Shown: positions 1 through 64,000 of the stretch, piece after piece
How the letters are laid out: each line of letters opens with the position of its first letter
Position numbering within the stretch: position 1 is the stretch's first letter
Assembly: GCA_026929865.2 (NCBI GenBank)
Contig: CM049414.1
Location: forward strand, 682,001 to 746,000
Direction: 5' to 3'
Source of the DNA: Hyperoplus lanceolatus
Taxonomy: Eukaryota; Chordata; Actinopteri; Uranoscopiformes; Ammodytidae
Length of the DNA: 64,000 bases
Made by a program: the position numbers and the translations under genes
Notes under the pieces: model-generated
Databases searched by the model: none
The model's input: only the letters and a program-made list of their open reading frames with translations
What the model was told of the DNA's origin: nothing

Positions 1-4
1 TATG

Positions 5-121
5 TAAAAATGCATGTAAGTCATTATTTGATAATTTAGTATGGTTATGCATGACTATGAATCATCATAACAACGTTTATAGGTCATAAAAGTCAAAAAG
101 CATCATAGGTCCTCTTTAAGC
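5..121. repeat. Left arm of a ~110-bp inverted repeat
   Basis: This arm is the imperfect reverse complement of 2,097-2,210; both carry the words ATGCATGTA, TATAGGTCATAAAAGTC and CTTTAAG. The two arms enclose a LINE fragment, a shared 230-bp repeat and a minisatellite. They look like the terminal repeats of one larger DNA element into which other repeats went, or two separate copies of one MITE in opposite orientation. The arm may continue left of the window. Confidence 0.6.
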
Positions 122-163
122 GCCACACTTCCACTCTCTTCGGCTATTCCCAACAGTAGTCCC

Positions 164-1398
164 GTGATTAAGCACTCCCTTCGAATCTGGACCCAATTTA
201 GGAAGAATTTTGGAATGCAGAATTTTTCACTTTTCAGCCCAATTGCAGCTAATCATTTGTTTACTCCCTTGACGGTGGATGGTGCATTCAAGATCTGGCA
301 TAAAAAAGGCTTAAAATGCATCGGTGATTTATTTATTAATGATCTATTTGCTAGTTTTTCTCAATTGACAAAACACTTTGGTATCGAAAAGACTAATTTT
401 TTCCGATTTCTGCAAATCAGGCATTTTACGCAGAAGTTAATTCCCCAATTCCCTTATAAACCGCCAGCCAATCATGTCGATTTGTTTCTTTCTGTAAACT
501 CCACATTAAAAGGCTCAATTTCTGTGTTTTTCAACCTTATTTCGAAGTTGCATAGCCCCTCATTAGCAGCTATAAGAACCCTGTGGGAGCAGGACCTAGG
601 TTCTGCCTTCACAGATCACATGTGGGATTCAGTCCTGGATCGGATACACTCTACCTCCATGTGTGCCCCGACATGCTCTTGTGCAATTTAAAGTAGTACA
701 TCGTATCCACATATCTAAAACTAAATTAGCTCGTATGTTCCCCGATGTAGACCCGACCTGTGATAGCTGTAAGAGCGCACCGGCATCACTCTTTCACATG
801 TACTGGTTGTGTCCCACCTTGACTGAGTTCTGGACATCAGCTTTTCAAACAATTTCTGAAGTACTTCAGCATCAAATTAAGCCGAACCCTTTCACTGCAA
901 TTTTTGGCATTGCACCAAATTCGGGCTTCCCTAAAGTGAAGCTGAGAGTACTGGCCTTCACCTCATTACTTGCTCGCAGGGCTATCCTACTCAAGTGGAA
1001 AGATCCTGCTCCTCCTTCCCACTCACATTGGATTAGAGACATTATGGCATGTATGAATTTAGAGAAAATACGTTACACTACCCAGGGATACGAGAATAAA
1101 TTTGACAGAATTTGGCGCCCCTTCCTAAATTATTTTAAAAAACCAACAATAACTATAGAAGAGTAGCTACCTCCTCCCCTCTTTTATTTGATTTAATTGT
1201 ATTTCTTTATGTGTTTTTTTTTGTTTGTTTTTTTCATATTGATTGTTTATTTTTGTTTCTTGTAGTGTATATTTTGTGTTGTTGGGAGTGAGGGTGGGAT
1301 GTGGGTGGGGTCTGTTCGGGAAAAAAAGGGAAAAAAATTTGTACTCATTGTGCTACAATTTCTTTGTTACTAGCATTTAATAAAAAAACCTTTGAAAG
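164..1398 (+). pseudogene. 3' fragment of an L1/Tx1-like LINE (reverse-transcriptase C-terminus)
   Basis: Two overlapping open frames (164-691 and 663-1,166) encode the tail of a LINE ORF2, including a cysteine/histidine zf-RVT-like segment (CDSCK ... LFHMYWLCP). A second copy at 35,964-36,870 shows one C fewer in the run near position 670, so the break between the two frames here is a one-base insertion. The 3' UTR ends with AATAAAAAAACCTTTGAAA, as in the second copy. The element is 5' truncated, lacks the catalytic core and is dead. Clade assignment (L1/Tx1-like) is an inference from the zinc-ribbon tail and A-rich 3' end. Confidence 0.7.
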
Positions 1399-1403
1399 AG
1401 AAG

Positions 1404-1675
1404 AGCTGCACGCTGTCGTGCACACGGTGGACTAGGCAGCAATAGTAAGACAGCGACGAACAGGGAAATTCACCATTTAGAAACCACAGCCGGCGAAATC
1501 GTAAAGTACATGTGGAAGGAAAAAGGCGAGACGCGCAACTATACAGTAGCGGACCTGTGGAACGGAGGAGATGGTGCGAAGCGCCACATATAGGCCTACT
1601 CTAGTAGGTAATAAACCCAAACGTGACAACAACAGTAACTTTCAGTGCATCATAAACCGACAGCAACTGCAGGAA
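1404..1675. repeat. Dispersed ~230-bp repeat, copy A
   Basis: This stretch closely matches 5,519-5,812, sharing long blocks such as CCGGCGAAATCGTAAA, GGCGAGACGCGCAACTATAC and GGTGCGAAGCGCCACATATA. It has no long ORF. I do not recognise the family; it could be an internal piece of a larger transposon. Confidence 0.65.
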
Positions 1676-1680
1676 GGGGT

Positions 1681-2045
1681 TTGAGGGGAAAGGGGATGGG
1701 CTAGATGGGAAAGGGGATGGGTTGGAGGGGAAAGGGGAGGGGCTGGAGAGGAAATGGGAGGGGCTTATGGTGAAATGGGAGGAGCTGAAGGGGAAAGGGG
1801 AAGGGTCTTACGAAGAAAGAGGAGGGCTGAAGCGGAAAGGGGAGGGACTGTAGAGGAAACCCTAAGCCTGAAGAGGACCGGGGAGGAGGTGGTGGGAAAG
1901 GGGAGGGCTTGGAGAGGAAAGGGGAGGGGATGCAACAGGAAGGAGAGGGTCTGGATAGGAAAGGGGAGGTGTTGAGATGAAATTGGAGGAGCTGGAGGTG
2001 AAAGGGGAGGGGCTGGAATGGAAAGAGGAGGAGCTGGAACGTCAA
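1681..2045. repeat. Purine-rich G-run minisatellite
   Basis: About twenty degenerate units of roughly 15-20 bp built on GGGGAAAGGGGAGGGGCTGG. Nearly all G and A on the plus strand, so it gives proline/phenylalanine/serine-rich phantom ORFs on the minus strand. Repeated runs of three or more G make G-quadruplex or triplex formation possible. Confidence 0.85.
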
Positions 2046-2096
2046 GGTAAGAATTAACCAAATTATATGGCATATCCACTTTAGTTGAAAATGACA

Positions 2097-2210
2097 CCTT
2101 AAAGTGGACCTATTATACTTTTCGACTTTTATGACCTATAAATGTTGTTATAATGATTTATAGTTATGTTTAACCATACTAGCGTATCAAATAATTACGT
2201 ACATGCATTT
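2097..2210. repeat. Right arm of the ~110-bp inverted repeat
   Basis: Reverse-complement partner of 5-121, about 80-85% alike by eye. It begins CCTTAAAGTGGACC and ends near CATGCATTTAGACG. Confidence 0.6.
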
Positions 2211-2616
2211 AGACGTATTCCCTGCTGACCATCCCCAGACGGCTGTGCAGAGCACTAAACACTAGGGCAGCCGGTCGAGAAATCACGTGTTCAAATCGGT
2301 TCAAATTTCCTGCCATCGTGTCGTCACTATTCCGGATTTTTCCATGTATGGTAACGTGCTGCTCAGGCAAGCTCCGGCCCATGCCCCCACCTTTCTGCTC
2401 TGACATCTAACCGCGCGCTGCTGAATTTGTTCCGGAAAGAAGGTAACCAATCACAACGGAGTGGGGTTTGCAGGAGTTACTGCTGTGCGCGCTAGGGTGA
2501 GAGGAAGAGTGTTTCGAAAATCTATATGTTTTTTTGTGATGTGATTCGTGTCAGGTTGCTCTATAGCAGTTTTTAACAAGAAATTAAGACCAAAAAAGTA
2601 GTATAATAGGAGATCT
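2211..2616. other. No gene recognised
   Basis: About 400 bp of mixed sequence between the inverted-repeat arm and the TTAA-flanked element. No ORF with recognisable similarity, no clear repeat structure. Confidence 0.4.
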
Positions 2617-2620
2617 TTAA

Positions 2621-3133
2621 AGCCACTACGAGTAACATTTAAATATCTTTAAAACAGCCTCATGTTTCCTCTGATAATCATAAATTACCTTTAACAGCAA
2701 ACGAGACCATCAGTGCAAAGACAGACGTTTTTATATAGTTTTTATTACTGCATTTGGTCTGGTCGCACACCCAGTCCGATTTTCAGTTTGCGCATGCAGG
2801 CTCTATGGTCACATATTCGTATTGGTCGCAGATTTCAGTGTAGCGCAGCAACGCGATTTGAGACGCGTGAACCTGCATCAACTCATTGCAATCAGGTGTG
2901 TGTGGCACTGACTGGCATTAGTTGATGCAGAGTCACTAACCACTCTCACGGAGCCGAAAAGAGTCCGGTGCCCTCACACTTTCAACACACGGACAATGCA
3001 CTATATTGCGTCCTAATCATTTAACACTCGCTCGGTCGGCACACGATAGAAAACAGCTTTACGACAGCTTGCGTTATAACGTACCGCTTTTGTCCAAAGG
3101 GGCCGCCAACTGACAAAGTTACTCGTAGTGGCT
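2621..3133. mobile_element. TTAA-flanked non-autonomous DNA transposon (MITE), copy 1
   Basis: The ends are perfect inverted repeats, AGCCACTACGAGTAAC and its complement, and each is bordered by TTAA (2,617-2,620 and 3,134-3,137). TTAA target duplication is typical of piggyBac and Kolobok elements. A second copy at 57,432-58,363 has the same ends and outer sequence, but this copy lacks about 420 bp of interior. No transposase is encoded. Confidence 0.8.
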
Positions 3134-3137
3134 TTAA

Positions 3138-3598
3138 ATGTTTAATTACATTGCATGGTTCTTAAATTATGAGAGTTTGAACATTATAACCAGCGGAATG
3201 GCGGCCAACTTGGATTTGGCCTCTCGCTGTACGCAAAGGTAAAATCTGACTTCCCTTAACATCAGAAAATCGAACTTATTGCAGGTATAAATGTCATGCT
3301 TTTCTCAAAGGGGCACAATTGTTATTAATATGTGAGTTAATCTGCTGTACTATGAGTGAAAGTGTCCAAATTGTGTCCAGCCCGAGCTGGCATCCCTTAG
3401 TGAAAAAAGAAGAAGGATTGACCAATCAGGTGAAGTTGTCATGACACTGCCCTCCTGTGATTGGTCAGGAGGGTGTCATGAGGAACGAGGTGCCAAGGGA
3501 AGCCACTCGGCCCTTGGCTTCACACCAATCAAATCAAAGCATCATTATCAACGTCACTGAAATTTAACAACAATAACAATAGCGGGAGATTAGCATGT
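3138..3598. other. Unannotated stretch with a perfect hairpin
   Basis: No gene is recognised. At 3,437-3,482 the words TCATGACAC-CCCTCCTG and CAGGAGGG-TGTCATGA form a stem of about 16 bp around a short loop, next to two ATTGGT/CCAAT-type boxes (GATTGGTC, GACCAATC). It could be promoter-like or another fold-back repeat. Confidence 0.4.
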
Positions 3599-3838
3599 TT
3601 GCATTGTTATCATATTAGCAGAACAGTTATGGAGGGTGGAGATTTTGAGTATTTAGTAAAAAATTATTTTACCAAACTGCCAATTGAGGAGACATTAAAA
3701 ATCAAATCTGACTGCAGGCCAATGCGTGTGGAGAGAAAGAAAGTTTATCGCACTTTCAATGAGGAGAACTATATCCGCACCGAGTGGCTAGCTGGTAGCG
3801 GCAAACTTCAGCTAATGGCCTTCCTCTACAAATAGTGA
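3599..3838 (+). pseudogene. Fragment resembling a hAT-type TTF zinc-finger N-terminus
   Basis: An open frame of 78 codons (first codon not ATG) ends with a segment of the kind ERKKVYRTFNEENYI then EWLAGSGKLQ. This resembles the start of the TTF-type zinc finger found before hAT/ZBED-like transposase domains, where the W-L-x-G segment is followed by a cysteine-rich FCFPC stretch. That cysteine stretch is absent: the frame runs into LMAFLYK and stops. I read it as a truncated domesticated or dead transposase piece. A short host exon is an alternative, since the stop overlaps TAGTGAGT. Confidence 0.35.
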
Positions 3839-4263
3839 GTACAAACACACCTTCTCCCGGTGCGGCTTTACTGTTCCCTGAACTGTCCATGTAGCTATGT
3901 GTGTTATGTTTTGTGTTATTTTATTGCTAATTGTGCCTTGATTGCCTGGATTAAGTTGCATTGGTATCCACTGAAGTTGTTCTGGGTTGTGTTAAGTAGT
4001 GTTGTATAATGAACATTTGGCCTAGTTCTTAAACCAAAAGGATGTATAGAAAGTATGTGTGTATGTCAAGCACCTACAACTGATTGTGAGTCGTGTTTCA
4101 CGTGAACGTGAAACTTAAAATAGCCTACGTAAAACGTCTCCTAATTATATTGTGAATGAATTAGAATCTGTATGGGGCATTAAACAGTTAGTTGTGCATT
4201 CCGGTCGGGGTGTGGGGGTGCATTTATAATAAAATTTATAATTTAATAAGATGATTAGGAGGT

Positions 4264-4298
4264 GTGTGAGTGAGAGAGTGAGTGAGTGAGTGAGTGAG

Positions 4299-4330
<32 letters not shown>

Positions 4331-4345
4331 CGAGCGAGCGAGCGA
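4264..4345. repeat. GAGT/GA microsatellite
   Basis: Tandem GTGA and GA units grading into GCGA units. Confidence 0.85.
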
Positions 4346-4652
4346 ACGAGCGGTGTCGGACAGATTACAGGCGTGTGTAAATCCTGGTAAAGTGACCAGG
4401 CACTATAATAGCTCTTGTAGTTACATTAAATACAAGCTGCGACGTAGCCTACTCTTTTCTGTCCCCCACCTTCCAATAAACATGAAGATTAAAGGTGTTA
4501 TCTCACTTGGCTTCCTCAACAAAAAAAAAACCCACGCCACGCCACTGGACTCCTAAGGTAAGACTGGAGGGCGGGGTTGACCCTGTTGCTATGGATGACG
4601 TCATGTTCATAACTTCTATGCCCACAGTGATTGGATGAGAGGGAATGAGAGC

Positions 4653-5289
4653 TAAAGGCCAGCACACACCAGTCCGACACGTTCCGACTACCCAAAAACT
4701 GGAGTCGCCGTTTCAGGAAGCTCCAGTCTTCCCGTCGCGGCCACAAAACACACCGAGACGACTGCTTATTTTTCCGTACGCTCTGCGCTTGCGCGGGACG
4801 TAATGTCTCCACAACAGCAGGCGGCGCTAATCTGTATTGTGGCCCGAAAAAATACGAAAGCCGGAAATGATGGGACGGCTCTCTAGAGCATAAACATAGC
4901 TAGAAATACGTATTTATATTTATGGACCATAAGAGCACAATTTTTAGCAGAGAGTGTCGAGCATGGTGTCGAGCAGTCAACAAGGGTTGATGCATGTGAG
5001 TACTCGCAAAACGAAACGAACAAACACATTAAAACGATGGCTAGCTGTTGTTAGCTGTTTGTGCTATCCGCCTCAATTCCGGGCTTCACTGATTCGCTAG
5101 CCCTCCACCAATCAAATTGCTCCAAATGAAAGACGGTCGACGGTCGGATTGAACATGTTCAATCGGCGCAAAACAAGCCCGACGACCTCTACGTCGGCCG
5201 ACGTCACGGCACACACCAAACAGATTCGTGTTCCGACCCCCTACCGACACTACGACGGCGATTATCTGGCCGGTGTGTCCTGGCCTTAA
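4653..5289. mobile_element. MITE with AAGGCCAG termini
   Basis: The left end AAAGGCCAGCACACACC and the right end GGTGTGTCCTGGCCTT are inverted repeats about 640 bp apart. The interior is CpG-rich and non-coding apart from chance ORFs. Target duplication is not clear (AGAGC versus AGAGTG), so the superfamily is uncertain; hAT is likely from the style of the ends. Confidence 0.55.
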
Positions 5290-5518
5290 GAGTGAATTTA
5301 TGATAGAAACACTGTGGGAGATAACCATATCGTGTCGCTGTATTAAAGTAAAGAGTTTTTATATGCAATTAATGACAAGTGACACTGATTTAACATGTAA
5401 CCAAGATACTGCAGGGGTTTCCCACACATTCGTTCACAATTAACCTACAATAGCGTCACATAGGTCTATTCATTTGAGATTTTACAATGATTTGAATCGG
5501 AAAAAATATCCTCATTGA

Positions 5519-5812
5519 ACAGCTGCACGCCATGCACTCTCACTGTATTTCTCTCAACGGCGGACTATGCAGCAATAGTCAGACAGCGACAAACCAGGAA
5601 ATTCACAATTTAGAAACATCAGCCGGCGAAATCGTAAATTGCATGCGGAAAGAAAAAGGCGAGACGCGCAACTATACAGTAGCGGACCTGTGGAATGGAG
5701 GAGATGGTGCGAAGCGCCACATATAGGCCTACTCTAGTAACAAATTAAACCCAAACGTGACACCAACAGTAACTTTCAGTGCATCGTAAACCCAAAGCAA
5801 CTGCAGGAAAAG
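5519..5812. repeat. Dispersed ~230-bp repeat, copy B
   Basis: Second copy of the repeat at 1,404-1,675, same orientation, starting at GAGCTGCACGC-like sequence and running through CAACTGCAGGAA. Confidence 0.65.
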
Positions 5813-6690
5813 GAACTTAATAAATATATTTTTATATAAATATAATAAATATAAATGTGTCTATACTTTCTAAATATAGTTTTACTAAGATCATTAAACC
5901 CTTACAGCTATTAAGGTACCTTTTGTGAAGCTCACTAGCATTAAATCTCTCCAAAATGCCATCAAATGGTTGTCTGTGATTTACTCTTAGTGACTTTTCA
6001 TAGATTTAGGAGCTAGTTTTAGCGCTAAAATGCTTTGTGAATTACACTTATCTTAAAAAGTTAGGAGTCCTAAAATTAGGAGAGAAACGCCCCTTATTTT
6101 TGAGAGTTACTCCTAAATCAGCACTTTAGGACCTACTCTTAGCCTTAAAATGTTTTGTGAATACGGCCACTGACACTTTTTGGGAGCGGAGGTAACGTAT
6201 ATGGCATCTAAGTTGGCTAATGCTCCACCATGTTTGCAGAAATGTGTGATCTTGCTGACAGACAGACACAGGTGAAAGTGTTTCCTTCCACTCCTGCAGG
6301 GATGGCAGAAGTAAAAATGATGATACACAACACTTTTCACACTATATGAGCTATTATTACATTATGAGCTGTTATTACACTATGAGCGGTATCAATAAGG
6401 CTCTTAATGTAGTACGTTATTACAATGATTATGCGCAAAGCCCTTGTTACGTTATGCAACCGTAATTGTATTACATTATGAGCTGATTATTACTTTATGA
6501 ACTTGTATTACATTGAAATAATTACATTATGAGCCGTTATGAGCCATTATTGCATTATTAGTTGCTACAGACCCTCTTATCAACAGATACCTGTTAACAA
6601 CCTTATGTGCTTAGCTTAAGGTCTAAGGGCAGAGGGAGTCATATTGTGTATTGTATTGAGTGTGAAGCCCACTGAGGCAAATGTTGATTT
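5813..6690. other. AT-rich intergenic stretch with degenerate repeats
   Basis: No gene is recognised. 5,990-6,170 has repeated words (TTAGGAG, CTAAAATG, TTTTGTGAAT) suggesting a short fold-back repeat. 6,345-6,560 holds a degenerate tandem of TTATTACATTATGAGC-like units. Confidence 0.45.
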
Positions 6691-6899
6691 TGCATTGTGA
6701 GCTGAAGAGAGTGACTTGATGGCGGCGCGCATGGACGCAGCGGCTCTTAGCTCTCTGTTTCGATGCATAGTTATCGTAATGGCATGGATGTTATTGTGTG
6801 TACGAGTGTGTGTGAGTGAGTCAAAACACATTAACACCCCAGCCATGCTGAGGAAGGTGGGATTTTCATGTCGGGTGGACATTACGACGGAGTACCAGC

Positions 6900-7654
6900 G
6901 GCCACACAACATTCCGCTGGGCATAGCGAGATCGCCGGGAACGCCATGGATTGTTGTCGGGCCAACGAGACGCCGGAGGCGGCGCAGAGAACGGAGGCAG
7001 AAGCGAGGGTGCAGGGGTGGTCTACTAGCGCGGCTAAGGAAACAGCCCTACAAACCCCCGCTACCAAGCATCTTTCTCACAAATGCAAGGTCCATCGTCC
7101 ACAAAACGGATGAACTGCAGTTCCTGATAGCTAACAACCGCAACATCCGCGACTGCAGTGTGATGATTATCACGGAAACCTGGCTTCACCTGCTCATCCC
7201 GGACTCAGCTGTTCAGCTAACCGGCCGCTTTATGCACCGCCTCGACAGGAATAAAAGCTCCGGTAAGAGCAGGGGAGGGGGTCTCTGTATACATATTCAT
7301 ATGGACTGGTGTATATTCATATGTCTAGCAGTAGGGTAATACACACACACTGCTCCCCTGATCTGGAAGTAATGTCTGTACAGTGTAGACCCTTTCACAT
7401 GCCCAGAGAGCACACAACGGTGATCATCACTGCTGTATACCACCTGATGCTAATGTTAGCTCAGCACTCTCTCAGCTGTACAACACCATAAACAAACAGA
7501 TGCAGGCCCATCCAGAGGGAGTTTGTATTGTGGCAGGGGACTTCAACAAAGCGTGCCTTAAGACTGTGCTCCCTAACTTTGTACAGTATGTGAAGTGCTC
7601 CACCAGAGGGAAGAACACATTAGACCATGTTTATTCCAACCTGAAGAAAGCCTA
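6900..7654 (+). pseudogene. L2-like LINE endonuclease part (frameshifted)
   Basis: An arginine-rich stretch is followed by SIFLTNARSIVHKTDEL, ITETWL and GGGLCIH, which are exonuclease-endonuclease-phosphatase motifs of LINE ORF2. The frame then breaks near 7,290-7,340; the later motifs VAGDFN and LDHVYSN appear in another frame at 7,499-7,654. The coding sequence stops at the insertion point of the copia element. The break and the insertion make this copy unable to act. Confidence 0.7.
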
Positions 7655-7659
7655 CAGAG

Positions 7660-7816
7660 TGTTAATCCACTAACCACAACGACAGTTGTTCGAGTTTAGA
7701 CTTTTACTGAACGTTAGCATATCACATGCACAACCATGGCCGTCGCCATTAAACACAGTCAGAGAACAGCCCCCACGCTTACCGCACACGCGCAGTAGAT
7801 AACATGCAACTTAACA
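7660..7816 (-). repeat. 3' LTR of the copia element
   Basis: 157 bp, TGTTAA ... TTAACA ends, identical by eye to 12,317-12,473. Short LTRs of this size are common in copia elements. Confidence 0.93.
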
Positions 7817-7834
7817 ATCTCCCCTTTTTCTTTA
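7817..7834 (-). other. Polypurine tract of the copia element
   Basis: Read on the minus strand, AAAGAAAAAGGGGAGAT lies directly against the 3' LTR, where the plus-strand primer of LTR retroelements sits. Confidence 0.8.
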
Positions 7835-8004
7835 AAGAAAAACATTTTTTTTTTTTTTAAACTAAGAACATTTCAGTGTAACACTCTCCAAGAAATAGAA
7901 CATTAACATAGGTTATTTTTTAAACCTACAACAGCTAAACAGGTGTGATTAAATGACACTTTTAATGTCCAAACTCTGTGATGGTAGTCTATTGTCAAGT
8001 TCAT

Positions 8005-9636
8005 TTAGCCTTTAAGATGCAGTACACCTTCGCTGAGGGCCCTCAGAAGACTTAGTGCAGAAGTCCCTGTCTTCGTCAAGCAGTTAGCAAGCTGTTCCTT
8101 GGTAGGTGACCACATGATCTGCTGAACAGCTCCAGAGTGCATGAGCTCCTTAATACTGCTGATTTCGAGGCGGAGTCTCTTTTCCGTGACAGATTTTGTA
8201 GACTTGACAGCATCGAGAAGGGAATGATTATCCGTTACACACACAATGGGCAAGTTGCTGTGTGTGCAGTCCCCAGTAGTAAGCTCTGAGTAGATAGTAG
8301 CTAGAAAAACTGCACTGTCAATCCCATCTGCAAGTGCCAATGTCTCTCCTGCTAACGTACTCCGTACCACTCTCCTGATGCGTTTTGACTGCCAACATAT
8401 TGGTGAAAACTTCCCATCTTCTCCCATAAGCATGATAAAATGTCCACCCTGTGTTCCTCCATCTGCGAGGTTCCCCATTGAGGAATCACTGAACACGACT
8501 AGTTTGAGGGAACAGTTTTCTCCCAAGTACTGAAAGCTCAAGGTCACCTCTTCTGATTTTAGTTTTCTGATGAGTTTGTTTGCACAGTGCAGGGTCTGGA
8601 CAGTGGCATGCTTTGTGTTAGATGCCAAGATGGATATGTCACACATAATGTCGGGTCTGCTCTGTCTTGCTACCCACAATATCTGGCCAATCTTTGATTT
8701 AAGCATGTCAAGCTCGATTTCTGTTAAAGGAGCCTCACGCTGTGTTGCTCTGGTGGGGTCCACAGGAATAGGTTGAAGACTTTTCATGTATGTACTTTGT
8801 TGGACTTGTATCTCATCCTTCAGGGAATGAACCTGCATTCCAATGTAGCTGAAGCTGTGGTGTTCTTCACGCCCAACTTGAAAAGCATCTTTCAATTGGG
8901 GGATGACAGCTGTGGAGAATGCATGTGAACCACCCCAGATAAAGTCATCCACATGAGCTGCAAGGACCCCCATTACATTACAGGAATCATCTAGCCAGAA
9001 GAATACTGCTGGATCAACTTTTGACACAGTAGCTCCCAACTGTTCCATAGTGTCTTTCACTCTATTGTACCAGTACAAAGAGGCATCTGTAAGACCATAC
9101 ACACACTTTTTCAACTTCCATACAGTGCCTTTGCTCTGTGCTTCTTGGGGTGGGCGAATGTGGACATTTCGGGTTAACTCTTTACCTTGTAAAAAGGCTG
9201 CTTTAATGTCCATGGAGTTCAGCTGCCATTTATTTTGACATATGACAGCCATGATCATCTTTAGAGATTCTGAAGCACATGTAGGCGAGTCTTTGGGAAG
9301 GTCTTGTGTGTTTCTTTCTTCAAAGCCTCTCGCAACTAGTCTGGCTTTAGGTACAATGCCATTAGGTGTTTCCTTGAGTGTGCACACCCACCTTGTTGAG
9401 ATGCATTTCTGACCCTCATCTTTCACCTCTTCAAACACATCATTTTTTCTCCAGTTGCTGAGTTCATTGTGTTTGGCAGGTATAAAGGCGTCATCATCCA
9501 CTATCAGTATGTCATCCTCAGTGTAATCAGTACATACCTTGGCATGCTCAGACTGAATAACATGAAGATCTTTCATTTGTCCTAAGTCAACTGACCTTGT
9601 TGTGCCTTCAGTTTCCTCGGGCTCACTGTACTGCAC
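8005..9636 (-). CDS. Copia pol, second part: reverse transcriptase and RNase H
   Basis: Open frame of about 540 codons with no ATG start needed (it is the 3' part of pol; the listed first codon is GTG). It shows the copia RT opening KARLVARGFEE, the catalytic aspartate region MDIKAAFLQG, the HVDDF box (copia usually YVDD), and a copia-type RNase H with acidic residues in FSDSS, LAGETLALADG and VTDNHS. It overlaps the upstream pol frame by 55 nt in a different frame, so a frameshift would be needed to join them. The ORF itself is unbroken, fitting a young element. Confidence 0.88.
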   Translation of the reverse strand: MQYSEPEETEGTTRSVDLGQMKDLHVIQSEHAKVCTDYTEDDILIVDDDAFIPAKHNELSNWRKNDVFEEVKDEGQKCISTRWVCTLKETPNGIVPKARLVARGFEERNTQDLPKDSPTCASESLKMIMAVICQNKWQLNSMDIKAAFLQGKELTRNVHIRPPQEAQSKGTVWKLKKCVYGLTDASLYWYNRVKDTMEQLGATVSKVDPAVFFWLDDSCNVMGVLAAHVDDFIWGGSHAFSTAVIPQLKDAFQVGREEHHSFSYIGMQVHSLKDEIQVQQSTYMKSLQPIPVDPTRATQREAPLTEIELDMLKSKIGQILWVARQSRPDIMCDISILASNTKHATVQTLHCANKLIRKLKSEEVTLSFQYLGENCSLKLVVFSDSSMGNLADGGTQGGHFIMLMGEDGKFSPICWQSKRIRRVVRSTLAGETLALADGIDSAVFLATIYSELTTGDCTHSNLPIVCVTDNHSLLDAVKSTKSVTEKRLRLEISSIKELMHSGAVQQIMWSPTKEQLANCLTKTGTSALSLLRALSEGVLHLKG

Positions 9637-11543
9637 ATTATAACGTGTTTGTGTTTTCCAGTGGCCTTTCCTGCCCGGCTGAGAATTGTTCCAGTGTGGG
9701 TTTGGCCACTTTCATTGTCTGTGTATTGAACCAACTGTCCAGCTTTCAGCCTCAAGCCTTCACAAGTCGCGGTTGAGTTTATCCGTGACGTGACAGATTG
9801 ATCAAGATCACTCCCTCCAGGCTGTACTGATGCATGAGGGGGTTCAGTGTTATCCTCAGCATCAATGTGTTCATCATTTGTAGGTGGCACTTCCTGTAAT
9901 TCATTGTCACTGTCATAGTTATGATCATTGAGTCCAACTGCTGGTGTCACTGTACGTTTTTCATTTTCTATTATTTGATCTCCCTTTTTATTTTCTTCCA
10001 GCTCTGGGTGATCCACTTTTCTCAGCCTAGACTGGTGCACTCGAATGTAGGTTCCCCCATGTCTGACGAAAATCACCACACCATCTTGGCCGATGACTAC
10101 ACCCGGACCTTTCCACTCGTTACAGTCTACTCTCTTATAGTATACTTTGTCCCCTGTTTCGTATCTGTCATCATTGGGCCGGAGTTGTTTGCGAAGGGCT
10201 CTTCGGATCCTCTCAGAGCATTCGGCTTCTGTAAACGCTCTCCTCGTAGCATGTAATGTCGTGATGTGTTGGGCTACCCAAGTATTCAAACTTGTTTCCA
10301 GAGCTGGAGGCTTATCGGTAAGGATTGAAGGCAAATTTGGGTTCTGCCCAAACACTAGCTGGTAGGGGCTGTAACCATGTACATTGTGCATCGAGTTTTT
10401 TGCCATCAAGGCCCAATCCAGGGCTGTCTTCCAGTCACATTGGTTGTCTTTCTTCACCTTCAGCAAAATGTCAGTCAGAGTTTGATTATGCCTTTCCAGT
10501 AGGCCGTTGCTCCATGGGCTGTATGCTGCAGTGGTTTTCACTTCAATGTTAAATTTTTCAGCCATGTCCCTCATTTCTTCGTTGTTGAATTCACCTCCAT
10601 TATCACTGAATAACCTGCGTGGAGGACCATGGATACTTATCCAGCAGTGAATAAATTGCTTCACTATCTCCCTGGGTTTTTTTGTGGTGATAACACTTCC
10701 TGCGCTGAAGCGTGTGAAGTGGTCGATAGCATGGAGATACCAAACTCCCGGTTCAAGCTCATGCAAGTCCACAGCAACAGTTTCATTGTAAGTTGAGGCC
10801 ATTGGCAAACCCACCACTGGCTTGCGTTTTGGTTTGCTGTACCTGATGCATGTTTCACAGTTTTTTACAATGTCTTTGAGTATTGTGTTGCTTTCCTCAT
10901 CATTATTACCAGCACAGGCCAGTAGTTTTTGTAGTCTTTCAACTGAAGCATGTCCAAATTGTTTATGCAGTTTCACCAGGACTGTCTTTTTTTCCTTTGT
11001 CGTCATGTTTTCTGTCACAGTGAGAACTTCATCCTCATCTTTTTGGGTCTCACTTTCCTCTGCATCACTATCATCTCTCAAGTTCACACAATAATGTCCT
11101 GAAGATGTCAGTTCAAGCTTAACGGGTTGTTCAAACATTGTCGCTTTGTCATGCGCAATGTCCAAAACGGCACTTGCTCTTTTCAACGAAGTCTTGCTTA
11201 AAAGCATGGGTATATCTGCAGGGACAACTTCTGTTTCAATTTTGCATTTAGTCTGTCCTATCTTCGCTGGAATAATCACTTTCCTCGTGGAGTGGACCAC
11301 TTTCCCATCACCAAATCTGAAAGGTCTAGCACTCTGTTTGTCTTTAACTTTTTGTAACTCACTCTGTGGCAGTTCACTGATGTAATCATCCAGCCATTTT
11401 TCTCCACATACAGTTCTTGTACAGGCTGTGTCAATCACAGCTGATCCCAACGCCTCCACCATGAAGAGTTCTGTGTCAGACAAAACGTTTGAAAACAAAG
11501 TAATGTTGCATTCTTCAACATCATTTTTTATCCCTCCATCCAA
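9582..11543 (-). CDS. Copia pol, first part: protease and integrase
   Basis: About 650 codons. Near the N-terminus DTACTRTVCG is the aspartic protease active-site region (D-T-A instead of the usual D-S/T-G). The integrase follows with an HHCC zinc region (HKQFGHAS ... CETC), then catalytic acidic residues in VDLHELEPG, FSDNGGEF and LLERHNQ, matching D,D-35-E. A C-terminal GKKR-like tail follows. The frame starts at a TTG inside the end of gag and lies +1 relative to gag. Confidence 0.88.
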   Translation of the reverse strand: MDGGIKNDVEECNITLFSNVLSDTELFMVEALGSAVIDTACTRTVCGEKWLDDYISELPQSELQKVKDKQSARPFRFGDGKVVHSTRKVIIPAKIGQTKCKIETEVVPADIPMLLSKTSLKRASAVLDIAHDKATMFEQPVKLELTSSGHYCVNLRDDSDAEESETQKDEDEVLTVTENMTTKEKKTVLVKLHKQFGHASVERLQKLLACAGNNDEESNTILKDIVKNCETCIRYSKPKRKPVVGLPMASTYNETVAVDLHELEPGVWYLHAIDHFTRFSAGSVITTKKPREIVKQFIHCWISIHGPPRRLFSDNGGEFNNEEMRDMAEKFNIEVKTTAAYSPWSNGLLERHNQTLTDILLKVKKDNQCDWKTALDWALMAKNSMHNVHGYSPYQLVFGQNPNLPSILTDKPPALETSLNTWVAQHITTLHATRRAFTEAECSERIRRALRKQLRPNDDRYETGDKVYYKRVDCNEWKGPGVVIGQDGVVIFVRHGGTYIRVHQSRLRKVDHPELEENKKGDQIIENEKRTVTPAVGLNDHNYDSDNELQEVPPTNDEHIDAEDNTEPPHASVQPGGSDLDQSVTSRINSTATCEGLRLKAGQLVQYTDNESGQTHTGTILSRAGKATGKHKHVIMCSTVSPRKLKAQQGQLT

Positions 11544-12303
11544 GTTTTACATGTTCCTTTTTGTTTGGACAATCCTTAGCCCAGTGATAAGTGCTCTGAC
11601 ATATTGCACATCTAGATCTCCTCCCATGTTTGTCGAGTGGGTTTGTGCCCTGAACCACCGTTTGTAACTGTTGCAAGTTTGACCTACTCTCCCGTCTGCC
11701 TGTGTATCTTGTGTAGTAGGCAGCATCACTAGAATCTTCACTCATTCGCAGCGCACTGCTGCCCTCTTGCGGTGGTGTAACGTTATCGCCAAAAATTCTT
11801 TTCAAAGCTGATTTCATGTCAACATAAGAGACGCTTGGGCAAGCTGTAAGCGCTAACTGTTTATCTTTCACATTAAGTCCCGCAGTATCCAGTAGCTTGA
11901 AGGCTAACACTGCATCTGGAAGCTCCATTTTAAACTTACGTAGCTTGTTGTAGCGATGTTCAAATTCGATTATGTAATCCACCATTGAAGTACCGCTTCC
12001 TCTAGCGATCCGGTCGAACTCTGTGTAAGCCTCGTACTGCCGGTCCTTTTCTTCTTTCAAAAACACCGAGTCCAATTTAGTCAGAAGTGTAGTCATTCCC
12101 GTATCGGAATTTAAGTCGCCAGCAGCAATTTCCAGAGCGCTAGCCTTGGCTCTCCCCTTTAGCGACAAGGTAACCGCCAAGGCTTGCTTCTTTTTATCCA
12201 GTTCGGTGACGAGTCTCCATATTTCGATCTCATTTTTCCAGCTTTCGTATGACGTCTTCTCGTCAAACGGTGGCGGAACTTTGTAATTCACAGCAGCAGC
12301 CAT
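11521..12303 (-). CDS. Copia gag polyprotein
   Basis: 260 codons from an ATG at 12,303. The N-terminal part matches the copia gag (UBN2-like) helical domain, with YESWKNEIEIW and later VDYIIEFEHRYNKL. Near residues 232-245 is one CCHC zinc knuckle (CAIC-QSTY-H-WAKD-C). It would coat the RNA in retrotransposon particles. The ATG lies inside the tRNA primer-binding site, almost touching the 5' LTR, so there is virtually no leader. The ORF ends at a run of six A followed by TGA. Confidence 0.88.
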   Translation of the reverse strand: MAAAVNYKVPPPFDEKTSYESWKNEIEIWRLVTELDKKKQALAVTLSLKGRAKASALEIAAGDLNSDTGMTTLLTKLDSVFLKEEKDRQYEAYTEFDRIARGSGTSMVDYIIEFEHRYNKLRKFKMELPDAVLAFKLLDTAGLNVKDKQLALTACPSVSYVDMKSALKRIFGDNVTPPQEGSSALRMSEDSSDAAYYTRYTGRRESRSNLQQLQTVVQGTNPLDKHGRRSRCAICQSTYHWAKDCPNKKEHVKLGWRDKK

Positions 12304-12315
12304 CCTCTGCTACCA
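12300..12315 (-). other. Primer-binding site, initiator tRNA-Met
   Basis: On the minus strand TGGTAGCAGAGGATGG lies one base inside the 5' LTR. It is the complement of the 3' end of vertebrate initiator tRNA-Met with its CCA (CCATCCTCTGCTACCA). The gag ATG is made from its last bases. Confidence 0.88.
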
Positions 12316-12316
12316 A

Positions 12317-12473
12317 TGTTAATCCACTAACCACAACGACAGTTGTTCGAGTTTAGACTTTTACTGAACGTTAGCATATCACATGCACAACCATGGCCGT
12401 CGCCATTAAACACAGTCAGAGAACAGCCCCCACGCTTACCGCACACGCGCAGTAGATAACATGCAACTTAACA
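12317..12473 (-). repeat. 5' LTR of the copia element
   Basis: Partner of 7,660-7,816, identical by eye over 157 bp. The flanking CAGAG duplicates the target. Confidence 0.93.
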
Positions 12474-12478
12474 CAGAG

Positions 12479-14330
12479 AAGTACCCCTCCCACACCTGGG
12501 CATGTCAGACCATCTCTCACTGCTCCTGGTCCCTGCATACACCCCACTCAGGAAAAAATCTAAACCTACAACAAAGAACATTAAAATCTGGCCTGAAGGA
12601 GCTCTCTCCCAGCTTCAAGATTGCTTTGAGCGCACTGAGTGGAGCATATTTGAACACCCTGATCTACAGGAGCACACGGAGACTGTTCTATTCTACATCA
12701 AACACTGCACTGACAGTGTTACTGTGGAGAAGCGTATCCGGATCTACCCCAACCAGAAACCATGGATGACCTCAGAAGTCCGGACACTCATGAGAAGCCG
12801 GGACGCTGCCTTTAAGTCAGGTGACAAAGAGCAGTACAGCGTGGCGAGGGCAGAGCTGCGGAGGGGCATCAAAGCTGCTAAGGCGGTCCAAAAGAGAAAA
12901 GTGGAGGACCATCTCGCCAACAACAACCCGCGGCTGGTGTGGCAGGGGCTACAGAGCATCACCAACTTCAAAGGCTCCAAACCCGAAACAACCACCACCA
13001 CCGCTGATGCATCGCTGGCTGAGGAATTAAACACCTTCTTTTCCCGCTTCGAGACTGAGGCTCCACACACAGCTGCACGGCCACCACAGACCTCCAGTCA
13101 CAGCACACTCACACTCCAGGAACACCAGGTGAGGCAGGTGCTGAAGACAGTGAACACCAGGAAAGCAGCCGGTCTGGATGGGGTACTCGGGAAAGTGCTC
13201 TGCGCCTGTGCTGACCAGCTAGTGGGAGTCCTAACCAGGTTGTTCAACCTCTCACTGTCACAGGCTACCAACCCCCGGTGCCTGAAGTCAGCTACCATCA
13301 TCCCTGTCCCAAAGTCACCTGCTCCAAAGTGCCCTAATGACTACAGGCCTATTGCCCTAACATCAGTAGTGATGAAATTCTTTGAGAGGCTCATCCTGCA
13401 CCACATCAAGACCTGTCTCCCCTCAAACCTGGACCCCCATCAGTTCGCCTACAGAGCTAACAGATCGACAGAGGACGCCATCGCTACTACTGTCCACACT
13501 GCACTCAGCCACCTTGAGAAGCCAGGGAGCTACGTCAGGATGCTGTTTATCGATTATAGCTCGGCGTTCAACACCATCATTCCTGACATCCTGGTGGACA
13601 AGCTGACCAACATCGCACTCCCCCCCTCCATCTGTGCTTGGATCAAGAACTTCCTGACTGACCGCCCTCAAACGGTTAAGGTAGGCACCACCTGCTCCTC
13701 CACCCTGACCCTCAGCACAGGTTCCCCCCAGGGCTGTGTGCTGAGCCCTCTCCTGTACTCCCTGTACACGCATGACTGCACACCCATCCACCCCTCCAAC
13801 ACCATCATTAAATTTGCAGATGACACTACGGTCATCGGCCTCATCACCGGAGGGGATGAGACCGCGTACAGGGACGAGGTCAACAGGCTGGCAGGTTGGT
13901 GCTCAGAACACAACCTGCTGCTCAACACCAGTAAAACCAAGGAGATGGTAATAGACTTCAGGAAACAAAAGGGGGAACCAGCCCCACTGAGCATAAACGG
14001 GGACTGTGTTCAGCGGGTTTCCTCCTTCAAATTCCTCGGAACACTCCTAGCCGAGGACCTGTCCTGGACTACCAACACATCCGCGGTGGTGAAAAAGGCC
14101 CGACAGCGACTTCACTTTCTAAGGATACTTAGACGCAACCATCTGGAGGAGAAACTGTTAGTGGCTTTTTACCGCAGCACCATCGAGAGCGTCCTGATGT
14201 ACTGCATTACGGCTTGGTTCTCCAATTGCACTGTGACGGACAGAAAGAACCTGCAGAGGGTCATTAACACAGCGCAACACATCACTGGCAGTCCCCTACC
14301 CTCGCTTGAAGACATCGCCAGCGAGCGGTG
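12479..14330 (+). CDS. L2-like LINE reverse transcriptase (intact 3' half of ORF2)
   Basis: An unbroken frame of more than 600 codons beginning with the end of the endonuclease domain (GMSDHLSLL), then an RT domain: KAAGLDG, NDYRPIALTS, FIDYSSAFNT (catalytic D in motif A), GSPQGCVLSP, and KFADDTTVIG (FADD box). The C-terminal part has HNLLLNTSKTKEM and FKFLGTLL, typical of L2/CR1-group elements. The frame stops at GCGAGCGGTGA. RT activity would need the 5' half, which is separated by the copia insertion. Confidence 0.85.
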
Positions 14331-14475
14331 ACTGAGGAGAGCTAGGGCAATCACTACAGACCCCTCACACCTAGGACAGCACTTGTTCAATCTACTGCCC
14401 TCAGGCAGGAGGTACAGCAGGACAAATAGACTAAAAAACAGTTTCTTTCCCTGGGCCAACAGGTCCTTGAATTCA

Positions 14476-14600
<125 letters not shown>

Positions 14601-14922
14601 ATGCTGGATAAAAAATTTATATATTGCTTTCTCCTTTTATTCTTTGCTATTTAATTAATTAACTTATTACTGTTTTCCTTTTTTTTTTATTTATTATGCA
14701 CAGGCCGAAGAAGCACTACAATTTCATTGTATACCTGTTGTGCAATGACAATAAAGATTCTATTCTATTCTATTCTATTCATATTGGGCTACATGAATAA
14801 AACTGATTTTGCGTATTTTTTTTACTTTTTTCTATGTATTAGCCGTATGAATAAAGGCTTTTGTGCCTGTTTTAACACTGTTCTGAAACTACATGCTTAG
14901 TCAGTAGGCTGGTGTGCTGTAC

Positions 14923-15090
14923 TTAGTTGATGGGGGTCGGCCTCCTCTTCTCCCTTCTTGTTGGCTTGGTTGAAGAGGCGGATCCCTGTGACGATCATGG
15001 TGAGCTCAATCAGCTGCTGCTCCTTGTCCTTCTTTAACAGCACCATGAAGGCTCCCAACTCAGTCTGAGGGAAGATGCTCTGCAGGGCAG
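14923..15090 (-). CDS. cfap206: CFAP206 coding exon 5
   Basis: Acceptor TTTTCCCAG at 15,091 joins phase to exon 4 (EAT-A-ALQS). It encodes the FPQTELGAF, KKDKEQQLIELT and IVTGIRLFN segment. The donor is taken as CTAA|GTACAG; the residues after LFN differ from the mammalian DCGKGGEG-like continuation, so the true donor may lie a little earlier. Confidence 0.75.
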
Positions 15091-18000
15091 CTGGGAAAAG
15101 GGACAGACAAGTCAAGAGTCACCATGCAGTTCACTCATAATAATTATCATCATCATCTTAAATGTAGACGGGAGCACCTTTCACACATCGTTCCCAGTAA
15201 ATTACCGCGAAAATACCACTAGGGATTTTCACTATTCACACATGCAGCTCCATCCCGGAACATTCAAGTGTTGCGCATGTTCACACATGACATGTCAATG
15301 CCGGTAATAGAGACACTGCGGAACGCGTCATAATCAGAGGCCACGCCCATCGTAAGGGAAAACACTACACAGCGTTCCATTCACTTTGTATTGGATGATC
15401 CACAAATACACATGACTTTCTTTAAAGCCGCAACTCTTGTCTGCCTATACAAGCTGTTTGTGTTAAAAATGATTGAGCAATTTTCAATATCGAGACAAAA
15501 CTCTTATCTAATGTATTTTAATGTTAGCATTCTTCTGTTCTCCTCATGTAGCCTAAAATCCATACTTGTTTGTTAAAGTTACATCCATCCGGGCTTTCTG
15601 TCAACGTTAATCCTCTTCCTTATTGCTGATAGAAGCAGCAGCAGGCTAACAGTTAATCCAGCCAGTGACATCTTAAGATTCCACTTTATGTCTCAGTGAT
15701 TGATGACAAACACGATTTGTTTATCCCCGCGGCAAACAGTACCGACCCCAAAGTCACTTCTCATGAATGGTCCCTGCCTCATACCCTAAAGCCTCATACC
15801 CTAAAGCCCTCTACTACACCTAGAAGTGTATTTAGAGTCGGGGTCTCAAAGTTTTCCTCCACTTTTGTCACGTAGGCCAATGATCCTAGCGCTTCTCTTT
15901 TTGTCCACCGTTTCCTTTTTAACGGATCACGGCTTTTTCCTAGGTTAACAAACAGTTTCAGAAGTTACAAAAAAGACTTGATATTGAAAATTCCTGAATA
16001 TTTCATAAACACAAACAGCTCGTATAAAAAGATGACAGCGGTAGATTTAAGGAAAGCCACTATACGTATACGTAGAGGCATGTTCTTCTTAAATTTGTTT
16101 GCTGGGGAAAAATCTCATGCAATGTAAATGCAAAGTGAATGGAACACTGGGAAGCGGTTTCCCCTATGATGCATGAAATAGGCCACGCCCAACATGGGGG
16201 AAACTGCTAACTAGAACGCTATGTGGTGTTTTCCCCCATCATGGGCGTGGCCTCTGATTATGACACCTTCCACAGTGGAGATGGATGTCCAGAGGAGGGC
16301 AGTTCTATGCCTAGTAGCATCTACACCTACACTGCTAAAGTCATCACCAAGAAGAAGAAGCTTGATCGAGGCAGCTGACCAGGCCCCCAGGAATAAGAAT
16401 TATCTTTAAACCATGTACTAATAAAATCAAAGTTTTCTCTTTTCAAAACCTGGGGGGCGTTCGTACAACCTAGGGGGGTGCTGGGACCAGGCTGGGACAC
16501 GAGAGCTTTTTTTTTTTTTTAATAAGAATATTTTAAACTTTCTTAAAAATCTTATAAATCTTTTCAAGTGTTTTATTAGCCGTTTTATTTTCAGTTTTAG
16601 CCGAGGGGTGGGGCCTACGACTTCTAGCTTACAATTCTAGAGAATGAGAATATTTCTACATCCGGAACGTCGTGAAACGTACACTGTGCGTCATGCGCTA
16701 GGGGCGTGTAGGAACCCATGATGCGGAAGAAATTCGATCCTTGATGTTGCGCCACTGAGGAGCTTTCATAGTAATGAATGGGTGCCATGTTTTAATATGG
16801 TGTCATTTTTATAATATGTCCAGGGCGGACTCACGGACACCCGCTGCCACTTCACATGTCCTTGACGAGGAAGAAAGAATTAGGAATTCTTTCCATGATG
16901 TTGCCCTGCGCCAATGAGCAGCTTTCATAGAAATGAATGGGCGCCATGTTTTAATACGCCGTCCTTCTTATAATAGGTCCAGGCAGCTGACGGACAATCT
17001 CGTCACCTGCACAGCAGCTCTCTTGTTCTGGTGTTCTTCAAATTTTCTGCCATTAATGAAGAATGGAGTTTACCAAACTAAAAACGTTGGTTTGGTCGTT
17101 GTGGTTTCAAGGCGCTGCTGCTGTGGTAAACGACTTACAGATTAAATACGTCCTCTTTCGTCACATGGACGTAAGGATGTAACTACGGGCCCTTCCCGGC
17201 CATTTGCCAATTTATTAACACCAAAGCATTCCCTGCATATTCCCAGCAATGTGTATAGGCCTTGAGCATGGAAATTGCAGATGCAGATTTGCCGGAAAAA
17301 TGTAATCTGACTGATCACATGCTGGCACATTGCTGGGAAAGGCTGCATGTGTGAAAGGGGCTTACATGAACAATGTGTGTGCAGGGATTAATGTTAGGCG
17401 TTTCAAGTAAATGCAATCTTTTCCCTGCATTTCAGATGGTTAAATGCTGTCACTCAATTTACTTTGGCTTACAGGTGAAGTAAGCGGGTGTTAAATCGCT
17501 CTTTATTCATACAGTAAACACTTACATAATGTGCGCGTTTCATAAAGCCGATCTCTCAGTCAGCTGCTCTGCATGTAATCGGCAAACAAACTTAATGGAG
17601 GATCCCGAAATTTTTATCCAATCACAAGAGAGAACACTACAAACCGAGACCCGTCTCACTCATGGTCTCACTGCCGGTGCACGCCAGAGCAACAGTTGGG
17701 TGAATGTTTATGCGCCTACAATGGCGGAGCAGGTAAAAATCCTTCCCAATGTCTGCTTGAAGACCGCAGTGCATTAATGTGGTGACGTAGGGACGAGCGA
17801 GGGGACTGCTAACTGCAGTAACTGACAGGAAGTTAGCTAAAAGAACCATTCCGCTTACAGCACCTTTAATATAGTTCCCCCAAAAGTGAAAGAAGAAGTT
17901 AGTGTGTGACACCTGTAGCCTCTTTGACGATGTGGATGTCTGTAGGCGAGCCCATGCTGGAGCGCAGCAGGATGTACGTGATGAGTTTACGGTACAAAGC

Positions 18001-18104
18001 ATCTAATTCATCACGACTTTTGGCCCTGTTGTCCGTGATCTCTCTGCTCACTGGGCTCAGCCTGGACTCCATCGAACGGTGGATCTCCTCAAGGAACTCC
18101 CCTG

Positions 18105-18168
<64 letters not shown>

Positions 18169-19035
18169 GTACTTGCTTTGTCATCAGATTCAGATTCACC
18201 TAATGAACAGAACATTGCTCCCTCATAATGTTTTGAGTAAAGAAGTCAGCAATTTAAAACCAGAGGTCAGTTCATATAGGGACACTTACGCCGGGAGGTG
18301 TAATTCATATCAAAATACACTTGCATTTTGATTGTGTCGAGGGACGGGCTGCTCTTTTCCATGAGTTTATCCAGACACAGCTGTAAGAGATATTTCAGAT
18401 GGAGATAATACATTAAGAATAGAGCTTTTGTACTTCAAAATGTTATATCCAGTGTCGATAATGTTTATAAACTAAATCTTAGAACTTCATGTTGGGAAAG
18501 CATTTACCATCAATTTTGTTAATGAAGTAATAAAACATGAAGAATTTAATATTATGGCCTCAGTATTATAAGCCTCTCACTAGGTTTTTGCATTAAGGAA
18601 ACAAACAATTTGGGTCATTTTTCAACTACACTGTAGACCCAACTGAGTATAACATGTATGTACATATTAACTTTACCAATATAACTACAGAACATAGTGG
18701 TTACCTGTCCCAAGGATCATATTTCTTAATAGCCTATAATTGCTCAGTCCTAAACATACTTATAGACATGAAAGGAATGGGTTCAGAAAGTAATCTAACA
18801 TAGGGACAAGGGATCTCACCTCGGGGCTTGCCCGTAATTCTGACGCCTCATTGTTCCGACGTCTCAATGGTCCGAAATATTTCCCATTAGATCGACATGC
18901 CACAAACGGAACGCATTGGTCCGAAGTGCCGTCTCTCTCTCTCTCACACACTCACACACTAAGCACTAAAATATAACCTATTGGCCTAGAGAAACGGTGT
19001 TTCAGCACCATGGACAGAGAGCGGAAGTCAGCATG

Positions 19036-19084
<49 letters not shown>

Positions 19085-22000
19085 ACACACACACTAGGCT
19101 ATGTAGACGGTATAAGGTATAAATTATTTAGGCTAGTAAAGCACACTGCAAACACATTAAAACAACACAGGCCCACACACAGCTACTAAATATGAAAATT
19201 GGATTTGTTTTTAACTCACCATTTGACTCACTTTACTTCTTTACGAGGAAAGCATGAATCCTTGTATACCGTGGGCTATATAAATTCACCTCTTGTAACA
19301 GTTCAAGCCCACAGCAACTGTATGGCTTGACGATGTGCACTGCTGGAACTTAGCCCTACACCGTCTTGTGTTTTTGGTTTCATAATCACAAGTTTGTCTC
19401 GTTATCCGTTTTGTTGGGTTGGTCTCGGAGTTTCGTGACTCCAGTTGTGCTACTTTATGAGGAAGGCCGGGGCGAGATGTGCGACGGCAAATGCAACGTT
19501 CAAGGTGCTCCTCGCAAAACTTAAAAAAAAAAAGGGTTAGGGTTAGTAGGTTGTATTTTGGTGCTCAGTGTGAGAGAGGAGAGAAAGAGAGAGCGTGAGA
19601 GAGGAGAGAGAAAGTTAGAAACTCCAGGGAATGTGTAGGCTATATAGTCGGAATATAGGACCGTCGGCGTAATGCGCCGCCTTTTTGAATAATCGGACAA
19701 ACGGCACTTCGGACCAATGCGTTCCGTTTTCATAACATTGAACCGTCGGCATAGTGGCATGTCGATCTAATGGGAAATATTTCGGACCATTGAGAGGTCG
19801 GAACAATGAGGCGTCGGAATTACGGCATGGCCCCCTCACCTCTTCAAGTTTTTGGACATCTTGTTTGGTCAGAGTCCGATCAACATTAAAACCATTTCTT
19901 GGGTCCAGCACAACAGCTTTCACCTGAGAATGAGAACAGGGAAATGCAGTTTAGAGAGTCGTCCATTTCAGATTTCAGATGTATTTATTTAAAAGAGGGA
20001 GAGTGCATATACAGTGCTGCTTGAAAGTATGTGAACCCCTTGAGCCTATTGGAATTTTATTTATTTTAACCATTATTAATTCATTTTATCAATACCAGTA
20101 TTTTTTAAATTAAATAACAGATGTTTGTTTAACAATTCAACTTTTTTCTTTTCCGGAAAACAATTGTTTAAACAGATTAAAAAAATGATTTGCCAACTTT
20201 TGTATATGTGCAAAAGTCTGTGAACCCTGTGAAAGCTGCATTGCTTAAATGGAGCAGGTAAACACAATCAGATGGGCCAAACTGAGTGATGAAATGGACC
20301 AATTTAATGAGAGATCTTTAGGGATGAACTTGGGCGGCACTAGATTTTACAGATCAAACCAGGTCAGTTTTTAGGCTCACCAAAGTGAACCCATACAGGT
20401 CAGACATGCTAAAAGGGAAAGACAATCTCAGAGGATCTAAGGAATAGAGTTGTGATGTTGCACATTTGTCTGGGGACAGCTATCAATTAATTAAAAAAGT
20501 TTCAGCTCCATCTGTCCACCGTGAGGCAAATCATCTACAAATGGAGAGCTTTAAAGGGAAAATTAGCTGATTTTCAGTGCAGACTACAGCCTCTCGGAGC
20601 CCAGCTCACCAACCCCCCTCCCTGTGAATCCAGGGGGCGGGCTCTAAAAGCACGTGCGAACCAAAACAAACCGTCTGTCCATGCCCATGGTCCGTGCCAG
20701 TTTACTTGTATCATTTCCTGCATTGAAAATTGCATCTTTTCACACAAGCACAGACGAGATCATGGATGAGGATACTTTAAAAAGTGTGTTGGCTGACTGG
20801 AATGAACCAGCAGAGTATTTAGTTGAGCCAGAGAAGCCTACACTGCTGAAGAAATTCAGCGAGGAAATACAGTAGCCTATGCAGAGGCCGAGGCTGCAGC
20901 TGTTTTAGCCTTGGTTAGGGTTAGCCTTGTAAGACAATACAACTGGACCACCATTAGAAACCGAGGGACATTTTCAATATCCCAAAAATAATTTGGAAAA
21001 GACAACAAATACCAGCAAGACCAGGAGGGCAGATGATCATTGAGTGAGTAACATTATTTTTGTCTAGCATGTTGTAACGTTATCTCTGTCAAATTGTGTT
21101 GTCTGAGCCATTGCACTGATGTTGCACTTAGCATGTCTATAGCACTTTCCAGAAGAACCCTTTACAATAGGTCAAATAAAATGACCAGTCTTTTGTTCTT
21201 ACATTGGCTGCTATTGTTACATTATAGCTTTGTGGAGAATAACCACTTGTTTTGTGTTTTACTTTCTTTAGACAAAATCGACTTGTCGCATGTCGGTTCT
21301 TTATTGAGTGGGTGCTCCAAAGGGGAGAGACTTGACAAGGGGACCGCATCGTCTTACCTGATTGTGCCATACAGCGCATCAGAGCCAAATATCCATCTCC
21401 AAATGGTCACTACAGACGACAGGCTGAAGAAGACGCTATATTCAACAGCGGTGTGGGCAGCACAATATTAATGTAGGGGAAACACTGATACTAACTACAG
21501 TAGGCTACTATGCAATTTAGCTCACGTTAGCTTACCTTTATTCGGATTCTTTTTCCCGGGGCTGGGGCTATGCATCACGCCGGTGAATAGGCAACAAGTA
21601 GTATCTTCAGCTTACGCTTACTCCTGCTTCTTTTCTGTTTCCTAAAGTTGGCGCACCAGGCACATTACAGGACAGCATGTTTTTCTTTGTGGTAGTAGTC
21701 CAACAGTGAAATAATACGAAGCGCGCCGCTATTACTGTACAGCTTACACGGGTCGGGTGCGTGCTGTGTCTGTGTGTATGTCACCATGGTAACGCGAGCA
21801 GCTCTGAATCTGGGCAGGCTGCAGAGCTTAGCCCCCGCGCAATGCATCCTGGGGCCTGTAGGAACTGTAAAAACGGCTACGTCAGCCCCGCGTCATCAGT
21901 TTAAATCCGAAATCATTGTGCTCTCTGCCAATTCGGATCAATTTTTTGGGGGCTTTTTTCATTAGACTACTAATATACTCGGCCCTGATATACCATTCAC

Positions 22001-23862
22001 ATGAAAAGGTAAAAGGTTTCCCGTTAAGAGTGACTGAACATCTGCCTAGAAGTGGACTTCCTTCAAAAATATCCACAAGAAAAATGATTTGTCAGTTAAA
22101 AGCCAACCCAAACATTACATCTAGTGATTTTGAAGACCTCCATTGCAACATCTTGGACAGATGTGCACAGTTCCACAATAAGAAGAAAACTCAGTCAACA
22201 TGGCTTTCAAGGGAGGGTTGCTGAAGAAGCCTCTGCTCTCAAAAAAGAACAAAACTGCTTGTCACAACTTCTCCGGAGAGCACCTGGAGATACCTGAAGT
22301 CTTCTGGAGGTCTATTTTGTGAACAGATTAGTCCAAAATTGAACTGTTTGGTCATAACCAAAACCGCCATGTTTGGGTAAAAACACAACTCTGCCTACCA
22401 CCAAAAGAACCTTCTCCCAAGTGAAGAACGGTGGTGGCAAATGGTCTGCAAATCTCTAGATGTAATGTTTGGGTTGGCCTTTACCAGAAAAATCACTTTT
22501 CTTGTGGCGCTTGTGGATATTTTTGAAGGAAGTACACTTCTAGGCAGTATTCAACCTGCAGTGTGTAGAATTTTGGGTTTTATTTCCTAGCAGATTTTGT
22601 AGAAAATAATTATAATATCCATAAGTACGTTTAATTTAGTGCATAATAGCTGAATTTCTTTTTTTGAATTATTATTTTTTTCCTTAGAAAGGGTCTCATA
22701 TATGTCCATATTTCTCCATGCTTTGGACCAAGGCCTTGTCACCGCCATTTTGGAAGTGTCATAGTTGGAATATCATCAGGTGCATTGTTTAAAATGTAGA
22801 ATTGTTCTTGTCCTTGAAGGCCACTGTAGCTTCTGTTATTATTCTAAAGGGTTGGGGTTACCCAGGGAGCGTTGCATTCTAGAACTTTGTAGAACTTTCT
22901 TGATTATGTCATATTACACACTGCACCTTTCAGTCACTCTTAAAGCTCTCCATTTGTAGATGATTTGCCTCACGGTGAACCGATGGAGCTCAAACTTTTT
23001 TAAATTATTGATAGCTGTCCCCAGACAAATGTGCAACATCACAACTCTTCCTGAGATCCCCTGAGATTTTCTTTCCTTTTTGGCATGGCTGGCCTGTATG
23101 GGTCACTTTGGTGAGCCTGAACTGACCTGGTTTGATCTCTGTTTTATCTAGTGCCGCCCAATTTCTTACCTAAAGATATCTCATAACATTGGTCCATTTC
23201 ATCACTCTATTTGGCCCACCTGATTGTGTTTACCTGCTCCATTTAAGCAATGCAGCTCAGGGTTCACAAACTTTTGCACATACAAAAGTTGTCAAATCAT
23301 TTTTTAAATCTGTTTTAACAATTGATTTCCGGAAAAGAAAAATGTTGAATTGATAAACAAACATCTATTATTTCATATTAAAAAATACTGGTATTGATAA
23401 AAATGAATTTATGATGGTTAAACTGAATAAAATTTCAAAATGCTCAAGGGGTTCACATACTTTCAAGCAGCACTGTAGATGAAAATGTACATGTAAACAT
23501 GCAAGATTAGAGCCAGAAGCTAATTTCCATCTTTATTCCCTTTGGTCCATGTTCAATGTGTCCAGGCTAGGACCGCATGCAGTGCAATTGTTTTAATCAT
23601 ATAGCATAGCTGTAGCACATGGTCTCAAAGTTAAATGGAGTATAGCACCGTTTATTATGAAACTATAATTAAAACATAACATCCTTACAGCGTGCGTGTG
23701 TATGAGGCAATAAGCTAGCTAGCTAGTTTGAAAAAGGTTAACAGGGTTACTGACCATGAAAGCCACCAACGTGTCCGACACCACATGTCCTCTGACTGCA
23801 CACTGCAGCACTATTTCACCTATAATGTTTTTAATGACGCTTTCTGCGTGAGCTCGAGACAT
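14923..23862 (-). CDS. cfap206: CFAP206, cilia- and flagella-associated protein 206 (5' part, five exons)
   Basis: Joined exons 23,862-23,755; 19,923-19,840; 18,380-18,290; 18,101-17,913; 15,090-14,923 give about 213 residues in one continuous frame. The product matches the N-terminal third of CFAP206 (C6orf165), an axonemal protein of about 620 residues needed for radial-spoke and central-apparatus organisation in motile cilia and sperm flagella. Recognised family stretches are KAVVLDPRNGFN, TIKMQVYFDMNYT, LESRLxxVxREITDNRA-like sequence, GSPTDI, ELGAF, KKDKE and IVTGIRLFN. The ATG starts MSRAHAESVI, in line with the family start. Introns are filled with transposons. No later exon is visible down to base 1: the rest lies left of the window or is lost. 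The end of the fifth exon (after PHQL) is the least certain boundary. Confidence 0.85.
15180..16263. repeat. Fold-back repeat in CFAP206 intron 4
   Basis: CATAATCAGAGGCCACGCCC at 15,329 and its complement at 16,243-16,262 are arms of about 50 bp including GGGAAAACAC and TAGCGTT. A third related block (AGGCCACGCCCAACATGGGG) lies at 16,182. The outer left part TTTCACACATCG ... CCGCG is typical of fish non-autonomous elements. Ends are not defined. Confidence 0.5.
16264..17912. other. CFAP206 intron 4, remaining part, with a 160-bp-spaced direct repeat
   Basis: Blocks 16,749-16,841 and 16,909-17,000 are direct copies: each has GAGCTTTCATAG-like, AATGAATGGG, GCCATGTTTTAATA and TATAATA-GTCCAG words. 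17,170-17,370 has AGCAATGTG and its inverse CACATTGCTGGGAAAGG plus GTGTGAAAGGGGCTT, the end type of another MITE. No exon is seen. Confidence 0.45.
17913..18101 (-). CDS. cfap206: CFAP206 coding exon 4
   Basis: Acceptor CGTGCAG before GGGAGTTCC, donor ACAG|GTGTCA. Encodes REFLEEIHRSMESRL, SREITDNRAKSRDELDALYR and SSMGSPTDIHIVKEAT. Phase 1 at both ends fits exons 3 and 5. A CA microsatellite abuts the acceptor. Confidence 0.9.
18109..18166. repeat. CA microsatellite at the exon 4 acceptor
   Basis: About 29 CA units, starting only 8 bases from the splice acceptor of CFAP206 exon 4. On the gene strand it is a GT run, in place of a normal polypyrimidine tract. Confidence 0.95.
18290..18380 (-). 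CDS. cfap206: CFAP206 coding exon 3
   Basis: Acceptor CTCTTACAG, donor CCGGC|GTAAGT. Encodes LCLDKLMEKSSPSLDTIKMQ then VYFDMNYTSR, a very conserved part of the family. Confidence 0.92.
18823..19834. mobile_element. hAT-type non-autonomous element abutting the CFAP206 exon 2 splice donor
   Basis: 8-bp target duplications CTCACCTC at 18,815-18,822 and 19,835-19,842 flank a 1,012-bp element. The ends are long inverted repeats of about 95 bp, starting GGGGCTTGCCCGTAATTC on the left and GGGGCCATGCCGTAATTC on the reverse of the right. Both arms share CATTGTTCCGAC, GGTCCGAAATATTTCCCATT and GATCGACATGCC. An 8-bp duplication marks hAT. CA repeats lie at 19,038-19,082. On the gene strand the duplicated word reads GAGGTGAG and is the splice donor itself. 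Confidence 0.88.
19840..19923 (-). CDS. cfap206: CFAP206 coding exon 2
   Basis: Acceptor TTCTCAG, donor GAAGAG|GTGAG. Encodes VKAVVLDPRNGFNVDRTLTK and QDVQKLEE. The last three exon bases and first five intron bases are the copy of the hAT target duplication nearest the exon. Confidence 0.92.
20555..22023. mobile_element. TTAA-flanked insertion nested in the Tc1-like copy
   Basis: TTAA at 20,551-20,554 and 22,024-22,027. Copy c of the host element reads straight across the site (GAGCTTTAAGAGTGACTG), proving the insertion. The ends are weakly similar (AGGGAAAA versus CGGGAAAC), piggyBac or Kolobok style. The interior has a CpG-rich block with a perfect RFX X-box at 21,780-21,793 and a small open frame (MDEDTLKSVLADWNEPAEYL) from 20,763; no transposase core is seen. 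Confidence 0.65.
21780..21793. promoter_or_regulatory. Second RFX X-box match
   Basis: GTCACCATGGTAAC fits GTNRCC-N2-RGYAAC. It lies in CFAP206 intron 1 inside the TTAA-flanked insertion, so it arrived with a mobile element. Confidence 0.45.
22548..22930. mobile_element. Small MITE nested in the right arm of the Tc1-like copy
   Basis: Interrupts the arm between CTTCTAGGCAG and TTCAGTCACTC. Ends are inverted: CCTGCAGTGTGTAGAA and TATTACACACTGCACC. About 380 bp, non-coding. Confidence 0.55.
23755..23862 (-). CDS. cfap206: CFAP206 coding exon 1
   Basis: Begins ATG TCT CGA GCT; donor ATG|GTCAGT. Encodes 36 residues, MSRAHAESVIKNIIGEIVLQ then CAVRGHVVSDTLVAFM. The AESVI ... VAFM frame matches the family N-terminus, which supports this start. 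Confidence 0.9.
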
Positions 23863-23959
23863 TTCTACCGACTTAAAGTAACCGTTATCTTAGCTACACG
23901 CAATTATTTATCACTGATACAGCTAGCTACTTCCATCCACAGCAGCCTGTTGATAACTA

Positions 23960-23973
23960 GTCGCCATGGTAAC
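23960..23973. promoter_or_regulatory. RFX X-box upstream of CFAP206
   Basis: GTCGCCATGGTAAC is a full match to the RFX consensus GTNRCC-N(0-3)-RGYAAC, 98 bp upstream of the CFAP206 ATG. RFX factors drive genes of motile and sensory cilia through this near-palindromic site, usually close to the start of transcription, so control by RFX is likely. Confidence 0.75.
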
Positions 23974-24121
23974 ACAACGTGCTAACCGGGGCTGTGGTGT
24001 GTGACGTTTCCACTCAGAATGTTATGATTGGCCTATCACTTTGGCATTAAAAATCAAGTCTACTAGTCTATATTTAAAAATGCCAAAAAGTGTGAGGGCT
24101 AAATGTATTCAGTGTTCAAAA

Positions 24122-25916
24122 TGTAGGCTAGATATCCGAAAAAGTTGGGACGTTATGTACAACAGAATGTGATAATTTGTTTATGCTTTTTCACATACAA
24201 TCAAGTTAAAACAATACAAAGGCAATATATTTCATGTTTAACCCTATCTATCTCATTGTTTTTTGTGGGCTAAATGCTTATTCTGAATTTGATTCCAGCA
24301 ACACATTTCAAAAAAGTTGGGACTCATGAATTGATAAAGGGGCATCCTATAAAGGTTCAGTCTTCACAAACAATAATGGGGTGAGGCTCACCACTTTGTG
24401 AAGAACTGCAGAGAATTGAAGGATTTCACCATCTACAATCCATAATATATATTAAAAGATTTAGAGAATCCGGAGAAATCTCTGCACACAAGTTAATTAT
24501 TAGAATGTAATGCACATGACCTCAGGTGGCACTGCATTAAAAAATAACTGGATTTTATGAAGTATATCACTACTACATGGGTCATGGAACACTTCAGAAA
24601 ACCATTGTCAGTAAACACAGTTCCTCGCTACATCCACAAATGCAAGTTAAGACTCTACCATGCAAAGTGAAAGCCATATATCAACAACATCCACAAATGC
24701 AGCAGACTTCTCTGGGCCTGGGCTCATCTGACATGGACTGGCTAAAAGTGGAACAGTGTGCTGTGGTCTGAGGAGTCTACATTTCAAATAGTTTTTGTAA
24801 ATCATGGACGTTGTGTCCTCCGGGCTCCAGAGGAAAAGGACCATCCAGATTGTTACCAATACAAAGTTGTAAAGCCAGCGTTTAATAATAATAATAATAA
24901 TAATGGATTGGATTTATATAGCGCTTTTCAAGGCACTCAAAGACGCTTTACAGGGTTCCAGGTTCCATTCATTCACACACAGTCATACTGGTGGTGGTAA
25001 ACTACCATAGTGGCCACAGCTGCCCTGGGGCAGACTGACGGAAGCGTGGCTGCCATTCAGCGCCTACGGCCCCTCCGACCACCACCTCAAACATACAGCA
25101 GTCATACACATTCACATGAGGCAAGGTGGGTGAAGTGTCTTGCCCAAGGACATCGTGGGGATCGAACCGCCAACCGTTGGATCATTGGCCAACCTGCTTA
25201 ACCACCTGATCCACGGTCGCCCCATAATTGTATATTGTGCAGCCCTTATATCAATAGTCTAGTCTTAACCTTTTAAAAGACACAGTTTGTGATGGTATGG
25301 GGGTGGGTTAGTGCCCATAGCATGGGTAACACATCTATGAAGGCACCATTAATGCTGAAAAGTACATACAAGCTTTGGTGCCACATGCCACCATCCAGAC
25401 AACGTCTATTTTAGGGACGTCCCTTCTTATTTGAGCCACATTCTGCACGTCTTAATACAGCTTGGCTTCATAGGAACAGAGTACAGGTACTAGACTGGCT
25501 TTTCTGAAGTCCATACCTGTCTCCAATTGAAAGAATGTGGTGCATTATGAAGCACAAAATATCACAATGGAGACCCCGGAATGTTGAGCCTCTGAAGTTG
25601 TATTTCAAACAAGAATGGAAATAATTTCCCTTTCAAACTGTCAACTATTAATGTCCTCAGTTCCCAAACACTTCCTCAGTGTTGTTAAAAGAAAGGCTGA
25701 TGTAACACAGCGGTAAAAATGCCACTGTCCCAACTTTTTTGAAACATGTTGCAATTTAAAAATGTGCGTATATTTACAAAAAACAATCAAGTTTATCAGT
25801 TTAGTATTTGTACTGTTATTTATTGAATACATGTCAAAGAGGATTAGCAAATTATCAGTTTTATTCACATTTAATATAGTGCAACGTCTCAACTTTTTCA
25901 TATTTTGGGGTTGTAC
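24122..25916 (+). pseudogene. Decayed Tc1-like transposon with transposase relics
   Basis: Ends are inverted: GAAAAAGTTGGGACGTT on the left and AACGTCTCAACTTTTTC on the right. The plus strand carries broken transposase frames: CVTSRG-like helix region near 24,577-24,770, and a DDE part near 25,280-25,625 whose translated pieces resemble HGWGCIS, ARLNTAWLHR and SPIERMW. Several stops and frameshifts make it dead. A different repeat is inserted at 24,882-25,225. Confidence 0.65.
24882..25225. mobile_element. AAT-headed interspersed repeat (TATATAGCGCTTTTC type)
   Basis: An (AAT) run of about eight units precedes GGATTTATATAGCGCTTTTC, TTTACAGGGTTCCA, GGTAAACTACCAT and GGGGATCGAACCGCCAACC. This block is common in fish and other vertebrate genomes as a dispersed element. 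GATCGAACC looks like a B-box-like word, but no A box was found in the right place, so I do not call it a tRNA SINE. Confidence 0.5.
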
Positions 25917-26340
25917 TACTTTGCTGTTTTACAGTAAATGGAATATTTTGCATACACTACTGTTTTTATGGAGTTTGAACCATGTTTGGATTTGTTTGAA
26001 AAAGGCTTTCCAATTTACCTACATAACTTTTCTTTACATCAGAGTCAGTGACATAAGGCCAGCCCATTACCATGGTGAGGTAGGTGAGACTTTATTTTTT
26101 ATATAAATTGGATATGGAAAATTGTAAACCCAACAATTTTTTTTAAGCCAAATGTTGAGGCAATTGAATTGAAGAGCCTCGACTTAATACACTGTAGCCC
26201 TATGACATTAAAAACGGAAAACAGCAACCGCTGACACTAGGTTCTGTTCTAACTGAAGTATTATCCATGTATTTCCTGAGAAGGCAGACAATATGTGTGC
26301 TTACCCGATTAACTTCAATCAGACCTGTGACTGATAAAAG

Positions 26341-28068
26341 TGACAACACAAAATAATGATAAAAATATTTATTATAAAATACAGACGTGACAAATAGAAT
26401 GGTTCGAGTGAAAAATTGCCCAGTCCAGAATGATACAGTACACTTGGAGGAGGAGACCCAGACAAAAGGGGCTTCTTCCTTTCTGCCCTTACACCATAGA
26501 TAACGGAGCTCCCACAGTCACATTTAATGGTTATTTCCACTGAAGAGCTGAACTTGATGACAACCGCATGTCTTTAGAGAGGCAATTCACAGAAATACAA
26601 AAAAAAAACCACACAGGCAGAAGTACATGCAAAAATGTGAAACAAAATGACATGCATCAATATAGAACTCTCCTAAAGGTAAACACAGTATAAATATACA
26701 GGGCTGCAAAAGGCTTTATCAGAATCCATGGTAATTACATTAAAGCAACAGTTTTGGCAGTTGAAACCGATTTCACAAAAATGAACACTACTGCGCAAGT
26801 GGTGAAAAAATTCCACACTACTACTGGTCTCAGATCAGAGGGTATTCCAGAAATACACAGACAATAATTGGCAAAACACTGCACACAGAACACTATAATA
26901 AATTAGAGAACTTCAATAGACATACACTGAAGCTGCAGCAGTAGCATTTCACATCATCTGATTTATTCATCAGACTAATAAAACGGATAGGTATGACCGG
27001 ACCAATACTATGCTTCAAATCTTTACCACAGATTCACACTTCTTTGTTACCAACCCCATACTTAACCCTCGTTGACCAGCAGTCCACTCAACATGTGAGA
27101 AAATGACCATTAGATAGCCGTGACTCCACTACATTTTCAAGAACTCCATATCCCACAAATCTGCACTTTTCTCCTTTCAAATTCACACAATTTGCAGCAG
27201 CAGCAAACATTCAATATCACGGAACCATATATGATGAGTATTGGGGCAACTGCTGGGAGAAAAAAAACATTACAATTCAAAATATTTTTCAGAAGAAATA
27301 GCTTATGACAAAGAAAGGAAGAATTGTGAGTCAAGTAAGCCATAGCATCACAAAAGTCAAGAATATTTTGATGTAAAAAAAAGTTTGTATCTCTCCAGAA
27401 CAGTGGCCCTATGCATCATAAAGAGCAAACTGCTGCTATTATGAAGACATTCCAGTTGTGAACGCTGTACAGTGAGCCTGCTCCTACCAGACCATCGTAC
27501 TGGCACTGATCCAAATTTCTAAATAAAAGCAACTTTCACCATGTTTATCACAACATTAATAATCTGTTATACCAAATTCACTTTAAATTGTTGTATAAAT
27601 ATGCAGCGTTATTTGATATTTGATAAATTTATATACATATAATCAACACATTTCATTATTTAAGACCCTGAATTGCTTATTCAGACATCAATTTAGGGCC
27701 AGCTTCGATTTCTGTCCCTTCACCACAAATATTTAAATACTTAAACTTAAATTCTCAGGACAGAGATACACATTCCCAAAAAGGAAAGACTTAAGACAAA
27801 GTTAAAAGGGCTTTTGAGGGACAATAACGTCGACTGAGGAATTTCACACACCAAAACACCAATTTCATCCTTGCTATGTTGGTGGATAAAGCATAGAGAG
27901 CTTTACAGATCAGGATCCACACTGATGCCAAGGGTCAAACTTGGCTCCACATACAAACACATACGAGACGGACAAACATTTAAAAAGGGTATCAATGCAT
28001 GGCACTGGATTAAGAGCTGTACATATATTGCACCTATAGGTTGAAATACACCTTCCTGCAGTCTTGAC
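26341..28068 (-). other. Probable 3' UTR of the actin-domain gene
   Basis: The stretch after the stop codon has no recognisable transposon, unlike nearly all other non-coding sequence here, and is A/T-rich. Minus-strand AATAAA signals are at 26,967-26,962 and 26,373-26,368. Conservation or transcripts would be needed to fix the end. Confidence 0.4.
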
Positions 28069-28298
28069 TCAGAAGCACTTCCTGAAGACAATCTCTGGTC
28101 CAATCTCGTCGTACTCCTCTTGACTGATCCAAGCAGAGCTGAAGCTGGGCAGGTTAGCCAGCGCTGCCCCTCCCCTCCACACTGAGAAGTCTCTATGCTG
28201 GGGGCTGGAGACACGGACACTCTCCCCCATCTCTCCAGCCAGTCCAACCATCTCATCCTGAAGCCGCTCGGGCAGGCCGGCAAGCTGAGTGTTTCCCC
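28069..28298 (-). CDS. Actin-domain exon 7 (last; residues 1,497-1,572)
   Basis: Acceptor TTTAAG, stop TGA at 28,071-28,069. Encodes [17 protein letters not shown] ..., [13 protein letters not shown] and [20 protein letters not shown]. It matches the actin C-terminus closely (WISKQEYDE-GPSIV-RKCF). Confidence 0.93.
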
Positions 28299-31200
28299 CT
28301 TAAACAGGAGATAAGGAGAGAAATAAAAAGGGTAAAAGTGTAATCAGATGAATTGAAACATTAAAAAAATCAAAGTACAAAGCATGTCAGCTGGAGCTAT
28401 GAGCCACAAGACTGGTAAAGACAAAGCAAGTTGTTACCTGACAGCACAATGTTTCCCAGCAGGCAGCGCCGCAGGTCAATGTCTGAGCAGAGGATGGACT
28501 TGAAGAGGCTCTCGTGCATCCCATAATGGTCCCGTCCAATCAGCTCAGGTTTAAAGAGAATCTCAGGGGCCCTGGAGGGGAAAGTGGTTCACCTATTTGA
28601 ATAGTGTGCTCCTCGAGATATGCCTCGTTTCCACTGAGCAGTACAGCTTGGTTCAGCAGGGCACAGTAACCCTGGATCTGGCTTGTGTTTCCACTGCAGA
28701 CAGCACCCTTACTTGGTAGGCAGGTTAAAGCTGGGCGGTGATAGCCATGGGTCAGGATACGTACAGCATGTTTCGCTGATTTTGGTACCCTTTCCAATGT
28801 CTGACAGTGTAAACACATGAAGAGCCGCACCAAACTGAAGCGCACGGCTCAGTGGAAACAAGGCTATAGTTGCTCAGTTTGAGGAGTGCTCTAAAGAGAG
28901 GCAGCTGTATCAACAGTCCTCCATGTGTGCTGCACCTGCAGGAAAAGGCTGTCTGGTGCACTGGATCGGAAGACAGAAGCCGGACTGACACTGTACTAAA
29001 GATTAGGCCCCATTTTAGGCCCAGACTCATCCAGTTAAAAAGGGGGTAAACCAATGAATGATGAATAACCAACATTCGGTTAAATTTTGATGCATTTAAA
29101 AAAGAAATCCCTGTACAAGTGGAAATGGCCTAACATTCCTGACATTACCTTGCACTCCATGACCAAGAAGTACAAGGCAGTATGGCTTACTCTCATACTT
29201 CCATTTGTCACTTTAACAGCTACACTTATTTTAAAAACATGCCAAAACCAACCATTTCAAGTTCTCTTTCCCTTTAAAGCTGTGCTGACAGTTACCTGAA
29301 CCTCTCTGTGTGGAGGTTGACGATCTGTCCGTCTGGCATGGTGTAATACATCTCTCTGGTGGCCGCCCCCCCTCCACTCAGCTCTGCCTCATAGTCCAGA
29401 GCCACACAGCAGCACTGCTCCTTCATCTCCCTCACTATCTCCAGCTCAGCTGTGGTGCGCATGCTCACACCAGATTCCTGCAGAAGCTTCATACAAAAGG
29501 CCCCGCAGCAAAATGCTTCATTTACATCACAAGTATAAAACATTTAATTCAGACCTATGCCACCAGAAGGGAATTTTTTACAGAAACGTAATAGGTCCAA
29601 AAGTGTAAAAGTACATGTAGCCAGCCATGTCTGTTCACATGTAAAAGTGAACAGACATGAACGTTATGGAATGACATGTCAAGGTGCATATCTGAAAGGG
29701 GCTTAAAAGTGGAGTTTTTGTCAAAAATCACTTTTTGTGAACATCAGTGAATATGTCCTCACATTTCGCTACCTGTCCGTACTGTGTGTGCTGAAATAAA
29801 ATCCAGTGTGAATACACAGCCTAGGCTCTGTAAACTGGTAGTTAAAAAAGATACGTAACCAAAAGGGCTGACCGTAGCTAGCAACATGCCTGTTTACACA
29901 ACCTAGGCTGTGTATTAACACTGGACTATTTTTTAGTGCACACAATAGGAGAGGTAGCAAAGCGTGAGGAGATATTTACTGATTTTGAGAAAAAGTGATT
30001 TTGTCAACAAGTGTTCTCAAGAATCATTGACTCAAGTCAAACAGACTAACCGTTTGTCACTGAAAGAGGTTCACAAAACAAACTGATATCTTCCTCGTAC
30101 GATCCCAGTGCAACAGCAGATAAGAATGAACATCATAATGAACACACTCTGAGCTCCTTCTGTGCACAAGTAGCTCGATATTCACCTATTTGATCTCTGT
30201 TTAGATTGTTCTGGATTCCAGATTGAACACTTCAAAGTGTTATCCATGGACGGTTCTAAACAAAGCAAAGTGAATACCTTTTTAAGATGCATTGTAACAT
30301 CCACACCAGCCAGAGGGAAGCGCTGCACTGCGTGAGGTAGACTGTATCCCTCAAACACAGGGACACTGTGGCTCACTCCGTCTCCAGAGTCAAACACCAC
30401 ACCTACAGTGGGAGCAAAACATACACATGCGAATATTCAGCACAATGCATAATTAAAATGCACAAATAGACGTAAATTGAGCAAAATTACCAGTGGCTCT
30501 CCCTGATGCATAAAGAGCCAGCACTGCCTGCATGGCCACGTAGGTGAAGGGAACATTGAAACACTCAAACATGATCTCCACCGTGCGCCGGCGGTTGTCC
30601 AGTGGGTTCATGGCTGCTTCAGTCAGCAGGACAGGGTGATCCTCTGGCTCCACACGCAGCTGCTGGAACGTGTGAGTCCAAATCTGAAACACAACCCCCA
30701 GTTGATGATAGTCTAACTGGAGTGGTCACACCACCATTCACTTTGGACCTTTGTGTAGGCTATAGTTTTTGTATACTTACAGTGCTGCTCGAAAGTATGT
30801 GAACCCCTTGAGCATTTTGGAATTGTATTTAGTTTAACCATTAATCATTGATTTTTATCAATAACAGTATTTTTATATGACATAACAGATGTCTGTTTAT
30901 CAATTCAACATTTTTCTTTTCCGGAAATCAATTGTTAAAACAGATCAAACAAATGATTTGCCAACTTTTCTATGTGCAAAAGTTTGTGAACCCTGAGCTG
31001 CATTGCTTAAATGGAGCAGGTAAACATAATCAGGTGGGCCAAATGGAGTGATGAAATGGACCAATGTAATGAGAGATCTTTAGGGAAGAAATTAGGCGGC
31101 ACTAGATAAAACAGAGATCAAACCAGGTCAGTTCAGGCTCACCAAAGTGAACCCATACAGGCCAGCCATGCCAAAAGGGAAAGAAAATCTCAGAGGATCT

Positions 31201-34200
31201 CAGGAATAGAATTGTGATGTTGAGTTGCGTTTTAGCCCAAACATGGCGGTTTTGGTTATGACAAAACAGTTACATTTTGGACTAATCTATCAACAGAATT
31301 AGACTTCAGGTATCTCCAGGTGCTCTCTGGCAAAGTTGTGACCAGCAGTTTTGTTATTTTTTGAGAGCAGAGGCTTCTTCAGCAACCCTCCAGGATGTTC
31401 AGTCACCCTTAAAGCTCTCCATTTGTAGATGATTTGCCTCGTGTTGGATCGATGGAGCTTTTTTTTTTTTTTTTTTTTTTATTAATTTATAGCTGTCCCA
31501 GACAAATTTGAAACATCACAACTCTATTCCTGAGATCCTTTGAGATTTCCTTTACTCTTGGCTAACTGACCTGTATGGGTTCACTTTGGTGAGCCTAAAC
31601 TGACCTGGTTTTATATCGGTTTTATCTAGTGCCGCCCAATTTCGTCCCTAAAGATCTCTCATTACATTGGTCCATTTCATCACTCAATTTGGCCCATCTG
31701 ATTGTGTTTACCTGCTCGATTTAAGCAAAGCAGCTCAGGTTTCACAAACTTTTGCCCATCAAGAGTTGGCAAATCATTTGTTTTGTCTGTTTTAACCATT
31801 TATTTCTGGAAAAGAAAAATGTTGAATTGATAAACAAACATCTGTTATTTCATATAAAAAAATACTGGTATTGATAAAAATGTATTAACCCATAAGGACC
31901 CATGGTGACATCCAGGTCACACACACTTTGAATGTCCCAAAATGTTCCTCATACAGGTTTATACTAGATTTTTACTCATTAAGTCCCTTAGTATATATAC
32001 TCAATATCCTGGTGTGGTTGTCATGTGACAGCCATGTGACTGTGTCAGGAAGTGACTTCCCAAAGATTGCAGTGTGACAGCTGCACACAATTGGAGAAAT
32101 TAGCAAATTTCAAAAGCTTGTTTTTTGTTACTAAAGGTGAGTTAAAACTAGTGCTGTCAGTGTAACGCGTTAACACATTCTAATATTAGGGTTAAAAAAA
32201 AAAAGTTTGGATAATATTTTGGATTTAAAAAAAAATAAATTTAAAAAAAAAAAAAAGAAATTGAGAAAACATCAGAAATGTGTTCTATGTGGTCTACTTA
32301 ATCTGTGTTCCATCCCTCATATTTTACTGGGTCCGGGTTCTTATGGGTAATGGTTAAAATTAAATTAAAATTCCAAAAGGCTCAAGGGGTTCACATTAAG
32401 GCTGGCCCGAATTATTCGAATATCGGAGTATTAGTTTGTTAAATTAGTATTCGGAGCTCAATTCAGTAATCGGAATATTAGTTTTTTTTTTTTCTTCTTT
32501 AAATTTTTTTAACATTTTTTTTGCAAAGGAAGCTCAAACTGCAGTATATTTTGTCAGCAAATAATATTTGGATACACAAGTTATAAAACAATTGTAAAAT
32601 ACAAATTAGACGTTCATTTAAAATATATTATCGAATTATTTGAACTTTGACCTAGTTGGCCGCTGCCCGTTCAAAGCGCAACCGGTGATATCAGCTGTAG
32701 TAGGCTGCGTGATGTTACCAGATCTGAGGCAAATTAAAAGCGACACCAAGCACAGGAGGGAGAGAGATGGAGGAAGAATAGATTGTGTTCCTAATAACTC
32801 TATAGGCTACCACAACATTAGCGCGATTTCGGAAGGAAATGTAATGCTTGGCGTAATAGTAACGTTAGCTTAGCTCAGCTGTTTGTTTACATTCAGCGCT
32901 GCTATTCAGCCATCATCAACCGTGACTTGCTTGCATCATGGGAATAGGCGGTCAATAATGGATATAATATGGACACAAAAGACTATCAATATTGGATCTT
33001 TGTATGGACTTATAAAATCGCCGAAAAGATGCACGTTCCTGGATTAATTGATAAACTCCTGTACGGGTTACGATGGCGCCGAGGACAGCTGATTTGGAAC
33101 GGAAAAACAGCTGTTCGCCTCCAAGGGGAAAAAGTAAGGACTACGACTTTACTACGTTCTAAAGTTATTAAAGCATCAACAAACTACGCAGCTTGCTGTC
33201 TCGGCTCACACACTCGGTTTCAGTGAGTACATTGGCATTATTAATGCTAGTTTGATGGTGTGTTTTTCTGGAACGAATATCCGAATATTCGCTCGGAAAA
33301 ACCAACGAATAGTCGAAGCCTGAAAAATGGCATTCGGGCCAGCCCTAGTTCACATACTTTCAAGCAGCACATGGGTCATTCTTCCTGTCTGAACACATGA
33401 CATACTCAAAACCTATGTAGTATACAAAAGTAATTGTTTTTGGTCATAGCTAAAGTTAATACTTTTATAATCATCTTGTACCTCCATGGGAAACATATGT
33501 ACTTTGAACCATTAATGGACTATACCTACATTGACAAGCATCATTGTCTTATTTAAAGAATTCCCAGATAAAATTCCATTAAGGGCACACTCACACTAGG
33601 TAATCCATACCCTACCAAACCTTGATGCCTAAAGCCTACTTGGTTTGATCAGTGTGAGTGCTCCATACTGTTCTCAAGGCCGTTACAGTTCCTTGGCCCT
33701 GGTACAGTTTGAAAAGGTGTGCTTCGGTAAGATACTGATGCTCATGTACGAGCATGCGCTTAGTAGACATTGGTCCTGTCTTCAGTGTATACAAGACAAT
33801 TCCTGTAGTAAAAAATGGGGGGACAAACATGCCTGGGCACAGTACAGGGAAACTGTTCCTAGTGTGAGTGTCCCCTAAAACGACCCTCATGGTATGTCGA
33901 TATCAAAATGCTACCCCCCTGCTTTGGTTTATACTGGTATAGTATGAGAGTTTTAGGCACCCAGTGACATCATATCTTAAATTGGCATATGCATTCCTAA
34001 TTCACCTTTTCCATTTCATCCCAGTTGCGAATGATCCCGTTCTTTATGGGCCGCTTCAGAGCCAAGACGCCTCTCATGTGTTGAGCCTCATGTCCAATGT
34101 AGGTCTCCCTCTCAAAGCTCCCGTTCATTACTTCCTGCAGACAACAATACAAAAAGTTTCCAGTCAGAAATAAAGCCAGAGTATTATAAGAGTGTATTTC

Positions 34201-37200
34201 CTTCTTGAAAAGAACAACTAGTACTACATTAAGTACACACCCTTACCTCATATTTTGGCATCCCAATAATTGTTGGGTATATAATGTTTGGAAGGTCTTG
34301 ATCTGCAAATCCTGCTTTCATCAAACCAGACCCTGTATCCAGCACTATTGGGGTCTTAAAATCAGTCACCTGCAATAAAACCAGATTTCGTATAGACTAA
34401 GCATTGAAATTAATATAATAGTCATATTACACTTCAAGTTAGTAGTGTATAGTATGCTGGACCTACACTGTAGTTATATTCAGAACATTGCAGGACATAC
34501 TCATAAATGTGTCAGGATGTGGTTAGCCTAGCTTAGCATTAAAAAAAGGTAGCCGGGGATAACAGCTATGACTGGACATGTCCTTCACAAAGACCTGAGA
34601 TTGATATTCATTTTCACATCTGATTCTCAGAAAAAGTTAAAAAGCGTATTTAAAAAGGGTTTAATTATCTCTCAGACACCACCAGAGAGCCGGCTTCGGG
34701 CTGTAAAAACCGGTTCAATCCAAAACCCAGGATTGAGCTGGGCTAGAGATGAGAACTGCCTGCGCCGGCGGCCGGGGGAGGGATTATCCTGACCAACCAG
34801 ACCAACTCAAACCTCATGCCCGCCATATTTAAAAACACCGCTACTACGAGACGTAAACACAACATAATTACCGAACGTAGCGATCAAATTGACCGGCGAA
34901 AATACGCTGTATGGGTCCTGTTTGGTTAACAAATCAAAGCGAGAGGCAAAACGTGTAAAAATAAGACGTATTATCCACTGTTGTGCTTAAAGCTAGCGCT
35001 AGCTTTAGCCACGAGAGCAGCGACGTCGGGCAACGTAAACACGTTTACAGTGACATCACGACGTTGCTCTCCTGCCGGCTCCATGGCTGGCTCTGGTCGG
35101 TGTGAAACCAACCGGTTCATAACTGGTATAAGGCTGTAACCAGTTTTGAACTGGCCCCCCAGCACCAGCCCGGAACTGGCTCTTGGTTCCTTTTGGTGTG
35201 AAAGGGGTACTACATAGTCCTCTTTGGAGTAAGACAGCTGAATTTGAGGTGAGAGGACTTTGTGTTATTCATGTCAAATTGTAAATATTTAGCTACTCAA
35301 ATGTGAAGGGAAAGCTATAGTTTAGATTGTTGTTAGCTAGCTAACTAGCTGTTAGATGGTTGTAAGCCTTAATGCTAGAAATTCCTGTTGGGTTTGGTGG
35401 TCACATGTTATCCAAAGGCTGCAGCCAGGAAAGGAACCCAATAATGAAAAAAAAAATCAAGCTGTTTCCTCACTGACACCCCAGAGAAGGAGAGAATTAA
35501 GCAGGAAAAGGCAGCTAGCATGAAAAAGAAAAAAAGGGCAACAAAATCAAAACGTCCCAGTGAATCCCGATCTAGCTGCCAAGGCTACGGCACCCCAGTG
35601 CACTCCACCCCAGCTGGGGAAGAGGAAACAGAAGAGAAAGAGAGAAGAGGAGGAATCTTCATCAGATGAAGATGATAAGTTTTTGTTTTTATGGAAACGG
35701 TCTCCAGCACCCGTTCAGGGGAGGTATGGGAGAAGTGTTTGATGTGCAACCATTGGGCACACAAGCTCTGCTTAGTTAGAGTGAGCAGCAGACCCAACAT
35801 TTTCCATCACTGTAACTCAGATAGTGAATGTGCGTAGCCTAGTTGAGTAGGCTATTATAGTTAGACCTATTTGCTTTGTTCTTTATGTTGTTACATAGGC
35901 CGGTCTAAATATTGGTTTCCTGTTCGTCTTCCTTGCTAATTTTGTGTTACGATGCATGAAGTTTGCCCTTCATTAGCAGCTATAAGAACTCTGTGGGAGC
36001 AGGACCTTGGTTCTGCCTTCACAGATTACATGTGGGATTCAGTCCTGGATCAGATACATTCTACCTCCATGTGTGCCCGACATGCTCTTGTGTAATTTAA
36101 AGTAGTACATCGTATCCACATGTCTAAAACTAAATTAGCTCGTATGTTCCCCGATGTAGACCGACCTGTGATAGCTGTAAGAACGCACCGGCATCACTCT
36201 TTCACATGTACTGGTTGTGTCCCACCTTGACTGAGTTCTGGACATCAGTTTTTCAAACAATTTCTGAAGTACTGCAGTAGCAAATAGAGCCGAACCCTTT
36301 TACTGCAATTTTTGGAATTGCTCCAAATCTGGGCTTGCCTAAAGTGAAGCTGAAGGTACTGGCCTTCACCTCGCTACTTGCTCGTAGGGCTATATTACTC
36401 AAAGATCCTGCTCCTCCTTCCCACTCACACTGGATTAAAGACATTATGTCATGTATGAATCTAGAGGAAATACTTTATACTACCCAGGGATCCGAGATTA
36501 AATTTGACAAAATTTGGCGCCCCTTCATAAATTATTTTGATAAACCAACTACAATAATACAGGAGTAGCTACCCCCTCCCCCCTTTTTTATTTTTTTATT
36601 TATTTTATTTTTTCATCGATTGTTTATTTTTGTTTTTTGTAGCGGGTATTTCGTCTATGTAATTTTCTAACATTGTGTATTGTTTTTTTTGTTTTTTTTG
36701 TTTTTTTCTTTTTCTTTGTGTGCTGCAGGATTGGTTGTGGGTGGGGGTGAGATGTGGGAGGAGTGTGTTCGGGGGGGGGGGAAAGGGGCAAAAAATTAAT
36801 CATTGTATTGTATTTGCTTTGCAAATTTTTTTTTGATGAATAAAAAAACCTTTGAAAAAAAAAAAAAAAAGATGCATGAAGTTATGTAGGCCTATTTGTC
36901 AGCTTGACAATGCAATTGAACTTTGAAATTTAGTTATGCCTTGTTGCCTTCTTTTTAAGATGTTTCCCATTGAAATAACATTGTGACAACCCCATAGTGT
37001 GACAACCATCCCCGTGATGGGGTTGGTTGTCACAATGTGACATTGTTGTCACAACGTGACAACCAACCTATCTTTGATGGTTAATTACTTATTAGTTGGA
37101 AAAAGAGAGGGATACATATTTCAAGCCAACACATTAAGCTTCAATTTAATGTAGGAATGACTATTGAAAGATGTTTTAGTGAGGAGCAATTCAGACTAGA

Positions 37201-40200
37201 GAAAAAAGTGTGCCTACCAACTCCGTTCTCCCCTACTTTTCCTACACAGAGCTGAAAAGGTATTGAGCCTTTGAGCCTCATTTTTTGCATGTGCTATACA
37301 CTGAAAATACCTAAAAATTAAGGCTAAATTGACAGTAACCAGTTTCACAGCCAGTGTGTACCTCTCTTGTGTTGTTATTGAGCTGGGCCTGAGGCCCAGG
37401 TGCCCCAGAGCCTGATCTCCTCATGGCCAGAGAGCTGTGAACACCACCATCAGACCAGTCTTCTTCATTCTGCTCATCTCTTCCAAACTCAGGAGGCAGT
37501 TCGGGTGCTGGCAGGGGATCTTGGCCCTCATTGGCCCTCATATCAGCCTGGATTTCCTCTGGTGGTGGGGAATGGGCCCGTCGCAAAAATGCAGGTGCCA
37601 CCCATGTATCCTCTTCATCTGTAGAACTGGATTCAGACAATGACAACTCTGAGAGGGCATAGTTGTTATTGTTGTTGGTGCTGTGTTCATTTGCATTTGG
37701 ATTGAGATCCAAGTTAGTGCTGATGGCTGGAGTCAGATTTTCTGGCAGTTCACTAGAAGGTTCATTTTGTAAATCGAATTGCACGAAAGTGGGTTGCGGA
37801 GACAGGGCCGGATTCTGCTGTTCCGAATGAGGGGTTTCCTGTTTGCTGACAATTTTATTCACAAGAAATAAGGCTTTTCTTGTCTTAGGCTGAGGAGGAA
37901 CTTGGAGGGACTCACCACCTGGGTCAAACGCCCCATCGTCCGGCCTCGTTTCAGGGCTCAAAGAAGCTTCCGGTTTGCAAATAGTAGCATTTTTTTCGCC
38001 ACCAGAACCGTCCAATTCTCTCCCATAGATATATCCCTGAGGTTCCGTTACCTTCTCCTTAAGAGCCTCCGTAAAATCCGAGGCACTTATTAAGGTAGTT
38101 CTATTAAAAACTGTTGGCCTAGCTTCGGAGCAATGATCTTGTAGACATTGGGAATCTGGAAGTTGAATCAAGTCTTGTTGTATTGTAGCCTCTTGGGCAA
38201 CATTGGGACCCCATACTGCTTGAATGAGTTTAGTTTCACAGATACCTTCAGCATAAGAATTTGTCGTCTGTGATTCGTTACAGCTACCTGATACAATCGC
38301 AACACATTGTGCTGGGACCTCCTCATTCTTAGTTGAAGTCTTTTCCATTATAGAACATTTGACAACCTTTCTGGCCCTGTTCTTATGCTTTTTGTAATGC
38401 TCTTTGTCCAAACTCTTTTCAAGCTTCTTCACCTCCCTTTTCTCCTTTTCCAGTTGTACCCGAAAAGCCTCCCTCTCTTTGCTCATCTTCAACAGCCCGT
38501 TTGGATCCAGAGCTTTCCCCCTGGAGAGATGATCTTCGTTGGGGCTTTCTTCTACACAGCGTCTGAGCTCGTGGATCTTTAGGTTCTCCTCCATGATCAG
38601 CTGGTCCAGGACTTGGACTTCTCTCAGCTCCGTCACAAGGCCCGGCCTGCTGGGAAAGGATACTGTATCTTCTGCTTCTGGAGTAGCTTCAGTAGAGGGA
38701 TTGTGCCATTCCCAAAACTCAGTTTCAAAGGGAGATCCAGTCGACCTGGGTTCACTTAGGTCGTCAGATTCTGCGGGGACGAGGTTATCGTCCAGGCCAA
38801 GGACACCAGCTTCGGCCAGCTCACTAGATGACATCTGGAAAATGAACATAAAGCACACAAATCTCAGGTTTAAATACAGGCACAAGGATATTTTACAAAA
38901 TGCATTTTTCTCCCTCCGTTAGCAGAACATAGCCCATACACACGACAGTGATTTAGTCTGTACACATGACAACGCGAAAAAAAAACGATTGAAAATGCTG
39001 ACGCAACTCATGCCAAGCCAATGTGTGTCAAGTCAAACACCATAAATGAATAAAGTGAGCATGCACATTGAGCATGTTCAAAATAAAAACCAAATTGAAA
39101 ATAGCAAAATCAAAAACCAAAAACTAGGTGCAAAGCTAGGTGCAATCAAGCCTAATGGAGGAAAACAAACCGATAACCTCAGCTTGGAGCATGCTCTGTA
39201 GATGGAAACAACAATTGCCATGCATGAATTGAAGTCATGAAGCTAGCGTTTCCCAAACCTTGAGTTTCCCTGTCCCTACGAATACGGGCAAAACTGGCAG
39301 TGTTTCCCCCACGTTCACACAGCAGCGGCGCGCCACCGCTGCTATATTTTCTCCGCCGCTGCTATTAAAATCCTCCTCATTCTACTTTTTTTATCTATTT
39401 ATTTTTGGTACGTAGCTCATTTTAGAAACGGGGCAATGCCTAACATAAACGCTGTCCATGCGTCGGAGGTGAATGTAACTTACTCGGCGGAAAACAGAAA
39501 CTAACGGAGGGGAGCGGCTCACTCTAGAGTCCCATTATGGCGCTTTTCCACCGCATGGTATCAGCTCAACTCGACTCAACTCGCATGTTCGGCGTTTCCA
39601 CCGCAATTTCATGGTACCTGGTACCTGGTAGCGGCTGCTTTTTTGGTATCGCCTCGCTCTAGGTTCCAAGCGAGCTGAGCCGATGCTAAAAGGTGACGTC
39701 GGCAGACGGCCGGCCACTGATTGGCCAGAGACTATTGTGTGGCCAGTCAGTGGCCAGAGACTACCGGCTTCATTCTGTTGTTTATTCTCCCCAACTCTCC
39801 GGGACTTTTGAGTGTATTTACGCCGCGTGCAGCCTTCTCTGGCTCTCTTTCATTTGATTTGCATCGCAGATCCGAATTTCTTTTCCATATATTCGCTAAG
39901 CTCACCCAGTGTTGGTTGTTGGGGAAGTTACTTAACATACGAGAGGAGACATGTAGGGCAGCTAGCAGCTAGGCTAAATAGTAGCCAGCTGGGACAGACA
40001 TGATAGCGAGCGATTACATTACAAGCCTCGGACTGAACTGATTACCTCAATAAAATATTCAGGCTGAGACACGGCTTGCATTTGAAAACACGTATCCTGA
40101 AACAAGCACTAAACAGTCAACTTTATCATGCCCGTGTTTACGTGCATAGGGATGTACGTGACGCATCCCTACAGCTAGGGGTGTGCGGAGACGTCATTAT

Positions 40201-43200
40201 CTGTATCTGTATCTGTTCAACCAACAAAATTATCTGTATCTGTATCTGTATCCGGATACACAAGAAGAAGTGGGCGTGGCGTATACCGGAAGTTTCTTTT
40301 ACATTAGCCTACATTAAAGGAAGTCACACCTACATTGATTTTCTAAACTAATATTCATTGTTAATGCAATTGGTGTCCCTTCAAAGCATCAAATTGATGT
40401 AATGTTGAAATATAAGTCAAAAAGTCAGATATATTTCTACCTTTTCATCTCTCTCTTCTTTGTTCTCATAATACGAAGAAATTCAGGGAACGAAAATATT
40501 GATAAATAACAGCCCAAATCTGTGCATAGGCTTCTCACTGTTAGTAAATGAGGGCCAGTGTTTTACTTTTAACTTAATTAAGGTCTCCCTTTGACTGGGG
40601 AAAATACAGCTGTATTTCATGATTTTTTTATCTCTATCTCTCCCTATCGCTCTTTTTTTACATTTGTTTTACTAAACTAAGGTTTAGGAACAATCTGTAT
40701 CAACGTGCCAATCTCATAAACCCTAAAAAATATTTTAGCCTTTCCACAAAGCCATATGTGATTTCAATGTGTCAAGTTTGCAGTTAGGTCCTGAAGTAGG
40801 CCTAGGCGTCTACGCACTGATTGACAGCTGAAAAAGTACAGGTCCTAAGCATCAGTTTGATGGAAACGTTGTGATGTTTAAAAGAGTTTAAGCAGTAGGC
40901 CTAGAGAATGTAAATAGCCTACATCGGGGAAGGGCTGACGGTGACTCGGGGTGCAGCATATTCCATCGGTTCGTCTCTTCTCTGCCATAGCAGTGGGTTA
41001 CGAGGAAACTCAAATAAAAACGACAGCGAATGCGACCGGTAGAACCTTCTATTTGAGGGAAAGGGCGAACGCGCTGCGTTTATCAGTGGCTAAAAAGAGA
41101 GAGACCGCGGGTCACGGGACGCGCCCGGTCCTCTCATGTCCATCGCAGAACAGCTGTTAGTGTCATTCTACCTGTTGTGTCATTGAGGCGGAACGCGCTG
41201 CGTCAATTAAGCGCATAATAAAAAAATAAAAAAATACCCGAATAATAACGGGACTATTTGGAAATTATCTGTATCCGTATCTAACTCATTATCCGTGCTT
41301 ATCCGAATACATATTCGGATTCGGGCTCATCCCTACCTACAGCTGACTGTGTGGCAGAGTCACACATCGGGACAACAACCATCCCTTTTAATGGCCCGTA
41401 GCAATATTCTTCTACTTCTTTTAGCAAACAGATACAAGGGGGGTATTTCTTAAACATTTTTCATCCGTGTTTTTGGCGGTTGGTTCAGTTAATAGTGCAA
41501 CAACTGCTCGCAATTTCTGCTTTGCTACTTTGCTCCGGAGTAGGCTTTGAGCCCCTTACGACGACCCCGCCCACGTTCAGCAGGTACTATTTGCGGTGGA
41601 AAACGACCCGTGCTGCTACCAAACCAAGTTGAGTCGAGTCGAGTCGAGCTACATGTGCGGTGGAAAAGCGCCATTAGTCGCGCTGTCAGTTTTCCGTCAG
41701 GGCTCTGTGTATCCGGGCTCGAGACATACAAACAGATCGCGGAACATTCACTAACGAAACAGTTATGCCTCGTTTCCACCGAGTAGAGCGGGTCGGGTCG
41801 GAGTGGCTCAGAGCGGGACAGCTCACTTTTAAGAATCTCGGTGGTGTTTCCACTGCCGACCCTACCCTTACTGGTAGGTTTAGGCTGGACTGCGATAGCC
41901 GCCGCCAGAATGTGGGTCAAACTATCGGGCTGTGGAACAACTGTGGTCAAGCCAGCGGTCTCTCGTTTTTGCTTGGTCAAACCAGCCGCTTCTTTATTTA
42001 TTCCCCCGTGTTGTTGTGAGCGTGTATATACTACTATCTATGGCGTAAACACACAGAGACGGCTTGGTGCAACTCAGAGACAGTGAGCGAACAGTGCTGG
42101 CTGCGGCAGCTACGTGACTAGCAGTGGGACACAGTGTAACCAACTGATTAATTTATTGACGAGGAAAAACACCACACAATAAACAGTGCTGTGGTCACAT
42201 TTTCGCCAAAACACAAGACTCTCTTCACTCTTGCCGAGATGACTACACATGGCGGAAATGATTCTTTCGACCAATCAAATGACGGCAGTGTATAGCTCCG
42301 CCTTTTCGGCACCCTTTCAGGCGGCTAGTACCCCTACGGAGGAGTACTGAGATTAGGAGCGGCTCAGAGCGGTTTGGTGCGCTTAAACCGTACCCTACCC
42401 GACTTTTGGCAAATGAAAAGCCAAACTACCCGGACCGAACCAACCCGATCCGACCCGCTCTACTCGGTGGAAACGAGGCATTAGTGGCTGAACGACGAAT
42501 GTGGACTACTGTAGGCTACTGGTGCAAATTCCACAACTCATTACCTGTGTTACAGTTTAGTACAATATGTATTAATTTATATTTGGCTGCTCCACCAGTC
42601 CAGGCAGGACAGGATAGTTAAGTTTCAGTTTCGTTTTTCATCTCCGTGTTGGACAGCTGTTCGCTCAGCTGATGGGCTCGAGCCTCACGGAGCAGACAGC
42701 GGGAGTCAGTCTAAAGTCAGCGATGATCACTCTCACAAATCAAAAAGCTAAATTATAAAATAAAGCTATCTCTTCCTCCCTCTATCTGTCTGTATAGGGC
42801 CTATATTTCTCTCCACTGCACACTTAGTCACTACCACTAGTTTTAAGGAAGCAGAAGGAGGATTATACCCTCATTTTGCACTTTATTATTTTTAAATATT
42901 AGAAGATTGCAGGCAAGTAAAATACCACCAGCCACTACATTCTCAATGATAGAGACGAATAATTAGCTTTTTTTTTTACAGTTTAAATCTATTTTTGTCA
43001 CCAGGAACCTACATGTTGTCAATTAGCCTACTTTACATACATTTGGTGCATAGAAATTCACCAGAATGCAGGAAATGAAGTGTTGAATGCTCAAATTTAT
43101 GGGGGGACACCCCCAGACCCCCACATTAAAATGTGTCCCAAACCAAGGTTTAATCACAACCTACACCCTTGAAATTCATGAATAGTTTTGTTTTATTTGT

Positions 43201-46200
43201 ATCTATAGGCCTTTGTATAAGGATACTTTGTAATTTTTATCACATTATTTTAAATTAAAGTCTTAGGTCCTGCTTATCAATTGCTCATAATAACCAGTAG
43301 GCCTACTACTGTGTTGGACATTACTGAACCTCTTCCCATTTACAGCACCCAATGTCTCTGTCTAGTTCCATGTCCCCAAAAAATCAAATAAAGGAACCCC
43401 CCCCCCCCAATTTACCGTGTCGTCTAGAGGGGTCGGGTGTTTGTCACCTTTTATGAGTTTGCAGGTCTGGTTTAAGCATTAAGCAAGAACTGTAAATAAA
43501 TTGTGCAATTCTGCGTTGTGGCATTTTGTGTTTAAATATTCATTTCTATACAAAAATGTCAAAATCTGTAAATAAAGACACAACAGGCAAAGTTGCAACA
43601 CCAATAATCCCATCTATCTGAATAGTAATTAGTGCATATTCTCCTCTCAAAGTGCACTAGATCAATGCATTCAAATGTAAAGGGTGCAACAAAAAAATTG
43701 GCCGGGGGGGCATGCCCCCGGACCCCCCTACGAGGTTCGGGGACCACGCCACCGCTGCTGAAAAAAATCCTGCGGGGAAACACTGACAGGAGTTTTCCAA
43801 AATCTTCACTTTCGGGGGACGTTTCCAAAAAGCTCCTGTTTTAGTGTCTGGTTGAGATGTTTGCATATGGACAAGAGACCAAATCGCAAAGAAAAAGCAA
43901 CAGTTACCAAAATACCTGTGTACCTGTGGACATGGCCTCAGTGCATGAACTGCAGTTCAATTAAGGTAACCATTTGTTTCCTACTGACAGCAGCTGACAA
44001 AACAAGTTGCACAGGTTCTCAAATGAAATACATTTTTCCAGGGAGAGTCGTGTTGGTTTCTATAAACGCTGGCTGAGCAGACTACCCAACCCTCAACTTA
44101 GTCAACAGCAAAGTCATTTGAAAAGTCTTAAATGTCCTTATTGGAAAATCATTTCCCTGTTTGACTGGTTCAACCAGTAATGTTAGCTAACATTTCCAGT
44201 CCTTAGAAGGAATAAGGAAGACATTCATGAACTAAATGTTTTTACAATCTCTGTGAAAATGTAACAAGTGGCAGCAAAGCATTAACATTATTCAGTCTTT
44301 TGTACTACAGCCATTGCAACTGTACACATTAAAGATTCAGAATGCTTACACATTATGGAAGACTTGCAACAAAAGTCAGAAAACTAGACAAAAAACGAGA
44401 AAATGTAATAAAATATGCAAATTAGGCAATATCTCATTCAATATGCGTACATATAAACCCTTGAAGTTACAGATGTTCTGAGGGGATCACAATGTTCACA
44501 ATGACAATGATTATAAGGTCATAGAAGAGTGTAAACCTTCTGATTTGATCTATAATGAAAATGGCTAAAAAACAGTCAACCTATTACGTACTGTATGTAC
44601 TCATATTGAATGAGATATTGCCTCATTTGCATATTTTATTAAATGTTTTAGACTAAGTGTAATACAAAAAGTATTTCTCATAATATGAAGATTAATATAG
44701 TAAAAAAGTATGAGGATATCTATAAAGGAAAAAAAAAGTCCCATTCACCACGTAGTGTGATACTAGTGTAACCTGTTGTGGTCATTTTCAGGACTTTCGT
44801 CCCGGATAGAGATTTTGTCACACATCCCACGTTGTTCACTGGGGTCATATTAGTCTATAATAGTTGAGATATTCGCCGCTAAATGAAGCGCATACAAAAC
44901 TTTCCCAGGACCTCCACTACCATGAGAAATGCGAAATTCAAGAGAAAAAACCCCTTCACTAAGCAATGTTTGACTTTATAAAAAGGAGTGCAAACATCCT
45001 GGAGAATGCAAATTGATTTTATTCATTTGGTTCAGCTTTTTTTCTCTTTCCAATCTGTAACATAAGGTGAGTGATGAGTTAACATACCGTATGCTGCTGC
45101 TCGCTGTCCCACTGTGGCCACTGATGCAGCCTGTCGTCAGAGCAAAGCAGGGCCTCCAGCTCTGCCTCCTGGGCCACTACATCTTCTTCTTTCTGGAGAG
45201 GAGGAAGTTACAAACAAAGCTACAGCATTGGGCTCCTTAAACTCCTAACATTTTCTTTATTTAAGATGATCTTTTTCGCGTTTTTTTGCTTTATCAAGAC
45301 AGATTGGGAGAGATATGGAATGGGGCAAAGAGGGGAGGACATGCAGAGCACTGACCACAGGTCAGATTCGAACCGTGTCTGCTGCAATGAGGACTGAGCC
45401 TGTAGGGCAGGGCTGTACACTTATTTTTTTTAGGTGGTAGCACTGGTGCTAGCAAGCAAAAAAATTCAGTAGCACAAATTAATTTGGTAGCACACAAAGT
45501 ATGATCGAAAATTTGCACAACCTTAATCCTTGCATTTCACTGTAATTACCTTTGAGCCTGTCATCTTGGTCTCCTTTGAGATTCTCAATTAATATTATAT
45601 CCTAGTGTGTGCAGTAATAATTGTAGAAGAATGAATAGGGGTGCACTGATTGTAATTTAGACAAAAGAATCTAACCTGCCAATTGCAATTTTTTGCTGAT
45701 TCAGAATAATTTTTCCCCATAAAAATAATATCTATATCTATATATGTTTTGTATATACATATAATTATTATATTAATAATAATAAACATTTTTAGAAAAT
45801 GTCCTTCTGTTAATTAAAACCAAACTTTAAAACATTAAACATAGCCTATTAAATAAATAAGTATACATATTGGTACAATTTAGGATAAATTAAATAGGTT
45901 GTTGTGAATGTGTTGGAAGTTGTTCTTCAGTGGCTTATTTCAAACTTTGTTTTTAGACTACTGTTGACTTTTCTCTGCAGCTGAATGAGTTGCCTTTCGT
46001 GAAGGCGCACAGGAAATGTTCTGTTTGCACACGCGCTAACCTAACTGCGGTAATCTCCTTCCTGTTATTACCGTTGGTGAAGTTTTTATACGGTAGAATC
46101 GCTGCACAAGCACAGATCCCGAGGACACACATCTTTCACCAGACAAAGTGAAGGGTGGACTCAATAACTTACTTGCCTAAGTCTACATTTACCCCCATTT

Positions 46201-49200
46201 GGAGTGTTAATGTAGAGCCCTCTAAGCAGTGTTGTGCATCTCTCCTCTGTGTTTCAAAGACAGCCTTTCCTCAATATCAACTAGCACTAGTGCGAATGGA
46301 CTTGTATTCATCATCGCACGTGATCAATTTCAGTAGCAAATGCGATCAAAACTGTCGCACTGTACAGCCCTGCTGTAGGGGGACGCTCTAACCACTACAC
46401 CATGAGCGCACCCGTAAAATTGTATTTGACAATAAAAATTATCAGCAGTTGAAGCCATGACTTTACTCAAATGGTGCCTTTCTTACCTCCAGTATTTCAT
46501 CAGCCCTTTCCAGGACCTTCTCCACCTCCCTCAACCCCTCCTGCTCCTTCAAATCCCAGTCCTCCATTGAGATATCAATCAGGCTGAAATTAAGAGTATT
46601 AAGAGTGCAATTTGTTCATTTCTTTCAGCAAAACCATCCTACTTGTGAATTCTGGAATTCTAAATGTGTGTTTGGAGGCTACAAACTGAAGTTATATTCT
46701 GAAAGACATTACCCATGGACAGGATCCTGATTGTGGTCTCGGAGGTCATAAGAATCCCAGAGCAGAGTGGGGTCGTCCTCTGTGGCGCAGACAGACTTGT
46801 CTCTTCCATCTGTCAATGTGCTGGACAGCATGTTGTCAGTGGGACTTAGTTCAGAATCCTCCAGAGTGCAGTGTGAATGTAGGAGCCAGTCCCTGGTCTG
46901 CAGCTCTCTGGCCTGTGGACTGCTCAACACCGACATCTGCCTGGGCTCATCTCCACACCTGGGGGACCACAGAGATATCAGTGCCTTCTTCTTAAAACAC
47001 ATTTTTCTAGACTTTCTTGTATGTGCTGCTGTCTTTTTACCCTAGCACCTTTTATTTTATTTTAATTTTTTATTGCATTTCTCCTTTATAGCTTCCCTTT
47101 TTTCACCATCAAAATGTTGTTATTTGTATTACCTGTCGAACTGCTCAGCATTAGCGTAGGGGTCTAAGGGATCGTGGAATTGTGGGTCTCTCTTTTGCAG
47201 CGTTGGGTTCTGGGTAACGGTAACCTTGTAGGAGTTTTCCAAATCGTCCACGGGCAAGCTGAGCCATGGATTAGTGGGCAGTGCTGCCGAGCGCTTCACT
47301 TGAACATCAAAGCTGATGGGCTGGGCTGTTGGTTTGGGGAGCGTGTGGACGCTAGCCCTGGACGAGTCCCCCAAAAAGCCAAACTCTTCTCTGTGATCTT
47401 CACAATCAAAAAGAGTGGAGATATTGTCTTTGTGTGTCTGGGGCGGGCTCAAGTCAGGGCCCACGGAGTCTTTATGCTCAGCTAATCTAGACAGTCCATC
47501 CACTTTGTCCCTACCTGCCCAGGCCTCTAGCGGACTGGTACCTGCTCCATCAAAGCCAGAGTCAAATGAGCTTAGGGAGATGGGTTTCCCCTCAGCTGAC
47601 AGCATGCCACAAGCAGCAGTGGTAGATGTTGGGCGAGGATGGGCTGCGTCCTGCTTCCTACTTTTATGTTTAGAGGAATGTTCTGGAACATCCTCAGCTT
47701 TTGTGTTGGTAGCACTGCCAGCGGGGGAAGCGTTTCCATTGCTGCTACGGAAAAACTGGTATTGCCACTGTAAGGCCAGCTGCAGCTCAGCCACAGCCAC
47801 AGGGCCAGAAGAAACCAGGAGTTTCCTCAAGGTCATACACCTGATGGATTTGAAAAGGAAAAAGATTAGTGCATCAGTAACCGCAGGATTCTGTGTCTAC
47901 CAATGTTAGAACAATGATGACAGATGAGTGGTTGATGCATATTAAATTGTAGGCATGGGGTTTTTTTGTCTCACAATATCCTTAAATATCATGATTTAGT
48001 ACACTGTCTGGAGATTTTAATCAAATAAAATAAAAAGTACAATGTGTAATATCAGAGTATTAAGCACAAGACAAGAAGCTAGCTACTAAAGATGGCATCA
48101 TCCACCACTGCCTCAAGTCTTTTGAAAATATCAAGTGATGAGGAGAAGATGTATTTAGTCATTTATTTTTTATAGTAATACTTTGTCTTCTCACAGGTGC
48201 ATTTCCTCAGGAGACACACTATATATACAAATGTGTAAGGCCATTAAAGGGATAGTTCAGTATTTTTGAAGTGGGGTTGTATGAGTTACTTATGCATAGT
48301 AAGTGTGTTACCTTACGGAGCTGGTAGTCAGCACAGTCACTTTAAGGAGTTTGGGGGAGATGTTGCTGTAGCAGAAGTCAGCGTTGTACTGTTGCAGTGG
48401 GGGCCAGAAGGAAAAACATGTTCTCCACCTAATAAATGCTGACTTAAAAACCTAAATTACCGTTCCATTTTACACTAAACTGAGATTTTTTTCCACAGCT
48501 TTAGTTTGCCGCTGTACAACAGTTTATTTTGTTAATTCAGCCTCTGGACTCAGAGCTACTGCAGATTATTCAAGAGACAAGAAAACTAAATAAAGGACTG
48601 TCTGGCATCAAACTAAAGCTGTGGAGAAATCTAAGTTAAGCGTACAATTGGATATTTGATATTTAGGTTTTTAGTCAGCATTTATATATGTGAAGAAAAA
48701 CTGCTTTTCTTCTGCCCCCTCTGCAACAGTATAATGCTGACTTCTTCTACACGGACACCTCCCCTCAACTCCTTAAAATGACGGTGCTGACCACCAGCTC
48801 CGTAAGCTAACACATTTACTACAATTCATAACCTCTTTGTGCCATGATGCTCCACCATCACTTACCGTTGAGCCATCTGTGTGCCCGCCTGCTGGACCTC
48901 TTCCACTGGGATAGCACTGGACAGATTGACCAGATGAACCAGCTCCTCTGTATCTGGAGGGGGGTTCTTCTTCAGGAAAGTGGAGATCTTGTGCTTCCAT
49001 GCAGGGGCGGCCCCTCCGCTCCTCCTCTGTGTGGACTCTGCATTCAGACCAGACAGAAGCTCCTGGAGGAAGTTCTCAAAGAGGGCCAGAGTGTACCAGC
49101 CACTGGCCTGAAAGTGAAACAGTAAACAAGTACTGTACTGGGGTCACACATACTTTCTACATTCTTGGAAATAAATAGTTTACAGTATAGTGGAGGGATC

Positions 49201-52200
49201 AGAATCCGCTTTAGTGGCCTAGAATGGGAATTTGACTTTGTATTAGCTTATATTTAAAGGAGGGGATAAATATTAATTGAATCTCTTATACCAACCAATG
49301 TAACTCTTTGACTGTCAGCCCTGATGCCAGAAGAAAATACTTATACTGTATATAGACACGATCAATTTTCTCCTATTAGGAACATTTTATTAATTTATTT
49401 TGTTCAGTGTCCCTTCACAGATTTAAAACAAGTGATCAATAAATTTAAGAAACTGTCCATTCATTTTCTATAATAAACCAATCTTTTCACCTCAGACACC
49501 GAGCATGACCCAAATATCCTGGTATTCTGAGAACTTGCCTTTTTGTAGAAATGGTGGTAGTTGGACACTGCTCCTAGGGTTTGGAGAATGAAGTGAACAG
49601 CTGAATGGAGTTTGTCTTTCAACCTCTCTAGATCCAGTGCCCAGTGTTCCCCGGTGTGAGCGTCATAGGGAAGCATCTCCGCTGACGTGTGGATCACATC
49701 TTCAGCACAGCGAACCAGGGCCTGGTGAGGGACAGGGCAGGAGGACCAGCAGTTAGTTGAAGATACAACTCAAGCTTTGCCCTGTTTCCACTGAGCAACG
49801 AAGTTCGGTTCGGCTGGGCACGGTAACCCTTGATCTGGATTGCGTTTCCACTGCCAATAGCACCCCTACTTGGTAGTTGGGGTTTATGCCGAACGGTCAG
49901 AGTAAATACAGTCTATGGGTCTGAGCGGTTACATAACTTTCCTGACATCATAGCAGAGGACAGTGTAGTCCGCTGATTAACTCAATGAAGAGGAAAAACA
50001 CCACACAATAACAAAGAGCTGCACACCAACATTTTTCTCTGAACATAATTGTTAAAGGAATTATTTTATCAAAAAAAACAAAACCAAAGCAGGTGAAGTT
50101 TTTACTTGCAAACAGCTACAAGGGTCCAATTCAACATACGTCACAAGTGTGGCACAGATGATGGAGACAAAGAACTGAACAGTGTACAGGGATTATATGC
50201 AGTGAAGATGGTGTGTGCGAAAACACACTAGGTTTGTGTGTTCAATGTTAACCATCAGCAGATGTTACAATTTCGTACAATGTCCAGGAAAGAAAGATGA
50301 GGAGTGTATACTCCTATCTCCAGGATGTAATAACTCATACAGTGCAATTAAAAGCACCGGTAGATTCAGGGAGATCTCCCACAGCTGAACTTTTAACCAT
50401 TGAAGACACATACATCTCTTACATTGTAGTAGAGCCATAAGTTTAGTAGGACAAAGTTCATAGCAAGACAGTATGTAATGTGTTACCTTCATCAAAATGT
50501 TATAATGTATATAACGAAACAAAGTTTTGTTGACAATAAGAGTCTTCACTCTTCTAGATGTGACTCCACACAGCTGTTTATCTCTCACAGGGAAATGATG
50601 ATTCTGTCGACCAAACAGACTGCAGTGTGTAGCTCCACCCTTTTGGGACCCTTTGGGACGGTTTGGTACCCCAGCGAAAGGGCTCGCTTATTTTGGTACC
50701 CTTCCAAACTTTTGACAGTGGAAACGTAAATAAATGCGTGGTCAGCCGCACCACTGGGTGGAAACAAGGGTAAAGGGAATTCATGTTTAACCACTGATAA
50801 CTACTGCTGATAGGAAGCAAGTATGGAGCCGACATGTAACTAATATTAGGTTCAACTGAAATGTGTGTTAAAGTAAAGAAACAAAAACACATCAACTAAA
50901 TCATTACCATTGCAGGAGTGTATATGGACGCCTCAAACTCTGACTCCAGCATCACTGCCTTGGCATCATCCTTGGCGATCTCCATTTGGTAAGGTTCCAG
51001 TTTCTCTTGAAACAGAGTTTTGATCTGCTCTGTGATCTAAGCACAAGGAACACATTCACTTTGTTGACATGTTAACCACAGCTACTCATCATGGTAGTCA
51101 TCACCATTATTTAAAAAAGGGAAGAACTGAAGTGTTAAAATCCTTGAAAATCCAATGAAAAGCACAATAATTAATCACACTAACAATGAGAATAGCCTGG
51201 CAAGACCAGCCCAAACCTGCTGACTTCTTATTCGTTTCTCTCTCACTTTCACCAATCTCCACGGGGAGGAACCGGTCAAAACCTGACAGGGTCAACCAGG
51301 ACCCACGTTCTAACCTAACATCAGTCCCTTATAGTTCAAGGCAGTTTGTGACTGCTTCATGTAGTCGTCAATCTAGCCTGGTGAGACCAGCCATATCTCA
51401 CACTGCTCCCTTTTAGTTGTGTTCAAGATAGCTTTAAACAAAGTGTGACAGGTTACCGATTCAGTGGAGCCATGTGGGGAAATCTAATTCTGGTGACTGA
51501 CATAACATTAAGATAAACACATTTTGTTAGGTTAGGGGCTCATTAATAAAAAACCAATTGTGAGTATTGCTAGTCAAGACTGCAACTCAAAATGTAATAA
51601 TGAAACACATGGAAACTGAAGAAAAAAAAATAGTACTTTTAGCATAATGGCATGTGGTCTTCATCCTGTTATTTAGGCTGATTTGTAGATTTCCCACAAG
51701 CCCCTATATGAACAAACCCCCCCACCTCATTGTGACTAACCTGCAGTGCATCCTCTCTCAGCTGAAGCACCTGCAGCTGGAGATGGGCCGTGGAAAAGGC
51801 CTGCTGCCACAGCAGCTCCACTTTCTCCACAGCAGAGGTTATCCTGTGAGAAAACAAGAAACAAAAGAGACCTTTAATAGCTAGTATCGTCAATTTATTA
51901 TTAACATATTGTGAGCCATAAAATGGTTGCTTTATCCCAAATACTTTCAAATACCAAAATGAGGGGACTCAAGTTTACTCGGACTGGCCTTTATTAATTG
52001 CAAAGATGCATCCCAGAGTTAACTTGTTCAAAAGATAAGAGTAAGTGAAAATCAAACTAGTAAAAAACTAAAAGTAACAAAACATTTTCAGCCTACAACA
52101 ACCTTACTAGTATGATGCTGTCACTGTGCATTAGCTGTTGTTCAACACACCCCCATTGCAACCTTGTAGTATGGTATGTGTAGATGTGTTCTCAGAGGAT

Positions 52201-55200
52201 TCAGACAAAGCCCTTTGAGAACAGCTGTGTTTTCTGTAATGTAGCCACCCCCCCCCCCCCCCCTCCACCCTGGGAGGCTGCAGTACCTGCTGTGGTTGTG
52301 CATCATGTCGTGGATGGTGCGGGTGTAGAGGGCTGTGCCGGCCATATCCAGGTAGCAGGGCTCTGTCTCAGGGGAACGCAGCTTCTCCAGCACACACTCA
52401 CAGTGCCTCAGCAGCTCATCCAGACCCAGCTCCCTAAATAACACCACATGTTTAGTTTCAAGAAGGGCTAGTGGGTTTAAGAAAATATTACACATCAATA
52501 TAGTCCAGCAGACAGTCGTATAAGAGTAAAAGCCCTTTCTAAAGCTACAGTGCTGTTTGAAAGTATGTGAACCCCTTGAGCATTTTGGAATTTTATTTAG
52601 TTTAACCATTATACATTTATTTTTCTCAATGTTTTTCAATTGCACATTTTTCTTTTCCGGAAATCAATTGTTAAAACAAATAAAATAAAATGATTTGCCA
52701 ACTTTTGTATGTGCAACAGTTTGTGAACCCTGCGCTGCATTGCTTAAATCGAGCAGGTTAACACAATCAGGTGGGCCAAATTGAGTGATGAAATGGACCA
52801 GTGTATTGAGAGACCTTTAGGGAAGAAATTGGGCGGCACTAGATAAAACAAAGATCAAACCAGGTCAGTTCAGGCTCACCAAACTGAACCCATACAGGTC
52901 AGACATGCAAAGAGGAAAGAAAATCTGAGAGGATCTCAGGAATAGAGTTGTGATGTTGCACATTTGTCTGGGGACAGCTATAAATACATTTAAAAAAAAG
53001 TTTGAGCTCCATCGGCCACCCATGAGGCAAATCATCTACAAATGGAGAGCTTTAAGAGTGACTGAACATCTGCCTAGAAGTGGACTTCCTTCAAAAGTAT
53101 CTACAAGCGTCAAAAGAAAAGTGATTATCAGGTAAAAGCCAACCCAAACATTACATCTGGAGATTTGCAGTATAATTAATTAACTAGAAAATCCTGCGGT
53201 GGCGCCCCACCCGTCGGCCCGGATCAAACGCTTCTAAAACCGCCGCTGCGCGCTTTCCAAACTCGAGTCCCAAGTTGTGGCCAATTGAAGGTTGCAGCCA
53301 TGGCAAATCTGCGGAAAAAAGGCCGCTCTTGCGAATACGTTTTAGTGAACAGCGGCCATCTCGCTAAAACTATTCACACATGTGTATGTTGGTCCCCTAA
53401 GGCTGTGTACACAATTTGGTGATGATGGGTTGGAAATCCATAAAGGAAATGTCATGTGTTTTCAGATTATGCAAATTTGGGATGAAAAGACAAACCCTAT
53501 GGTCCAAGAGCTTTATTGTAGAGCACTATGAGCTGTATGTGTGTAAGAAATTTCAAGTCAATCAGAGTCAGGGGGTGAGGGACATGGCCTGTCAAACATT
53601 ACATTTTTGAATTATGGTTCTCATTTGTGGCGCCCCCTAGGGGTTAATCTTTGGGTTAAACAAGTTTAGAGGGACATGCTACCACATGTCTTCTGCACAT
53701 ATCCAGCACTTTTTATGATGATAGGACCTATGGTCAATGAGTTATGGCCAATTTACTGATAAGCCCCGCCCGTGCGTAAACGTTTTGGTCAATGGCGGCC
53801 ATGTTTTTCCAAGCTATCCTACTAATATTTTTCAGTGACATGTGTCATAGTCCACCGAGGTTTCGTGAGACGTTTAGTGTCAATACAGTGTAATTTGAGG
53901 AAGTTGTTTTTCAGTTTATGCTAATTAGCGGAAAATATTCCCGGGCGGATTTATATGGTCCCAGAGGCTTTTTTGTAGGGCACAATAAAGTACACCTGTG
54001 TGAGAAATTTCAAGTCAATCGGAGTTACGGTGTGAGGGGCCTGGCCTTTCAAAGTTTCTTCAGTTGGGGATTAATTACAGCGCCACCTTGTGGAAAATCA
54101 AAAAACTGAATAATAGCACACCCCGTGGAATGGGGACGGACGTTCTGTGAAATTTTTGCCTTTCTATGTGCAACGGTGTGGGAGGAGATAGAGGTAGAAA
54201 ATGTGGCGGAAGAAATAAGAAGTAAGAAGAAGTATGGTGGACAACAATAAGTTACGGCCCCTCAATACTTGAAGACCCGTACTTAATAAGTATGGGGGAT
54301 AGCAATAATTACGGGCCCTCAATACATTGAGAGTCTGTACTTAATTAGTTAATATCCCCCAAAGGCACTTCAACACTGTCCAAATCGGCCAAGCAGTTGC
54401 TGAAATATTGTTTATTTAGGCGATTATGCTTATTATGCTAATTGCCCAACATGCAAGTTAGCATCCAGCAGTTTCGAATTGCTGCGGACACATACTGTAC
54501 AATTCTAAAAGTAAAACTTTGGTTTACTCAACATATCCGCAGGGTTTTTCCTGAATCAGAATGGGCCTTTGGGGGGGACAGTACGCGGACCAACTTTTTT
54601 GGGGTTTGCGACTATGTGTAACAGTAAAGGCAAAACGTTATTATATTTTAAGAGGGGTGTGGGGTTGGGAGAGGGCAGTTTATGTCCAGCTACAGAGCAT
54701 TTAGGTTAGCCTGTCAATCACTGTGTTACCATGGAGCTTACTGACTGATAACATCACAATAAAGAATCTGTAGATAAGAAGTCAAAATACTAATAATGAC
54801 TGTTTCTAATTGATCAAACCAGTGGCTCTCAAAGTGCGGCCCGCCATATCTAGCGGCCCGCATTGAATTATGAATTATTAAAAATAATAATAAATAAATA
54901 ATAATAATAAAAAAAAAAAATCAATTGAAACAGACGGAGGGGATGCGTCCCCGTAACAGTAAAAACAGTACAGGGGTCGAAATACTTAAATATCCCTCCT
55001 AATTGTTTATATTCATTACCCAATTATTAATAATAACACCCCTACAGTGGACCGTACCATCTTAAACTTGCGAAGTTCGGCTGGCCTCTGCCTCTCGTTG
55101 CAGACGGCTGGTCAGCCTCCCGCAGTGCAGCAGGCAGTGTAGTGGTCCCAATGTAAGTTGTTAGATAGTGAGCTTGTTAAGCCCAATACGATGCACTCTC

Positions 55201-58200
55201 ACCTTCAAGGTGAATTAGATTAGGTCAAGTGTCTAAGGATGGATGCTAACATTATCTGGTATCTAACTCTTTTGCCTAAAGTTTAGCTAACAAGCTAACG
55301 TTAGCTAGCTGCTGATAGCCATGGAACTATCTGCCTAGTTGACTGCTGATAGCACACCCGGTTTATTTCCAATGCATAGTGTCATAATAGTTAACACTGC
55401 TGCTGCATCATGAGTAGTGAGTCCTACAAAAAAACACTCCAAAAGGTGATACGATTTCAATGTGCAGAAAGTTTTGAACAATAAAGTAGAATAAATATTT
55501 GAATGCAATACAGAATGCCTCAGTGCCTTACTGATTTATATTCCATTAGATGTGTGTCAATGGGAGCTAGTTGTCTTTTCCTTAACTAGTCCACCATAAA
55601 TAAATAAATACAGAAGACACAAATTACTGCATAAAAATGAACCAAAATGCACAAAATGAAGTGTTCGAACCTCAAATTTTTCTAGGGGTCAACCCCCAGA
55701 CCCCCGCCTTTAATGTTTCCCCCCAAATGTTGAAATGAAACCTAGCCCTTCATTTATTAATTAAAATGTGTTAATTACACATTATTGGATGCAGACCAAT
55801 ACATGTAAACTTTAAAAATGCAAAGACGCTGGCCATTCGGCGGCCCCGGTCCAGTGTTGGGTTCCTAAATTGGCACTCAGCTATCAAAAGTTTGAGAACC
55901 CCTGATCTAAACCATGGAAATTGCAAGAAGGTAGGGCTGCTCGATTATGAAAAAATCATAATCATGATTATTTTGATTGACATTGTGTAATCACGATTAT
56001 TAAAGACAGTTAATCATTGATTTAAGAACATCATGCATTTATTTAACTTTTAACAAGGTTGTTTCTATTTACACCATGACTTTGGACTTTAAACAAAGGC
56101 CTAATTGAACTGAAAACAAGGAAAATAGAAATAGGCTAAATAAGTGAAACATATCTATCTATCTTCTATCTATCTGTCTATCTTCTTCTATCTATAAAGC
56201 AAGAAACGTCTGTCTGTGGCTCGCATATCTCTGAGTTTTAGTCAGATCGGCATGAGCTTCCGGATATTGCTTGCGCACAGCACGAAGGTGTGCATCCTTC
56301 ATCGTGAAGTTTTTAGAAGCCCACCCACCCACACACACACGCACGCTAACGTTCATTGACCGCATGGTCTCGGATGTGGACGCCCGCGCGCACGTAAGTA
56401 AGTAGGGGTTGACAATGTTGTCATGGCATGCAGCATAGACTCCTTTTATACACAGTGCAGCCATTTACTATAGGCAACTGATTGTAAGTTTGACTGCATT
56501 GTGCAGTATGGATGGCAGTTTGCAGGGTACCATAATATCAGATTGTATAGGTAACACCTGTACAGCTTGATTCTTCTTTAGGCTTCAACACTTAATTAAT
56601 TAACACATTTTGTGTTTCATTTCACTTAACAAAACACATGGAATTAGTTTGTGGTTATCTTTACACAATACACTAAGGAATGTTGCCCTACTCTATAGCC
56701 AACTTCTACAAAGTAAGTTACTGATAATAACCTTCAACAGTGTAAAATTAGCCATCAATGATAGCAGCCAAATGTACTGTCTAATATCTTTCTTTGTTTA
56801 CCTGCTTCCTACGGGCACTGCACTAGTTTTTAATAATTTAATAAAACAAATATGTCTAATTAAAAATAACCCGTTGCAAATGGTGTTGATAGGGCACGTA
56901 TTTTGCTAACAGGGATGTGAGGGCATCATTTATTTATGTCTCAAGGAGCTGGCTGGATATTGTACAGTGTTGACTGTTGTGGTGGCAGGAGTCAAGGAGC
57001 TTTAAACTCCTGTGTTTTTTTTGTCATGTGACTCGAGTGTCCCCGTGTGACATATCTTGCACATTATTTTAGTCTGTTGTGAGTCTGAAGTATTTTCAGA
57101 AAACACAATTAGTTTTACCTTTCTTCTCGACCAAAGGCTGACTTACTGCTGTCCTCCAAAGTTTTTCAAAATACCCAGCCTCCTACTCTCTGAACCAGCT
57201 GAAAGTTAACTATCAGATGAGGGCGGGGCCGAGCGGAGCTCACGGCTGAAAGGGTTCGCTGCATTTAAAAGCCTGTATGCCCCGGCGTGCGGAACAATGA
57301 CAGTTTAAATTACGATTATTTTGTTTTCATGATTCATGAAGCCGTAATAGTAATCGAAATTTGAAATTCAAGTTATTGCCCAGTCCCTCAAAAGGATGAC
57401 TTAAATTGGGCTGAATTTAGAGAGGTTTTAAAGCGGCTACGAGTAACATTTAAATATCTTTTAAACAGCCTCATGTTTCCTCTGATAATCATAAATTACC
57501 TTTAACAGCAAACGAGACCATCAGTGCAAAGACAGACGTTTTTAAATAGTTTTTATTACTGCTTTTGGTCTGGTCGCACACCCAGTCCGATTTTCGGTTC
57601 GCTCGTGCAAGCTCTATGGTCACATATCCGTATTGGTCGCAGATTTCAGTGTGGCGCAGCAACGTGAATAGAGAAGCCTATCCCTCCAGGTGAGGGAAGG
57701 GGAGCGGGAGCCTTGTTTGATACAGTTATTTGTCGTCATAATGACTGATAACGGGGCTGAACCATCAAAGAAAAAAAAAGAAAATGCAATGAAGAAAAGC
57801 TAAAAGGGAGAGTGATATAGGCTACGGGGGGGACGAGGGCGTTGCCAAGCAACGTGTATACAATTTCACGAGAGCGAAACTAGACTGCAGTGTTTACTCC
57901 TAAATGAATGAGCGGTTGGTACTAACACAAAGTTTGCTTTGCTTCACCATCATCAGATAACCATTATCTGAAATAGTCATTATTTACATCAACAACACAA
58001 ACACATTACCTCATCGTGATCCATACTAACTGCCGTCTATCATTCATTCGCTTTCTGTGAGGAGTCGGACACGTAGCCTAATCTTTCAGCTCCGTGAGAG
58101 AGAGTAGTTAGCAATCAGCATTGCAATCAGGTGCGTGTGGCAGTGACTGGCATTAGTTCATGCAGTGTCAAAACCACTCTCACGGAGCCGAAAAGAGTCC

Positions 58201-59389
58201 TCACACTTTCAACACACGGACATGCACTATATTGCTCCCTTCTCAGTTCACACTCACGCGCCTGGTACGCGCTAGTAAACAGCTTTGCAACAGCGGGCGT
58301 CGTAAAAATACTACCGCTTTTGTCCAAAGGGGACGCCAACGTGCCATGTTACTCGTAGTGGCTTTAAATGGCTATATTTATTCTCAAATTTTATCATTTT
58401 GGCGCTGGTGATTTTCCTTTGCCGCTGGTTAAATCCTTTTTGGGGGGGCGCCGAAAATTTCTCTATGCAGGAAAAACCCTGATCCAGCATCCCTATGGGC
58501 TGGCAAATAGACTATAATGCCAGTCCCAAGGAAATACAATTGTGTCGCCCAAATAGCTAAAATTGTTCCAATCCTTAAATCATCAACTTCCCTTAGAAAA
58601 GTTAGGCCCGGCACACACATCCTGCGTCTACCTCTGGAGTGTGTCCGTTAGTGCTCCGTCTCTCTCGCTGTTTTTGGCCACACATGCAATGTCTCTGCTG
58701 CTAATCACACTAACAATGCTGTCTTTCTACATATAGTTTTCTTAGATAATTCCCACATGATTAATATTGAGTTTCGACAGTAATTCGTGTGCCTCATTGC
58801 CTTTTTTTTAACTCCACATTTTTGCTTGTGGGAAGTTTTATTTTAAAAAAGGACACACAAGGAAATGGTGAAACTACAGCGAAAGCTGCTAGTATGAAAT
58901 CAATGTGACTGCCAACAGAGTTTTTCTCAATCAGTTAAAGCAGAGAGAGAGAGACGCGCGTCTCTCCGAAAAAAAATAAATACCTTACTATGCAAAATAT
59001 TAGTCATTTGTAGTTTTTTACCTTTTTACAAAGACGTTATGTTAGTAATCCTAGGTGATGATCAAAATAGATTATTTGGCAACAATTACACTGTATCCCT
59101 TCTAACATGGTTGAATAAGCTTGGTCTCCCTTGATTTTTTTATTCTGAGATTTTCACAAAGCAGTAAATGATATCAGGCTATGTAAGGAAGCAGTGGTGG
59201 CCTATAAGCAAGAGTTAGTGAGCCTGACCTCCTGAGCTGCTGGAAGGTGGCTTGGTTATTGGAGCAGAAGTGTTGGAGCTCAGTGAAGGCTGAGGGCATG
59301 GGCAGCCTGGACAGAGCACGCAGTGTGGAGATACACTCAGGCAGCCTCTGCACCACACACAGGAACTCCTGGACAAACGCATCAATCTC
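28069..59389 (-). CDS. Large gene: helical N-terminus, coiled-coil middle, actin-fold C-terminus (5' partial)
   Basis: Eighteen exons join in one frame, giving 1,572 residues and a stop; all splice phases agree. Residues 1-707 are mostly amphipathic helices (spectrin-repeat-like, family not recognised) with low-complexity acidic parts. Residues 708-1,198 are one exon with two coiled coils (about 774-803 and 824-864) and long disordered acidic Ser/Glu-rich sequence. Residues 1,199-1,572 form a full actin fold: phosphate loop 1 DTGSG, loop 2 DSGDG, the VLSGGNT segment and the terminal IVFRKCF. The actin part starts exactly where actin residue 5 or so would, with no ATG of its own, and its first exon starts in phase 0 after a phase-0 donor of the coiled-coil exon. 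So a single chimeric protein is the simplest model. Alternatives: two genes, with an unseen short first exon for the actin part, or translation beginning at the ATG that opens the coiled-coil exon. Upstream exons must lie right of 59,389. Confidence 0.7.
28438..28571 (-). CDS. Actin-domain exon 6 (residues 1,452-1,497)
   Basis: Acceptor CCCCTCCAG, donor GTCAG|GTAACA. Encodes [39 protein letters not shown], i.e. actin subdomain 4/3 sequence up to the ATP-contacting LSGG. Confidence 0.93.
28621..28865. mobile_element. Harbinger-like MITE (TGCCTCGTTTCCAC ends)
   Basis: 245 bp, ends TGCCTCGTTTCCACTGAGCA and the inverse of GCTCAGTGGAAACAAGGCT, flanked by ATA on both sides. It is related to the 715-bp element at 41,766 and the one near 49,780. 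Confidence 0.7.
29296..29486 (-). CDS. Actin-domain exon 5 (residues 1,389-1,452)
   Basis: Donor TTCAG|GTAAC. Encodes [20 protein letters not shown], then [33 protein letters not shown]. The acceptor is either GAAG|CTTCTG (used; aligns with actin without a gap) or CTGCAG|GAATC, which would drop three residues. Confidence 0.9.
30278..30402 (-). CDS. Actin-domain exon 4 (residues 1,347-1,388)
   Basis: Acceptor CACTGTAG, donor AAAG|GTATTC. Encodes [20 protein letters not shown] then [20 protein letters not shown]: the second phosphate loop with the catalytic aspartate and histidine of actin retained. Confidence 0.93.
30491..30683 (-). CDS. Actin-domain exon 3 (residues 1,283-1,346)
   Basis: Acceptor TTTCAG, donor ACTG|GTAATT. 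Encodes [32 protein letters not shown] and [20 protein letters not shown]. The glutamine matching actin Gln137 is present (AMQAVL). Confidence 0.94.
31888..32347. mobile_element. Nested repeat with CCCATAAGGACCC ends
   Basis: Inverted ends ACCCATAAGGACCC and GGGTCCGGGTTCTTATGGGT break the right arm of Tc1-like copy b. About 460 bp, A/T-rich interior, no ORF. Confidence 0.55.
32397..33347. mobile_element. hAT-type element nested in Tc1-like copy b
   Basis: 8-bp duplication GTTCACAT at 32,389-32,396 and 33,348-33,355. Ends TAAGGCTGGCCCGAAT and TAGGGCTGGCCCGAAT, then repeated CGAATAT/ATTCG words near both ends. 951 bp, no transposase domain recognised. Confidence 0.82.
33583..33875. mobile_element. 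MITE with TAA target duplication
   Basis: Ends GGGCACACTCACACTAGG and CCTAGTGTGAGTGTCCCC, flanked by TAA (33,580-33,582; 33,876-33,878). 293 bp, PIF/Harbinger style. Confidence 0.72.
34006..34134 (-). CDS. Actin-domain exon 2 (residues 1,240-1,282)
   Basis: Acceptor TTGTCTGCAG, donor GAAAAG|GTGAAT. Encodes [20 protein letters not shown] then [20 protein letters not shown] and MEK. Same length as in actin; the DNase-loop part is diverged and the position of methylated His73 is Asn. Confidence 0.93.
34247..34369 (-). CDS. Actin-domain exon 1 (residues 1,199-1,239)
   Basis: Acceptor TTTTATTGCAG, donor TATGAG|GTAAGG, phase 0 at both ends. Encodes [20 protein letters not shown] and [20 protein letters not shown] plus E. 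No ATG lies in frame between the acceptor and the fold. Confidence 0.93.
34530..35210. repeat. GC-rich repeat-like block in the intron before the actin exons
   Basis: Contains GAGCCGGCTTCGGGC, AACCGGTTC (twice, in both orientations) and the end-type word TTTGGTGTGAAAGGGG. Probably one or two decayed MITEs; ends are not defined. Confidence 0.35.
35475..35780 (+). pseudogene. Relic of the C-terminal tail of a pogo/Jerky-like transposase
   Basis: One frame gives [20 protein letters not shown] and related basic sequence with [13 protein letters not shown]; after a frame change comes [19 protein letters not shown], with spaced C-x2-C and H-x3-C pairs. This combination of a lysine-rich stretch and a small Cys/His ribbon is usual at the C-terminus of fish pogo/CENP-B-type DDE transposases. 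The DDE core is not visible. Frames are broken. Confidence 0.45.
35964..36870 (+). pseudogene. 5'-truncated L1/Tx1-like LINE copy 2
   Basis: A near copy of 560-1,398, ending in AATAAAAAAACCTTTG and 17 A. The 13-bp duplication GATGCATGAAGTT flanks it (35,951-35,963; 36,871-36,883), proving retrotransposition. The reading frame has stops (GTGTAATTT, CAGTAGCAA), so it is dead. Confidence 0.85.
36983..37065. repeat. Short cluster of GTTGTCAC words in both orientations
   Basis: TGTGACAAC occurs repeatedly with its complement GTTGTCACA, including GTTGTCACAATGTGACA. Can form alternative hairpins. Unknown role. Confidence 0.5.
37362..38834 (-). CDS. Coiled-coil / acidic exon (residues 708-1,198)
   Basis: Acceptor TTCATTTTCCAG followed by ATG; donor AGAGAG|GTACAC; 491 codons, phase 0 at both ends. 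N-terminal part is acidic with [12 protein letters not shown]. Heptad-like helices follow ([40 protein letters not shown]), then a basic KKHKNRARK patch, then a long disordered region. A Ser/Glu-rich segment ([18 protein letters not shown]) and [10 protein letters not shown] come near the end. The family is not recognised. Because it opens with ATG straight after the acceptor, it could also be the first coding exon of a shorter form. Confidence 0.82.
39538..41673. mobile_element. Harbinger-like element with TTA target duplication, interrupted by a hAT
   Basis: Ends TGGCGCTTTTCCACCGCA and TGCGGTGGAAAAGCGCCA, flanked by TTA at 39,535-39,537 and 41,674-41,676. About 2.1 kb, of which 1,160 bp is the nested hAT. 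Confidence 0.8.
40176..41335. mobile_element. hAT-type element nested in the Harbinger-like element
   Basis: 8-bp duplication CCTACAGC at 40,168-40,175 and 41,336-41,343. Ends TAGGGGTGTGC and TAGGGATGAGC. Subterminal repeats of TATCTGTATC near both ends. No transposase seen. Confidence 0.8.
41766..42480. mobile_element. Harbinger-like MITE with TGCCTCGTTTCCACC ends
   Basis: 715 bp; ends are complementary over more than 35 bp (TGCCTCGTTTCCACCGAGTA), flanked by TTA (41,763-41,765; 42,481-42,483). Chance ORFs inside are not genes. Confidence 0.85.
42484..43690. other. No gene; interior of the hAT-like element
   Basis: A/T-rich with CCCCAGACCCCC (43,111) and a run of ten C near 43,400. The segment 43,065-43,130 resembles 55,640-55,705 (AATGAAGTGTT, CCCCCAGACCCCC), so the two hAT-like elements share internal sequence. 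Confidence 0.4.
44399..44650. repeat. Near-perfect fold-back of 250 bp
   Basis: AATAAAATATGCAAAT ... CAATATCTCATTCAATAT on the left is the complement of ATATTGAATGAGATATTG ... ATTTGCATATTTTATT on the right. Arms of about 50 bp. Confidence 0.75.
45088..45192 (-). CDS. Helical exon 10 (residues 673-707)
   Basis: Acceptor CTCTCCAG, donor CATACG|GTATGT. Encodes 35 residues, [20 protein letters not shown] then [15 protein letters not shown]; strongly acidic helix. Confidence 0.82.
45245..46415 (-). mobile_element. tRNA-derived SINE, split by a hAT insertion
   Basis: Read on the minus strand from 46,415: GCGCTCATGGTGTAGTGGTT then AGAGCG is a pol III A box in tRNA context; after the insert, GGTTCGAATC at 45,374-45,365 is a perfect B box. 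An A-rich tail (GCAAAAAAACGCGAAAAAG) lies near 45,280. The A and B boxes are now about 1 kb apart, so pol III transcription is presumably dead. Confidence 0.7.
45408..46372. mobile_element. hAT-type element inside the SINE head
   Basis: 8-bp duplication CTGTAGGG at 45,400-45,407 and 46,373-46,380; ends CAGGGCTGTACAC and GTACAGCCCTG. 965 bp, mostly A/T-rich, no transposase recognised. Confidence 0.85.
46487..46583 (-). CDS. Helical exon 9 (residues 640-672)
   Basis: Acceptor AATTTCAG, donor CTGGAG|GTAAGA. Encodes [20 protein letters not shown] then [12 protein letters not shown]. Confidence 0.83.
46713..46958 (-). CDS. Exon 8 (residues 558-639)
   Basis: Acceptor TCCCCCAG, donor CATGG|GTAATG. 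Encodes polar, mostly disordered sequence: [50 protein letters not shown]. Confidence 0.82.
47133..47840 (-). CDS. Exon 7 (residues 322-557)
   Basis: Acceptor CATCAG, donor GACAG|GTAATA. Starts with a helix ([20 protein letters not shown] then [13 protein letters not shown]) and continues as Ser/Pro-rich disordered sequence with [26 protein letters not shown] and [16 protein letters not shown]. Confidence 0.85.
48262..48838. mobile_element. Fold-back element in the intron before exon 7
   Basis: Two arms of about 120 bp face each other: TTACGGAGCTGGTAGTCAGC ... CTTTAAGGAG on the left and CTCCTTAAAATG ... GCTGACCACCAGCTCCGTAA on the right; inner arms around CAGCTTTAGTTTG and AACTAAAGCTGTGG extend the match. 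It ends only about 28 bases from the donor of exon 6. Confidence 0.75.
48866..49107 (-). CDS. Helical exon 6 (residues 242-321)
   Basis: Acceptor CTTTCAG, donor CAACG|GTAAGT. Encodes [20 protein letters not shown], then a linker and [20 protein letters not shown]. Confidence 0.85.
49539..49721 (-). CDS. Helical exon 5 (residues 181-241), GC-type donor
   Basis: Acceptor CCTCACCAG, donor AAAAAG|GCAAGT. Encodes [40 protein letters not shown] and [11 protein letters not shown]. The donor is GC rather than GT but otherwise ideal. Confidence 0.85.
49779..50771. mobile_element. Related long MITE with CCTGTTTCCACTGAGC ends
   Basis: Left GCCCTGTTTCCACTGAGCAA and right GGGTGGAAACAAGGGT are inverted. 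Shares words with 28,621-28,865 (CGGTAACCC, TTTCCACTG). Target duplication not clear. Confidence 0.6.
50908..51036 (-). CDS. Helical exon 4 (residues 138-180)
   Basis: Acceptor GTGCTTAG, donor GCAATG|GTAATG. Encodes [20 protein letters not shown] then [20 protein letters not shown] and PAM. Confidence 0.85.
51037..51740. other. Intron with no recognised element
   Basis: About 700 bp between exons 3 and 4. Repeated TAGCCTGG-GAGACCAGCC and GCCTGGCAAGACCAGCC words at 51,195 and 51,376 suggest a short fish repeat, but ends were not found. Confidence 0.35.
51741..51843 (-). CDS. Helical exon 3 (residues 103-137)
   Basis: Acceptor TTCTCACAG, donor CTGCAG|GTTAGT. Encodes [20 protein letters not shown] then [14 protein letters not shown]: an amphipathic helix with coiled-coil spacing. 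Confidence 0.85.
52287..52433 (-). CDS. Helical exon 2 (residues 54-102)
   Basis: Acceptor TTATTTAG, donor AGCAG|GTACTG. Encodes [20 protein letters not shown] then [21 protein letters not shown] run of 17 C-rich bases on the plus strand lies in the following intron. Confidence 0.85.
52548..53170. mobile_element. Tc1/mariner-like element, copy c (one arm only)
   Basis: Left end TA|CAGTGCTGTTTGAAAGTATG. The arm reads on through CATCTACAAATGGAGAGC, TTTAAGAGTGACTG and CCCAAACATTACATCTGG, then stops. The other end is lost. It supplies the unfilled TTAA site used to recognise the insert in copy a. Confidence 0.7.
53175..54370. repeat. Two-unit tandem repeat, period about 460 bp, family unknown
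   Basis: 53,334-53,640 and 53,772-54,095 are direct copies: each has AGCGGCCAT or GGCGGCCAT, TATGGTCC, TTGTAG-GCAC, GAAATTTCAAGTCAATC, GTGAGGG-CATGGCC or GGCCTGGCC and a GTGGCGCC or GCGCCACC box, in the same order. Ends with AAGAAGTAAGAAGAAGTATG and a pair of GGGCCCTCAATAC-like words. No ORF of note. Confidence 0.6.
54823..55902. mobile_element. hAT-like element (CAGTGGCTCTCAAAG ends)
   Basis: Left CAGTGGCTCTCAAAGTGCGG and right TTTGAGAACCCCTG are inverted; flanks TGATCAAAC and TGATCTAAAC look like a diverged target duplication. Interior has hAT-type CCCCCAGACCCCCG and a run of plus-strand AAATAAT. Confidence 0.6.
55934..57389. mobile_element. hAT-like element (TAGGGCTGCTCGATTATG ends)
   Basis: Left TAGGGCTGCTCGATTATG and right ATTGCCCAGTCCCT are imperfect inverted ends, with AATCATGATTATTTTGAT-like subterminal words on both sides. 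Same family as 60,473-61,591. Target duplication not clear. Confidence 0.55.
57432..58363. mobile_element. TTAA-flanked MITE, copy 2 (long form)
   Basis: TTAA at 57,428-57,431 and 58,364-58,367; ends AGCGGCTACGAGTAAC and GTTACTCGTAGTGGCT. Outer 250 bp match 2,621-2,870 nearly base for base. An internal stretch (about 57,670-58,110) is absent from copy 1. Confidence 0.8.
59229..59389 (-). CDS. Helical exon 1 visible (residues 1-53)
   Basis: Acceptor CCTTGCAG, donor GGAG|GTCAGG. Encodes [40 protein letters not shown] and [13 protein letters not shown]. Phase 0 at its start, so at least one coding exon lies upstream (higher coordinates); none was recognised before the window ends. Confidence 0.82.
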
Positions 59390-59586
59390 CTGCAAGGAAG
59401 AAAAACACCACCATCACAATAACAACACCACCATGGTTCAAGTTTAGCACTTACATCAACTAGACTTTCCATAATCACCCTTAACACTATTCTGAAGGTA
59501 ATTTCAGAAGGATTTGTTCATGTTCAACTGCCTGATTTATGATACATTTTCTTCATAAAAACACACCCAGAAATGCAAGACCAGAG

Positions 59587-62076
59587 GGGTATACTACGAA
59601 GCGAGATTAAGGGCTGAGCGAGGTCTGTTGAGTTTGAAGCCAGAGTTTTCAGTATCACGAAAGGTGGCTCTCTTTCTACCTGGCTAGATCACCGTGGTAA
59701 CAGAGGCTGCACGGCTAACCTGCCCAGACCAGTTTTTGTTGCAGAGTTTGAGCTTAAATTCGGCTCTTAGAGCGCTGCCCTTTAAGGAAACTACACATTA
59801 TGAAATCCCGCGGACCTGACTATATTGTCTGAGCGAGACTTCTCACTGAGTAAACTAGTTAAATCAGTAAACTTATTGATCAGTAAGTAAATGAACGAAA
59901 CAAAGCCGTGACATAAGGCTTACAGCAGAGTGAACTGTAACATCGCGCTGCGGCTTTTTGCCACATTATTGATGCAGAAAATGTAAAATAGCCTAGACCT
60001 ACTGTATGCAGCGCCAATCTATGCTCTCACCTCAAATGATTTTACCTGGCGATCTACACACACTGGCTCTTAATGAAGCGTTCTATAAAATCACAGGTTG
60101 CAACATTATTTCACTGTGGGCTTCTTTCTTTTCATCAGTAGCGATTACAGTTGAGACGTGACAGGTGTCACAGTACGGACATCGCTGCAGACTCGCAGGT
60201 TAAGCTTCTCACAGTAGATTCATATTTGTCCGGAAAATACAGACTACAGGTTTTGTATCGAGGCTATTTTTTTTTTTTTTTTTTTTTTTTTGGTATTTAT
60301 AAAGATGCAAATAAAGGGCTATTAGCCTAAATCAAAATCAAACTTATATTCATTTTGATGTGGCCCAAAACTACAGTGGTTTTCCACATAGGCTATGCTA
60401 TTCAGTAGGGGACAGTGTCAGACTTAAATCAGATTATTAAGTGTAGGATTAACATTCAACTAGGCTAAATGCTAGGGCTGGGCGATTAATTGAATTTCGA
60501 TTTCGGTTACAATTTTGGCTTCCCTCGATCATGAAAACAAGATAATCGTAATAAAACGGTTATTGTGCGGCACCCCGGGTCATGTGTAGTAAATGCAGCG
60601 CACCCTTCTGTCTCCACCTGCGCTCCGCCCCGCCCCCGCCCGAACACTGTCGCTTTCAGCGATTCCAGTGCAATTGTTTATTCAGCATAAAGTTAAAACG
60701 CTCGTCCAGGATGTTACACCGAAACACAAAAGCGTTGCGCGATTGAAGCAGCGTTTCACTCGGTGAAACATGGTGTGAGTGAGACACTGTGATGGCGGTG
60801 GGTAACGGTGTCATTCACTGTGAGAACTTGCCGGTGTCATTCACTGTGAGAACTTGCCGGTGTCATTCACTGTGAGAACTCGCCGGTGTGAGCCGCCGCG
60901 CAGAAAAGCTCTGTGGCTTTACGGGTAAAATGATAGTTGGGGATTCCTGCACGTTAACGTTGTTGAGGGGAAAGGCTTCCGCTTTCTGATTGCATTTCTC
61001 GAGCCTGAATATATTGTGCCATGTCGGCAAACTATCTGCGCGACAAGAGCAAATATACACTGAGATGCACCCCCTCCGTTAGTTTCAGTCTACAGACGAA
61101 AAGTTACAACCAGCACCTAAGCATGGACTTCGTTTAAATAAAGCGTCTAATTTTTATGATCAGCGCTCTGATGCAAACTCTGCAGTCTGAACATTACGGT
61201 GTCAGCTGTGGTGTAGTTTTTTTTACAGCAACTCAAGGTGCACTGCAAAAAAAAGAAGGCAATAAGTTGATCTTTTTGTAGATTCATAGCCTACCTCCTC
61301 TTATAAGTCGAAGTACAAATCAATGAATGGTTCACAATCACATCCCTAGTAAAATATTAATTTTACTCTTAGATTCGAAGGTTTTACTGATTATTTATTT
61401 TGTGTGGCTTTTTAGTTGTAGGCTATGTTTGAGGAGCACAATTAGGAGTTTTGTTTATGTAATGTTGAAAGAATTGGCTGAATTTTCATTTTGGTGCATC
61501 CCTACAATGAATAATCGTCTTTAATAACCGTGATTACAATATCAATCAAAATAATTGTGATTATAATTTTTGCCATAATCGAGCAGCCCTACTAAATGGT
61601 GTACTGTTTAAACCTTTAATTGCTTTATAATGTCACGTTACGCACTGCGAGAATTATCTGTAAAATAAATTAATCAATTCAGTAGCCCAATTTTCTGACA
61701 GCATTCCACTCTCCTTATTTGCAGTAAGAGTTTTTTTCGGCTCTCTGTTTTCTGCTGTTCTGTGATCATTCAGACTGACGAACTCTTCCTCTTGAGTGAA
61801 GTCAGCGAAGTCAGCTGCTCGCAATCAGTCCGTTAGTGTAAAGTTAGCGGCACAAGATCAGTCCAGTCTGTGCGGAAGCAGAGTCAAATGACGGGTCAAA
61901 CGCCCCCTTTCATGGGGACGCGCACAGAGCCTGAAGCTGAAACCCTCGTTCAACATAAGAGGTTGATAACTGCCTTTGTGATACCGATTAGCTCTGAGCG
62001 AGGGTATGTGTTATGTTGAACCAGATCAAAAAAAGAGAGCCGGGCTCTGTTGAGTTTGTTTCGTAGTATACCCCCC
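59587..62076. mobile_element. Element with GGGGTATACTACGAA ends, containing a nested hAT
   Basis: Left GGGGTATACTACGAAGCGAG and right TTTCGTAGTATACCCCCC are inverted, followed inward by TGTTGAGTTTG on both sides. Flanks suggest a 3-bp AGA duplication (PIF/Harbinger style). Interior otherwise non-coding. Confidence 0.65.
60473..61591. mobile_element. hAT-type element (TAGGGCTGGGCGATTAAT ends)
   Basis: Ends TAGGGCTGGGCGATTAAT and the complement of ATAATCGAGCAGCCCTA; 8-bp flanks CTAAATGC (60,465-60,472) and CTAAATGG (61,592-61,599), 7 of 8 alike. Internal triplicate TGTCATTCACTGTGAGAACT at 60,808-60,880. Confidence 0.78.
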
Positions 62077-62860
62077 AGAACAATTTCATTTATAAAATGA
62101 GAAAAGCCTGTATCCAAAATCTGTTCTGTAAAAACTTTGGACACTAATGTTGTTAAAATGAAGAATAGAAGTAGATTTTAACTCTGCAAAACTTGCATAT
62201 TTATTCAAACATTTAAGAAAAAGTTGTAATATAAAAAAAATATTGTTTTAATGTAGTAATCAACTGGCAATACAAGTTGTATTAGGATAAGTTAAAAATG
62301 TACCCTTTTCACCTGCAATGTCTTGCCTCAATATATTTTTCTATAGTCTAATGCAATTCTTAACCAATCAATTTGTAATCGGATTGAATTTCAATGTGCA
62401 TGTACCCTTGACAAAAAATAATATTATATTCTAGAGCTGCCATAGTTAATGAATAGCATCATCTTGGCCAAATGCCCCAGTTGAACATGACTGAATATAT
62501 AATGTGATGGGAAGAGGGGCTTCCTTTCACTTGCTAATAAGGTCAGCTGATTGGGGCCAGTCATTTGCACAAGCTTCACCAAGGTAACCAACAATAGACA
62601 GAGCCAGGCTGCTGGGAAGGGATCTCATCAATCCAACAAATGACTATCTCCTGACTGAGTGAACCTGGCACGCTCTCCATGACAAAGAAGCAAGATTTAC
62701 ATGGAATAAATATACTAAGGCTCTTGTATATAAAACTATATATAGCACCATTGTGTACTATTACATTAGATTAATGTACTAGTTTATTTGCGTACGTAAG
62801 CAAAAGGACAAAGTTTGTATTTGTGTGCTGAGGCAAGCAGGACAATGTTACTTTGTTAAC
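62077..62860. other. No feature recognised
   Basis: About 780 bp of A/T-rich sequence, probably an intron of the large minus-strand gene. No exon with a matching reading frame, no clear transposon ends. Confidence 0.35.
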
Positions 62861-63024
62861 TAACTTGTATGTTCATGTAAACAGACTAGTATTCATTTGT
62901 TTGTACTTTGACATGTTTGGACTACTTCCTGAAGTCTTCTTCAGAAGCGTCAGCTGTTGCTGTGAAGCGCGTTGTGTCAGCTGATGTTATAGACACTAGT
63001 CTGTTTACAGGAACATACAAGTTC
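62861..63024. repeat. Fold-back of about 160 bp
   Basis: AACTTGTATGTTCATGTAAA then CAGACTAGT on the left; ACTAGTCTGTTTACAGGAAC then ATACAAGTT on the right. Arms of about 29 bp with one or two mismatches. Confidence 0.75.
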
Positions 63025-63106
63025 ATTTAAGTTAGACTAATTTAACCTTTTTGAGTTACAATGTTACTTTGTGTTAAGCCCTCAGAATGATCACAGGACA
63101 CTCAGA

Positions 63107-63250
63107 TGTGTTAGCTGCTCACTTACTGCATGTGTTAGCTGCTCACTTACTGCATGTGTTAGCTGCTCACTTACTGCATGTGTTAGCTGCTCACTTACTG
63201 CATGTGTTAGCTGCTCACTTACTGCATGTGTTAGCTGCTCACTTACTGCA
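63107..63250. repeat. 24-bp minisatellite, six units
   Basis: Six apparently identical units made of TGTGTTAGCTGC followed by TCACTTACTGCA. 24 is a multiple of three, so the plus strand gives a false cysteine-rich repeat ORF. Confidence 0.97.
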
Positions 63251-64000
63251 TACATTTGATTAATATGAATATGCTCCCTGTGCTCAGAATATGATTATTG
63301 TCAAGTATTGCAAGGGTGAATGTCGAATTAACAGATGCAGATTTCCCTTTGATCTTTATGTATGGTGGGCCTTATGCAAAAACCTTTTGTATCTTCGCAT
63401 ATTGATATTGTTCTGTCAGGTTTGCTTGTATGAGTGAGTTTCCCCAGGTTGGATTAGGCAAACCCTCTGAACTGCACAACCCTTATTAAAACTGCTTGGT
63501 TAACAACATTTTAAACTATGCCCACCAAAGTACTACTTCTCTCATGAGAAATGTGTGAATGTGACCAGTTCACAGGCTGGTAGTGCCAATAAGGAACAAA
63601 TCTGTTCATAATATTGGTTACTTGTAAGAGGTCCATTGTACTCTATGTAGTAGTTGTTGAACGCCAGTTGCCATTGGCTATTGTCTGTGCTTAGTACACA
63701 AAAGTGATGTCATTTTTATGTTTTTAAGTTCTGCACATTCAGCCTTAATACATAATGTATACCATATAGTTTAAGTATACAGTTTGGAATTCACAACAAC
63801 AACAACAACAACAACAACAACATTTTGACTAAAGCGTCACAATATATTGAAAATAATTCGCTCGCTATTATCGCAAATGTTGATAGTAGAGAAAGATAGT
63901 CAATCATTTTTAAATATGAATACCTCCTAGCAGGATGATATTTGCAAAACGATAGGGAAAGTCCTAGTACAAGGAAGATTAAATCCCCCGGATCTTGTTT
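63251..64000. other. No gene recognised; ACA microsatellite
   Basis: A CAA run of about ten units lies at 63,795-63,823. The rest is A/T-rich with no exon or transposon end I can support. Confidence 0.4.

Follow-up and report, generated by a model that had tools for sequence, protein, structure and literature searches.

A minus-strand gene in the window (the whole analysed stretch of 64,000 nucleotides, G000:C20:682001-746000, in a genome of 806.7 Mb) is best read as a single fused gene, running from the 59,389 side to 28,069, whose predicted chimeric product carries a complete actin fold at its C-terminus. From the sequence, we give this reading a probability of about 0.7, and the actin tail is perhaps present as an alternative isoform. 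The evidence seen at the gene level consists of an open spliced frame, a CRAL-TRIO and an actin domain, a first actin exon with no ATG, and no RhoGEF domain nearby. All 18 exons of the original prediction (59389..28069) were reproduced from the raw sequence with a splice model and join as had been claimed, with every phase fitting and the terminal stop as the sole stop, into 1,573 codons including that stop, that is, 1,572 residues. GT donors were found in 16 of the 17 introns and a GC donor in one, the GC-AG intron behind 49539 (after E5; donor AAG/gcaagt). Further, the gene extends past the right window edge, and four more exons were placed in 29.7 kb of adjoining sequence; neither the true 5′ end nor exons ahead of the CRAL-TRIO domain were found within this extension. 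The exons are given below from 5′ to 3′, those in the window as placed by the splice model.

72552-72429, 70927-70825, 65702-65589 and 65502-65386 (continuation coordinates), minus strand: extra upstream exons
59229..59389, minus strand: E1, first exon in the window, directly after the CRAL-TRIO exons
52287..52433, minus strand: E2, helical-looking
51741..51843, minus strand: E3, helical-looking
50908..51036, minus strand: E4, helical-looking
49539..49721, minus strand: E5, helical-looking, with the GC-AG donor
48866..49107, minus strand: E6, helical-looking
47133..47840, minus strand: E7, polar and probably disordered, an open reading frame with no Pfam family
46713..46958, minus strand: E8, polar
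46487..46583, minus strand: E9, acidic segment
45088..45192, minus strand: E10, acidic segment
37362..38834, minus strand: E11, 491 codons, polar, no Pfam or PDB match, one place in the genome
34247..34369, minus strand: A1, actin residues 1-41, GTG first, strong acceptor
34006..34134, minus strand: A2, actin residues 42-84
30491..30683, minus strand: A3, up to actin residue 150, phase 1
30278..30402, minus strand: A4, up to actin residue ~191
29296..29486, minus strand: A5, actin
28438..28571, minus strand: A6, actin
28069..28298, minus strand: A7, actin C-terminus, RKCF followed by TGA

The N-terminal part had been labelled helical/coiled-coil, and it is better described as a CRAL-TRIO/Sec14 domain followed by a helical-looking stretch, at the place of the spectrin repeats of SecSR proteins, and by an extended polar region that is probably disordered; the coiled-coil label was set aside because the CRAL-TRIO exons point to a better family. 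When the extra exons were assembled with E1 and the rest, Pfam CRAL_TRIO_2 scored 31.2 bits (cut-off 23; E 3.2e-7), and CRAL_TRIO scored 20.2 bits on the same assembly, below its cut-off of 22.6. A rougher assembly without exon 70927-70825 gave 20.1 bits for CRAL_TRIO_2, under the cut-off, and the rise in this score is partly selected, because exon 70927-70825 was picked by eye out of nine phase-fitting candidates. An exon-by-exon search of the genome with the CRAL_TRIO_2 profile returned four places, the window gene not being among them, as may happen when a domain is split over several short exons. Against PDB, the completed CRAL-TRIO stretch had no match at E up to 1; an incomplete assembly had given one PDB match, to Kalirin, at an insignificant E of 0.31.

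Behind the CRAL-TRIO domain come the helical-looking exons E2–E6, and then the polar, partly acidic exons E7–E11. The helical part, whose helicity was judged by eye, matched no Pfam family, spectrin included, and nothing in PDB with E values as high as 10 allowed. No Pfam family was found in either E7 or E11, and searches of PDB, IMG/VR and prokaryote genomes returned no relative of E11, for which the chance of 491 codons staying open is ~7e-14 as calculated from base composition. Within the gene's own genome, neither the helical part nor E11 had a paralogue, and only CRAL-TRIO exons of other genes matched.

Used as a genome query, the CRAL-TRIO stretch matched twelve places at E up to 10, five of which are the gene itself and seven of which lie elsewhere (on C9, C11, C8, C24, C23, C18 and C2; E 4.4e-4 to 7.9). 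A RhoGEF match follows 4–9 kb downstream on the same strand in 4 of these 7 relatives (C8, C11, C24 and, as the weakest, C2); for the C9 relative the RhoGEF match is 69 kb off, and none was found near the C23 and C18 relatives. On C20, which carries the window gene, no RhoGEF domain (PF00621) was found below 7.6 Mb among 110 matches, with 150 of 185 candidates scored; the RhoGEF matches at 7.7, 15.5 and 27.6 Mb on C20 are so far off that none of them belongs to the window gene. The exon after the CRAL-TRIO domain starts with AIE.F in the C9, C11, C8 and C24 relatives and with EIDAF here, and the junction behind the domain reads, by eye, as the same one in these four.

The arrangement resembles that of the SecSR class, comprising Kalirin, Trio, MCF2, MCF2L, MCF2L2 and SESTD1, in which, according to PMC9823006, a study of the Kalirin Sec14 domain, a CRAL-TRIO domain precedes spectrin-like repeats, SESTD1 is without a RhoGEF domain, and the proteins act on the actin cytoskeleton via small GTPases. 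The window gene resembles this class minus the RhoGEF domain and plus actin: it has a CRAL-TRIO domain ahead of helical-looking sequence, and it has the exon junction at the domain end that is common to the C9, C11, C8 and C24 relatives. It differs in that Pfam recognised no spectrin repeats and an actin module is terminal, while no RhoGEF was found, as in SESTD1.

The claim that the last seven exons make a full 374-residue actin fold was fully borne out, as these residues matched Pfam Actin (PF00022) with E 1.5e-110 over profile positions 5-410 of 410, and the best PDB actin match had E 5.1e-135. A conventional actin would be expected to be 85% or more identical to other vertebrate actins. 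The actin part lies below this threshold, being 54% identical to L036, L037 and L039 (which we take to be muscle-type), 53% to L038 and L040, and 48% to L042, that is, 48–54% to six actins of its own genome that are mutually 86–100% identical. Identity was 44–45% to two genes presumed to be Arp2-like, and 29–36% to two other actin-related genes. As the Arp2-like genes themselves are 46–52% identical to the own-genome actins, the module's distance from actin is comparable to that of a canonical actin-related protein. Compared with its muscle-type paralogues, the product of the muscle-type actin gene L042 (C14:20616500-20620700) reaches only 91% identity over 371 residues, which may reflect divergence or some mis-splicing in the splice model.

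Based on a list of nucleotide-site positions that we assume to apply to the actin part, none of the 13 phosphate, Mg and catalytic positions is changed; they include D11, G13-G15, K18, Q137, D154, D157 and H161. At the base and ribose positions, 5 of 9 are kept and 4 are changed (T303N, M305Q, Y306L and K336D). Further, H73 is replaced by N, the D-loop (positions 40-50) is changed at 8 of 11 positions, and the C-terminal KCF is kept.

The actin part is interrupted by six introns, at 41/0, 84/0, 150/1, 191/0, 256/2 and 301/1. The first three are all present among conventional vertebrate actins, which the module also resembles in its full fold of 374 residues and its catalytic residues; it differs in the later introns, 191, 256 and 301 here vs. 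204, 268 and 328 in conventional actins. Among fifteen loci compared, intron 191/0 is common only to L045, L047 and L048, and introns 256/2 and 301/1 were found in none, several of these loci being partly or roughly recovered. Having six introns, three of them at conventional positions, the actin module therefore did not arrive as a retrocopy. A fused retrocopy was also sought by an actin search and rejected, since matches of 80% or more lay only at the gene's own exons (79 candidates scored); outside them, the highest were 74% and 71% (31 residues each), followed by 65%.

The first actin exon had been described as opening at about residue 5 with no ATG. The missing ATG was confirmed, while the starting residue was not: with D11 fixed, codon 1 of A1 is a GTG directly behind the acceptor, at the place of the ATG of cytoplasmic actins, and it counts as residue 1. 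Conventional actins have their own initiator Met in this exon, and in the same genome an ATG was found there in 7 of 7 conventional actin genes recovered to the start (L036–L042; of these, L041 was recovered no further than its fifth exon, while L043, known only from residue 198 on, is left out of the seven). Read upstream from A1, the frame reaches a stop before any ATG. The actin part might be a remnant in decay whose expression has ceased, with the GTG instead of a start codon and the changes T303N, M305Q, Y306L and K336D on the adenine side and H73N as signs of decay. We regard this as very improbable, as 374 codons run without a stop or frameshift, the six internal introns all have GT-AG ends, and the catalytic residues and the C-terminus are kept. 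In favour of one gene, the actin part keeps usable splice sites at 46% divergence from the muscle-type actins of its own genome.

The reading as one gene depends on the junction, at which E11 would be spliced to A1. With 9.89 bits, a score reached by 0.8% of AG sites, A1 has a strong acceptor. The 491-codon exon had been said to end in phase 0 with a good donor; the phase holds, but the donor, GAG/gtacac, scored 3.19 bits and is the weakest of all 16 GT donors in the gene model, the next being 3.88 bits (E8), and its score is reached by 14% of the GT dinucleotides on the same strand in the window plus 29.7 kb. The phase agreement of E11 and A1 has, taken alone, a one-in-three chance, which counts against one gene. 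A single protein of more than 1,570 residues with a C-terminal actin is the probable and best reading, resting in part on a weak donor. Because this donor is weak, an optional actin tail, used or else replaced by a stop 16 codons on, is plausible.

The junction intron (37,361-34,370) has 2,992 bp, ~2,560 bp of which are repeats, and its features are as follows, the copies of each repeat being taken from the best 40 candidates scored (for the first repeat, 40 of 709).

37311..37361, minus strand: reading on past an unused E11 donor, 16 further codons and then TAG
36871..37239, minus strand: interspersed repeat, 369 bp, other copies 80–83% identical
35965..36870, minus strand: interspersed repeat, 906 bp, other copies 86–95% identical
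34676..35960, minus strand: two interspersed repeats, 35960-35210 and 35209-34676, 1,285 bp, copies 80–91% identical

The repeat 36870-35965 was called LINE-like by eye; it resembles an open reading frame at 600-1166, itself without a Pfam match. The non-repeat rest of ~432 bp consists of 122 bp behind E11 (37361-37240), 4 bp, and 306 bp ahead of A1 (34675-34370), for the last of which no other copy was found in the genome. Three candidates for additional exons with a phase-0 exit were obtained in the intron at the thresholds used, and they were rejected, all three lying within repeats. The CpG-rich bins at 34.6-35.2 kb were likewise rejected as a promoter sign, being largely inside a repeat.

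Mobile or repeated sequence was also seen elsewhere in the window and beyond its right end. A Copia-type retroelement occupies 8008-12309 on the minus strand, with two long frames (RVT_2 E 7.3e-28; integrase core E 7.5e-11) and a third frame that is gag-like by position and has no Pfam match. On the plus strand, 12472-14328 holds a long frame (619 aa) that matches reverse transcriptase (RVT_1 E 5.3e-32) and is presumably LINE-type. A short tandem array with a 24-base unit (gtaagtgagcagctaacacatgca) lies at ~63091-63294, and upstream of the gene, at 87.9-91.4 kb of the continuation (L011), are transposase-like frames that we take to be Tc1/mariner.

If left unspliced, E11 ends at the TAG at 37,311 with ATTAAA at 37150, ~160 bases past it, and could form an ordinary last exon, which argues against one gene. 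The interval may then separate two same-strand neighbours, a Sec14-spectrin gene ending at this TAG and a divergent actin-related gene with its own short ATG exon. The ATTAAA sits within the repeat 37239-36871; a poly(A) signal or a donor borne by a repeat can still be usable. When possible first exons with an ATG were sought at a donor cut-off of 4 bits, the interval gave six ATG-donor pairs; the LINE-like repeat holds three of them and another repeat one, and the remaining two are nested and share a donor (37290/37281). The longer of the nested pair, 37290-37237, is the only candidate ATG exon that lies outside the three larger repeats; it ends in phase 0 and has a donor of 5.8 bits, above the 3.19 bits of E11. 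However, its donor is at the edge of the repeat 37239-36871, and it starts 21 bases after the TAG, in what would be the 3′ UTR of the first gene. As a point against one gene, as many ATG-donor pairs were obtained in only 45 of 500 shuffles at 5.7 bits, 77 of 500 at 5 bits and 183 of 500 at 3.19 bits, these being simple shuffles in which the repeat 37239-36871 is not taken into account. Against two genes, no ATG-exon candidate at 3.19 bits or above was found in the 306 bases ahead of A1, and the two parts are separated by only the ~432 non-repeat bases. The weak E11 donor and the in-frame stop 16 codons on speak for two genes; on balance, two neighbours are an unlikely explanation.

An inefficient joining, as the weak donor would fit, might also come from two genes that are joined, in addition to their separate expression, by read-through transcription and intergenic splicing, with the fusion as a minor product. 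Conjoined genes lying on one strand have been described as a class (PMC2953495). However, A1 lacks a start codon, so that translation of the actin part would depend on the fusion unless another start exon exists; a conjoined pair is rated as improbable, below two separate neighbours. A single fused gene is the most likely of these readings.

Actins had been said in the original prediction to be normally free-standing, a statement to which primate POTE-actin proteins (POTEE, POTEF and relatives) are an exception: in these, according to PMC7073761 and PMC8292509, an actin is joined in frame to the C-terminus of a larger unrelated protein. The window gene is like them in its in-frame C-terminal actin module. 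It differs in the partner, ankyrin/coiled-coil in POTE-actin and Sec14/helical here, and in the actin, a beta-actin retrogene there and a six-intron actin here: no ankyrin repeats were matched by Pfam in the protein, and an intronless beta-actin retrogene is likewise not what it carries. Drosophila Arp53D (PMC8291977), a non-canonical actin-related protein, likewise has a divergent actin fold that is extended at its N-terminus, in that protein by 40 residues that direct localisation, whereas the window gene adds at least 1,198 residues with a domain of their own. Actin fusions as such are therefore already known from POTE-actin, while a Sec14-actin combination, or any actin fusion of fish, was not reported among the matches listed from the open-licence literature (titles and abstract openings). 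This silence is weak evidence of newness.

For the product, an outline can be proposed from the anatomy of the protein, as inference only. One gene, starting beyond the right end of the window, would encode a CRAL-TRIO/Sec14 domain, a helical-looking (spectrin-like) part, a long polar linker and an actin fold. In the reports on SESTD1 (PMC4536496) and Kalirin (PMC9823006), the Sec14 part is placed at membrane lipids or among Rho-pathway partners, and the Sec14 and helical parts of the predicted protein may bind membrane lipid and Rho-pathway partners in the same manner. The long linker would leave the tethered actin mobile. Instead of polymerising freely as a subunit, this actin might act as a fixed actin-like ATPase, cap filaments, copolymerise as a marker or offer actin-binding proteins a surface to dock on. 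A cap, marker or docking role is more likely than that of a bulk filament subunit because the adenine contacts, the D-loop and H73 are altered while the catalytic residues are kept.

A wider reading, held tentatively and with somewhat less than even confidence, is that in a vertebrate lineage an intron-bearing, anciently diverged actin was placed on a Sec14/spectrin-type Rho scaffold in exchange for its RhoGEF core, giving a lipid-sensing protein that would take its own actin to the membrane, possibly as a splice-regulated tail. If true, a covalent actin on a SecSR-type protein would tie actin directly to the sensing of membrane lipid, and the actin module would have been recruited with its introns, in contrast to the retroposition in POTE-actin. 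The gene would then offer a natural test of how a tethered actin acts.
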